DNA of 64,000 nucleotides from Mesorhabditis belari (Eukaryota; Nematoda; Chromadorea; Rhabditida; Rhabditidae), in contig CAUEEP010000909.1 in the NCBI GenBank assembly GCA_958450365.1, positions 385,501 to 449,500 of the forward strand, given 5' to 3'. The translations under genes and the position numbers were made by a program. Shown piece after piece: positions 1 to 64,000 of this stretch (the stretch's first letter is position 1; every line of letters starts with the position of its first letter). The notes under the pieces are model-generated. The model saw only the letters and a program-made list of their open reading frames with translations. It did no database searches and was not told where the DNA came from.

Positions 1-587
1 CCCGCTTTCCCATTGCAATCATTGCATGTTCATGAAGAAAAATCATGAGAATTTGATTGAAGGACATTAGGAAAATGCTTAATATCGCCAGAGTTTATGT
101 TAAATTCTTTTGAAAGTCTCTAGTTAGAGACAAAGTGTTGTCAAACACATGACTTTAGCTACTTTCAAGTTGCAAACCGTTTGATTTTTAGATTTCAGAG
201 ATGTTCATATTCCATTTGAACAGTATTGAAGCAAATAAGACTTGCTGTAATTGAAGACAACATTATCGTCTTGTAGCTTCAATTCAAACACATATTGTCA
301 ACATTTTTGTCAACAAACAAATTCCATTCCGCATTCTGTCCTTGATTGTTGTTCCTTTCTTTGCCGATAAGTCCTCAACAAACAAAGATCAAGTCAAAAA
401 GCAGTCCCATTTCATTGTCCACTCATCGCATCACGTGTCCTTCACCAGCCATTCCTTCTTAGAGCATTTCCTTCTTAGATCTGTCAGCTAACAATGAAGC
501 AACCGTTCTGCTTTGGTTTTGCCTTTTAATTTGCATTCTCTTATAACCATACAATTAGATCAAAAAACATTTTAGTGAAATTCCATC
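1..587. other. 5' flank without recognised gene
   Basis: AT-rich sequence upstream of the small cysteine-rich peptide gene. I see no long open frame, no transposon ends and no RNA gene. It presumably holds the promoter of the gene that starts at 588, but no motif stands out. Confidence 0.5.
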
Positions 588-919
588 ATGTTGAAAGGAC
601 TTCTGTTATTCATTTGCACACTTTCGGTCATCATTGGACTTGTTTCATGCATGGAAAATGAGAATAACGCCAGCGAGAATCGAATGGTTTGTGATAAGAG
701 ACTTTTTGTTTGAAATTTGCTATTTTCAATGGTTATCAGTGATCAAGAAAAGAAAAATCAAATTTCCAGCTATCAACATTGAATCGAGTAAAAAGAGCCG
801 GTGGATGTGCTGCGAAAAATCCTTTATGTGGGACAGGAATGTGCTCGGATTGCTGTAAAAGTGGATGCATAAACCGAAGAGCCGATTGTTCTGAGCTTAT
901 GTGCAGTTTGTGCTGTTAA
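588..919 (+). CDS. Small secreted cysteine-rich peptide, two exons
   Basis: Exons 588-686 and 770-919 join in frame (33 + 49 codons, 82 aa); the intron starts GTTTGT and ends TTTCCAG. Residues 1-21 form a hydrophobic signal peptide (MLKGLLLF...GLVSC). A short acidic, Asn-rich propeptide follows, then a basic VKR site near residue 42 that a furin-like protease could cut. The mature part of about 40 residues has ten cysteines spaced C-x6-C-x4-C-x2-CC-x3-C-x6-C-x4-C-x2-CC, enough for five disulfides. An AATAAA signal lies at 960-965. I do not recognise the family. The layout (signal, propeptide, dibasic site, Cys-rich core) is common to antimicrobial and signalling peptides, and nothing here separates these. 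Confidence 0.72.
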
Positions 920-1658
920 ATATTGAGTGAGAGTAAGATTATTATCAAAATACGGATTCAATAAACATTTATCTATTCATAATCACGCAAATACCAAACT
1001 TTCATATTTAATTGACGGTCCCTCAAAAAATATCTTTGAAATTCATCAAAACAACGTTTGGTGTCACAAAGATAACGAAGGCTCATGAGGACTTATTTTC
1101 TTCTAAAAACATTTTTTAAAGCGTCAAGTTTGAATATTTTTGAGGATTAAAATGGGTAAATCCAAAGGTGCAGCCCAAAAGCCCTAACACTGGAGTTGTG
1201 GTGTTGGATACGTTGCACGCCCACACAATCTCTCGTCCTTACAATACCGATTCACGATAAGCGTCGAAACGAAACGAAAAGACGTCCTGAAAGATTTAAA
1301 AAATGAAAACTTCTTATGCATTTGATTAGTAAATGAAGCAATCATGAAAGATTTTGTAAAGAGAGTGAAAGTCTCTTTACAAAGCAGTGCTTTCAAGTTT
1401 GGTCTGCTTGATTTCAATGAACAGTCGATCAAGTCTTTTCGAAAAGTCGTTAAGCTTTCTATTTATTTAACTTTTTACTGCATTTCCTGCCATTTGCAAA
1501 ACAATATCATTTTCTAGGAAGTTCACAAATTGAGAAAGGCCTTCGATCGATTTTTTTTGTTGCTGATTCACCGATAAAATCACACAATAAGAAGAGCAGA
1601 AAAGTGAAATGAGGGTTTAGTTCTGGCAGAGATGCTTTTTGGATGTCGAATCGCAGAA
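920..1658. other. Intergenic, nothing recognised
   Basis: Holds the AATAAA polyadenylation signal of the upstream peptide gene at 960-965. After that there is only AT-rich sequence up to the start of the first array gene. Short open frames here lack splice partners or homology I can see. Confidence 0.5.
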
Positions 1659-4600
1659 ATGTCGTTTCTGAAAGTCAGCTTACTAATTTGCCTTTTATGG
1701 GTTTGTTTTTATAATATTAGCTAAGTATTTGTTTATTAGCAGAAAAACGATGCCGCCAAGTACAACGAGTTTGTTCTCGACGAGCTAAATCCATCATTTG
1801 CAATTCATGGTATGAGACTGAAAAAACTGGAGGTAATACGAAAATAGTTTAAGCTTTCTTCAACAATTCAAATGCTTTTGAATTTCAGAGTATAACGGTT
1901 TTTGGCTGTGATGGCTGTGACTTTTTGATCGACTACACACAGCGTGGATGCACCACAGAACAAGAGGTAGTTCAAGTCAAAAGAATGGTCAAAATGCTAA
2001 TTCCCAGAATATCTGCAAAGATCCAATACCATTTACGATTAATTGGAACAATTTGGATCCGTCGGATGGACAACAAGAAGTCATGTATGTACCTATTGGG
2101 TTGTCCAGTTATGAATGCGCGTTTTTTACTATTTTGTAAATTTCTCAAGATACCGAAATCAAGAAAAGATATATATGAGTGTTATTCAAAAGCTGAAGAT
2201 CTCCTCTACATTTTGATATAAAAAGTTTTTGAATTTGTTCAGCTTTTGGGCAAATTGACTGCACAGAAGAAGAGGTGGCCAAAAAATGGAAGGGTGCCTT
2301 TGGATCAAGTTTTGGCTCCGCTCAAATTGAGTTTACCGTTTGATATTTGACCAATAGATATATCAATACAAATTTTTTAAAATATAACAATCTCAGAGCA
2401 TCTTTATTTTTCTTTTCTTTTCTGGGCGGTTATTTTACACCATAAAACTTGAGTGACTAGCTAAACTGGGATGGGCTTTTCGAAAACGACCTCTCCCTTT
2501 TCACTCTCCCATAAAGTTGAATGAATTCAAAAACTTTTTATTCCAAAATGTGGAGATCTTCAGCTTCCGAATGTATATAACCCTCATTATCTGTTGCGAT
2601 ATCTTGAGAAATTTACAAAACAGTAAAAACCCGCATTCATGACTGGACAACCCAATATTATTGGTTTAATAGTATTATAAGTTTTTAGAATACTAACAGA
2701 ACTAATTGCAAATAATGATCAGAATTTAAAGCCTTCTAAACATTTGAAAATGCAATGATATTTATAGTCCTTTTCAAGACAACAAATAAAATGAGTTCTT
2801 CTATGCATTTGCATTCAAATGTTCTCAAGAATCAGAGCTAGCTGTCACACTAACAGGCGAAAACTCAAATTTGGAATTCGCTATCTCTTTCCGTGTACTA
2901 CAATGGGTTGATGGTTTGATTTCACGAAAATTTCGGAAGAAAATTATTTTCAGAGGGAAAGAAAGTGATTGTATTGCCTGGAAGTGGTTTCCCGGATAAT
3001 CCATTTTATGTATTGGTGAGAGAAAACTGGGTTATCACAACAGTCACCTTTCCACCTAATCTCACTTACGAGTAAGCGGCCTTAAATAATGTACAATGCA
3101 CATTTTCCAATTTCCGTAGAACTTTTCAAAGAACTGCACAATTTTTAGCCATAGTCCGAATGTTGCACTTGAAGCGACAAAATGGGATCAAACATTTGCC
3201 TCTACTTGCCAAACAGACGAGGTTTCTATTTTGAGAAATTGAACTAATCTGCTGTACGCTGACTCGATGAAAGTTTGTGCATAGTACTTTCGTGGGAACT
3301 TTATCAATTTCTTCAACTTACCACTTACCTCTGTTGTTTAGGATTTAAAGAAATGCGCTACCGACGCCAAATATTCGATCTACTTTGGATCAGCTCCGGG
3401 CAAAAAATATAACGAACGAAATCACTTGACCGATCTTGAGTAAGAAGCTTTATTATATAGCAGAGACAAACCTTCTTTGAAAAGATTGAAAAGATGGAAA
3501 AGATTGAAAAGATTCAAGTTGAAATTTTCTCCTGACAATTGGAAATTGTTCAATCGTTTCTTTTCAGGGCCAATTTACCTCTGAATCCCCGCACAAGTGC
3601 CAGCACAATATTCGCTGTTGACAATTGTGCTTTTTGCTTAAAATACACAATTAACCCAGGTAAATTACTCTTGATTTGTTTCAAGTGTCCACCTCTTTTC
3701 AGTAGTACCCGGGTTGGACCTAGCGTCAATGTGGTCTTCCTTTTACTATCCATGGAGTTTCGATCGCGCTGATTTGTATACTGACTGTTGGACTTGGACC
3801 ATTCTTTTTTCTGCAACAGTAATTTGAACTTAGCTATATTTTAAATTATAGCTAAATAAGAGACACTAATTTGTTTATTCCACTTTAGAACCGATTGCCT
3901 CGGCCCGTGATCCTCGAGCTACCACAATTAAAAGGTGGAAGACTGCAAATAATTGGTTTCGGATGGTTGAATGATAACGCCGGATGTGATATTGTCATTT
4001 TCAGGAAAACGTTAGTTATTTATATCATTGCAAAAGATGAGAAACTTCAGAATTTGAATGGCTTTTTAGATTTCTCGCTCCTCTAGACGAACCACTACGA
4101 TTTTCAACATACTGTTTCAATGTTTGTTACTTATCGCTTTTTTTTCTAAACAATCTGAATTAGATTCAATTCTGCACGGATTACCCGCTAGGAGATCCAG
4201 ATCAAGGATATGTGTTACTTGTGTGGGAAGACAATGGAATGCATACAATCACAACAAGATCACCAATCACTATAACCAATGCCACCACTTCGGTCGATTC
4301 ATTTTCGACTGCTTGCTCATGTCCAACACTACCTGTGGAAACGACAGAACTAGCCACCACAACGACAAAGATCGATTCTACAACCATGACAAATTTACCC
4401 TCTTGCCCAACTATTGCTCCTAATATCTCATCTTGCCCAACCATCACCCCTTGTCCAGCCATCACTCCTTGTCCAGCATGCACTAGTTGCCCAACTGTTA
4501 CCAGTTGTCCAACAACTCCTACTTGTCCAACGTTTACCCCTTGTCCAGCCATCACCCAATACCCAACAACTTCTCCTAATCCAGCGACAGGTCTTTCTTC

Positions 4601-4745
4601 GACGACAACGACAACAGCAGCAACAACACCAGCAACAATTTTGCCAACTACAGGAACACAGTATAACAACTCGGCTACCGCCACATCAAACAGATATTTT
4701 TCACTGTTGCTACGATGCACTACCTTTTATTTGATGCGTTTTTAA
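1659..4745 (+). CDS. FAIHG/IDYTQ family gene A, GPI-like tail, one internal stop
   Basis: Thirteen exons: 1659-1700, 1740-1832, 1889-1966, 2008-2084, 2768-2913, 2954-3071, 3149-3221, 3342-3439, 3568-3659, 3703-3818, 3889-4010, 4070-4121, 4164-4745. All joins keep frame (about 562 codons), but exon 5 has a TAA at 2787-2789, so the copy may be dead unless this is a sequence error. Blocks in order: signal peptide; PSFAIHGMRL; LIDYTQRGC; C-DPIPFTIN; EFAISFRVLQWVDG; VIVLPGSG; a Cys-ending block; YSIYFGSAPG; CAFCLKY; WSSFYYPWSFD; LKGGRLQIIGF; a short Cys block; and a GYVLLVW block. The tail is Thr/Pro-rich with about ten short repeats of the TPCPAI type and ends hydrophobic, like a GPI signal. It is the only member on this strand, convergent with gene B. 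An alternative in-frame start lies at 1632. Confidence 0.7.
2096..2655. mobile_element. Mariner-derived non-autonomous element in intron 4 of gene A
   Basis: Bounded by inverted ends reading TTGGGTTGTCCAGTTATGAA (left) and its complement (right), flanked by TA at 2094-2095 and 2656-2657. The ends match those of the mariner at 11815-13077. The interior carries no transposase frame; only a short stretch near 2260-2310 looks transposase-derived. A deletion derivative. Confidence 0.8.
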
Positions 4746-6279
4746 TAGATGGTTCTGGTTTTTATTGCATCTACTTGGAGTATTCAAAAGATAGAAAAAT
4801 GTATTAGTGTTCATATAGTTAAATGAACCCCAAAAACATGGCTCTTTTCACTTGGCTGCCAAAGACTAAATTCTATTTTGTGCCCTCGCCCATTTCTATT
4901 TACCACTCGATTCTGTAACATTTTTCTCCAAATTGGCCAAAATTTAATTTTTTCGGAGTCTTCTCGTGACCCTCCTACTTTCTCGGATGCTTTCGCCGTA
5001 CTTTTCAATTTCTTGTGTCACATAGAGCGCCTTTTGCAACTTTAACGATAAATATTATAAAATTTCTCGGTCTCTGTCAATAAACATCATCTTCAATTCA
5101 TTATTTTTTTAAAAACTCTGGAGAAGCTCAAAAACATTGTTTCTTGTCAATTTTATTGTTTGGATTGCAAAACAATTGGCTTATAAGCAACCTTTCGGAT
5201 GCGATCTGCGGAGAGATTGCCCACAGGGCCAGCTGGGATTCGATGCGAGCCTAACCCCGAGCCATTGAAGCTCTAAAGGACTCCAAAGGACGCATCCAAC
5301 TATATACATATGATTAATGCTCAAGTTTATCGGCCTTTGAAAAGATTCTATTTATGTTTTCTGTGCCCCCTATTTGTTTTATTGTTTTATTTCTCAAAAA
5401 CGTTCCAAAACGCTTCTAATACATAGAAAAGGCTTAGTTATGCATCAGAATCCATTCTTTGACCCAGTTGACGTCGTGGACAATACAAGGTATTAGGACC
5501 AGGCGAAACACGGTCTAGGGCGGCGCCGTTCAAATCGGTAATATTTTTTCTGTGCGTCCTCTAGCCAAATTTTCAGAACAATCCGTTCAGTTGATTTCTT
5601 AGTCGAGCTTTTTATTGAATTTTACAAGAAACGGGTTTTTCTCGCTCGGATTTTCCTTAAAGCGAACCTAGATTGACTTAAAAAGGTAGAAAAATGACCA
5701 AGAAAAATTTTCTATTTGGAGCCAATCGTCAATTAGTGAATTAGACATTTTTGAACGGATTTATAAAGAAAATCTTCAAGACTTATCTTCAAGACTTCAA
5801 GAGCCAACTCAATACTTGTGAATGACAATTACCTACAAGGTTGAGTAAGCCTTTTTTGGGAATTGTTATCTTAAAATATTGAGAATTCGAGTAAATTTTT
5901 GAATAAAAGCGTATTCGTTTATTAACAAATGAAACTGATCACAGAAATGCAGTTTTATAGTGTGCTGTTTTATCTGATTGTTAAGAAATTTCATGCAACT
6001 CAGCAGCAAAATTAGCATCATCGTCTTCATCGTGCATCTAAATTAATTGTAGCAACATATATAGTCCTTTAATTCAACCTGTACAGCAGATTTATGAGCA
6101 TTAGCTTCCCTGAAGATACTTCCAAACAAACTAGAAAAAGATTCTTTTTTGCCAAACTTTTTTGACAATTGAGCTGACAAAGAGACAAAACAGAATTCTT
6201 AATTTTTTCACTTGTAATAAGAGCTAGCTAGCTAGATAGTGAAACAAGAAACAAATTAAACAAGCGGCAAGTAAAAGAT
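4746..6279. other. Convergent intergenic region between genes A and B
   Basis: Lies between the 3' ends of A (+) and B (-). About 5490-5860 resembles, in diverged form, the interior of the MITE at 58425-58946; for example, the stretch around 5600-5680 follows the same order of bases as 58745-58830. The rest, including the GC-richer patch at 5210-5300, shows no gene or RNA that I recognise. Confidence 0.45.
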
Positions 6280-9200
6280 TTAAACTTGTTTGTAATCTGT
6301 AAGCACAAAAGCAAACCCAGTTCGCATCCAAACGAGCAAAATTAGACCAGCACAGCAGAGAATTAACAGGGATATCACTGCTATGAGTACAATTTTCAAT
6401 ATCGGCAGATTCTTTTGAATAGTTGCATTTGTTGTTGGAAAATCTATAAATGAAGAAAATATTGATGTTTTAACTTTTTAGCAACAAATTTGAAATGTTT
6501 TCTTTTACCGATTAGCGTCGAGATTGGCGTCTTCATGGTTGTAGTTGATGCAGTTTCTGTGGCGGTTTTTCTTGTTGAACTTGCTGGGTAATTGCACGAA
6601 AACAACTTCAAAGGATTTCCAGAATTCGATTCTATGACTTTTGAGCGATTAGCTGTAGCAGAAGCTGGCTTGAGAAAATACGAAGTGGAGTTTGAAGTTG
6701 TTTTCGCGGTGCTGGTAAACTCTTCAAGTGTTAGGTGAAAGCCAGCATTTGGTTTTGGCGGGTGTGTCGAAGTCCATTCAATCTAGAAGTTTAGTGAGAT
6801 GAGTTTAGTTTAGTTTAAGGTTTAGTTTAAGTTTAAGTTCTCAATTGTTTAAGTTTAGAATATAGACGTCTTAAACGTGTTTATCCGTTTTCGAATGATA
6901 CCAGAAAATGCTTAAAGGGGGGAGATATTAATCGCGACCGGAGGGCCATAAAAACTTTTTCAAGGTAACCACCTGTTTTTCACCCGGCTGCGACTCATAT
7001 CCCCTTTTATTTGAATCACAACGAAGGTTCTCATCATTTTTACATCAATTGAAAGATGAGAAAAGGTGCATTTACATTTTTGAGCACAAAACACAAAAGC
7101 AACTTATGTTTCAGTACATCTTTGCATGCGCTGAAATCGCACAGTAAAGTGGATTATATGCAAAAGAAATAAGTATTGTTGATTGGCTAATATTGTTGAT
7201 AGCTTACTCACTTCTAGGCACGCATAGCCGTACGGTCCGACAACTGTCACTGTATTAGCTGGTAGGTGATCATCACTGTAAGATATTGTAGTGCTAAATG
7301 CCAGTAACCGTAAACAAAAAAGCTTACTCGAAAAGATTCAATGATACTCTTCGCGAGCAATGATGCTCTTCTTTCGCGTCGAATACCCATCCGGTAACTG
7401 TTAACTTCCCATTTTGAACTTCAAACACAGTAAGTTTCATTTGCCGATTCTCCTGATTTATTTAACATTAGAAAAAAATTTAAATATTAGATTTTGATGG
7501 CAATGAAGCTTGATGTGTTGTCAAGAAAAATCTCTTCAGTACTTGGTTTTCATTTCTTATATTATTAGGTTGGGGAAAAAGTCTTTGCCAAATTTTTGGG
7601 AGACGGTCTTAAACTTGTCCGATCTAGACGTGTAATAGCTCATTCAAAAGCTAATTTTCCAGCTAATTTTTTCAAGAAATATCAAAAATATCAAAAAATT
7701 GATATATTAGAAAAATCGTTGTTTAATATATCAATTTTGAAAGTTTTTGTTTTACGTCAGACCCCAAATTTCAAAAAAATGATTTTTTTTCGTTTTTTTT
7801 TGTACCGAAACCTAGGCTGAAACCATGTTTTTCGGAATCAGTGTTGAAAATTACCCTAGAAAATGCAAAACGAACGCGTTTGGCCAAATTTTTTCAAAAA
7901 GCCTTCCGCGCGCCGGAGCCGAACCCTTGACACTTGATCACCGCTTTTAGAGCTCTAAAAAAGGAAAATTCAACAAACATTAACGGAACAATGAAACCAA
8001 ACAAACAAAACCAAACAAAATCAGCTTTAGAGTCGTAGAAAACAAAAAAAAAGAGGAAAAATAACTAATTTTCTTTTTTTAGAGCTCTGTAAGTGGTAAT
8101 CTGAGGGTCGAGGGTTCGGCTCCGGCGCGCGGCAGGTTCTAAAAAAAAAAAATTAGACTAACGAATTTTGCATTTTCTAGTGTAATTTTCAACGCTGATT
8201 CCGAAAAACAGGGTTTCAACCTAGGTTTCCGTAGAAAAAAAAAGGAAAAATTAATTTTTTTTGAAATTGAGATCTCAGCAGACTGCAAAAGCTTTGAAAA
8301 TTGATATATTAAAAGCCTTTTTTATCCAATCCGCTAGAAAATTCGCTTTTGAATGAGCTATTACACGTTCAAAGTGGACTTGTCCGCTTTGAACGTGTAA
8401 TAGCGTGTCCTAAGTTTAAGATCCTCTCCCAAAAAATCGGCAAAGACTTTCTCCCCAACCTAATACAATAAACTAACCGAAACAGAATCAAAGACGCCCC
8501 AGTAACTTTGTTTCGGTGTCAGTGCGGCTCTGGTCATCAGTTTTGATTGATCAAACACCCATGGATGCCAAAATGGTTGCCACAGCGAAAACTGATTGAT
8601 TAACTCCACTAAAGCTTGCTTGATGTGAGGTTCGAACGAGAAATTACAAAACTTATAATTAGCTAGGTAGTAAATGTCCTGCAAACAAGCATTATATTTT
8701 TATGAATCAGATTTCTATGAATCATTAAAATTAGAAATTTGGACTATATTTATATGCACTATGACGCAGACACGCAGAACAACTAACTCAAGGTCTTCAG
8801 CTAATCAATCAAAAGCTGATTTAAAGACAAATTTAGGTTGATTTTGAACTTTTGAGTTGAGTTAGCTAGTCAATTGAGCATACCTGGTGTTCGGGTTTCA
8901 TAAAGAAGACAATATGAACAGTCGACAATTGTTGGGAATATTGTTGTTGCTGAAGATCTCGAATATGTTGTTTGGGAAAAACTAAAAACAATTTAATGAC
9001 ATTACTGAATTTTTACAATTTTCCACATTCTTACGTGTCATTTAGTATATTTTTTTGGCCAAATAAGCCAGGATCCCCGCCAGCATATGTCGTGAAGACC
9101 GTATATTTCTGACAACTCATCTCCTCCTAAAACATCAGCTCGAACAAAATCATTGTAAGACTGAAAATCAATAAATGGTTTCAATGACTGACTTCAAATT

Positions 9201-10720
9201 TCCGGCATCCATCTTTCTCCGGGAAATTCGAATCTTTGTATATAGCTCTGAGCACTGTCCCGGGGCCCTCATTGCTAAAGATCTGCATGTAAACCATTTA
9301 TCAATTGCACTCACAAATATGTGTACGGGCTGGGAACAATTGTAACTTTGAACTTTTCTTTAACCAAAATAAAAAGAGGCCCCACGATCTCGTCGGACTC
9401 GATTCCCGGAAGTACCAACAGATCCGTATTCACTAAATATCGATAAATCCCTCAAAAGTCATGCAAGCACAAATCATTTGACGAATCCGGAATGAAATTG
9501 CCGATTCGTAATCAAAAATCGAACCTTGTTTCCGCACAATCAATTTAGTGCGATTGTTCACTTCAAACTGTGAACAATAGAAAAATCCTGCATATGCATT
9601 GTTCAGATTTGTGTAAGCTCTATAAAGTTATGAAAAAAAACTTAAAAATAAATGAAAAAGAACAAACACAATTTGACTATCTGTAGCCGTCAATGTCTCT
9701 CCATCGATTGAGAAAGGCAGTGGATCTTGGCAAAAAGTTTTATCCTAAAATAATATGTTCTCAAAACGCCGTCGCTTTACAGCTTTCACATTACATTTAA
9801 ACGGTTCTTTTCCAATATCAGGGGAGCGGAAGGATTATCGGGGGAGCGAAAGGAAAATCGGGGGAGCAAATTTTGTCCCCTCGAAAAATGTATTTCCGGG
9901 ACTTTATTTTAACTCCAACGTTTTTTAAAACTTTAACGACGATGCGCTTCTCCGATATTTGTGCGTTCAAGAAATCGACGGCAATCGATTATTTCGTCAC
10001 CAAAGGAGTCATCCAGTCGTGGATTTGCAAATGTGGCAAATCGATGAAAGTCCGCTCAAAGGGAAAAGGTCTATTTCGCTGGGTATGTGACACTTGAGCA
10101 GGGCGAAAGGTCCCCAAGCATTCAAGAGGAATTCGAGTCGATAACTTTTTGCAACAAAGCAAGCTCCCGTTAGTCACAATTTTAAATAGGACATATGTAG
10201 CGCTGCCAAAATTTGCTCCCCCGATTTTCCTTTCGCTCCCCCGATAATCCTTCCGCTCCCCCGATATTGGAAAAGAACCCATTTAAACATATCTGCCAAA
10301 GCGGATAAAAAACTGAACCAAATAGTTTTTTAAAAAGCCTTACTAAGGATATGTTTTTGCATCCATTTTGCGAAAAATCGATCACGAAGCCGACAAAGTC
10401 AGGAGATCTGATTGTAATTTGCTAAATCACGAATTTTTTCTATTTTTTCAAAACGAAGTTTCCTAATTTTTCTAAAATGGCCAAATTAGAATGATTACCT
10501 CCTCGTTAATTAACCGATCGGTATGAATGGCGAATGAAGGGGCATCACAGGAAAGATCAAATACACACTCTATAAGTACACTTATGCTATTGATCTCTGT
10601 GTATCTCCGTAAATTTTCTTGGCCAAATATCAAACCTTTTACGGAACTTTTATCACAGGGTGTCAAATCTTGAGCAAAAACTATTAAAGAAAACAATTCC
10701 AACGAAAATACGAAATACAT
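6280..10720 (-). CDS. FAIHG/IDYTQ family gene B, type I membrane protein with Thr-rich stalk
   Basis: Exons, in transcript order: 10720-10499, 10421-10344, 9744-9668, 9619-9471, 9432-9315, 9274-9193, 9126-9035, 8981-8884, 8608-8478, 7452-7328, 7275-7212, 6782-6509, 6443-6280. Every join is in frame, giving 557 aa; a possible 66-nt intron inside exon 1 would give 535. Signal peptide MYFVFSLELFSLIVFAQ, then PSFAIHTDRL, VIDFSQNGC, C-DPLPFSIDG, AISFRIRQ, LLVLPG, YAGGDPG, CSYCLLY, LWQPFWHPWVFD, a GKLTVTGW block, a Cys block and IEW...GFHLTL. This is followed by a Ser/Thr-rich stalk, one transmembrane helix encoded at about 6325-6400 and a short basic tail. The usual WVNG end of block B4 is absent (QMIL instead). 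The long introns hold a Merlin-like element and a MITE. Confidence 0.85.
7565..8463. mobile_element. MITE (mariner-like ends) with tRNA-like segment, intron 9 of gene B
   Basis: Inverted ends TTAGGTTGGGGAAAAAGTCT with TA duplications at 7563-7564 and 8464-8465. The two halves are broadly inverted copies of each other. At about 8098-8140 it contains a tRNA 3'-half-like stretch (GGTCGAGGGTTCGGCTCC, a polymerase III B-box look-alike), with the mirror copy at about 7905-7940. Related elements sit at 25476-25964 and 32235-32826. Confidence 0.8.
9803..10279 (+). mobile_element. Merlin-like deletion derivative with 9-bp target duplication
   Basis: A 477-bp element in intron 2 of gene B. Inverted repeats of roughly 75 bp start GGTTCTTTTCCAATATC and contain three GGGGGAGC-type motifs. 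The direct repeat CATTTAAAC (9 bp) flanks it exactly at 9794-9802 and 10280-10288. An open frame at 9873-10097 (+) ends in a zinc-ribbon-like part (C-x-CG...G-x-FRWVC) like the N-terminal domain of ISXO2/Merlin transposases. An 8-9 bp duplication is known for Merlin elements. The catalytic part is gone. Confidence 0.65.
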
Positions 10721-11814
10721 TTTAAGGAAAAAAATAATGGTGAAATACCAATCGTTTGCTTGTGAAAACAAAAGACGAGAGAAAAGGGAAAAGAGAAAAG
10801 AAGATTAGAATGAGAAAAGAATGTTAAGTCATTCGCTCTTAGAAGGTGCATCTCATGAAAAGAAAATCTGAAGAGAATTGATACAACTTTTCATTTAAAA
10901 AATTATAAGCTCGTTTTGATGATCTTGTTGGCAATTGGTGACTTGTTGACATGGTAATTCAAGAGAGCTTTGATTCTCTACCCAATAGGTCGATTCATAT
11001 TGTCAGATTTCTTTGTCAGATTTTGTCAGAATTCTTTTGAGGCTTTAAATAATTGAAAAACATTCATATAGATGAATCAAATGATTTCGCTAGCGAAAAT
11101 CATAATCGGCTAGCCGACTATGAGTGAAAGTAGCTTTTTCTAGAAATTTGCCTTCAAATGGAAATTAAAAACGGTATCTTAAATCCAAGTTAGTATGTTG
11201 ATATTGAGTTGCTCAGTGATGTATATTGTCAAGGTAATTCCTGAGGTTTAAACTACTTTTATTGAACACAAGCAAACATTAACGAACATAATAACAAATG
11301 ATCTCGAGTTAAACAATAGCGACAAACAAAATTAACAAAGATTTACAAAATTTGCCCTTGTTATGGTGTTAGGAATTGCTATGGTGGCATCGGCTATTGC
11401 AGAAAATCTGAAGAGGATTGATACAACTCGGCTATTGCAGAGGACATTTGCTTTTCGATAGGCATACCTTCCATTCACACACCCATTTGTCACACAGTTC
11501 CAGTGCTTATGGCCTAAAAAATAAATAATATCCATTTTCAAATGAATTTAACTTAATATTTCAGAACCAGATTAAATAGACTTACCTTGCGATTCAGTCA
11601 AAGACTCGGCTCCAACAGCGGTTCGGAACAACATGTGGCACTTTTTTAACAGTGATGAAATTGTTATTAACTGATTTGAATTGGTTCCTTGTTAGCCCTA
11701 AATAAAATGTGATTATAACTATCATATAACTATAAAATAACCATTTAAAAAATTACTTTTGTTGAAGAATTTCGTTTTTAGTGGCAATCTGATAAAATCC
11801 CTCATTTGATTCTA
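10721..11814. other. Intergenic upstream of gene B
   Basis: Upstream of gene B and ending at a mariner insertion. A 30-bp stretch (GAAAATCTGAAGAG...GATACAACT) occurs at about 10860-10890 and again at 11400-11430. A minus-strand open stretch at 11332-11541 has splice-like edges and four cysteines (its part from 11515 to 11430), and could pair with an exon near 11585-11680. I cannot close it into a gene with a signal peptide, so I leave it unassigned. Confidence 0.35.
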
Positions 11815-13077
11815 TTAGGTTGTCCAGTTATAAATGCGCGTTTTTAAGATAACAACTCTTTATTTTAAAACCAACAGCTTAACAGCTCAATCAATAATAT
11901 ATTCACCATTTGTTAACAATATTTGTTTCCATCTTCCATGCAAAGAATGAATTCCCTCCGCGTAAAAATTGGCTTGTTTTGAGGCAAAGAAGTCGGCTAT
12001 CCATTTTTCGACCTCTTCAACTTCTTTGAACTTGTTTCCGGCCAAATGGTCTCGCATTCAGCGAAATAAATGGTAATCCGAAGGAGAAATATCCGGAGAA
12101 TATGGCGGATGCGGGAGAGTTTCCCAGCCCAACTCTTCGAGTTTTTCCTGAACAATCTTTGCAACGTGTGGACGGGCGTTATCTCGAATAAACTTTATGA
12201 TTGAAGGATCAAGGCCTTTTTGTAGCAATACATTGTTCACTCGTTCCAGTTGTTGTGCAAACGTTTCACCCGTGATTGTATGTCCAGGTTTAAGCAGCTC
12301 AAAATAAACAATGCCTTGGGAATTCCACCAGACAGTAAGCATTACTTTCTTTCCATGGAAGTCGGGGTTTGGTGTTGGTATTGGCTCCTCACCAGGTTCT
12401 AGCCATTGCCGTTTTCGTGTAGAATTATCATATTGAATCCATTTTTCATCGCAAGTAAGGATTTCATCGTAAAACCCAGTATTTTTTGCCAAACGAAGAA
12501 GAATACCCGCCATAGTGACACGAGTAGCTTTATTGGCATTGCTGAGAAGATGAGGAACCCATTTCCCTTGTCGGCTTGTTTTCCCCCAATTGATTTAAAT
12601 GCTCGGAAATTGTTTGAGGGCTTACTCTAAATATTTCTGCAAGTTCACGTGTAGTTTGTCGAGGATCCATTTCTATCGCCTGCTTCAGTACTGCATTATC
12701 GATCGCAAGAGGTCGTCGTTGGTGGTCTTCGTCTTCCAAAGATTCATTTCCTTCTCGAAATCGTTGAAACCATCGGCGACACTGGCTTTCTGAAATAGCA
12801 TCTTCGCCAAATACTTTGCAGAGATCTCGATGAGATTCAACGGTATTTTTGCCCAATTTGAAGTCATACCAAAGACTGGCACGAAGACGAAACTTCGTCT
12901 CGGTCATCTAAACACGGAAATTAAATCAAAAATGAATTAGTTTAACGTCAAAAACACGAAAAGTTGTAATAAATAAGAAATCTTAGACAGCATATAGAGA
13001 ATAGGGTTTGATAAAATTGTATAGCCCTAAGGTACGCTGTTTAAGAGCAGGCGCGCATTCATAACTGGACAACCTAA
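11815..13077 (-). mobile_element. Mariner (DD34D) transposon, nearly intact
   Basis: A 1.26-kb element with matching ends TTAGGTTGTCCAGTTATAAA and TA duplications (11813-11814, 13078-13079). The minus-strand transposase starts at 12907 and shows the paired helix-turn-helix (CRRWFQRFREG, RQTTRELAEIF), the catalytic DEKW, DNARPH and SPSDYHLF motifs, and a C-terminus near 11905. The frame shifts once near 12570, and a TGA follows the HLFR motif at about 12058-12060, so the copy is dead but young. It is the likely source of the ends seen at 2096-2655. Confidence 0.88.
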
Positions 13078-14195
13078 TAGATGACCTCAAAAACCTCCAA
13101 AACCAAAAAGCGATGAAGCCAATCATTGGACCACCAACAGAATTTATCGGTAGTCGGCCTGTTCTTTCCACCGCAACTGGTCCAAATCTAACAAAATAGA
13201 TTAAATTTAAATGAAAAAACAAAGCATGCCTATTTTTTGAAGCCTGCACTTCTTGGCATTGTAGGGCTCCCTCTCCGTGTCGCAGAATATTTTCATCTCA
13301 CTGTTTTAACTCTGAATCAAAATATTAAATTAACTTTACAATAAAACATTCATATTCATGCTATGACTTTCCTGTTGCTTTCTCAAACTCCTCGTCGGCT
13401 TCGTCACTCGTGTCCGGGAAAAAAGTTGGATTTTCTGTCTATGCGGCTCGAATCGATTCACTCCAGTCGTCAAATTCTTTGTTTTCATCGACCTGCAGCA
13501 AACGAATAAATTTGACCGACAAAAATAATATTAAAATCTGATTTTATTACCTCATTTTCGATTTCATCTTGATTTGTTGGTAGCTCTCTTTTTTTCAAAG
13601 CCAAGTGTCATCTTCCGACCAAACATTGCTTCAAATGGCGAACGTCCGATCCCTCAATCAAATCGCTGATTCTTCATCGACTGCACAACTGGAAAATGGT
13701 CCAAATCTAACATTTTGGGCCCACCTTGTAGATTTTTGCTTTAACTTGCTGTTAACTTGCTAAATCGTTTCTCTCTTCGATACTAAAGCATTTTAACAAT
13801 CTGTGGGACTTTGCCTGTTTACAATGTACTTCTTAAGATGCTTTGTTCTGTATTATAATAGAAAGTTTTGGTAGAATTTTATAAAACTGACAAGCAAAAA
13901 AAATATCAAACGAAGTACAATGAAATTAGCAATATGTTGTTCGACAAAATTCAACCCATGAAATGAATCATCCCGGATATTTATGACGCACACGGGTTTC
14001 CTCTTCGACAATTTTTTTATTGACTTCTATCACAGATCTCGCTAGTTTGGTGATATGTCGCGGTTTCCGCTTGGCTTTTCGAAGTTCCTGAAAATTTTCT
14101 GTATATTTCAAAATGCGCCTATATGTATAACTGAAAGTCTTACTTGATTCCTTTTTTCCTTTGGAATTTCTCTTTCACAGAGTTAAACATCGAGG
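13078..14195 (-). other. Intergenic with a probable integrase relic
   Basis: On the minus strand, about 13740-13440, translated pieces read GRSPFEAMFGRK and, further on, an acidic linker (DEIENE...DENKEFDDW). The first piece resembles the end of retroelement-type integrase cores (the 'SPFEAMFG' motif seen in GIN/KRBA2-like proteins). Stops and frame changes break it. The rest, including 13080-13330 and 13780-14190, shows nothing I can assign. Confidence 0.35.
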
Positions 14196-17100
14196 TCAAA
14201 GCTTTGACAAACTAAATTTTTTTGAACCAAACCAAATATGGTAACTAAAAAGAAGTAAAGTAATAAGAAAAAAACGTGCAAGTCCTGTTTTGATGCCAAA
14301 AAGAAAACTGGTCAATAAATAGAGAACGATGAGTAATCCAAATACACATCCAGCTCCGATCCATAGAGCAAGGTTCGAGTTTGGTTGATCGTCGGCTGAA
14401 CACGATAGCAACACGCTAACAGGTTTGATTTTAGTTTTACTTGTCGTTGCAACGGTTGATGCAGTAGTAGCAAACTTTGTGGTTGAGGCTGTGGTTTTTT
14501 GGGTCATCCTTTTAGTTGTTGTTATACTCGGCTCCTTTGGTGTCGGGTCTGTTTGATCCCAGGCCTCCGTGACAGTCATCTGATAGCCGAAATCATCTAT
14601 TAAAGGGAGATTTGGGCACCAAATAGCCTGGAAATTCTTCTCTCGTAAAAGATTTGCACAAAATTGCTAAAAGGGAGATAAAATTCAGTATTAAGCTTAA
14701 ACTTCCAATAAAAGGAAATGCTTCGATTTCATATTCACAAATAAATAATCCAAGATCAAAAGTTAGCTCATTTTCCCTCCGAAATGTTTCACTAGAATTT
14801 GTGTTCACCTTCTAGTCTAGTCTAGTTCTAGTCTAGTCTAGTTCTAGTCTAGTCTATTTCTAGTCTAGTCTAGTCTAGTTCTAGTCTAGTCTAGTTCTAG
14901 TCTAGTCTAGTTCTAGTCTAGTCTAGTTCTAGTCTAGTTCTAGTCTAGTCTAGTCTAGTCTAGTTCTAGTCTAGTCTAGTCCTAGTCTAGTCTAGTTCTA
15001 GTCTAGTCTAGTCTAGTTCTAGTCTAGTTCTGGTCTAGTTCTAGTCTAGTTCTAGTCTAGTCTAGTTCTAGTCTAGTCTAGTTCTAGTCTAGTTCTAGTC
15101 TAGTCTAGTCTATTTCTAGTCTAGTCTAGTCTAGTTCTAGTCTAGTCTAGTTCTAGTCTAGTCTAGTTCTAGTCTAGTTCTAGTCTAGTTCTAGTCTAGT
15201 CTAGTCTATTTCTAGTCTAGTCTAGTCTAGTTCTAGTCTAGTCTAGTTCTAGTCTAGTTCTAGTCTAGTCTAGTCTAGTCTAGTTCTAGTCTAGTCTAGT
15301 CCTAGTCTAGTCTAGTTCTAGTCTAGTCTAGTCTAGTTCTAGTCTAGTTCTGGTCTAGTTCTAGTCTAGTCTAGTTCTAGTCTAGTTCTAGTCTAGTCTA
15401 GTTCTAGTCAGTATTCAATCAGTATTCAACTAAAATTTCAATACCTGAATGTAATTCGCTATAAAGTGGTGTTGTTCATCTGGACGAGAAGAAAAACTGA
15501 AAAATTTTTGGTGATCATTTTCGATTAAATGACGTACGTCATATTGAAGGTTTGTGAAGCATTATCATAGGGCTTGTTCGAATACGCATTTATTGTCAAA
15601 AGCCCATATGCTAACTTTTGAATATTCACAGTAAAGTTTGGTCTGGTTTGGTCATTCTAAATAGCAAATTTGAGCGAAATTTCCTGCTTCAATTTCAAAC
15701 GTAGAAATAGGTGTTGGCGTCTATTTCATAGCAACTTTGTCCCAGTTCCTTTTGGGCTGAACGATCGAAAATCCAAGGAAAGTAAGGAGAAGCCCAGTAG
15801 GAAAAACGATTGAGACGCTCAGCTAAATGTGATTTGTCTTTAATCAAAAATTTAATAATCCTCGATATTCATATTCAATCTACAGGGTGCGGCCAAAATA
15901 TCCGGCGGAACGTACTTTTTGCCATAATACTGCGAAAACTCATTTATTCACGCTTCTTTTTATGTTTATGCATTTTTTTATTCTTTTTTATATGTTTCAA
16001 TTATTTTTTTGATAAATAAGTGATTTTTTTGATAAATAAGTGAAACAAAGACTTAAGAAATGCAAAGTTTTGTTGCGGCGTTTGAAGGGTGGCACGCATC
16101 GGAGGGTTCTCTGGTCGGATGAAGCGCCATTCACAATTGAGCAGGAATTCAACAAGCAAAATAATCGGATTTTAACAAAAGATGTTGCCACGGCAAATTC
16201 TCAGGGAAGAATTGTCCAAAAATCGGCTCATCCAAAATCGTTGATGGTTTGGGCCGGGGTGACCGCTGATGGAAAAACACCTCTTGTTTTTGTGCAGCCA
16301 GGTGTGAAAATTGATCAAAATTACTACGAAAAAGAAATTTTGATGAGGCATATGAAGCCTTGGGCTGATAATCACTTTTCTGGAGCACCTTGGATCTTTC
16401 AACAAGATTCTGCACCAGCACATCGTGCAAAAAAGACCATGGAGTGGTTTGCCAAGCAAAACGTGGATTTCATTACCCCGGAAGAATGGCCTGCAAATTC
16501 ACCTGACATCAATCCTATGGATTTCGCCATATGGGGAATCTTGAAGGCAAAGGTCTCATCAGCTCCACATGCTAATTTGGATGATCTGAAAGCCACCCTT
16601 ATCAAGGAATGGGCAAAAATCCCCGTTGAGACTCTCCGTGCCGCGGTCGACGATGTGCCGAAGCGACTTAGGGCTTGCATGAAGGAAAAAGGAGGAAACT
16701 TTGAGATTTAACTGTTTTTATTTTGTTATTTGGACTGTTGTTGTTATTTTCAGTAAAATTCTATAAAGCTTTTCTGCTAATTTTCTGAAGACCAGTCGGT
16801 CTTTTCATCGCCGGATATTTTGGCCGCACCCTGTAAATCTTTAATTCTACGCGAACCGGAAAACCAATCAAATTTTAAACAGATACTGGGATAACGCGTA
16901 TCAAATTGGAGGCAAAAGGTGCATTTGCTGTCGGTATATACACTGGTGACACTTGATCTTGATTGTATTCTTATTTCGGAAGATCTGAAAATTCGATTTC
17001 AAAGTAAAGTTTGGAGATTGTGAACGCACTTGCCATCAACAACGTGATGTGCTGGATTCTTAAAGAAACCGGGATCGGCACCTGCATAGCTTGTGTAGTT

Positions 17101-20100
17101 GACATCGGGCAGACATGTGAGCTCTTCCTAAGTTTCAATAAGAAAAATACTTATACTTACTATTTGATATGTATACCGTTAAGCTCTCTATCTATACACA
17201 TCATTTTGCTGCAATATGTATATGTTTCGCCCGATTTAGATTCAATCTAAATCCTATATAGATTGAACAATAATATAAACATGCTTAATATATGTTCTTA
17301 AGCGTTTTCTGTAGTTTTCTGCATTTTTCAAAGGTCTGTTACTGTCTTTTTCTGAAAAGAAAACCCAACATCAAATTGTAGGCTTCGTTTATTATTGTTC
17401 GATCTGTATCGGACGTCCGATATAGACTGTAATCAATAAAAGACCTTTGAAAAATGCAGAAAACTACAGAAAACGCTTAAGAACATATATTAAGCATGTT
17501 TATATTATTGTTCAATCTATATAAGACGTATTATTGTTCAATCTATATAAGATTTAGATTGAATCTAAATCGGACGTTCGATTTAGACTGTAATCTAAAT
17601 CGGACGTCCGCGATAAGTTCAATCTAAATCGGACGGAAATCTAAATCGTACACAACATATAAACTTTTTTTCCACGGTTCACTAAGGGCATTTGAGAAAA
17701 TTATGTTCACCTTATAAATTTTGCAGGGCTGTCCATCAATATATGAGGCAAAATCTTTACCAACTGGCATCAATAATGCAAACGGTGCCAGAATGTTCCA
17801 AGAATCTCTGAAACAAAACTCTTTCATTCATTAACTTCTTTTTGGTTGATATTTCTGCAATTATCAAGCACAAAACGATACTTTAGTCTTTTTCAATTTA
17901 AATGTAATTTAGCTTTTGTAATTGAGTTTGCCACATTAGCTAGATACTTAAATATATTGGGCAAAACTCTTACAAAAGAAAAGACTCTTACATATATGTA
18001 TCAGGATTGATAACCACTGTTGCAACCGTATCTTCAGGCACTTGAACGTAGAATGTCTCTTTGTTTGAATATGCATCTTTTGCGTCTTTTCTTGCAAATA
18101 GTCCCGGGAGTACAAGTATTTGCTTTGAGGCTTAAAATGAGTTTTTAAAAGTTCCTGTTTGTATATAAACACACCATTAACCCATTCTTTGATCCTAACC
18201 GAAATAGCAAACTCGTAAGTAAACGGATTCAATGCCGGTGTTAAGATTATTTGATCGCCGATGATTTCGTATCCCGATGTATAATAGGTTCCGCTTAGGA
18301 CGTGGGTTTTTTCATCCCCATCATTAGAATATGAAGCATAACTTCTGAATTTACTTGTCAGGTGTTTACAATGATTTGACAAGATTTCAGAATATTTACA
18401 CGTTGTTCTTTTTGCTCGGTTCAAGACTTTGACCATTGATTAAAAAAAGAGAAGAAACATTACATTTGATTTGGACATCGTTTAGCTGCAAAAATACAGA
18501 ATGATTGAACTAGAAATTTTAATAAACAGCTTGTTACCTTTCCTTTATTTAATAAAGTCTCGTTGTTAGGCTCACATCCTTGTTGTGAAGCATCAATGAG
18601 AAACGTGGAGTTTGGCGCCGCCTTGATTACGAACGTCTAAAGAAGCACTTAGTTATCTCTAGAATAACTCAGAAACATCAAAATCCTTGAGCCGATTTCC
18701 GTGAATGGCAAATGATGGGGTTTCTTCGTCCAACAAAATTTGTTCAGTAAATTCACTTGAATCTTCGACGATTTTCAAAAGAAAACCGGATTCGTTATCT
18801 TTTGTGCGGTTGGCACACCATGTGACCTGAAGGATCGACTTTCCCAAAGGAGGCAAACAGCAAAAATACCGTAACACAAGCTCCCGTAAAATTGATTGTT
18901 TTGTTGGGTGGAGTGTTGCTGCTAAAATTGGGATTATTTAAAAGCGGATTGAAGATTTTAAAGTTCATAGGATTGAAGATTTTAAAGCGTATAGAAAGCG
19001 TATAGAAACGCGTAACGCGTAACGCGTATCACACTAACCACGAGGCCACGGCTCACTTTTTAGAACTCCGCAGCCGCTAGACGAAAATGGTATTTATATG
19101 AAAGCTCTTACATATTAATGGCTTTAATTTTTGCAACACAAGATTTGTCATATCATTAATATTCATCCAAAACAAACAATTTGTTGCTGGAGTATAAAGT
19201 TTGCGTGCAGGCTTTATTTTGATCAGAAACATATGTGTTCATTTCGACACTTCCACCACTAAGTCGTTTTAAATCGGCGAAAAATTGAGGATCATGTACT
19301 TTTCGCTGATCCTTCTAAACTATATTCCGGGAGTTAATATAATATAATATAATTTCTCACGTAAGACTTTATCTTGATAGGCCTTGTCCAACACGTGCTT
19401 TCGTAGCTAGGTTGATAGAATTCATCGAAGATCCATGGATAAAACGGAGGCACCAATAAATTGAAACGATCCAAATACATTTTGTCCTCTATATCTCAGT
19501 TACGGAAAGTCAAAAATTTTCTTTCCTTTTCAATGCAATTCACAAAGCAACTCTTAACTTACTTCCTGGATGAAAATTGTAAGCAAGGCAAAATCGACAA
19601 TGATCATAAGGGAAAATACTGGTAGCTGACGATCTTGAATAAAGTCGAAGCTCTTGATCACTAAACTCTACCGTAAATACTGTAATAGTACCCCACCCCC
19701 CTCGTACAGCCGCGTAGTCGCAAAAGTTTTTTAGTATTTCATTTTTTTGCAAAGCACCCGTACTTTCAAAAAATGCGTCTTTGGTATCAAAAAATAGCCC
19801 TGAATTTCAGCTATTTTTTGATACCTGAGCGCGCATTATTGCATAAACCAGTGTCAAGAAAAACTCGTTCAAAGCTAGACTACGCAACACTTCGCACCGT
19901 CATTATGGAGGTGGGGTACTATTACAGTATTTACGGTAGTTATAATTGGGTATCTATTAGGTTGGCAACTAAATAATGGCCCTCGCCCTGAAAAATCTTA
20001 ATCTGCGTTAATCTACCCTCGCTGTTGTAATTGAATATACGAACTGGTGCATACTATACGACTCCTTGAGATACCAAATAATTGTTAGAAATGGAAGACT

Positions 20101-23009
20101 CAAATATCGAATGCGGCGTCCTGGTACGACAAAACAAGAAAAGGCCGAACCCACAGAGATTATTGCGAGTTTTGGGATGAGCTCTTCCGAAACACAATGA
20201 AGAGATGGTACGACGGTCAAGGAAGGGGAGAAAGTCTGAAGATGGCCGCCAAGGGCGACCCGAATTCTGCAGAACGATATTGAAGCAGCTTAAAGGAGGA
20301 CCAAGCAAACATCACGCGAGCAGGGGATCGATGGGCCGCAACGCAACGAAAGCGACCATCATTGGGGAAAAGAACCGCAGTGGAAAGGGATTCCGCATGA
20401 ATTGAGCGAAGAAAATAAGGCTACCGTGTATACAGCTGGAATACACAAAACGCGAAAAAGGGAGCCTTGGATTCCATTGTCACTTGATGAAAATGGATCT
20501 ATGATAATCGAACGCGAAAACGAAGTGGCTTAGCACAAACGAAGACCCAAAACCAGCCCGAAGGGAACACTCAAAGAAAACCTCCTCTGTGTGTGGTGGA
20601 GTTCTCGTGGGGGTGCATTTCGAGGTCCAAAAGCCGGCAAACGGAATTCAGAATATTTGTCCAATACATCTGAGATAAGAATCGCTCAAGGACCGAACCC
20701 CTCAATTCATTTCCCATGAAACGAAAACCACACACTGCAAAACTTACAATGGGAAATCGAGGAGGGGCTGGAATGTTCTTCCTCATGCGCCATAAGCCGG
20801 ATATGGGGCCAGTGATACCATCTTCGATCGATGAACACTCTAGCCGAGAAAAGTCAATGACTTGACGAAGTCCGAATTTCAGGCAGAGTTCTTTGACGAC
20901 AACAGAAGAATTTCAAGGAGGAACCAGTGCCGTCAAAAGGGGAGAATAAGGACGGGATACCTTTTGGATTGATGTTGAATTGTTCATCTTGTTAATAAAT
21001 TTTTGTTTTTACTGAAAGGGATATTTGTTGCAACCTGATAATTCTTAGAATTCCAAATGTATTCAACCAAATCAATCAAAAGAAGCCTAATATTGCTACA
21101 ACTATTAACCTAAACCCTCCAAAGACACTATTTTCAATAAAACTTACTTTCCATCACCAAGATGATGTCTTGGCAGCATTGCTTTTCCTGGATCACCACC
21201 AGCATAGCTTTGGTAAATTGTATAAGCTGGACAAGTAATATTGTTCTAAATGCGTTAACCATAAGGATTCATTTTGTAAAGTGTAAAAAATAGAATTGTA
21301 AAATGGTTTTAAAAGTTTCCAAGAATGAAAATAACTCTAGCACTTTGTGCTTCGAAGCAAAACATACTCGACAAAGTGGGCAATCGTTGAATTCGGCCGA
21401 ATAGAGAGAATCGCGACTGATTGGTCTTATAAGAGAAAATGGACCATCGCTAAATACAAATTTGTTTGTTTGCTTGAATGTTTCCAAACAGACTCATAAT
21501 GAAATTCATCTGGGACGACGACGGCAATTGTATTTTCCTCGATCAAAAAGTAATAGTAATTGGCATCATTATCCGCATCCCGCAAATTAAGTGTACTCCT
21601 GACGACATCGGGTAGTAAAAGCACATTGACTGATTCTGAAAATAGATTACGGTGCTTATGCAGGTATTCTTGCTGACTCTTTTTGCTGTTGTTGTACTTT
21701 GTTTTTACTCAAAAAAGACTTTGATTCGTTTGCGAATTTTCACTACTATTATATTTTTTGTTTTTCTTACTTAAAAATGTTAAAGAACAAACCGTTTACC
21801 CATTTTGTTACTCGAAACGAAACAGCATATTGGCTATCAGCATCGCACCGTTGATCATTTCGGCTAATATGAAGTTCCTTTAAACTTTTCAACTTTAGAC
21901 GAGCCACGCAGTAATGAGCATACGGTGAAGTGTCGTTTCTATTTGTTGCAAATGACCTGCACTTGTATATAATAATTCAAACAGTTTTCACTTAAAAAAG
22001 TTGAAAAAGTCAGCTTACACAATGGTGTCGTCACTGTCGACTTCGAGAGTGATGTTGTTTACTGTAAATTGAGGTGGGTCTGTGCATGCTTTGTTGTTAC
22101 AGGGAAGTTTCGTGAAGTCCATTATTAAATCGACAGCTTCATCAATGTAAATGATGAGGTTCTAAAAGTGAAGATATCTGACGCTGTAAATATCTGACGT
22201 ATGCTCAACTACTTGTTATTATTTATCTGCTGGAAACAAACATATATTGGGTTGGTGAATTGAAAACTGCGGGCTATTGTCATATGTGACATTTTGAGCA
22301 CTTTCTTCAAAAGAAACCCATTTTGGTGTCAATAGAAAAGTTGTAGAGAATCAAAAATTAGGCTTATAGCCAAATTCTCAGAACGATTCAAAAACTGGTT
22401 TTCAAGAAGGGCCAAATTTACGAATTTTCACAAAACTTGCATTTTAAGCGAAACTACTAAGTGTATCTTTTTGAAAATTTGGCTATAAGCCTAATTTTTG
22501 GTTCTCTACAACTTTTTTATTGACACCAAAATGGGTTTCTTTTGAAGAAAGTGCTCAAACTGGGACATCTCCAGTCCTCCATTTTTGAGTCTCTTGTCTT
22601 GTCTCACACACAACCAAAATCCTACCACGAAAGAGGAATCCGCAAATTGCCTGCAAAATGGGCAGAAGTCGTCAATAATAATGGAAATTATTTGGAATGA
22701 ATTTATGGTTTTATGTTGAATAAATTTTAGTTCAAAGTCCCGCAGTTTTCAATTGACCAACCCAATATTTATCGCCTTTCTAGAGAATCTAAAACGTCAA
22801 ATGGTTCTTTTATTTCAGCGGCAGAGCAGAGCCTTGAATCATGTAAGTCGAATAGCTTAATTCCTTACACCGAAAACGTTCAACCGCGATCCATGAAAAG
22901 CAAAAGATGGAGTAGACTCAGTCAAGTGAATGCTTAGGCCATACGCTTTGGAATGACCAAAAAATTGAGTTAAGGTAAACATGATTGTCCACTTTTTCCA
23001 AGAAGACAT
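14196..23009 (-). CDS. FAIHG/IDYTQ family gene C, two tandem units, type I membrane protein
   Basis: Twenty-two exons, all joined in frame (948 aa). Unit 1: 23009-22869, 22161-22019, 21956-21793, 21635-21494, 21449-21368, 21245-21148, 19660-19563, 19488-19361, 19314-19178, 18921-18870. Hinge exon: 18826-18677. Unit 2: 18636-18538, 18485-18400, 18344-18175, 18130-17992, 17807-17711, 17127-17030, 16984-16887, 15822-15701, 15656-15538, 15496-15445, 14627-14196. The hinge exon encodes the last block of unit 1 (VTWCANRT...GFLLKI) and runs straight into the first block of unit 2 (PSFAIHGNRL) with no stop or second signal peptide. The tail has a Thr/Lys-rich stalk, a transmembrane helix at about 14260-14390 and a short cytoplasmic end. 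Introns host seven or more repeats or transposons. Confidence 0.86.
14815..15412. repeat. (TCTAG)n minisatellite, about 600 bp
   Basis: Uninterrupted array of the pentamer TCTAG with frequent 6-bp variants (TTCTAG), giving a higher-order unit of 11 or 16 bp. It lies in the last intron of gene C, between the exons at 15445 and 14627. Because CTAG is its own complement, single strands can fold back on themselves along the whole array. Confidence 0.95.
15883..16833 (+). mobile_element. maT-like (DD37D) Tc1/mariner element, N-terminally deleted
   Basis: Inverted ends CAGGGTGCGGCCAAAATATC within TA duplications (15881-15882, 16834-16835). A 223-codon frame at 16040-16711 has WSDEAPF, QQDSAPAH and NSPDINPMD, with 37 residues between the second and third catalytic Asp. 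That is the DD37D signature of the maT group. The DNA-binding half is missing: only about 150 bp precede the frame, and they contain a 20-bp tandem duplication at about 16008-16045. It sits in an intron of gene C, antisense to the gene. Confidence 0.85.
17240..17650. repeat. Long inverted repeat (hairpin MITE) in gene C
   Basis: Arms of about 110 bp around 17262-17350 and 17440-17530 are near-perfect complements (for example ACATGCTTAATATATGTTCT). They are followed by several copies of a short AATCTAAATCGGACG motif up to 17650. It lies in the intron between exons 17807-17711 and 17127-17030. No coding content. Confidence 0.8.
19671..19936. mobile_element. Pogo-type MITE next to a splice acceptor of gene C
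   Basis: Inverted ends CCGTAAATACTGTAATAGTA within TA duplications (19669-19670, 19937-19938). A second copy is at 23779-24065, and the ends resemble those of the pogo-like element at 26210-27695. The insertion lies only about 10 bp upstream of the exon that starts at 19660, so the acceptor's upstream tract is now partly MITE sequence. Confidence 0.8.
19957..21038 (+). mobile_element. Mariner relic in gene C
   Basis: Left end TTAGGTTGGCAACTAAATAA after TA and a weak matching right end (CAACCTGA). Translated pieces on + still show a mariner-like order (RRSRKG...GRPEF, then LSEENKA, then LDENGS), with many stops and frame changes. GC content is above that of the surroundings. Inserted in the intron between exons 21245-21148 and 19660-19563. 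Confidence 0.65.
22247..22765 (+). mobile_element. Mariner-derived MITE in intron 1 of gene C
   Basis: Ends TTGGGTTGGTGAATTGAAAA within TA duplications. The middle is an imperfect palindrome (about 22300-22560). The last 120 bp still encode the mariner C-terminus (YHERGIRKLPAKWAEVVN, at about 22622-22700). A diverged inverted partial copy lies at 53590-54003. Confidence 0.8.
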
Positions 23010-23091
23010 CTTGATTTTCTGAAGAAAACGCTAAAATTTGAAACAAAAATGACATCTTATATATACCTAAATGATCAACAAAACGCTGATC

Positions 23092-23140
<49 letters not shown>

Positions 23141-23344
23141 CAACAACAACAACAACAACAACAACAAACGACCAACAATCGAGCTTACAAACTATTTTTG
23201 CCATAACATAATAGCTAATACTAACAATATGATAGCAAATTATTGTAAATACGTAATAAATTTATGGTTGACTCATTGGTTGTTTTTTGGGATTCATATA
23301 TAGGGATTTTGACCATTCATCAACAAAATATTCACATCGGAAAG
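23010..23344. repeat. Short intergenic region with (CAA)n microsatellite
   Basis: Separates the 3' end of gene D from the start of gene C, both on -. A (CAA/ACA)n run of about 75 bp fills 23092-23167, inside what should be gene C's promoter region. Long open frames across it (poly-Gln or poly-Val) are low-complexity artefacts. Confidence 0.85.
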
Positions 23345-26300
23345 TTAAAAAAGATTTATTAAAATCCAAAAAAAGTTGAGCATTGACAAGCTCACAGCTT
23401 TTAAGGTAAACGAGTCAATTGGGGTTTCTTCTGATTCTGATACTGTCCACATTTCTGTACTCGTTGATTCCAAAGCGTCAGTCCAGAGAGTTGGTGGATG
23501 GCTTGATGGGTGGTACATCAAACGAAGTGTAAATCCAGCATATCCAACGGGTGGTAAATCGTTAGACCAAGAAATCTAAGTTGTCACTACAAGTTACCTA
23601 TTTCACTTAAATTACATTGATGCATGCAGCGAAGAAGTAAGTGGACTGTGTTGACTTTTCTTTTCCACTAAAATTCAAAAACTGCATCATAAAGAAAAAA
23701 ACCCAAAGCTATAAAGTTTTGGGTTTAAGGTTAGCATTGTAAAAAAACAACTGTGACTTTTAAACTGTTTAATACCTACCGTAAATACTGTAATAGTATT
23801 TACGTACCGTACAGTTGCGTAGTCGTACACCCCCTCGTACAGCCGCGTAGTCGAAAAAGTTTTTAGTATTTCATTTTTTGCAAAGCACCCGTAGTTTCAA
23901 AAATGTGTCTTTGGTATGAAAAAATAACCCTGAATTTCAGCTATTTTTTGATACCTAAGCGCGCATTGTAGCATAAACCATTGTCGAGAAAAACGCGTCC
24001 AAAGCTAGACTACGCGACACTTCGCACCGTCATTATGAGATGGGGTACTATTACAGTATTTACGGTAGGTGAATTTAGCCTAGCTTGATGTCACTTGGGC
24101 AGAGGTCTTTAACGTCAATAGCTTGAAAATCATCGATCCGGGTGATAAATTCCAAAATCTTGTCTTGGTAATCTTAGCCAATGTCTTAACCAATGTCTTA
24201 GCCAGTGTCTTAGCCAGTGCCATGTATCATACTCTAAATGGATAACTTTTCGGTAACTCGATCATATGAAGATTAAATATACTATACTGTATTCAATATA
24301 ATTGCTAATTTATCAAAAACGAGCTCAAATGCGGGTGTATAGGTGTTTCCACACGATTGGCCAGTCAGGTGAAATCCATTCACTTGGAGTCTTCCACCAT
24401 CACAACGATCAACGGACAACGACCATAATTCGTCATTTTGCTGAACTCGTTTTGCTGTGTTTGTGTCGTTAGTATTCACTAACCGCTAAAACTTTAGGAG
24501 CTTTGTTGTAATATTGGTGTGAATTCATCAAGGCATAAGCAATCAAATCCGGCTGATCGAAAAGCCAAGGGTACCAAAATGGCGTCCAAAGTGTAGTTGT
24601 GTCCAAATTGACGTCAAGCAATTCCTCCTCTGCAAGCAATTCTTAGTAGGTTACGACTTTATTGCTGGATCTTGTGTAACATGAACTAACCCGGAAATCG
24701 TGAATCGAATTGAAAACAGAAATCACAACCATTCTGTGAAAAAGCGGTCACTGCTGTTGATCGCACGTGCACTTTAACGCCGCTACTATTTGATTTTAGG
24801 TGGGTTAGTTTCAAGGAAATTTTTTGATATTTTACCCAATTGTAATTACTAGATGACTCGCATTCCTCTTTAGACCTGGATTTCCTCCAGCGTACACGGG
24901 ATAACTATCTTGAACATGGTTTAGGCATGATAACTCCTGCTGAAATTTCTTAATGGATTAATCTAACAACTAAATAGCTAGTGCTTCGTTCTCACTACTT
25001 GCTTTCTAGAGTATGCTACTTTTCTAGAGTTTGCTAAGTCTAAAGTGTGTTAAACTCTATTCTAAGATTTACTTAGGTTAATTCGGATTAATTTTTTGTT
25101 TATTTCTTTTACCTGAAAGGTCTTACACTCGGGGTTTGTCGAAAGAGGATCGGTTTGTATAAACTTGATCATTGTGAGAGGTCCCTCATTGTTGAGGCTA
25201 AATTTATCACCAAAATGTATCCTTAAAGCTAAAATATCCCATTTACCGATAAGTTTCCGGACTTGGCACCACAGTGACGATATAGTTATTTTTGACGACA
25301 ACAAAAAATGAATCTTGTGCAGAGTTTGTGTCGTTATTGAGCCCAGGTACGACAAATGTTTTTTTGTTTTCTGAAACATTTTTGTCGATTTAGCAGAGTG
25401 GAAATGATTTGTAAACCTAATATTTCATGTTTTATTCTGTACTTGGATTTGCGGATAGTTAGACGTTACTTTGTATTGGGTCGGTGGAAAAGTCCTTTCC
25501 GATTTTTTGGGAGAGTACCTTAAATTTGTCCAATTTTGACGTTTTATAGCTCATCCTAAAGCTGAATTGAAGACGGATCGATTGGTAAAAATTGTTTTGA
25601 GATATCTCTTTTCTAAAAGTTTTTACAGCTATTTTAGTAAAGGGCGGCAGAGCCAAAAAGTGGCTGTGTTTCGTGATCAGCGTGATCAGCGTGATGTTTC
25701 GTGATCACGCTGATCACGAAACACATGTTTTTAGCCTAGGTTTCTGCACGGAAAACTAACGAAACGTGAAAACAGCGATTTTTTTGGCTCTGCCGCCCTT
25801 GACTAAAATAGCTGTAAAAACTTTTAGAAAAGAGATATCTCAAAACGGTTTTTACCAATCGATCCGTCTTCAATTCAGCTTTAGGATGAGCTATAAAACG
25901 TCAAAATTGGACAAATTTAAGGTACTCTCCCAAAAAATCCGAAAGGACTTTTCCACCGACCCAATACTTGCGGTTAGAAGAACCCGAAACAGACCATCGA
26001 CCCATTGACGGACTTGAAACGAAATTGCAGATTCGGTGCCTGATTTGCTGGCTGCTCTAACAACCAATTGAGAAGCGTTCATGATTTTAAAGCGAGTGAT
26101 ATAGAAAAATCCTTGGAAGTCGCCACCAGAAGAATCATTTGCATGGGTGTAAAGCCTAAGAAAGATGACATTTCGAAAACATTTTGTTTAACTGGGTACT
26201 AGTAAAATACGGTAATACCTGTAATGGTAGCGCCCCTTAACTGAATATCTTAATGTCTACGAGAAAACTCAAGATATACAGCTTTTGGTTTTTTAGCTTG

Positions 26301-29300
26301 CAACTATATTTTCATTCAATTATTCACCTTTTTTTACTGCTTTTCTAGCATTTCTTATTCGTTTTCTTAGATAATTTTTAATTTTTTTAGGTTTGATGTG
26401 CGATCACAAAAGCTGGGATGATTTTGAAGCGTTTTGCAATCGACGTGAACACGGACTAAATGGATTCTTTGAAGAAGGACGAGAACATCAACGTAAATTG
26501 AACAAAGAATTGCACGTGGAATCGAAAAAAGAAGCAAACGAGGGGAGGAACAAGCCAAAGCAAAAGAAAAAAAATCAATAGATGCGAAGACTAAACCCGA
26601 TGCTGCAAAAATGGCCCACGAAGTTTCCGTACATGCTGCTGCCAGGTTCTACAAAATTGACCGAGCTTGTGTCCAACGATACGTCAAGCAAAAAGATGAG
26701 CTGAGCAAAATGCACGCAAAAAGAAAGCGGCTCGATGGTGGCGGACGCGCTTTGACCTCAAAAGAAATTGATGAAGCTTTGGCCATATGGGTTCTTGAAA
26801 AAAGGAGCGAAAAAAAGCGAGTGACCCGTCGAATGATTTGGAGCGAAGCGGTTAATCGATTTGCTGATGCAGAGATTCCCTTCAAAAGAAGTCACGGTTG
26901 GATGGAGTCGTTTCTAAAGCGGCAACAATTCTCATTGAGAGCGGCGACCACAACATGTCAAAAGATTCCTAGCGAATTTGAGAAAATTCTTGTCAACCAT
27001 TTCCTGAACGTGAACAAGAAAACGAAGAGAACAGTTTCAAGCACGTATTTGCATATGACGAAACGGCTGTTTGACTCGACTCTGTGTTTGATTCTGTCAA
27101 TTCTGTCGAGCAAGTGTGTTGATTGTTGTTGATAGCCTCGGATTAGCACACCTACTTCCCGCACACCAGTTGTAGTGTGCGGGAAGTAGGTATGCTAACC
27201 AGAAGCTACGATAAAATGAACGCTTCTGTCTGACTGCACGATCGGACTCTTCAAAAGCCTTTTAAGGGATGCGGCATCGGAATTGCAGCAAACGGTGATG
27301 AGGACAATATGATTCAGCGCTTCAAGGCCGACGGTGCTATTCCAAATGGGCTAAAGCTGCTGAAAGACGCTCGAATGGAGAAAGAAATTAATGGTCCTCT
27401 GGTGGCGCTTTAATTAAAAAGACTTTGGGAATTCCGAGAAGTTAACGATCAGGAAGAAGAAAATTACGAATTTGTTGATTCGGATGTATCAATTTGCTTT
27501 GATAATTCGTATGTTTTTATGTTTGATTTTACTGTTATTTTTGTTAAAGATAAATAAATTAAATTCAAAGCTGAAAAAAATCTGTTGAATTATCTTGAAA
27601 GCTTCCAGGTTGGGTTGTTTAAAAATTTTTAGGAAGAAAATTTAGTAGCACCCTCTCTAATAGTAGCGCCGGAGCTACTATTACAGGTATTACGGTAGCA
27701 GATTTGCTTTTTTAGTTGAAATGGGTTGTTGAGAATTTAGTAAACTGTGAGTGCGCCAGTCTATCACATACATCACTTCACCGGACTCGGCCGTCAAAGT
27801 TCTTCCTTCGATGCTGAAAGGTAATGGATCCCAACAAGGAGCATTGATCTGCTCAACATTTGACCGATCCGGTTCACTCTGCAAAAAGATTGAGAGTTCA
27901 TAAAGTGAAAGCTTACCAAATGTACAGCGTTGCATCCGTTCTGAGCGTAATCAATGTCAAAGTCAGCCCCATCAAATGCACTAATTGTGATGCTCTGAAA
28001 AGGTTTATATTTTGCTGCTCAAAATTGCTCCACTTTTTAAATGATAATTCAGAATATATCTTTTTTATTCAAGGTAAACGCTGTAGTAGAATGACACCCC
28101 TCGAAATCTTGATTTTACCCCGTTGTGGGGGTTCTATGGATAGACCTGAACCTAAAACCTAATAAAATTTTATTGGCAGTAAAATTTAAAACACTATTTT
28201 TGAAAAAAATTCATAAGGGTCCCCTCTATGGATTTTTTTTGCAGATCCAACGGGGGTTGCGGGTAAGATAAGAATTTGACTTTTAAACTTGTTTTTGTAC
28301 GTTTTGGTTAAAACTATTTTGGGCCATCGTTTAAAATAGTTTTTAACGAATTCTAAATTTTTGATTCATGTGGTCCGCTTACCTATTTTTTGGATTGGTC
28401 GATTTTGAGGGGTTGAAGAAAGAATGACATGTCATTCTACATGACTGTATTAGGTTGTTCGGATATAAACAAGCGTTGCTAAACTTTTTGTTGTGAGAGA
28501 AGCTTTTAAAACATATCTTTCTGTATTTAAAAGTACGTTATCTTGCGCATATTTGGAAACTTTTTAAACGGATAATTTCTTATTTTTAAGATCTTTTTTC
28601 TTGCTTTAGATGACTTTAGATGATCAAGTTCGTGTCTGCTTACTTTACCACTTCAAACTGGGCAAAAAAAGTCGCGGAATCCCATCGAGATTTGGTTCAA
28701 GCATTTGGGAATGATGTATTGTCCGAAAGCCGATGCCGAGCCTGGTTCTAATGCTTTCGGAATGGTGATGAAAGTCTCGAGGATGATGAACACTCTCGTC
28801 GACCTCAAGGGGTAGACAACGATATTTTGAGGGCTGCAATCGAACCGGATCCTTGTCAAACGACACGTGAACTTGCTCAACAGTTTCCATGTTCAAATTC
28901 TACCATTGATGAGCATCACCACGCCATTGGAAAGACGATCAGATGCGGGAAATGGCTTCCTCACGCGTTAAGCAGTGCAAACAAGGCTTCACGGGTCACT
29001 ATTGCCGGAATCTTCATCCGCCAGGCTAAATATCATGGCTTTTTTGATTCTCTCGTTACTGGAGATGAGAAGTGGATCGATAATACTATTCGAAACGGCA
29101 ATGGCTAGGACCAGGAGAACGGCCAAATCCGACCGTGAAACCGGACATTCATGGGAAAAAGATCATGCTCTCAGTATGGTGGAATAACAAGGGTCTTGTT
29201 TATTTTGAGCTTCTACAACCCGGCCAAACAGTCACATCCGACCTCTACAAACAGCAACTGGATCGGGTCAATGAGGTTCTCATTCGTCAAGGAGTACCCA

Positions 29301-29871
29301 CATCAAAGATAAAGTTCATCCATGACAACGCTAGACCTCACGTTTCCAAGATGACTCAGCAAAAACTGGAGAATCTAGAATGGGAGGTTTTACCACATTC
29401 GCCGTATGCTCCCGATTTGGCTCCCTCAGATTACCATTGATTCCGGTCGATTCAAAACTTTTTGGCCAATGAGAAATTCAAAAACCGTGAAGATGTCCAA
29501 AATTGGGTCGCCAAGTTTTTCGAGTCACAGCCGGCTGAGTTTTTCAAGAGCGGCATCAATTCTTTGCGCAAAAGATGGCAAGAAGCAATCAATAATAATG
29601 GTGAATATACTTTGGATTAAACTGTGTTGTTTCTGTTTTTAAGGTAAATTTTGTCGACTACTAAAACGCTCGCTTATATCCGAACAACCTAATAGTACAA
29701 CATTTACGAGATTTCTTTTTCAGTTATTCTATTTAGCAAATCTAATAGTACCTTGAATTGAGCCAATCTGAAGGTATGAATTGCATATGAGGGAACAGTC
29801 TCTTCAAGAACAATTTCTCTTATTTGAGATTTTGTAGAGCAAAAACAAACAAAAAATAACTTTAGATACAT
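23345..29871 (-). CDS. FAIHG/IDYTQ family gene D, GPI-like tail
   Basis: Exons: 29871-29752 (signal peptide and PSYAIHTFRL), 27994-27917, 27878-27772, 26155-25995, 25370-25247, 25197-25113, 24939-24836, 24785-24691, 24629-24484, 24440-24288, a short exon near 24150-24085, and 23575-23345. Joins are in frame apart from the short eleventh exon, whose exact edges I could not fix and which lacks the block's usual Cys. Recognisable blocks: DIDYAQNGC, C-DPLPFSIEG, SAISFQVRQWVDG, TFVVPG, YAGGNPG, CDFCFQF, LWTPFWYPWLFD, GGRLQVNGFHLTGQ and ISWSND...GFTLRL. The final exon adds a Ser/Thr/Glu-rich linker and a hydrophobic end (about 15 residues before the stop), as in GPI signals. About 490 aa. A mariner, a pogo-like element and MITEs swell introns 1, 3, 4 and 11. 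Confidence 0.8.
23779..24065. mobile_element. Pogo-type MITE, second copy
   Basis: Same ends (CCGTAAATACTGTAATAGTA) and interior as 19671-19936, with TA at 23777-23778 and 24066-24067. Lies in the last intron of gene D. Confidence 0.8.
24165..24222. repeat. Short tandem repeat, about 12 bp x 4
   Basis: Four imperfect copies of CTTAGCCAATGT just outside the unresolved eleventh exon of gene D. It may have disturbed the splice sites there. Confidence 0.75.
25476..25964. mobile_element. MITE, GGGTCGGTGGAAAAG type, in gene D
   Basis: Ends TTGGGTCGGTGGAAAAGTCC within TA duplications (25474-25475, 25965-25966). The two halves are long inverted copies, so the element folds into a hairpin with only about 130 bp of unique centre. 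Same family as 32235-32826, and related to 7565-8463. Confidence 0.85.
26210..27695 (+). mobile_element. Pogo/Tigger-like transposon, internally deleted
   Basis: Ends CGGTAATACCTGTAATGGTA and their complement within TA duplications (26208-26209, 27696-27697). A plus-strand frame at 26611-27132 encodes a CENP-B/pogo-type double helix-turn-helix DNA-binding region (Arg/Lys-rich, with HGWMESFLKRQ) and then loses frame. Around 27255-27420 a piece of the transposase end (CGIGIAANGDEDN...) remains. The catalytic core between them is gone; an inverted short repeat at about 27139-27198 marks the break. Inserted in intron 3 of gene D. Confidence 0.75.
28088..28438. mobile_element. Possible MITE in intron 1 of gene D
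   Basis: The left edge TAGAATGACACCCCTCGAAATC is matched in inverted form by GATTTTGAGGGGTTG...GACATGTCATTCTA at the right edge. There is no coding content. The ends are imperfect and no clear target duplication is seen. Confidence 0.4.
28450..29692 (+). mobile_element. Mariner (DD34D) transposon, decayed
   Basis: Ends TTAGGTTGTTCGGATATAAA within TA duplications (28448-28449, 29693-29694). Transposase on + from about 28611: RQTTRELAQ-type helix-turn-helix, GDEKW, HDNARPH and APSDYH, with 34 residues between the last two Asp. At least one frame change near 28690, stops near 28750 and 29439, and further slips kill it. In intron 1 of gene D, antisense. Confidence 0.85.
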
Positions 29872-30109
29872 TCAATTTCAAAACTTTGAGTATATTGAAA
29901 AGAGTGTGTCACCCCTAAGTACCGTCCCTTTTAATCTTCCCCGAGAACCAAACAAAGGTGGTTTCCAATGTAAAAAAAACCGCAGAACTTCTATGTGAAC
30001 TTTTGTGGATTTTGAGTAAGATGATGCAAAATTTTATTAATCAACGTAAAATCATTAAAAATAAAAAGTGGTGCTTTTAGTAAGCAAGGGGTACTGTAGT
30101 GGTAAAAAT

Positions 30110-33100
30110 TTAGCCACTGTCTAAAGTTTTATTGGAGTTAACTTTCAGAAACACCACATATCCATTGCCTGGAGCTGGCTCTTGGTCATAGTCAGGACAC
30201 CAAAAGATCTAAAAAAAATTCAATGTTGCATTTATGTAAAGAAACCTTATAGCAAACCGCAATGAACTCAAATTTGGTTCCGGACATTTCGGGGAGAAAC
30301 CTCAAAATGTCTTCTTTTTTGTTTCGTAAACGAAAAAAAACTCAACGTTTTAGTGAAAGATTCCTGACCATTGTAATTGCAAATTGGCGCAGGGTAAGCT
30401 TTGAAATCAATTGCACCACCATCAATTAGTTTCACCTCGAACGTTGCCTGCACCTCTTGCCCGCTCTATGAAGGGTTTCATATCGATTTAAAAGACTGTT
30501 TAACCGTCTGAAATTGGTCTTGGTAAAAGTAACAGGAAAGCCTGTCTTGAGCATCATTATCTGGAAACCAGGGAAAGTAGTATGGAGTCCAGACCGCCAC
30601 TTCTTCTTGGTACATATAAACTGAAAACACCATTTATGATTCATAGGTTTTTTAAACACAATCAAGAATTAAAAGCTTGTAGGTTATGTCAAATAATAAT
30701 TGAAATTTAAAAAGAAATAATGACAAAAGTATTTAGTATAGAAATGCCCTTTACAAAATTATTAGGTTGGAAGTCTTGACTCTCTCCGCAAAGTTTTGAA
30801 ATTTTGTTTAAGTTTACGGAGGGCATTCCCTGTTTTTCTTCAAAATATTGAATTATCAGTTCTTTATTCAAAAACACAATCCAGAAAGTAGCCTATTAAA
30901 TTGATATTTACAAACCACCCAAACACCAACCGACACCGACAGGAATGACGAAAGGGCCGACCGTGCCTGGCAAACACAAGACGTAGAGGACACCCGAAAG
31001 TCCAATAAAACGCTGCCACAAATTCAGAAATGGGGACACCTCTCTCTCTCTCTCGGACGAGAAACCCAGAGAGCTGAAAATGCAGATACTCAAAATTCGG
31101 AAACCCGGATCTGCGTGAAGCGGTGAGGTTGAACTCTCCTTGGGAGACCTCCTTACCATGGGTTTTAAACCGATTTACGGTCAATGGGTACCCTGCAACC
31201 TCTCTCATGAAAGGGCAGAGGTGCCCTTCTTTCCAGATTCGAAAGGAAATATTTCTTGCCGCATGTAGTGACGGGGAGATGAGAAGTGGATTATGACTGT
31301 AAACTTTCAGAGAAAACGACAATGGGTGGGACCTGGAGTTACACCAGCAAAGAATGTGCCCCCAGACCCCCACCAGACATGCTATGGGTTTAGTGGGACC
31401 TCTTAGGTGTCATTTATTGGGAGCTTCTCGATAATAAGCAGACAATCAATGCTCAATTATGCAGCGATCAGCTCAAAAAACTCGATGAGAAAATTATGGA
31501 AAAGCACCCCAATTTGAAAAAGGTCATGCGCCAGCACGACAACGCCGGTTCACAGGTTGACCCGCTCCACAATCAACGAGTTGAACTGGGAACTCTTACC
31601 CCCCCAACCATATTTTCCTGACCTCAGTCCTACAGATTACCATCTTTTCCGATCGATGCAACACACCCTGAATGGAGGGCTTTTCCAAAATGAAGAAGAC
31701 CTCAAAAAGTGGCTCCAAGACTATTTTGACTCAAAACCAAAAATTTTCTATGAAAGGGGAATCCGCCGATTGCCAGTAAAATGGGCAAAAGTCATCGCGA
31801 ATAATGGAGACTATTTCGATTAAACTGCTCTTTCGGTTGTCAATAAATATTGTTTTGAATTTGGGGTCAAGACTTAGTTTACAACCTAATACAATAGTGT
31901 CGGTTTGACAAGAATAGATCTCTACAAGAATAGATTGATTCTCTGAAAAACTTCTAAGAGTTTTCACATGCTCTCTAACGATATTAAAAGTCAATCATAT
32001 TACTTACTTATCACTTAAGGAATACAAATATTTACGCTGATTCGGTTGATAGCGAAGACAAAATGCACATTCTTCGTTTGTAAATACGCTCGTGGCACGG
32101 GTTCGTGTGGTAATCGGCGAGCCATCAACTCTAAGCAAATCATTGGGAAGTTGAAATTTTTTTTTTAATATTAAAGCACAACTCATATAGTCTAATGGTT
32201 ATTGTTCTCAATTACAGCACGCTGTGATGATATATTGGGCTGGTGGAAAAGTCCTTTCCGATTTTTTGGGAGATCCTTCGTTTTTCTCGTTTTTCCGGAT
32301 AATTCCGGATAGTTCGTTCGGTCACGAAATCGTTGTTGGAAGGCTTTCAGGAATGCCGTGTCAAGTTGACGATTTCTTGAAGGAAATTTCTCACTTCTCG
32401 ATAGTGCAAGAACGAAGAAACGAAGAAACGAGAAAAACGAAGGAAAATCGCGAAAAGCGGCGAGAAGGCTATTGATCTGAGGGTCGCTGGTTCGACTTCC
32501 ACCGGTGACAATATTTTTCAAAAATTTTTTGCTAAGATTCTGAAAATTTGTGTCTAGGGGTTATTTTTGACGCTGATCAAGAAACACATGTTTTTAGCCT
32601 AGGTTTCTGCACGGAAAACTAACGAAACGTGAAAACAGCCATTTTTTGGCTCTGCCGCCCTTTACCAAAATAGCTGTAAAAACTTTTAGAAAAGAGATAT
32701 CTCAAAACGGTTTTTACCAATCGATCCGTCTTCAATTCAGCTTTAGGATCAGCTATAAAACGTCAAAATTGGACAAATTTAAGGTACTCTCCCAAAAAAT
32801 CGGAAAGGACTTTTCCACCAGCTCAATATTTAGTTTCCCAACTGGCTTCATTTTGTACAATGCTGAAGATATTACGTAGCTTCCATAATATGATATCTTT
32901 CGTTTTTCGCAAGTCCTGGGTCAGTTCCAAAATAGTACGAATAAGTGACTTCTTTTGAACAAACATTTTCTGGCTAAAGTGATAATATAAATTTTTGTGA
33001 GTTTCAAAGATACCAAAGTGTATTGACATGAAAAAGCCACCAAACCGACATCAACCAAATTGAATGCTTTTATCTCGAGGGTTGGCCCATCACTAAAATA

Positions 33101-34577
33101 TTTACATGTATATGTCGTAGCCGATTATGAATGAAATTTTTTGGCAAATCTTTCTAGTAGAGCAACCCTTTAATGTATGAGGACAATATCATATCATCTT
33201 GTAGCGAATTGAATTCTGCGTCGATTGGTACCAAATTTGGGCGTTTAGGTTAAAAATTGCCGGCGCTACAACGTTTCATTCAAAATCGGCGGGACCCCCG
33301 TAGCCGATTATGAATGAGTGGGTCTAGGAGCGTCCAACCATCAAGTATTTAGTATCATTCAACGCAAAATCATTGATAATTATGTTAAATTTTTGAAATT
33401 AGCAAGATTTGATGAAAAGAAAAAAAAATTAGAGCAAAAAACTGTTGTTTCAAGAGAAAACTTTGAAGCCCCATAATTTGTATTCTTTTTATCCAGTCTT
33501 TCTAATTTCAAAAATTTAACATAATTATCAATGATTCTGCGTTGAATGATACTAAATACTTGATGGTTGGACGCTCCTAGACCCACTCATTCATAATCGG
33601 CTACGACATATACTCATTTGAAAATTGAATGATGCTACTATCTTAACAGTTGTGCGAGTGGTTGAATGGTGTTGCTTGTCGACCTGTCGACCCGTTGCTT
33701 TGACTATCTCAGTTCTCAAATCGCTTTACTGGATTTTCTTATAGTTGAAAACGCACTTTGCAATATTTGTCTCGTTAACCACAATTGTTGCGAGGACGTT
33801 TTTGTCGACGAGCACAAAAAAATGCTCAACTTCAAAGTCGGAAGCGGGCAACACAAGCACCTCCATCGTTTCTAAAAGAGTCAGTGATTGATTACTCTTG
33901 CTTGATTTCTATTTGTCAGTCAGCCAAAATCTCGACCTGTAACCCATTGTCGAACACGAAACGAGACAGCCCATTTATTCATGTTTGAGGTTGGTTTGAT
34001 CACTAGTTGGCTCAGATTCGCAAGCTTGAATGTTGAAGAGTAGAAAATTCTCAAATTTTCGCTGTATGGCCTGTAAATTTTAGGCTTTTTGTAGTTGATT
34101 GGTCTTTACGTGATTTTTTCTTGTTCTTGTTTCTCGGGTGATTTTCCAGAAATCTCAAATGGGATTTGATCAAAACAACGAATTTTTGGTGTATTCGGCT
34201 CTCTAGGGTGATCCTGAAAGAGTTATTGCTAATCAATAAATTTGACAAACATTTTTCGTTGTTTTACAGCCATCTTGTGTGTAGTCAATCAACCAGTCAA
34301 CACCTGGCACGCCAATAATTGTGTATGTCTAAATAAAGGCTTAAAGCCTTTTTAAGAACAGCAAAAGCTATTCTTAAAAAGCTATATATCTCACAACAAT
34401 TATTAACTCTGACTATTAAATTTCTTTTCCTAATAAAGAAACCGTAAAGATGTTGAGTCTTGATCCATGAATGGCAAAGGACGGTGTTTGCTCGTCTAAT
34501 TTGGCAATTCCAGTTCGTGCAGTAGTTTGGGAGAGAAGTTTAAGAAGAAAAAAGAAAAATAGGGTAAAATAAAACAT
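30110..34577 (-). CDS. FAIHG/IDYTQ family gene E, secreted form
   Basis: Twelve exons: 34577-34443, 34328-34251, 34213-34110, 34070-33937, 33871-33757, 33092-33014, 32973-32876, 32130-32036, 30620-30505, 30465-30347, 30300-30246, 30208-30110. All joins are in frame (408 aa). Signal peptide MFYFTLFFFFLLKLLSQ; blocks PSFAIHGSRL, LIDYTQDGC, CFDQIPFEISG, AVSFRVRQWVTG, VLVLPAS, DGPTLEIKAF...C, YYFGTDPG, CAFCLRY, VWTPYYFPWF, a GGAIDF block, FEFIAVC and FWCPDYD...GYVVFL. The protein ends 11 residues after the last block with neither stalk nor membrane segment, so it should be secreted. Two MITEs and a mariner relic lie in introns 5, 7 and 8. Confidence 0.86.
30772..31889 (+). mobile_element. Mariner relic in gene E
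   Basis: Ends TTAGGTTGGAAGTCTTGAC (left) and GTCAAGACTTAGTTTACAACCTAA (right), with TA duplications. The C-terminal transposase piece at 31557-31823 (+) still reads PDLSPTDYHLFRSMQ...YERGIRRLPVKWAKVI. Upstream parts are scrambled, and 30900-31320 does not look like mariner. A solo fragment of the same right end occurs at about 38803-38823 in gene F. Confidence 0.75.
32235..32826. mobile_element. MITE, GGGCTGGTGGAAAAG type, in gene E
   Basis: Ends TTGGGCTGGTGGAAAAGTCC within TA duplications (32233-32234, 32827-32828). At about 32464-32508 it carries a tRNA-like stretch (GATCTGAGGGTCGCTGGTTC) comparable to the one in 7565-8463. The right half is nearly identical to the right half of 25476-25964. 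Confidence 0.85.
33113..33608. mobile_element. Hairpin MITE, TGTCGTAGCCGATTATGAATG ends, in gene E
   Basis: Ends TGTCGTAGCCGATTATGAAT and their complement, flanked by TA. A second copy of the terminal motif at 33302 opens a hairpin with arms of about 130 bp (33302-33430 against 33480-33608). Fills much of intron 5 of gene E. Confidence 0.85.
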
Positions 34578-35386
34578 TATTTGATTTGATTTGATTTTGC
34601 TTATTGTTGCTTTAAAGTCACTCGCGTTATTTACGGTGATATCAAAGATTCGATTTGTCACAAGAGAAACAAAGGACTCAATGACTCATTTTGCTTTGAA
34701 AGAGACGCCTATTTTCCTTTTTGTCTCAAGAAAGACTTTTTGGCTCAAACACACTTCAATGTATCAGCTTTCATATCAAACTTTGGCAATCGCAAAGTTT
34801 GCTTTGAATAACTTTGTGTGTGAAAAATCTTATTAACAAAATAAAAAGGTTTCAGTCAGTAGTGTCAGACTAACTGACTGAAACCTTTTGATTTTGTTAA
34901 TAAGATTTTTCACACACAAAGTTATTCAAATCACACACAAAGTTATTCAAATCACACACAAAGTTATTCAAATCACACACAAAGTTATTCAGCAAAAGAC
35001 TCAGATGCGCCGGCCACGTAGCCAGAAGAACAGACGACAGATGGACGATACGGATCACAGAGTGGCTACCACGATACCAGAAGAGGCCCATCGGAAGACC
35101 AGCAACGAGGTGGAGCACAAGAGTGGCAGAGACGGTCAGAGAAAGGATGGCTAGACCACCAGCACCAGCAAGTCGAAGATTTCGAACCAGGAACAATCAA
35201 GCTAGGAAACACTGGATGACAATAGCAAGGGATAGAGAAATGTGGAAGCAGGTTGTGATCTGCGCAAATAGGAACACCTGAGTGCGAAAACAGATCAAAA
35301 AAAAGGTTTCAGTGTGTTACTGTTTCAGCATATCAAGTGTATCACTTTTGTAGAAAACTTTATTGATAAACGTGTTCTGGCTAGAT
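34578..35386. repeat. Intergenic palindrome and 20-bp tandem repeats
   Basis: Between genes F and E. Arms of about 60 bp (34806-34865 and 34872-34932) form a near-perfect hairpin. The outer end of the right arm (CACACACAAAGTTATTCAAAT) is then repeated four times in tandem up to about 34990, running directly into a truncated retrotransposon end. Confidence 0.85.
34991..35282 (+). mobile_element. 3' end of an RTE-like non-LTR retrotransposon
   Basis: One open frame gives the typical C-terminal motif of RTE-type reverse-transcriptase elements: GHVARRTDDRW, EWLPRYQKRPIGRPATRW, then DREMWKQ and a stop at 35281. Only this last 90 codons or so remain, so the copy is strongly 5'-truncated, as is usual for such elements. 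Confidence 0.75.
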
Positions 35387-38300
35387 TCAAGCGATCATTT
35401 CGTACAAAAAACAAATAATAAAAAGTTCAGAATATTGAAGAATTGATTCTTTTCTCTTAACAACTTCGGGAGCTGGGTATTGTTTGGGTATGTGGGCAAA
35501 ATGGAGACGAAGAAAACAACCTTCTGGATCTTTCTCGCCCTCATCCAATGCATTCCAAAAGACCTTAAATGGGGGTTTTGTAAAGTATTTAACTAGAGTA
35601 AAATAGGGCTAAAATAATAGGTTTTATTGATTTAATCTAAAGTTGATTTAATCCCTTTAAACTTATTGATTTGAGTTTTCAGAAACTACAATACATTCAA
35701 TTTTAGAAACTACAATACATTCAATCCTGTTTTGTTTGCAATCGTAAAATTAGCCGGTATCTTTGTCCCAGGTAGAAGAACTATCCTAAATGAACATAAA
35801 CGCTAGAAAAAAAACTATTTCCTTACGGTGTATCCTTGCTTCCATGAATTGTATCAAGAATTTCGAGGGTTAAATTCCCGGAACCGATTTTAAAGACTTC
35901 AATTTCGATATTAATTTTGCCATCTAAAAGCTAATGCGTGAAAATATTAATACAATAAACAAGCCGCAAAAGATATGATGCGAAAAAGTGTATTGCTTTT
36001 GCCAGTAGTACGGAAAAAATAGTCCCTCGGACGGATTTCCATAGCCCATTGAAGTGAGGAAGATTCTGCCATCACATAGGAGTTTTGTACGATTAAAGAC
36101 GGTAGCTATTAACGCTTTTTTTTTCAAACTTCGGAATAAAGATACCGGTAGTTATATGAGGAAGAGTTTTTAAATAGATAGTCGGTGAGCATCCAGCTGG
36201 AACCAAAACACTGTAGCAACTCGAATCCAAAAACTGTGGCTCAAAACGATCCGCGTCGCTGCAATTTGATTGCTCAAGTATACAAATTGAATAGTTATTG
36301 AGGATCGAATTTTTAAAACACCTCGATTTAAACTCTTATCCGAGCACCTGAATGTCGCAAGATGCCTGTCCAAGGGAGTCCTATTTGTACGTGGTGGACC
36401 ACTCCAAAACTCGTAAAAACACTCTTTTGTAGCATGACTCTAAATCCAAGATCAAGCGAATTCGAAAAGATATACCCAGCGAAATTTCTCTAATAAGCCG
36501 TATGCGTTGTAGTTTAATAAAGAAAAAGTAATCCACGTTGGTGTGGCTCGTGATTTGACTTCATATCCCAGTGTCGATTCATAATAAGGACGGCTTCCCA
36601 AATTGTTGTAAGTTGGAAACACATAGATGTTTAAATCAGCTAAAACCATCCGAATACTTTCAATTAATTGTTGATGACGCGTAAAATTATATTAGCATCT
36701 ACCATTTCTTCGCACTATTGCGGAATACGCCCAGGTTTTTGGATGATTGAATTCAGCAAAGAACGCAAGCTCATCGACAACGAGATGGCAAGTGAATAAA
36801 GTTGTCTTGTCAATCTTCGATGGCCTTAATTTCAATTGAATGTTTTCATACAAAAGAACTTTAATTGTATTTTTACATTACCATTCTTCACACTCTTCCC
36901 ATTCCTTCACATTTCGATCGACTTGAAAAAGTTCGAGAGGGATTGTGGTTGAACAATCAGCTTCCTAAATTAAAAATTCTTGGTTTTGGCTAATGTAGAG
37001 TTGCATTATAGATTGATGCATAGTGGAACATCAAATGATCAAATCATAATTAATCACAGCACTTCTTGTGGACATTGGAACGCCAGGTCGACAAAGATTT
37101 CACAATTTCGATCATCGCATTCCCTGTGAATGCAAAGCGGCTGGTTTTCATGAATGACGATATCTCGAAAAATCATATGTGGTTCATCGATGGTCAATTC
37201 ATATGTGACTAAACAGTTAGCATTGTCTGCAGGAAAAACCTCATCATTCTCTTGAATCGAGAAGACAAAGCCATGGGGTGGCTCAGTCTTTGCCCAATAC
37301 TCTCCAATCTGGAATGTCGTGATTAATAGCACCATAGATTGAAACCCACTATTAGGCAACTAATCAATGTTTTGATTTCAAACGTAGGCACCGCATCAAA
37401 GCTGAAATTATGAATGTGTATGCTTCAAAAACGGGCACACAAGTAAACTAGTTTTGCTTGTTCAAAGACCCACTAATGCCATTGCCCGTGGTTTCTTGTG
37501 CATACTTGCTTATCGTTTCCAAGTGCTCCGATTTCAAGTTTAATTCCCTCAATTGATTTCACAGAAATTAGTACGATATGCTCACGATTCTACAATTTAT
37601 ATCTCTTCGTCAATCCATCAAATATTTTATCTACTTTGCAATGAAGACAAATTTATTTCGCAGAAGGTTTTGCAGGGTGATTTTTTGCAATATAACATAT
37701 ACTTTTAGCATTAGCCAGGGCTTAGAACAAAATGATTAAAAAATGATGAAAATCGACTTTTTTTGCCACTGTTTGAGGGTAAACTTAGACTACCGGACGC
37801 TCCTATGGGGGCTCTTCTATTAGAATATAGCGGTACTTCTTTGAAAGTAGTCATCCCATAGTCATATGAGTGATTTCCACTTTGATATGGTTCATCGTGT
37901 ATCCAAGGATAGAAAGGAGACGAGAAAAGAGCAAAATTGTCCAAAAATTGAACATCGCCCGCTAGATATATTATTTAGAAAAAAAACGCGAAATTCATGG
38001 AGTTCTCCTTTGACTTTCAAGGAGAACCTTGAATTTTAAAAAAAACCTGAAGCAACGCCTTTATTAGCCTGATAAGTCAAACAAAACAAGCAACTGCTTG
38101 CCGCCTGAACGCTGGTCGCCGTCGTTTTGGTCACAATCGAAATATTGCTTCTGAAAGTCATTTTTCTATTTACCGGCAATGAAACACTTACTTGTAATCA
38201 CCAATGTGATATCTTGGATCCGGATTTAAACCAGGATCTGAGCCAAAGAAAACCGAATACAATGACCCTTTCGGGCAAGTAACGTCAACCTAAAAGTGCC

Positions 38301-39699
38301 AGTTAGCGGCTTTTTAACATGTGGATCATGTTAACTATCACAAATGATGCTATTTTTTTTCCATTTCTTGACTAGTGGACTTAAATTTTGTCGGCAAAAA
38401 TCTCACTTTAAAATGCTGACATGGGCTTTTTTCATCCATTTCTTTGTCGTTGGGCTGTAGCACCAAATTCAGTTCCAACGTAGGTCTAAAAATGAGTACG
38501 AATCATTAGCACATAATTGTTATAAAGTCAAACTTTAGTATAACGAACTTCGATATAACAAACACTATTTTTGGTCCCAACGTCCAACGAAAAAAAATAG
38601 GTTAACTCAAAAATATTTAGTTAGAAATTCAGGTCAGTTTTTTTATCAATGAATGTTTCCAGAACTGGAACAGAACTTGGTCGCTAATCGCCGAATAACT
38701 TTATGATTTCGGCATTAAGCTTATAAGCTTTTGAGAGTAATCCGTTTAAAATTTTATTTAAACATACTGATTCTACGCTGAGAAATCAGCAATTTAAGAA
38801 AGGGTCAAGACTTAGTTCACAATATCTCATGACTATGAATATCTTATGACTGCGTCAATATTAACGAAATGATGTATAAAAATGACCAAAAACAAAAGAA
38901 AAACCGGATGACTTACAAATTGTAAGGGGGATAAATGACGGCTGTCACAATGACATCCAATTTCACTAAGACGAAATTTTGTCGTTTCGTCTCGTTAACT
39001 GCCGGTAGAACCCAGATCTTTTTTGTTGCTATAATTTTTCCCATTTATGTTTAATTGCTCGTCAAAACCGTTAACCCAATTCTTTACTCGAAATGAAAGA
39101 CCAAAATCTAAAGGGTAAACATCAGCGGTGTAATTGACAAGAAGTGACATTGAATTGCTAGTTTTATAGGTGAATGTGGTAGAATAGAGAAGTTCTTGCA
39201 TGTCTTCGTTGTACGGCCTGAAATCAATCGATTCATTTTGAAAAAGGATAATTGCCCATCTTTAAAAAGGTCACCTACATAACTTCTCCATTTTTTGAAT
39301 CCAATATTTCTCCATTAACAGTAAATGGAAACTCGTCCAAGCAAGTTTTATAGACATCAATAGAAATCTTATGATTTTCCTGTAAACAATTCATTACAAC
39401 GTCACCTTGATTTTTCCCTACTAGACTTGAATTTCTCGTGTTTTTGCACCCAACTTGAGTGTAATCAATGAGGATTTCCCGATTTGCAACATTATTATCG
39501 TCAATCGAAATTGTTATCTTCTGAACAATCAAGCAATTACAGAGTTAAAGTCATATCTTACCTTAAACTCCAGTAATCGACGACCGTGTACGGCATAGGA
39601 TGGACTTTTTGAAGTCAACGAAATGTCAACGGCAATAATTGACTGGGTGAAAAGGATAATTGCTCCAAGTGTGAAAAACATTGCTCTAATTTTGATCAT
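35387..39699 (-). CDS. FAIHG/IDYTQ family gene F, two tandem units
   Basis: Unit 1 exons: 39699-39562, 39520-39422, 39379-39279, 39217-39069, 39028-38917, 38485-38407, 38289-38192, 38150-38047, 37961-37837, 37589-37474, 37401-37350. Hinge exon 37308-37063. Unit 2: 36964-36882, 36824-36703, 36639-36476, 36439-36320, 36272-36146, an exon near 36100-35960, one near 35935-35830, 35785-35719, 35563-35387. Joins are in frame except at the two approximate exons. The hinge exon encodes unit 1's last block (GEYWAKTEPPHGFVFSI) and continues into a diverged first and second block of unit 2. Unit 1 has PSYAVHGRRL, LIDYTQVGC, GLSFRVKNWVNG, YSVFFGSDPG, CLFCLTY and FYPWIHD. Unit 2 is the most diverged in the array. 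The last exon ends in a hydrophobic stretch, possibly a GPI signal. Confidence 0.75.
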
Positions 39700-39856
39700 G
39701 CTTGAATTTAGGGTTGCTATTTTTTTCGCTTTAGAACCAAGAATTTCGAAACCCCGTGAAAAAGGCTTTCAGAAGGGTTTCCTTTCTGATAAGGGACAAT
39801 GTTTTGCAATCAAATATGAACAAAAAGTCTTTGAAGTGCATACTAGTTTTTAACTA

Positions 39857-40953
39857 TTAGGTTATAAACTAAATAACTGGACTTTTGCATTTGTGCTCCT
39901 TTCAAAAGAGCCAATAAGAAAAGCCCCAATTTTCCGACGTAAGGAAAACTATAGACTATAAACTATAGACTATAAACTACACGTTTACACATAAGCATCT
40001 TTTTTATGAAAACTGGCTGCTTTCTGCTTCTGCATCCGTAAAATGGACAATCAAAAAGTCATTATTAGAGCTCTACGAGTAAAGCACTCTACGATTTTAA
40101 ACAAGGGAAAAAGACCGACCGATTCTCCTTGTCATATATCGAAAGCTTTTGGAAACGGAAGTATTAGTGAGACTCAATGTTATATTATGGTTTCACTGTT
40201 TTGAAACAAGAAAAAAAAAGAATCGTTCTGGAAAGTGGATACCTTACGCGTTGACCGGCGACAACTTAATGACTTAATGTCTGCTCGATCATGCTTTAAA
40301 AGTCTAAAGCACACGATTTTCGCCAGAATCTTAACTTCCGATGAAACATGGATTTCCTATGGAAATATCAAACAAAAAACCAATGATTACCTGTAGGACA
40401 AACCCCGCAAACCACTCCCAAACCCGACATTCACGAGAAAAAGATCGTGCTATGCTTTTGGTGGAATTCAAAAGGATTTGTGTACTATAGGTTGCTAAAA
40501 CCTGGAGAAACTGTCAATGCCGATCTATACTCCAAGCAACTGATGAGAGTCAACGAAGCCTCGAAGAAATTGAGGCTCAAACCGGAAAGGGTTCGATTTT
40601 TGTGAGACAACGCTAAACCCCACACTGCAAAAGTCATTCACCGAAAACTCGACGAGCTCGGTTGGAAAGTTTTGCCCCACGCGCCTTACTGATCTCACTT
40701 AACCACTTGTGGTCATTGAAGCACTTCTTGGAGGGAGAAAAGTTTGATGATTAGGCTCAAGTCATAAAAGCTCTCAATACTTGCTTTTCATCCAAGACTT
40801 CTCAGTTTTTTGAAGATGGAATCCGGGATTTGCGCCGAAGATGGGAAGAAGTCTTTGATAGAAATGGCGAATAACTTTTGGATTAGAACTTGCTTTTTGC
40901 CTTTTTTGAATAAATTTTCATCTCAAAAAGCCCGGTTATTTAGTTTATAACCA
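39857..40953 (+). mobile_element. Mariner relic between genes G and F
   Basis: Ends TTAGGTTATAAACTAAATAA and the complementary GGTTATTTAGTTTATAACC, with TA duplications. Translation on + from about 40043 shows the mariner order (helix-turn-helix, DETWISYGN, FWWNSKGFVYYRLLKPGE, a broken DNAKPH) with many stops. No other gene is seen between 39700 and 41232. Confidence 0.75.
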
Positions 40954-41232
40954 TATTTAATTGTAATGAAATGCCAAAAACTCCATCAACTTTACCGGTA
41001 CAAATCAAGCTTGAATTTGAATTGAAAATGAGTTGCTTGTTATGTTTTTAAGTCAAGAAACAAAACAATAAAGTTACCATTATTTTTCCAAGGAATCTCA
41101 AAGCTTTTTTGAGGAATCTCAAAGCTCAAAGCTCAAATTCCATTTTGAATGTTTGTTTACAGAAAGCAATCTTCAGTGTCAATTATGAAAAGGCAACATG
41201 AGAAAAGTTTTATTGAATTTTGAACAGATAAC

Positions 41233-43319
41233 TCAATTTTCTTGTTTTATCGTCACAAACAGTCCCACATTTTCAACCGGTTGCCCATTCAGTTCGGGCC
41301 GCCAGACGAGCTGAATTTCATTTAACTTTACAACAATAAAACACCAACTTCAACGCAAGCAGTCTTCAGCGAGAACTTGACTGGCTTGATAAAACTAAAC
41401 GATCAGATTGATTGGTTTCAAAGTTTTTATTTTTATTCTTTACAACTTAATTATTTCTTTACCACTTAATTATTAGACCTTTTCCTGTAGACCAAACCGT
41501 TACAATCTTTTCCTTCCAAACCCAACACTCGTACAGATCCCGTCTCGATCATCACGATTTCAATCGTCGCATTTTGTGAACTCCAGCTTGGTACCTTAAA
41601 TTCATAAACATTTCAACAAAAAATGAAGCGCTAACTCACAGTTTTTTCAAACGAACTCCTCCAATCGAAATTTTGAATAACATAATCAATTTGATCATGC
41701 TTCCATGGATAAAATGAAGGCGTCCACATGGCCCAATCATCTAATCCATAGTGAGCTGAAACAAAAAGCTTAACTCTTTCTTGATTGACTAATACGGTAG
41801 TTGGCATGTAATTCAAAAAATGTTTACGCTTTTCTTATTTGTCAATACAGACCTATGTCTGGCTGATACAAGAGACAGAAGGAACATTGCTTTTCGACGA
41901 AAATCGTGGTCGCTGTCGTTTTTGAAAGCACTTGTTGGTTCAAGCTCAAGTCTTATAATAGTCTTAGTCTTATTTTTTGAGAATAGTTTGAGTAAAGAAA
42001 TTACAAAACCCACATAGCATCGATTAAGTGGTAACGCTTCTCGAAGCTTGCACCGAGAGCAGAACCGAAGTAGACGGGAAAAAGCTCTTCATTTGAGCAT
42101 TTCTCTTCTTGCTTAAATCATTCAAATGATATAATCGATGTGTTATGTGAAGTTTATTTCATTTGTTATCTCATAAAAATCCCTTCTGACCGTAATAATT
42201 CTACAGGAAGCAGGTACTCTTTCTGGATCGGTGATTGGAAAAACGAGTAGTTTTGTTATGGGTCCATTACTAAACAGAATCATAACTATGTTGAAGCTAT
42301 AGAAAGAAAAGTTCGCAATAAAGTACTCGTTTGTCTGGTTGATCACAATCGTAAGGATTTCGTCCCTTTGAACAGCCACGAAAAAGCTAGCTTGATTATT
42401 TCCTGTTCCCGGGATCACCACCTTTTTCTTGGTATCTAAAGAGGTGATCATTTGACATGAATGTGGGATTGACCTTTAATTTAAGAAAAGCATTTTTAAA
42501 AGAAAAAACAAATGCGACAAGGATTGGAAAACTGGCCATAATGCACAATGAACAAGCCAAGCAAGCCAAGCACAATGAAAAGTCAAGCAAGCCAAGCACA
42601 ATGAACAAGCCTACAAACCATTTTGCCATTCTTCGATTCTCAATGAAACGGCAAAGTCATAAGACACCACATTTGCTTTAGAAGATAGTACAATTTTGTG
42701 AGTCATATTCAGCTTAGTGGTGACCATGTAGAATGAGTCTGATTCGGTACGAGGCCTAAAATTGATTTGTTGGAGATTTAAACAGTAGCATTTGGAAATC
42801 TGGAATCGATTATCTAGAAACTCTTATCTGGAAACTTTATTAAGTCTTGGTACCTAAAGCATGTGGATTTCTGTGACTTCCAGAATCCTATGGAGTGAAA
42901 TATAAATCATACTTTAATTCAAAGATATTTGGTAGACCAGGCTCTTCTCCATTAATCAAAAAAGGAATCGGATCAAAACAGTTGCCAGGTTCCGCACTAG
43001 ATCCAGAGTCGATACAGTTAGCTTGAGTGTAATCGATAATCCATTTGCAAAACGTGCAATTCACTGGTGTCATTGTAATGGTCTAAAATCATTTATAGAC
43101 AAAAGTCAAATTAAATTGTGTTAAAGGTATGTATGCAAACTTTTCGATAATAAATGTTCAAATTCAAATTCGATAATTCAAAAAAACCTCGAACATGGCC
43201 AATCGAAAGCCATGAATTGCAAAGGATGGTGATTTTTCATCAAGATACAATTGCATTGTGCGACGTCCATTGACAAAGGGACAAAAAAGAAACTGGAAAA
43301 GAAATAAAACCAACAGCAT
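41233..43319 (-). CDS. FAIHG/IDYTQ family gene G, secreted form
   Basis: Eleven exons: 43319-43188, 43082-42913, 42755-42619, 42435-42327, 42269-42191, 42102-42014, 41944-41853, 41755-41640, 41594-41479, 41394-41349, 41310-41233. All joins are in frame (387 aa). Signal peptide MLLVLFLFQFLFCPFVNG, then PSFAIHGFRL, WIIDYTQANC and CFDPIPFLING fused in one exon, AVSLRIEEWQNG, KVVIPGTG, NGPITKLL...C, VYFGSALG, CSFCLLY, MWTPSFYPWKHD, a SVRVLGL block, a Cys block and LVWRPEL...GLFVTI. It stops four residues later, so the product should be secreted. The 57-nt intron 42326-42270 is a multiple of three without stops, so its retention would be tolerated. Confidence 0.86.
42530..42612. repeat. Tandem AAGCCAAGCACAATGAA repeats in gene G intron
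   Basis: Imperfect repeats of AAGCAAGCCAAGCACAATGAA-type units in the intron between exons 42755-42619 and 42435-42327. They create an open frame that is a repeat artefact. Confidence 0.7.
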
Positions 43320-43588
43320 TATTCAAGTTTTCTGCAGCAGAAATGAGAACGACTTTATCAGAGAAAGAGAGAGAAGTGACTGCTTTAACTGAAAGCTCTT
43401 TCATATAAGCTCTTTTCTACCGTTTGTTTTGTCAGAAATAAAATGACTGAAAAATACTATCATATTTTCTGGCAATGATGATAACTTTAATTTAATTTAA
43501 TAACCTTATCAGTATAGTATTTTCTTTCAAATAAACGGTGTGTGTAGCTGTTTTGTTTTCAAGTAGAAGATTTCAAGTATTTACTGTG

Positions 43589-46500
43589 TCAAAAGCAACG
43601 GCACACTTTTATAAACGCAAACACAGAGACAGAAAAAACACGAAGAGTTCCCGCTCCGTTTTGTTCAGAAGAAGTCATCGTTGAGTCTGTTGTGATTTCC
43701 GTTAAGGTTGTTGTAGTCAAAGCCGATGTGGTAACGTTTGTTAGAGTTTGATCCCAAATATAAATGAGAAAGCCAGAGTCATCTTGAAGAGGAGTCGAAG
43801 GTTGCCATTCTAACTGAGACAATTTAGGTTACTTTATTGTTTCTTATTTGTCTGACCCGAATGCATTGTGCTTGAAAAGGAATCTTTGGATAAAAGGGCA
43901 CAGAAGTATAGCTAAAACTAAAGCTTTGAACGTGACGATCATCAACAAAACCTGAATTTGAATGTTGTCGTGTCACAAGCCGCTTTGGTCCCGTAAACAA
44001 TAACCTCTCCACCGCTGAGTTGTTTCAGCTCGCCGATGAATGGTTTGAACTCTGCCTAACAGTTTTCGATTAGATTTATTTGTTCATTTGGTTTTGTTAG
44101 CACCAACCGCGTATTCGTAATACACTTGCTTATCATTTTGTGGGCTAAACATGCTTTTATCAGGTAGATCGAAAAACCAAGGATACCAAAAAGGTGTCCA
44201 CAATGAAAACACATCCAAACTAAGTGCTGAAAGAGCGACTTTTTTTTGGAATTCGATTTTCCGAAACAAAACCTGGAATATTTGTGTTATAAATCAAACA
44301 AAAATTGCATTGATTCCGAGTAAACACACTTGATGCCGAGTTCCTTGAATCGATCGATGTCCCTGATCTGTAAGCGACAAATCATGTATGTTTAAAGTTT
44401 GTACAGGGTGACAAAAAATTAATGTAGTTGTTACCTTTTGGTAATGTAGGTGTCAAAGGTCTAATTAAATTCAAAAGTACCAAGCGTTATAAAGAGAGTT
44501 GAAATGCTGAATCCTGGCTCATTTACCTACCGCAAAATGTCCAAATTATAAAATTTGGTTCAACTACCAAGCTCGGAAATCAGCTCTAGCCGGCCTTTCT
44601 TCGGAGCGCTATCATTTTTTTCTAAAGAAATCCTTACAAAATGGCAGCCGTTCGAAGAAAGGCCGGTTAGAGCTGATTTCCGAGCTTGGTAGTTGAATCG
44701 AATTTTATAATTGGGAAGTTTCGCGGTAGGTAAATGAGCCAGGATTCAGGGTTTCAACTCTCTATATAACTCTTGGTACTTTTGAATTAAATTAGACCTT
44801 TGACAACTAAATTACTAAAAGGCCTGTGCCCATAATTTCTTTGTCATCCTGTAAATAGCTTACTCTGTTTCAATTAGCAAATGTTTCGGGTTTTTTGCAG
44901 TTCCAGGATCAGAACCCGCATAGATCTGATACAATTTTTGAGTGGAACACGTAATATTTGACTAAAAGTATATTAAAAAGCTTTTTTATGCGTCAAACCT
45001 GAAAAAAGGAGCATGTTTTTGATTCGATTTGATGATCAACTGGCGTCTGTTTTGTTAACGGGCCTCGCAAACTAGAACAAGAGTTGGCTTTTTAATTTTA
45101 ATTTAAGCATTATATCTGGTTTAAATTCAACGAACTTTTCTGATGAGAAATAAGTCTTCGGATTGGGAACAATTGTGGCAGTGACACCACTTTTGATTAA
45201 GACTTCGTAAATGAGATGTCGAGTAGTGCCAGGAAGAACCAGTATTTTTTGAGTTTCTAATGTATAAATTAAGTTATTGGATTTTCCAAACAACCATTAA
45301 CCCATTGTCGAACTCGAAAAGATATTGCATAATTGCTTTTCACTTTTTCATTAGGACGCACTGTGAGCAATGTCTCGTTTTCAATTTTGAAAGAACTCGC
45401 ATAGAAATGACCGATCTGAGTATTTCCTGGAGAACTCGAATAAAGTCTGAAAAGATAAAAAATGATGGATTTTAACTTAAGATGCGTACATTTCTTCATC
45501 AAATGTAGCTGTTGGTGAGATTCCGTTAATTGTAAAAGGAATCGGATCAGTGCAGACTGGCTCGTTCTTAGTAAGACTCTTTGACTAGAATTCTTGTCAT
45601 TCATAAATTTTGGTCCTCAGATAATAAATGTTTGATTTACTTTTCGAGTAGGTAACTCTTGACAGTCAGTTTGCGTGACATCAATAAGAAAATCGGCAAT
45701 TTCTTTTGCAGAAACTCCGATGCTCTAAAAAGTGTTGAATAGGGAGCTGCAATGCATTGCAATTCAATAAAACTACAATCTATTGGGTTAGTGGGCTTAA
45801 GGTTTATGCAATGTATTAGGTTTATGCAATTTGGACCTGGCACGTCGCAGACTCTCGTTTTCCCGAAAACTTAGTCATAACTTAGTTAAGCCACTATTTA
45901 GAAATCAAAATAAGTGGCGCCTTTAGTAGTAAAAGCACTTGAGATAACAATGAAAACAAGCACTAAACTAATCAAATCTAAATCTAACTAAATCAAATTT
46001 TATCCCCAGTTTCTTGTTCTCAAAAAAATATCTCCCAGATCCTCAAAAATCGACCGAATTCCGAATTTTAACTTGTCAATAGTCAATGTCAATGTCAAAG
46101 GGTTTAAAAGGATATTTAATCGTGTTTGGTGTCTATTCTAACTTCTGATCGTGTATAAGTATACTGCTTTAATTTGTTTTTGCATTCGACGAGTTGTTGA
46201 AAATTTTGAAGCGTTCAAGTTTAGCAATTTAACTCATAACCTGACTTTTCCGCACATTCATTCTGATTTCTGCATAATTGAGCATCAGATCGGCATGAAA
46301 CTTTGGCTCTTAATGGGTAACTTTGGCTCATAATGGATTAGTGGGTTAGTAGCAAAAAAATGAGAAAAAGTTATGACTCAACTGCTTATAGCTGTGTCGT
46401 AGCACACTGTGACGCGAGGCGTTTACAGTATTGATCCACCGGCAGGTTCACCTACCGGTACCTTGTTACGACTTTTACCCGGTTCAAACCGTCGCGATCA

Positions 46501-46838
46501 AGCCAGTTCACCACTCGCAAGGAACAAGTCCCGCGAACGATTCCCTGGATTTCTCGAAACGGTTCAGTCCCGGGTAGCGACGGGCAATTAAGTTTTGGGG
46601 GAAACGAGAACCTGTGACGTGCCGAGTCATACCCACCAACAAAATTCAACACACAAATGTATACTATATTGTTAGCACTACTTATTGTTAGCATTAGAGA
46701 AATAGAAAATACCGAAAAGTTTTGAAGTCGATCACCGTGAATGGCGAATGAGGGAGAATCCTTTGCTAATTGAAAATTTCGACTAGCCAAGATGGGTGAT
46801 TGACCGAGTAGAATCAATATTTGAACAAGGAACATCAT
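43589..46838 (-). CDS. FAIHG/IDYTQ family gene H, GPI-like tail
   Basis: Twelve exons: 46838-46713, 45724-45641, 45584-45490, 45446-45295, 45256-45136, 45071-44999, 44961-44864, 44367-44273, 44226-44108, 44055-43952, 43917-43857, 43813-43589. All joins are in frame (450 aa). Signal peptide MMFLVQILILLGQSPILAS; blocks PSFAIHGDRL, LIDVTQTDC, C-DPIPFTING, YAISFRVRQWVNG, ILVLPGTT, LRGPLTK...C, IYAGSDPG, CNFCLIY, LWTPFWYPWFFD, LSGGEVIVYG, an FQAQC block and LEWQPS...GFLIYIW. The last exon adds a Thr/Ser-rich stretch and a hydrophobic end, as for GPI anchoring. Intron 1 contains an 18S rRNA fragment and intron 7 a MITE. Gene G follows only 269 bp downstream. A second ATG is at 46835. Confidence 0.86.
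44404..44851. mobile_element. Hairpin MITE with Tc-like ends in gene H
   Basis: Ends CAGGGTGACAAAAAATTAAT and their imperfect complement within TA duplications (44402-44403, 44852-44853). The interior folds into a hairpin (about 44500-44610 against 44640-44770). No coding content. Confidence 0.85.
46432..46585 (-). pseudogene. 18S rRNA 3'-end fragment inside gene H intron 1
   Basis: On the minus strand the sequence reads GCCCGTCGCTACCCGGGACT, then the last helix region, GTAAAAGTCGTAACAAGG and GTAGGTGAACCTGC...GGATCA. These are the universally conserved last 150 or so bases of eukaryotic small-subunit rRNA. Only this end is present, with no ITS or 5.8S following, so it is a dispersed fragment and not part of a working rDNA unit. 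Confidence 0.9.
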
Positions 46839-48590
46839 TGCTTCCAATTCTTAGTTTGCCAACAAACGACCCATGCTGAAATTTATGATTGACCAATTTA
46901 TGACAGCAAAGATTAGAGGTTTCAAAAACAGAAATGTTTGCCAAAATGTGAAGTACACAATGTGAAAATGCACAACGCCATCACTATTTGACAGTCAAGG
47001 TCAAACTTGATGTGCTTGTAATTAAACTTTTTATTTTTCGTTTTGTTTGAGTTATATCTTGGATCGAGTGCGCATCTACTGAAGTCTGTTTGTGTAATCT
47101 AATGTAAATAACTAAGTGTTGCCAGCTTAAGCCTATTTTATGAAAGATCTTGGTCACTAAAATCACCGAAGAAATGCCTCAACAAGAACATTGATCCATA
47201 AATTTTTTTTTTTTTCGGAAATCCGTGACTGTGCCGTGCTACCAAACCCTTCAAAAACCCTTGTGATCGACTAAGTGTTGGCGCCAGCTTAACCCCACAA
47301 TATCAATATATAGTAAGAAGAAAAAGCCCGAGATTACATCACCTTGAGATTACGACAAGCATAGCTATTTCCGTTTAAATTTTACGACCGACTTTCCTGT
47401 ACGGATTAGGTTGTTTGCCTTTCTTTAATCTAGAAATAACTCCTACACATGACGGCTTTACATGCAAAAATAAGCCTTCATAAGTCTCTGTTGGCACTAA
47501 AAAGGGGAAAGTGGGAAGTGAGCAATGTCAGGATTTCAAACATACCTTTTTTGGGGGTCGGTACTTAAATTTAAAACCATCAAGGAATCAAATAATAGCA
47601 AAATAGCAAAATAAAAGATGGAACATGTGCTAATGAAAAGGTTTTATATTTGAAAAAAATGATATGATAAAATGATATGATAAAATGATATAACGAAATG
47701 ATATAGCTTGAAAATGATACAACCTGCTGATACAGAGTGCTGCATGATGTTATTATAATTCTCATGTAAAACTCAAAACCTTTTACTCTTGGTTGTAACT
47801 CTTGGAAGGTTTCGTCTAACTAGTAGAATGTCAGAAAGTTAAAACCGCAAAAAGTTATAGATTGAACAAAAAGTAGCGCTCAAATTTAAGCAATATATCT
47901 TCTCAACCTTCATTTTGACTAATTAACAAGTCAATCCCTAAATATTCTCGAAACTGAGCAAATTATTCGAGAATTTTGTTGCCATTCCAATCACAAGGGT
48001 TTAACGACTTTCTTTGCGAAGTGCAAACGTGCGGAGTGCAAACGTTTTCTCATGTTTGCAGGAGATTTGCCAACACGAAGGGTGCCAACAATCACGGGTG
48101 TTCTTAAAATTTAAATTATCTTTGGAAACTAGAAATGCATTGTAGTCTCGGAAACTCGGCTTTCTTATTTTTCTCTTTCTACACAAACGCCTACATCCTT
48201 TGCTTAAGGCAAAGTTTACTTGTAAAGTCTTTGAAATGCAAAGTAAAAAGCACATACGCATTTGAAAGACTTTGAAAGACACATAACAAGGCAATAAATA
48301 ACTTTTATAAAACAAATGAAATTGAAGCATAAGAGTAACTTTAATGTATATTCAAAAGATGTGCAAGATTTACACGACTTTTAAAACTTGGTTGACCCAG
48401 GCGAGTTCAGACATTGAAGTTTAAAAACTAAATTTATTTTGACCAAGGTCTGACTTCATAGGTCAACAAACTCTACAGTTTCACCCTCTTCTTCGAGTGT
48501 CGTTAATTTGATTGCAGATAACACAATGAGTGACTTCTTTCTTTTGATCTTCACTGCTTTTTTTAAGATCATTCTAAAGAGGATTGAACC
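46839..48590. other. Gene-poor region upstream of gene H
   Basis: Upstream side of gene H. There is a tandem ATGATATGATAAA-type repeat at about 47655-47706 and a poly-T tract near 47201. I see no spliceable gene, transposon ends or RNA gene. Confidence 0.45.
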
Positions 48591-48599
48591 ATCGCTTGA

Positions 48600-48850
48600 A
48601 TCTTAATTGACTGTCAGTTTGCGTGACATCAATAAAAACATCAGCAATTTTTTTTTCAGCATCAGCAATTTCATCAGCATCAGCAATTCAGCAAAAAACC
48701 CCTATGATCAAAAATTTTTGAATAGGGGGATTGTCAACAAATATACTTATTGTCAGCATTAGAGAAAATAGAAATCACCGAAAGTCTCGAATAGCAGTCG
48801 ATCACTGTGAATAGCAGTGATCGACTTCCAAACGAGGAAGCACTGCATAT
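48600..48850 (-). pseudogene. Truncated copy of gene H's first two exon regions
   Basis: On the minus strand, 48830-48745 matches the region around H's first exon end (46750-46665: ...GATCGACT...GGTGATTTCTATTTTCTCTAATGC). Then 48640-48605 matches exon 2 (ATTGATGTCACGCAAACTGACAGTCAA). The FAIHG part is eroded and the second exon has lost its frame. Nothing downstream of block B2 remains, so this is a short dead duplicate. Confidence 0.65.
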
Positions 48851-49340
48851 GTACTGGTGGATGCGGCTCAAATCAATATTGTTGCCGAAAGCTTGGTCTC
48901 CGCTGCAATTCCAGATGTCATCACTCATTGTCGTTTAAAAATAAGTAAAACCTTTTGTTTTTTGTTCAAGCTAGTAAGTTTGATGTTGTTTTTTCGCTCT
49001 GGTTTTACGCGTTTATTGATTCGTTTCGTTGATTTTTTGAATAAATTTGAAAGGAACCTCGCTCATTTCAACAAATCTATCAGATTTGAACTTTTGGAGA
49101 AGTTATTATTAAAATTTGCTTTGCTAAAGTTTAATTGGGATTAGATTGCCGCATTTACTCTATTAGTACTGCGCCTTTAATAGTACTGCGGGCTGGGGGT
49201 AGATCGAAAAAATAGTACTGCACGCAAAAAAATTTGCACTGATCCACTTTCATTTGTGGGTATTTAATAGTAAAAAGATTAAAACTAACACTGTCAATCG
49301 ATTCCCCAACCCTCAAAAACCCCGGGTACAATTTTTTCGT
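48851..49340. other. Gene-less stretch
   Basis: AT-rich, with a short internal repeat near 49160-49215 (TAGTACTGCG twice) that resembles eroded pogo-MITE ends. No gene recognised. Confidence 0.4.
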
Positions 49341-49461
49341 TCAAAAATTTGAAATTTTTGAAATTTCAAATGCAAAAAAAGACCGCAGCGTGTTCCCTGT
49401 GCGCGAGCACAATCGCGCTCGATCTGGCATACGATGTTTGCAGATATAGTTCCTTTTCACT

Positions 49462-49730
49462 TCTTGAATCGGAAGCGTCCATTTTGGGTCATCCGGTAAC
49501 CAATCCGTTGTCTGCCCCATGTGGTCACCGCTTCCCAAACCCAACCCCGGCTGTAGAATTGGTGAACCCAATTCCGGCTCATTTTGACCACTATGGCGGG
49601 TTCTCCGTCGGTCGAAATGGGATCCCAAGTGCCCCTAACAGGGTGCTGAAGGGAGCCGCTGTGAATTTTTGGATTCATCCCAAGGATTTCGGTCCGCAGG
49701 GGCAGCAAGAACTCATGAAATAAAACGGGC
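49462..49730. repeat. GC-rich segment, inverted copy 1
   Basis: About 270 bp, clearly richer in GC than its surroundings and roughly 90% identical to the complement of 53309-53575. Long open frames exist on both strands; the minus frame (49771-49457) contains GTWDPISTDGEPA and RNWVHQFYSRG. I do not recognise the protein, and the partner copy has stops in both directions. A captured coding exon or a transposon piece are both possible. Confidence 0.7.
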
Positions 49731-49771
49731 AAAAGGTCAATTATTCTTGTCACCCAACAACACTCTCTCAC

Positions 49772-52453
49772 TTGGATGTGATGACTTCACAATTTTTCGG
49801 ATTCTTCTCAATGTCCAAATGTCTAAAATGAGAAAATTAGGCAATCATAAAGGAGAAAATCTTCCTGCACCTTTCTGAATGATTTTGCTTGTAATTGCTT
49901 TTTTTTTTGGCTAATTTTGTAAGTGTTAATAAATGTAATTGGTTGACATAAAAGGTAGAGTGGTGCGGGAAGACGGACAAGTGCCGGAAATTATGTTTTA
50001 AATTATGGAAATCAAGGAAAGCCCTCGTTGAATTGACCAAGCTCTGTTTATTTTCTGAAAAAGTGTTTTCAATTGCTCCATTGACACTTCTCTTGATTCA
50101 TGAAATTTAAACGATTGCAGGTCTTCTCCAGTGAGTCATATTGGATTTTTAAGCCTAAACGTATCGTCATTGATCCAATCGCCAAAATAGTAGCTCATTT
50201 TGAGAGAAACGCAAGAGAATGCCAGATTGTAGCGGTGGCCTTTCCATAATTTCAAGACAACACTCTACAATTTGAATGTCGAGTCGATTCAGAAAAGTGA
50301 GTTGATTGAATCTCGGATTTAACATAACACGAAAAAGAATCAAAAAAATTGCTCGACGAAGTTTGGACGAAGTTCCTGATGCAGCAAGTTTGTGAGTGCT
50401 TCCATTCCAGTGCATTCAACTTTTCCGATTCTCAACGGCCATCTCCAAGTAAAGTTCACGAAAAAATCAAATTACTCTCTGGCGAGAAATGAAAAAGTGG
50501 TTGGTGTAGTCGCTAGATCGTCGAAGAGTCCTATGGTAGTTTGAGTCAAAAACTCTAACTTGTCTATTGGGGTGTCTTCGATATGAAAATACTCATTTTT
50601 GTACAACTTATTTGACTTTTTTGAAAGACTCTTTCAGTCGTTCTTTTCTCAAATTCACTATCTCGGCAGGAATTATTGACATCAACACTTGAGCAATCAA
50701 ACGATTCTTTGAGCATTTTAGTTTCCACTTGATCTTTCGTATCATCGAAGCCGATTGGTGTAAAAAGAACTTTTCAATTTGCGTCAATGTCAAGTTGAAA
50801 TTCGTATCGATTTTCGATTTCATAAACAAATAACTGAATAGAGCAATCCATTTTTATTTTCAATCTTTTTCAGTCGAGCTTGTGTAGACAGGCACTCCCA
50901 TGTCGGGTATCACGATCAATCGAATTGTCACCGCGTTTCTCTGTGCCATGTTGTACTCGATTTTTGTTTTTGCAAAACCTGCTTCCAATTATTGCTTATT
51001 TGTATTAAATTGACAACTGTAGATTAAGGTGGTTCTTTGGGAAGAATGGGTAAAGTTGAACTTTACAAATGCTTGTAACTAGAGTGTTTCCCTCAATAAA
51101 TATCCTTCCTTGTTAAAATTTAAGGTATTCGGTCACCGACAAGCTGAATAAGTTGAAATTTGACGTGAGAAACACACTCCACACTCTACCAGTGTTCGCA
51201 ATATCTTTTGAATGTTACATGATTGTTTAATCATTTAGAAAGGTCAGAAAATGCAGAAAGAGGCCTAATTTCCTCATTTTAAACATTTGGACATGAGAAG
51301 AATCCGGAAAATTGTGGTCATCAGGTAAAAAGTAAGGAAACTATTTATTCTAGATGAAATTCTCGGAAGCAAAGAAATCATTGGCGGTCGATTATCTAAA
51401 CAAATCGTGCCTCCAATTTTCTAACTTTGTTCAGCTGATAGTCAATCACAGAATCATCGTCTCCTATTTGATGTTCAAAAAACTCACCAACAGTCCCAAT
51501 TCTCTAATTTTTCATCGATCATGAACTCCGGCAATTCTTACAAAACAGTCTTTGCCTGAATCGGTTTCTCCACTCCCATTTCATCCAAGTTTAGAATCTT
51601 TGCCGTCTTCTTCGATGGCTTACTATACAAGCGAAATGTTCGCTTGTATATGTACGCCTTGCCACATTGTGCTATTTTCCGGGTGCTTCCAATTGTCGCT
51701 TATTTGTATGCTTATATGCTGTATGTAGAGCTTCTTGTTTTGCAATTTCTTTGCCAAGCATTTGTGATAATGGAAACGACACTCGTTCTGGTGGGTTCGA
51801 GCTGGAGATTTGATGGGTTTATTGGATAAAAACCTCATGGTAAATTCCCCTGAAGTGATCACGCCAAAAACGGACAGACCAAATAAGAGTTGAAGATTGT
51901 AACGATAAATTAAAAAGCAACTGATTTGTTGATAATACTCACCTTTTGAGGCGAGATGTGCCAATACAATCTTTTGAAAAGCGTTATGAATCGAGGAGGA
52001 TATCCTTGGAACAAATTGTCGCAAAATTTTGCTGATTCATTGAAGGGTGAGGGAATATAGAGGTGTGGTCGGGAGGGAAAACTTTGAAATTCACCTATTG
52101 TCTACTGTTCAAAATCAGTGACTTCTGAAAAATCGCTCACCCTTATCGTAGACAAAGAAACAAACGTCAAATTCCTCTTTGGCTAATAGCTTCCGTTTAA
52201 ACAAAATGATAAATCATTGGAAACTAAGAGAATACTCAAGAAAATGGAGAGAATGGGGATGGAGATGGAAAATGGAGAGCATTTGAAGGTAAAGCTGAGA
52301 ATAAAAATGAGAAAGTTGGTGCTTATGAAACTGGACTGAAACTTAAAAAATGAAACTTGTTAGACTAGGATTTTAGATTTGTCTGTCTTGCTTTCATGCA
52401 CTAAGTTCTAAACAACGAAAGAATCAACATGTTTAAAATAAAAGCCGAAAAAT
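49772..52453. other. Region with unassigned minus-strand exon-like pieces
   Basis: On the minus strand several open pieces have splice-like edges: around 51860-51750 (a basic stretch ending ECRFHYHKCLAK), 50960-50870, 50829-50608 and 50560-50490. The first faintly recalls the second zinc-finger half of nematode nuclear receptors but lacks most of the cysteines. I cannot assemble a frame across the pieces. Possibly a decayed gene, otherwise nothing. Confidence 0.25.
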
Positions 52454-52735
52454 ATGCAGACTGGACCTGGTGTCGATGATTGGAAATGGTCGGATGGATC
52501 ACCGTGGAATTACACGAATTGGGCTCCCGGGGAACCGAACTCCGGGGACAGTCACTGTGTTTGTGTATGTTTTTCATAAAAGTAATCTTTGATTTCAATT
52601 CCTGTAACAATTAACCTCATCGATTTTCAGATTTACGCCGATGTAACCAATCCAGCTATGACGGCCAAATGGGACGATTGGCCCTGTGATAGGGCCTATC
52701 GAGCAGCGCTTTGTGAACAGCCGGCTAAATTCTGA
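52454..52735 (+). pseudogene. C-type lectin domain, 3' fragment
   Basis: Exons 52454-52564 and 52631-52735 join in frame and end in TGA. The product reads DWKWSDGSPWNYTNWAPGEP, then C-V-C, WDDWPCD and ALCEQP: the second half of a C-type lectin fold with the WxWSDG, NWxxGEPN and C...W-DDxPC...CE landmarks. The EPN-like GEPNSG and WDD motifs would support calcium/sugar binding. The first half of the domain and a signal peptide are not found upstream (52030-52453), so this is probably a truncated duplicate. Confidence 0.75.
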
Positions 52736-53308
52736 ATTTTTAAGTTTTTGAAATAAAGTTTTTTCTTTTAACTGTAAGCTTAAATGTAGACAGCTTTTGA
52801 GACAATTTCACTTAAACCCTTTTCCTAAAGCTACCAATTACCGTGTACGTAAATTAACAAGAAGAAAAGTTAAAATTGAATTGTTTATGCTAGAGAAGTG
52901 TTAGAGAAAAAAAATCTTTCTCAGAGTGTGAAAACATCTTGATTGATTGCTGTTTATGCAGTGACAAGCAAACTTTGCAATAGAAAAATGAATACATTGA
53001 TTCACACGAATAATGTGGGACAAACCGTACACAAGCACAACCCCTAGCACTCAAGCCCTCACATGGGAATGATCCGAACTGAACGAACGATTTCGCCGCG
53101 AAGATGCAAATGCCTATCGAGGGGAACACGATGCTCTATTTATTTTGGTCCATTCTCAGCGGCAAGAAGATCTCGACTTCGCTGATGTACAAAAATAACT
53201 CGTACAAAGCCGAGGTTGTTTGGAAATTTGATGGTATCACAAAATGGATATAGTTTTGGGTTGGCGCCTATGAACTAGCCTTCATTTTTTAAAACTTGAG
53301 CCCATTTG
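52736..53308. other. Gene-less stretch
   Basis: Sequence between the lectin fragment and the inverted GC-rich copy. I see short open frames only and no transposon ends. Confidence 0.4.
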
Positions 53309-53575
53309 CTCGTTTTATTTCATGAGTTGTTGCTGCCCTTACGGACCGGAGTCCTTGGGATGAATCCAAAAATTCACAGCGGCTCCCTTGCACACCCTTT
53401 TACGGGCACTTGGGATCCCATTTCGACCGACGGAGAACCCGCCACTCTGGTCAACATGAGCCGGAACTGGGTTCACCAATTCTACAGCCGGGGTTAGTTT
53501 TGGGAGGCGGTGACCACCTGGGGCAGACAACGGATTGGTTACCGGATGACCCAAAATGGACGCTTCCGATTCGAG
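53309..53575. repeat. GC-rich segment, inverted copy 2
   Basis: Inverted partner of 49462-49730, separated from it by 3.6 kb. The plus frame equivalent to copy 1 is interrupted by TAG after YSRG, and the opposite frame has a TAA near its end. The right flank passes directly into a mariner-MITE relic. Confidence 0.7.
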
Positions 53576-53589
53576 CAGGCAGGCAATTT

Positions 53590-54003
53590 ACAATTTACAG
53601 GCAATTTGCGGATTCCTCTTTCGTAGTAGGATTTTGGTTTGTGTGTGAGACAAGTGTGAGACTCAAAAATGGAAGACTGGAGATGTCCCAGTTTGAGCAC
53701 TTTCTTCAAAAAAAATCCATTTTGGTGTCAATAGAAAAGTTGTAGAGAATCAAAAACTAGGCTTATAGCCAAACTTCCAAAAAGATACGCTTAGTAGTTT
53801 CGCTTAAAATGCAAGTTTTGTGAAAATTCATAAATTTGGCATTTCTTGAAAACCAGTTTTTGAATCGTTCTCAAAATTTGGATATGAGCTTGATTTTTGA
53901 TTCTCTACAACTTTTCCATTGACACCAAAATGGGTTTCTTTTGAAGAAAGTGCTCAAACTGTGACATATGACAATAGCCCGCAGTTTTCAATTCACCAAT
54001 CCA
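53590..54003 (-). mobile_element. Relic of the mariner-derived MITE seen at 22247-22765
   Basis: Inverted partial copy: the right end CGCAGTTTTCAATTCACCAA corresponds to the left end of 22247-22765, and the palindromic middle is shared (TTGACACCAAAATGGGTTTC). The other terminus is missing. Confidence 0.7.
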
Positions 54004-54289
54004 GTAGGTAGAGAAGTATAGAAATACAATGCAATGAGTTGTGAAAATGATTGTTAACTACCAATTCAATCCATTTTAACAATTTTTGATTGAATACTTT
54101 TAAATTATAAAGAAAAGGTGGGAAAAGCGTGATGATTTTGAGCAATAGACTTCGAGAGTGGATACAAGATTCGAGAGGGTACAAGATGTTTTTTAGTAAA
54201 AGCAAACGTAGTAAAATCGTTTCTTAGCAAAAGCAATTTGTTAAACGCTACACTTTACACTACGTAAAGTGAATGATTCACTCCTTTTG

Positions 54290-54760
54290 ACTGAATATTT
54301 TGCTATTTCAAGGAGGGATACAGAATATTCAGCCAAAAGCAGATGCAAATTTTTCTATGCAAATTTGGGGGACTACTATTGGAGGGGGCTACTATTACAG
54401 CTTTTACGGTTCGTCGTGGTATTTGTGAAGCAAAACACTACAATACTCCAAATGACATCCACGACTGGTGATGAAGAGTGGGTATTATATTTCAACTATT
54501 GACCTAAGGAATGGATAGGATCCGGGGAAAAAGCAAAACCTGAGCCGAAGCTAGAACTCCACCAGAGGAAGATAATGTTATGCATTTGGTGGGAGATCGA
54601 AGGAGTTGTTTACTGGAAATTGCTGCCTGAAAGTATGACTGTTGCAGCATTTCTGTACACTATACAGTTGGATAAAGTGGCCGATGAAATCACAAAAACG
54701 GTGAAACAAGGGAAAAGTTCTACTTTTGTATGACAACGCTAGAAAATTTCGAATCAGTTA
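54290..54760 (+). mobile_element. Pogo-MITE end and mariner relic
   Basis: At 54378-54408 the motif GGCTACTATTACAG...TTTACGG resembles an eroded pogo-MITE end. From 54450 to 54745 the plus strand translates as mariner transposase pieces (TGDEEWVLY, KIMLCIWWEIEGVVYWKLL, LDKVADEI) with stops. Both are remnants. Confidence 0.6.
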
Positions 54761-54956
54761 CTCAAAGACTAAACATGAAAAAGATTTGTCTGCCAAATCA
54801 TGATCTTCAGGAAGTTAATGAGAAATTTAAACGGGTTACGGTAGAAAGATAGACAGGTTGCTTGTATTTTTATACATCTGGAAATGCGATGAAATCAATT
54901 ATCAGAGTTTGTCTTACAAGCCTTTTCAAAGTTCTTGCATCACAAAATCAAAACCA

Positions 54957-57900
54957 CTAAACAACCAATTGAATCCACTCTTTTGGCGTCGGCATTTTGT
55001 GTTTCCAATGGAGAGCTGGATTGAAATAAACAATCGATCGATTGCCAGCCAAATAAGCACCCAAGTAACCAAAGGTTGATTGAATATCTGAGCAATTGTT
55101 ACGATCGACAACAATCTCTCCCAACTTGTCAACAAAATATGCGTGCATTGATGCGAGAGAAATGACCAGACGAAATGGATTGGATGATCGTCAATGGGGA
55201 GCCACGTTGAGTTAGCAAAATCTGGAAATGGCTAGATAAAGAGATGATAACTTTAGTGATCAACCTTATCAAAAAGTTCTAGATTTGTTTTATAAACAAA
55301 AAAACTTGGATTTCCTATAAAGCTCACGTTTAAACTCTTCTGTTCTCACATCGGCTTTCAAATTTTTTGCGTCATCCGAGAAAATTGTGATCCCGAAATT
55401 GGACACTAAACTTTTTGACTGTTAAAATAAGCAGGATTTCTCTTACCTGCTTCTTGTTTAATGATCACATTCAACGCCTTAACAATGTAAGAAGATTTGG
55501 CAGCATATGAGCCGAAATCTTTTCGTCGCCAATGAACACAAATTCTGAATGAATTTTTGAGACTGGTCAGTGATCTTGACCACTTTTGATCATGCAACAA
55601 CAGTTTTTCAAGAAAACCTTTTGTAGAGTGATTATTTCTTGAAACTGATTGCACATTAACATCCCAGAATTTAATTTCACATCTTCTGATCTAAATTTCA
55701 TTGCTGTTAGATTAAAAACAAGGTACATATTGAGGAAAAACGTAAAAAAAAATGAAAATCTACTATGCAAAAGTGTTTAGTGATCAAACAGCAATGAAAC
55801 AAGAAACAATGAAGCATCAAAAGATGTGAAATTCAATTCTGGAATGTTAATGCGCCATCAGTTTCAAGAAGTAATCACTCTACAAAAGGTTTCCTTGAAA
55901 AAATGTTTTTACGGCGAATTGACGCTGAATTGACGAAATTGACGCCAATGTTTTGCTTCTACTTGCCTCTTTTTTCTCTTTCGAAAATCATCGGGCAGAA
56001 TGAGTTTTGTCAGCTCGAGAGTCTCCTCAGTGAATCCTAATCGGAAAGCCACCTCCTCCCAACCAAGATCATTCAAATACTGGATATTCTGAAAACCAGA
56101 TTCTGAAAGTATTCAAGTATTCTGAAAACCAATTTGAAAGTAGAAAGCAGAAAAACTTTATCTATTAAGTTAATTACTCATTTTGTTTCTTAAGTTCCCA
56201 ATGATTTGCTAACAATTTAGCTGCCGTTAGATAAAATGAAGGGATTCAGAAAGCCGAAAAATAGATTAAATTTGATAATTCATATGGAACGTAAACGTTC
56301 TCATATGGAATCGTTCAATTTCAGCCAAATTTACATGTTTTCCATCGATCTTTCGTATCATAAAGCAAAACATTGCATATTTCCCCCTCTTCATTTATTC
56401 ACCTGCAAAAAGGCGGCGTCGATGACAACGATTCTCTCCTTTTCCAGCCCATCAAACCGAGAAAAGTTGATGTAAGTCGAGGGTTGGGCCTTTAAATTCA
56501 CCCGGGGCAGTGAAGAGATCTAAGACATTATTGAAAGTTTAACAAGTTTAACCCAATCCACATTTAGCCCCAAACTCTCTGACTCGAGGAAAAACCCATC
56601 AAGAACATTGGGGAAATAGTGTAGGGTTTTCCAGAGTTGGCGAATGACTGGCTGATTGAATGAATCGCTTTGGAGCAAGAAAGAAGGACGTCTGGAAAAA
56701 GGAGATTGATTGAATATTTCAAGAACACTGGTTATATAAGTTTTATAGAGGTAAATGTAAATAGTAAGTGATTCAAAACTTTGTCTTTGGTGACTTTGAA
56801 ATACTTGAAAGTGAAATAACCAGTTTTGCGTGCTAGTGAATTTAAAAAACGATCATAATTTGTGCTCTCAAAAAAAACGTGGTGCAATTGAATCAAATTT
56901 AGCAGTGAAAAAGCTCAAAAGGGGCTATTTGTTGGTTTTTGAACCAACCAACTAGACTTGCTTAACGAGAATCAACGAGACAAATGGGTCGCGCAACTCC
57001 AGGCGCTCTAGCCTCCCGAGCATCGGATTCCGATGAACTTTTGTTTATTTAAAAGTCAAGATTTTAAGCTATCTATGATACTCATCACTTGTATTTTTCT
57101 TTTGAAAAACTGGGCTGAAAACCTTATCGAGACTTAACGAGACAATTCCTCGTTATCTTGTTAGTCGAGAAGGATTGTCTCGTTAATTCTCGATAAGGTT
57201 TTTGGCCCACTTTTTCAAAAGAAAAATACAAGTGATGAGTAAGATAGATAGCTTAAAATCTTGGCTTTTAAATAAAAAAAATTCATTGGAATCCGATGCT
57301 CTGGAGGCTAGGTCAAGCGCCTGGAGTTGCGCGACCCGATTTTTTGGATCTGTCTCGTTAAGCCAGTCTACAACAGACTTTCTTGAGTCTTTGAAATGAC
57401 AGTTTTCAAGTGGATCTATCCAATTGATTAGTTAGTTGCTCAAAACAATGTATAAAGTTTTTTTGTTAAGTCACTTTTGAATAGATGAAATCTGTGTGCC
57501 ATCAACAAACCTGTGCAGCCTCTTCGCTATGGCGGCCACTCCCAATATCTCGAAGATTCGATTTCCCAGCTGATTCCCTCCATGCAATGAGCTCATTCGG
57601 GCAGCCAGCAATCTCTCATTTTCTTCCAGCAAATCTTTTCCCTCGAATAATCTTTTCGATGAGCGAGAACGATGTTTGGTGACAAAAAGAATTGAAGAAG
57701 AAGTATTGCCAAAAATTTTGTTAAATGAAAAAGAGAATTTGTTATTAAAAACGACCAAGTATTCTTTATTTTTTGCACTATAAAGTCGAGTGTTATCTTT
57801 ACAATCACTATAAAATCGAGTGTTCATTAACAAACATTATCTTTTAATTATCTTTTACTAACTCTATGTTTTTTTGTGGTTTAGACACTCAACTCTGGTA

Positions 57901-58071
57901 TCATTTGAAAGCTCATACGGTTCTCGACAAATTTAAACATCAAAACGAACTTTAATCATTGGAAAAATTTCTGGGCATTCAAATAGGAATCAAAACTGAC
58001 CTCGAGTTCCAAAATAGAAAAAGAACAACAGCAATAAAGAGTATGAATAGATATTTTATTGAGAGATTCAT
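54957..58071 (-). CDS. GT11-like (alpha-1,2-fucosyltransferase type) glycosyltransferase
   Basis: Nine exons: 58071-58001, 57807-57511, 56691-56562, 56519-56403, 56088-55963, 55690-55447, 55405-55328, 55221-55126, 55087-54957. All phases agree and total 1290 nt (429 aa). Residues 5-22 form a single N-terminal membrane anchor, as in type II Golgi enzymes. GGNQLGNRIFE at about 100-110 matches the N-terminal GT11 motif. HWRRKD at 300-305 matches the HxRRGD-type motif I that binds GDP-fucose. STFGYLGAYLAG at about 390-401 matches the C-terminal TFGFWAAYLAGG motif of human FUT1/FUT2. It presumably transfers fucose to glycans in the Golgi; donor and acceptor are inferred from family only. The motif has W and K where family members usually have V and G. 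Introns 6 and 8 are only 41 and 38 nt. Confidence 0.82.
55823..55908 (+). repeat. Inverted copy of the start of GT11 exon 6
   Basis: About 85 bp in intron 5 repeat, in opposite orientation and with few changes, the first part of exon 6 (55685-55600). The pre-mRNA could form a hairpin that includes the exon 6 acceptor. Confidence 0.8.
56950..57400. mobile_element. Long palindromic repeat in GT11 intron 2
   Basis: Arms of about 190 bp (56957-57160 against 57175-57370) are inverted near-copies; both contain ACTTGTATTTTTCTTTTGAA or its complement, and CTTATCGAGA is near the centre. The outer ends read TTAACGAGA. It folds as a single hairpin. No coding content or clear target duplication. Confidence 0.75.
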
Positions 58072-58424
58072 CTTAAAGAGGAGGTCATTTGTCGAGATGC
58101 TCAAATTTGCAGTTTTCTTTTTCTTAAACTAATCGATTTTTAGTTTCAAAGGAATTCAAATAAACCATAAAAGCTATTGAAGAAAAGCAGACGAATAAAA
58201 GTGGAAAAGGAACAAGGAAAAGCCTTATCGCAGTCGTCGCATTTCACTTATCATTTTCAAAATTGGAATCATACAACGAATAGCAAAAGGGTTCTTGAAA
58301 ATGAAAATCCTTTCGTTTCTTCAACTTCTTGCAGTGCCAAAGTGTCGTTGCAGTGTTGTTGTTTCGTTGTAGAAATTAAATGATTTTAATTTTCTATTTA
58401 ACTTGTATCGGTAATTTTTGTCTA

Positions 58425-58946
58425 TTAGGTTGATGCAAAAGTCTTTTTCATTTTTTTTCGTCTGCCGTTTCAAGCCAACAAATGCACCAATTAAACTACG
58501 GTTGATTTCATTAGAAAAACCAATTATTTTTCTGCAAAATAACATTAAAACGGGTTTAAAAATATTTTATGCCTGGATTTTCTTGAGAGTATGAAGTCGG
58601 GTAGTCAAAAAGGGCTAACTCGATGATGCGGTTTAGACACCTTAGCTAAAGAAAACCTATCTTCGTGTCAATAGATAAAAGATAGAGAAAAAAAAGTTTG
58701 ATATTTCGCCAAAATTTCAGAGAAATTCATTCAGCCAATTTTTCCGTAGAGTTTTTTATAGATTTTTACGAAAAAGGCGTTTTTCACTCTCGAATTTGCT
58801 TGAAAGTGAACCGAAATTCATTTAAAAAGATGCAAATTGAACAAAAAAACACTTTTTTTATAGAGCAAACTATAGATTAATTGGTGAATTTGTTACTTTT
58901 TAACAGAAGTACGAAAAAAATGAAAAAGACTTTTGCATCAACCTAA
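58425..58946. mobile_element. MITE with mariner-like ends
   Basis: Ends TTAGGTTGATGCAAAAGTCT and their complement within TA duplications (58423-58424, 58947-58948). No transposase. A diverged relative appears at about 5490-5860. Confidence 0.85.
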
Positions 58947-59778
58947 TAATTTTAAGCCCAAAATGTGACTCTTTCTCATGATGATGTTCACCAATCAATC
59001 TCTTTTGGGTATCATTTGAAAGACTGAAATGTTTTCTACAAAACTTAACGAAAAAATGTGAAATAACATTGTCTCTGAGCAAAGTTATGAGTCTTCAAAG
59101 CAGTCAACTCATTCAAGAAAACCTACGAAAAAGTGTTAAATTAAAAATTATCGAAACTCGATAAGAAGCTTCAAATTTTGTAACTCTTGAACATATTCAC
59201 GAAGTATAAGTGAAGATCACGTTTTTCTCGTTCCACAACTACAACAATTCTACTACAACAATTCAACAAAGATCACATCTCCCTTTCTTCCCCTTATTTT
59301 CCAAATCCAAAGTACACATGCCGTTTTACACTTTCTTTCTCAATGTTCGATAGATCGGCTTCCCCTCGAACGAAATTAAAACTGGCTATGAACATTTATC
59401 TTCAATGAGAATGTAAAAATATTCATTTTGAGCAAAGTTATGCCGTTTTTAATGAAAAACGCAACCTAAAATGGTCGTGCGGTCAGAATGCCAAATGGCG
59501 CTTTTTCGGAAAGAGAGAACACCTGCTCGAACCGTGGTCGGCTCACAAAAACGCCATAACTTCGCTTCATATTTTTACATTATCTTTGAAGATAAATGAT
59601 TACAAAATGTTTATGCAATGTTTTAACATTTTGTAGCATTTAGCAGCTATTATAGCATGAGAGTCAGAGGTTTTTTTTCCCTCATTTCCTCAAAATGTCG
59701 CTAAAAGTTTCAAAATCAAAAGAGCATTCCAGTGCATTTTTTCTGGAGGCATCAAGTCATTAGTCATTTTAATGTATA
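58947..59778. other. Gene-less stretch with weak inverted repeat
   Basis: Around 59385-59465 and 59545-59625 there are imperfect inverted copies (AACATTTATCTTCAATGAGA... against ...TCTTTGAAGATAAATG), probably an eroded MITE. Otherwise no feature seen. Confidence 0.4.
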
Positions 59779-61087
59779 CAGGGTGCGCCAAAAGTCCTCG
59801 TACTTTTTCCATAAACGCTTTAGGTGTTATCTTTAGTTGCTTAATGTTGATGTATTTACTTTTTTACATTTATTTTGATATTATCTTTTAAGAAAAGAGC
59901 AATTATTACTTTTACAGATACAACAAACATGACCACCGAGGTAGCGAAAAGAAGGATCACCATCATTGAGTTACACAAACAAGAAAAGAAGGCGATGGAA
60001 ATTGTTCTTATCAAAGGATTTCCAAAAATGTGGGTCTATGATGCAATAAAATGATTTAATGAGTTGGAAAATGAAAAGGATAGAGCAAGAAGCGGCCGGC
60101 CACCAACTGCAACAACACCAGAAAAGGTCAATAAGGTGCGCTGTCAAATTAGGCGAAACCCGTTACGATCGATGAGAAAAATAGCAGTAGCTCTGAAAAT
60201 TGGCCCAACAAGTGTCAGAAGAATTGTCCATAAGAAGCTAGAAATGTCTAGCTACCGGATTTCGCGTGGGCATTTCCTCAATGAGCAAATGAAGAAGAAG
60301 AGGAAGACTCGATCACGGAAGATGCTGCGCCTGGTCGCAAATGGTCGCCTCAATTCGGTTTTGTTCACAGACGAGAAGATCTTTACCATTGACCCCATCC
60401 ACAATCGTCAAAATCATCGTTAACTTCTTAAAAGAGGATTAAAAAACACTTTTGCAGCTAAGTTGATGGTGAAAAAGCATTTTCCAAAAAGTATCATGGT
60501 TTGGGCCGCATTTGGTACCCCACAGGAAAAACACCACTTGTGTTTCTTGACAGAAACGTAAAAGTTAACGCCAATATCTATTAACAAGTAGTTTTATGGG
60601 ATAAATTGGAACCTTGGGCTGCTCAACATTTTGGAAATAAAGGATTTACCTTGCAGCTAGACTGGGCTCCAGCCCACGGAGCTCATTCAACGACCGCTCT
60701 TTGTCAACAACTTTTACCTGGCTTTTGGGGTAAGGATGTTTGGCCATCGAACTCACCTGACCTTAACCCACTTGACTACTCAATTTGGTCAATTTTGGAG
60801 GATAAGATATCCCAAAAGAGTTATCATACGGTTGAAGCTTTGAAAGTTGCCTTACGTCGTGCATGGGACGAGATTACGGTGCCACAATGTAGGACCATAG
60901 TGAAGAACTTCCCCAAGAGATTGAGAAAGTGTATTGAAACCGATGGTGGCAATTTTGAACACTTGTTATGATTTTGTTATTATTTCGAGTGGTTAGTATT
61001 AAATAAAATCCTTTGTTATTAAATTTCTTACTGAAAATCAAAAGTTATTAACTTCGTAAAAAGTACGGGAACTTTTGGCGCACCCTG
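59779..61087 (+). mobile_element. maT-like (DD37D) Tc1/mariner element, decayed
   Basis: Ends CAGGGTGCGCCAAAAGT (left) and ACTTTTGGCGCACCCTG (right) within TA duplications (59777-59778, 61088-61089). The transposase starts at about 59931 and shows a helix-turn-helix, a GRPP hinge, LFTDEKIF, LDWAPAHG and NSPDLNPLD, with 37 residues between the last two catalytic Asp. Stops near 60052 and 60421 and a slip near 60525 inactivate it. Same group as 15883-16833 but a different subfamily by its ends. Confidence 0.85.
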
Positions 61088-61741
61088 TACATTAGAATTC
61101 CTGATATTTCTAGTTTATCCCCTCAGTTGTTGGGTTTTGAAGGAAAGCGTGTAAAAAAAGATATTTTGACCTATATAAATAATGACCGTTTCACTTTTTA
61201 TTAAAGACTTTTTTCTTATTCTTTGTTATCAAGTGCCAAACTTGTATCCAACATTAAGTTTATTCAATTTATGTTATTTTGAGCCGGTTTTCCAATGTAA
61301 TTGACTATGACTATTTGCTCAGCCATTTTTTTGAAAATCTTGTGTTTTGCCAAGTTTCAGGACCACTTTTGAAGGAATTAACTATCGAAATTCAAAAAAT
61401 TAAAAGGTCAAAGTTGTAGAGGACTATTTTAGTTGTAGTTGTAGTTGTCTGTGGTTTAGTTTGCAGTTATAGAGGACCAGAAACCGCTGTTGACTCAAAA
61501 ATGCAGTCCGGACACTTTTTTATCGGTCCTCCTAGGCGCGCAGTTGCGAAAATGATCGCCAGAACGATCCCTAGTACTTGAGTATTCCGATAGTCTGTTA
61601 ATGACCAGAAACTTGATAATATTTTTGATCAAATAATTGAGGCAACCCTTTGAATTGACTGTAGACTGTTCCATCATGTACTTTAAAATCAAAACTATTT
61701 CAAGAAAAACAACTTTATTTCCCATAAATAAACAAATGAAA
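61088..61741. other. 3' flank of the helical-repeat gene
   Basis: Between the maT-like element and the stop of the gene at 61742. It includes the probable 3' UTR of that gene (minus strand). No other gene recognised. Confidence 0.4.
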
Positions 61742-64000
61742 TCATTTCAACAAGTCATTGACCAAGCTTTGCACAGCTGGATGCTCATTTTCCCTGAGCT
61801 TCTTGAACAAAGGAATGTACTCTTCTTCTTCATTTCTATCGATCAATGAAAGCATTTGGGCAACCGTGCAGACAACTTCGATCTCTTTGTGTTCCAAGAA
61901 GGTTACGATCACTTCTTTTATGATTTCTTCTCTGTTTTTCTCTAAATCAAAGTAATTTCTATTTAGGAAATCCCTCAACGAATCGGCCAATTGATAGCTG
62001 AACCAAGGGGTGAGCTTTTCATAGAAAACCGGTAGTTTTCTAGCGATTCTATTCGCAAACTCAGCCAAATCTTTTGAGTTCACCCATTCATTGGCAAAAT
62101 TCAGCAACAGATAACTTTTTGGGTCGTCGGAGAACGATAAAATCGAGGAAAATATCTCCAAAACATGACTGATAATCACCTTTCTATCGACTGTTTCCCA
62201 TTTGTTGAAAACGATTCGTAAAATCAGCTCACGAGTGGCTGTTTTAACCAATAAACAATCATTTTTCACTTGTTCTTTGAAGATTTTCGTTAAAACGTTC
62301 AGCCTCTCCTCAAGTTTTTCGGTTTCCAAGTACTTGCTGACCAAAAACGATCTAGCTCCTTCAGCTCGATTGATGAAATTTGGTGACTCGTTGAACAGAT
62401 ACTTTTTCAAAAGTGTTTCCATAAAATCTTCTGGCAAAAAGTTGGCTGAATCAATGTTGATCAGCAGAGAATAACCATAGAGATTTCTCTCCTTTTTCTC
62501 GGGGATTAAGGCTTCGAATTTTTCAACGAGTTGCACTAAAATCTTCATAAACTCAACGACATATTCATCCGGAATTAGATCCACTTTAAACGGCCATGGA
62601 TCAAGCATTGGTTCATCTTTTTCTTTCATTGATTCAATCATCTCTTTCGTTAATCCCCAAGTTTTTTCGTTGGGGAATTTGGCGAACAAATTCTGAGTCT
62701 CAGCCAGTACAATTGATCGAATCGAGTAGTGATCTTGTTGAAGCCAAGTGTTTTTGAAAAAATTAAAGATTTCCTCAAAGTTGCCTAACTTTGACATGAG
62801 TCTAACTCCGTGTTTTCCCACGGAGACTCTCTGTTTTGAAAGATTTATCGAGAAATCCAAAGCTGTTGGCAACTTTGTTCGTTTGCAAGAGTTCTCCAAA
62901 GTTGACAAAGCTGTTGACAAGTAGTCGCCCTGACAAAGTCTTTCGATGAGTTGGAGTTGAACTGGTGGATTGACCAGCTTCATCCCAGTCACGATGTTTC
63001 TGATCAATGAAAACTGTTCCCCAGCTTCTGGATCAACGACATCGATGTCTTTTGTTGGGAGGAATGGCTCAGCGAGTTTCGAGTAAGAATCACCGTCAAT
63101 CAACAATGAGATTAAGATGAAAGAGTCTCCTTTTTGACGGGTTTCTTCATCTTTTACATTAGCCAAGCACTTTTCCAAGAATTTCTTTGGCAAATCGTTG
63201 CACCAAGCAAGTTTTCTGATGAATCGGTGAACGAGTTTTGTGTGTGACCATTTCAGGCACTCGTCGAAGTACTTTTCCCATTGGCTGGTTATAGCTTTTG
63301 GATCCCTTTTCAATCTATTCAAGGTTTGAACATCAATTTCAATCAAATCTTTCTCCGAGGGCCATAATTTTTCGTAAAGTTCCTTGTTGTACTTCTTCAG
63401 AACAGTCTTCAACGATGAGTACTGGACGTTATCTTCCTTTAAGATCCTGAAGAGCTCATCGAAATGCCAACTCAACCCATCAGTTGGTAGGATTTCTGAT
63501 AAGGCATTTCTCTGTAAACATCGCTGATTGTACTCGTAGCTCTGTTCGATGAGAGCCGTGACCGTTCTCTCTTTCACCTCATCCCATCCATTGCCACCTT
63601 TTCTCCCGACTTGTTCGGCAATTCTCCAGAAGTTCTCCAAAGAAACCCTCTGTATTTTAGGCTCATCACTGACTGCCCATTGATGCCAATAATCATGGGA
63701 AATCACATAGAATAACCACTCAAAGATCAACCCTGTTGACTGATCATTGTCCAATTTGAACTTGAGCCCGGCCTCCAAGAGATCCCTAGGCAAAGATCTG
63801 AAATCAGATTGGTCAATCTTGATCCACAATCGCTGAATTATCTCAAAAATGACATCCCAATGTTCTTTTGTCAGAACTTTGTGCAAATTTTGGAGCTTTC
63901 TGAGGAATGCCTGATGGAAGTAAGGCGTTTCATTTCGATGTCGGTCTCTGATCAGCTTGAGAACATCCATCAACTCTTCCAGGTCATTGTTTACTTCACA
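61742..64000 (-). CDS. Large helical-repeat (HEAT/ARM-like) protein, 3' part, runs off window
   Basis: One uninterrupted frame of about 750 codons stays open through base 64000, so the real start lies outside. The stop is at 61742-61744. The product is rich in Leu, Lys, Glu and Phe, lacks a signal peptide or membrane segment here, and shows repeated pairs of amphipathic helices of about 40 residues (for example around the DPKSYLLLNFANEW and EIEVVCTVAQMLSLIDR stretches), as in alpha-solenoid scaffolds. The long single exon contrasts with the fragmented array genes. I do not recognise the family. Large ubiquitin-pathway or scaffold proteins are possible, but no catalytic motif is visible in this part. 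Presumably cytoplasmic. Confidence 0.75.
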   Translation of the reverse strand, partial: CEVNNDLEELMDVLKLIRDRHRNETPYFHQAFLRKLQNLHKVLTKEHWDVIFEIIQRLWIKIDQSDFRSLPRDLLEAGLKFKLDNDQSTGLIFEWLFYVISHDYWHQWAVSDEPKIQRVSLENFWRIAEQVGRKGGNGWDEVKERTVTALIEQSYEYNQRCLQRNALSEILPTDGLSWHFDELFRILKEDNVQYSSLKTVLKKYNKELYEKLWPSEKDLIEIDVQTLNRLKRDPKAITSQWEKYFDECLKWSHTKLVHRFIRKLAWCNDLPKKFLEKCLANVKDEETRQKGDSFILISLLIDGDSYSKLAEPFLPTKDIDVVDPEAGEQFSLIRNIVTGMKLVNPPVQLQLIERLCQGDYLSTALSTLENSCKRTKLPTALDFSINLSKQRVSVGKHGVRLMSKLGNFEEIFNFFKNTWLQQDHYSIRSIVLAETQNLFAKFPNEKTWGLTKEMIESMKEKDEPMLDPWPFKVDLIPDEYVVEFMKILVQLVEKFEALIPEKKERNLYGYSLLINIDSANFLPEDFMETLLKKYLFNESPNFINRAEGARSFLVSKYLETEKLEERLNVLTKIFKEQVKNDCLLVKTATRELILRIVFNKWETVDRKVIISHVLEIFSSILSFSDDPKSYLLLNFANEWVNSKDLAEFANRIARKLPVFYEKLTPWFSYQLADSLRDFLNRNYFDLEKNREEIIKEVIVTFLEHKEIEVVCTVAQMLSLIDRNEEEEYIPLFKKLRENEHPAVQSLVNDLLK

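Follow-up and report, generated by a model that had tools for sequence, protein, structure and literature searches.

Organization of the array

This locus raises the question of what is encoded by a tandem array of related multi-exon genes that resemble no recognized family, and what use their host, the free-living rhabditid nematode Mesorhabditis belari, may have for them. The array lies in a stretch of 64,000 nucleotides, analyzed here in full and called the window, within contig C686 (1,288,746 bases) of a 207.6-Mb assembly. Spliced alignment found ten homologous units between 1659 and 46838, nine strong and one degenerate, distributed over about seven genes. The preliminary description had also counted ten units; its outer bounds, 1659 and 46838, proved to coincide with the start codons of the genes at either end, and the motif blocks that it had listed were located at the positions given. 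Its figure of eight genes holds if U4 and U5 are separate, but we count seven (U0; U1; U2; U3+U3b; U4+U5; U6+U7; U8).

The single-unit genes are U0, U1, U2 and U8. U0 (1659-4745, plus strand) encodes a signal peptide, one unit, a Thr/Cys-Pro-rich stalk and a short hydrophobic C-terminus, and U1 (43589-46838, minus strand) has a signal peptide, one unit, a Thr-rich stalk and a short hydrophobic C-terminus that is putatively GPI-like. U2 (41481-43319, minus strand) contains a signal peptide and one unit; its 3' end is uncertain, and its last motif (GFxLxI) was looked for and not found. U8 (6331-10564, minus strand) contains one unit and probably a transmembrane anchor, the segment of which (6399-6331) is in a frame that differs from that of the unit's last exon and would therefore be joined to it only through a putative intron. 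Among the two-unit genes, U3+U3b (36070-39699, minus strand) has a signal peptide, a full unit from 39618 and the degenerate U3b at about 37218-36070, with an uncertain 3' end. U4+U5 (23447-34577, minus strand) starts with a signal peptide at 34577, U4 extending to about 30153 and U5 from 29808 to about 23450; since no signal peptide was seen beside the first exon of U5, we infer a single two-unit gene. U6+U7 (14298-23009, minus strand) contains two units, the junction of which falls inside a single exon (18826-18677), followed by a Thr-rich stalk and a transmembrane segment at 14372-14298.

By eye, signal-peptide-like starts were observed in U0, U1, U2, U3 and U4, and a weaker one in U6; none was found by eye beside U8. 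A transmembrane segment is in frame in U7 and, again by eye, in the database protein P0001. Judged in this way, the genes combine a signal peptide with an anchor or secretion, as in expanded extracellular nematode families, and the extracellular nature proposed at the outset agrees with the starts, the conserved cysteines, the Thr-rich stalks and the transmembrane or short hydrophobic tails, all assessed by eye.

Evidence for the units and their conserved features

The units were scored with a purpose-written splice-aware protein-to-DNA aligner and an iteratively refined unit profile. The nine strong units scored 935-1246, against 58-99 in 16 shuffled or reversed 5-kb controls, values that are partly circular because the profile was trained on those units; eight leftover minus-strand segments of the window scored 50-81 with the unit profile. 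With a profile built from the window only, 22 of 23 loci outside the window or on the other haplotype, preselected by family DNA or protein, scored 206-708, the exception being a locus with the first exons only (L006), whose score of 83 is within noise. U3b, the degenerate unit on the minus strand at about 37.2-36.1 kb, scored 162 when the query was the second half of the database relative P0004 (43-67 in five shuffles). The corresponding half of P0003 gave it a score of 53, against 37-54 in shuffled sequence, and the unit profile gave 54.

In an alignment of 30 rows, including three database copies of loci already in it, six cysteine columns were near-invariant (27/27, 26/26, 26/27, 25/25, 25/25 and 17/18) and two were partial (17/25 and 8/15). 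The conservation of cysteines noted earlier is therefore borne out, but with eight columns and not about nine. Along the alignment, conserved blocks alternate with variable stretches, and N-glycosylation sequons are modestly above expectation (1.20 vs 0.84 per 100 residues). A three-fold internal repeat was also considered: the three trial segments (hhalign E 0.065-0.28) showed no mutual similarity, and so we make no claim of three repeats; the term multi-domain, used in the preliminary description, is accordingly unproven.

Shared introns and an independent gene model

P0002, which others built, is the database model for the allele of U0 carried by contig C474. Its alignment to the window consisted of 14 pieces, of which the last was a forced match of the tail, and the intron phases were 0 (signal peptide) and then 0,0,2,1,2,0,2,1,0,2,0, which reproduces exactly the series first read from the window. 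Its pieces include exons of 78, 77, 98 and 52 nt, lengths that had been reported to recur among the copies. In the unit profile, shared introns were found among 16 units at column 19 (phase 0, 15/16), columns 69/70 (phase 2, 15/16) and column 117 (phase 1, 15/16), and further ones at columns 42-47 (phase 0, 9 units), 156-161 (phase 2, 13), 185 (phase 0, 12), 218 (phase 2, 14), 249/250 (phase 1, 14), 287-290 (phase 0, 12) and 316 (phase 0, 10). P0001 maps to the window's contig, and its model omits the middle of the unit, a gap that we read as an annotation error.

Comparison with known families

No Pfam family was found above cut-off in 4 units, 12 units or 4 database relatives; below it, two matches at E ≤ 1 fell on one of the 4 units, and three stray matches at E ≤ 10 were seen among the 12 units and 4 relatives. 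NCBIfam gave no match in the 4 relatives. Sequence searches of the PDB gave no credible match, the weak ones being judged chance, including the best, ribosomal L29, for which E was 0.0021 over the whole chain and 1.1 and 15 when the two stretches were taken singly. These profile searches against described domain families, lectin and EGF included, thus support the initial view of an unrecognized family. No paper on this M. belari family emerged from a literature search covering titles and the beginnings of abstracts, with thin coverage of subscription journals.

Nematode CUB-like proteins (CUB_2) form expanded secreted or anchored families, as the M. belari array does. It is possible, although we think it unlikely, that the units are highly diverged members of the CUB or nematode CUB-like families, composed of beta-sandwich domains with a decayed sequence signal. 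The family resembles CUB proteins (PF00431) in being extracellular, P0003, one of the four relatives, is named 'CUB domain-containing protein' in UniRef, and the last segment of the unit (L.V.G...C...W.....GFxLxI) is similar, by eye only, to the last strand that ends a CUB domain. However, our Pfam scan of P0003 found no family, and the CUB profile matched 0/4 units, 0/12 units and 0/4 relatives, while the same model found 43 CUB exons elsewhere in the genome and none on the window's contig. Profile comparison of CUB with the unit or its segments gave hhalign E values of 0.15-0.27, like those of three column-shuffled controls (0.15-0.57) and unlike CUB1 against CUB2 (6e-6), a test of low power because the CUB profile was built on two near-identical sequences. 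CUB_2 (PF02408) was likewise above cut-off in 0/4 units, 0/12 units and 0/4 relatives. Exon by exon, the genome held no CUB_2 match above cut-off (the best, outside the window, reached 19.2 bits vs 23), a weak negative because no control genome gave a signal; this leaves room for a replaced counterpart, and to that extent favors the divergent-CUB explanation. The sequence tests are in line with the early view that the family departs from CUB patterns, despite the UniRef label.

Lineage-expanded nematode extracellular families, such as C-type lectins and others, show signal peptides, conserved cysteines, clustered and dispersed copies and copy-number variation. The M. belari family shares these features with them and differs in that its unit matches no Pfam entry.

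Genome-wide distribution and age

The motif-1 codon pattern had 106 exact matches in the genome, against 1 in the reversed control, and the 100 places listed were spread over 46 contigs; the YPW.FD codon pattern had 34, against 2 in the control. A consensus search, in which 128 of 292 candidates were scored, returned at least 150 exon matches at E ≤ 10. All these counts include both haplotypes in some regions. As motif 1 detects 6 of the 10 window units, the number of units in the genome is likely higher than its matches. The protein database yielded four relatives (P0001-P0004) despite more than 100 genomic motif matches; its recall is therefore poor, and we make no claim that other nematodes lack the family. 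More than 100 motif matches in one genome together with no domain entry represent a real annotation gap.

A tree was built from 22 of the 30 aligned rows, after eight were dropped as fragments or near-copies and with one duplicate locus kept; exon fragments were not used for a deeper alignment, being misplaced by MAFFT. The tree was star-like in shape: of the 19 inner branches 12 were open, and the end branches had a median of 1.26 changes per column. Window units were deeply diverged and did not cluster in it (6 label changes against a shuffled mean of 7.2; 116 of 500 shuffles as low), and recent local duplication was therefore not supported. Because the units share intron positions and those of the window are unclustered, the array appears to be old, with dispersed kin elsewhere in the genome.

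As separate observations, a viral origin was tried with one peptide pattern, which had no match in viral contigs, and was set aside. A genome search for the canonical SL1 leader of nematodes that allowed two mismatches at most found 995 occurrences, and none in the reversed control; on G000 contigs C280, C286 and C372, SL1 sequences form tandem arrays whose periods are close to 870, 1545 and 960 bases.

Coding constraint and haplotype variation

The contigs of the window and C474 were taken as haplotypes because their pieces are 98.5-100% identical (97.7% for the short L050 piece) and colinear. Over seven C474 loci, with indels uncounted, substitutions were found at 5 of 3827 sites in modelled exons and at 56 of 9888 sites in other aligned sequence (Fisher p 0.0003), the exon sites being parts of U0, U1, U2 and U4-U7 and none of U3 or U8. 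Of the five codon changes, two were synonymous, two altered the residue and one gave a stop in U4 on C474. Eight comparisons were made between paralogues at loci outside the window. Six were close, with dN/dS values of 0.22, 0.23, 0.24, 0.25, 0.38 and 0.47, and two of these came from a single gene pair measured at different coverage; the remaining two were distant, one giving 0.39 and the other being saturated. These patterns indicate that the modelled exons are under coding constraint and are consistent with purifying selection.

C474 connects window positions 4175-5058 straight to 18085-19956, so that gene U8 is absent from the contig of the other haplotype. The corresponding locus on this contig (L005, C474:37467-40486) is without two stretches of the window, 5058-18085, which contains U8, and 19957-21038. 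The exon DNA of U8 (within 9400-9774) has a single copy in the genome; the other matches listed fall in a repeat at about 9774-10000. In U0, an in-frame stop near 2786 is present in the window haplotype only, through a small insertion difference, the other haplotype being without it, and in U4 the stop is in the C474 haplotype only. As two array genes carry a stop in one haplotype, not every copy of the array need be functional.

Proposed function and alternatives

We favor, with middling confidence, the explanation that the array is one cluster of a large and old family, expanded in this lineage, whose extracellular binding modules are probably beta-rich and would most likely serve to bind microbial or environmental ligands. 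In a typical gene, the signal peptide would be followed by one or two units of about 335-390 residues that contain the cysteines, then by a Thr-rich stalk and by an anchor that is either transmembrane or short and hydrophobic (possibly GPI). Outside the cell, the units may act as disulphide-stabilized, beta-rich modules, in which the conserved motif blocks would form the core and the variable stretches the loops; diversity could be supplied by these loops and by gene gain and loss. Other expanded extracellular families of nematodes probably bind ligands from microbes or the environment, in the gut or at the body surface, and by analogy the likeliest site of action here would be the same, giving the family a putative microbe-facing role. 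The units, conserved introns, constraint, genome-wide copies and haplotype variation on which the explanation draws were all read from the DNA itself; counting against it, close paralogues are under purifying and not diversifying selection, N-glycosylation sequons exceed expectation by a small margin only, and stops occur in two genes of the array, each in one haplotype. This is a new and sizeable family within an already known class, that of lineage-expanded extracellular proteins, and it would be more than that if its fold proves new.

M. belari is known for sperm-dependent asexual reproduction, with a meiosis that keeps heterozygosity (PMC10456839, PMC7433073). A bolder reading, which we consider quite unlikely, takes the unit as an undescribed domain, perhaps with a new fold, expanded in Mesorhabditis and doing the job of the CUB-like or lectin effectors of Caenorhabditis; the array would then be part of a highly copy-variable surface repertoire with null alleles split between haplotypes and kept permanently heterozygous by asexual meiosis. 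If the family is a surface repertoire, M. belari, given its heterozygosity-keeping meiosis (PMC10456839), would allow the study of how gene absence and null alleles in a family of this sort are maintained in an asexual animal.

A reproductive surface family, acting between sperm and egg or in mating and diversified in an auto-pseudogamous species, seems improbable. Membrane-anchored, polymorphic extracellular proteins would fit such a role, as would the dependence of M. belari females on the sperm of self-produced males (PMC7433073); however, nothing in the analysis points to gonad expression, and the close paralogues are under purifying selection. We give equally little credit to structural or digestive proteins of the cuticle, pharynx or gut lumen with no recognition role, since the membrane anchors in P0001, U7 and probably U8 speak against them, even though secretion, Thr-rich stalks and many copies would be expected of such proteins too. 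A largely decayed pseudogene array or a splicing artefact is hardly credible: it would account for the in-frame stops in U0 (window haplotype) and U4 (other haplotype), the degenerate U3b and the missing end of U2, but exons carry fewer substitutions than the sequence outside them (5/3827 vs 56/9888, Fisher p 0.0003), dN/dS is 0.22-0.47 in the six close comparisons, and the independently built P0002 has the same exons.

Other elements in the window

The first intron of U1 contains an SSU rRNA fragment (46429-46700, minus strand), which matched best over the 3' end (SSU_rRNA_eukarya, 119 bits). Two adjacent open frames at 60055-60968 (plus strand) gave weak HTH_32 and DDE_3 matches, below curated cut-offs, and are likely a mariner/Tc1-type transposon. 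A minisatellite with a 16-base period (14779-15441) lies in the U7 intron that precedes the final exons. Short interspersed, partly inverted MITE-like repeats were observed in introns at 9774-10000, 19769-19907, 23899-24037, 25473-25969, 32632-32831 and 33299-33605, the first of which recurs dozens of times across the genome.
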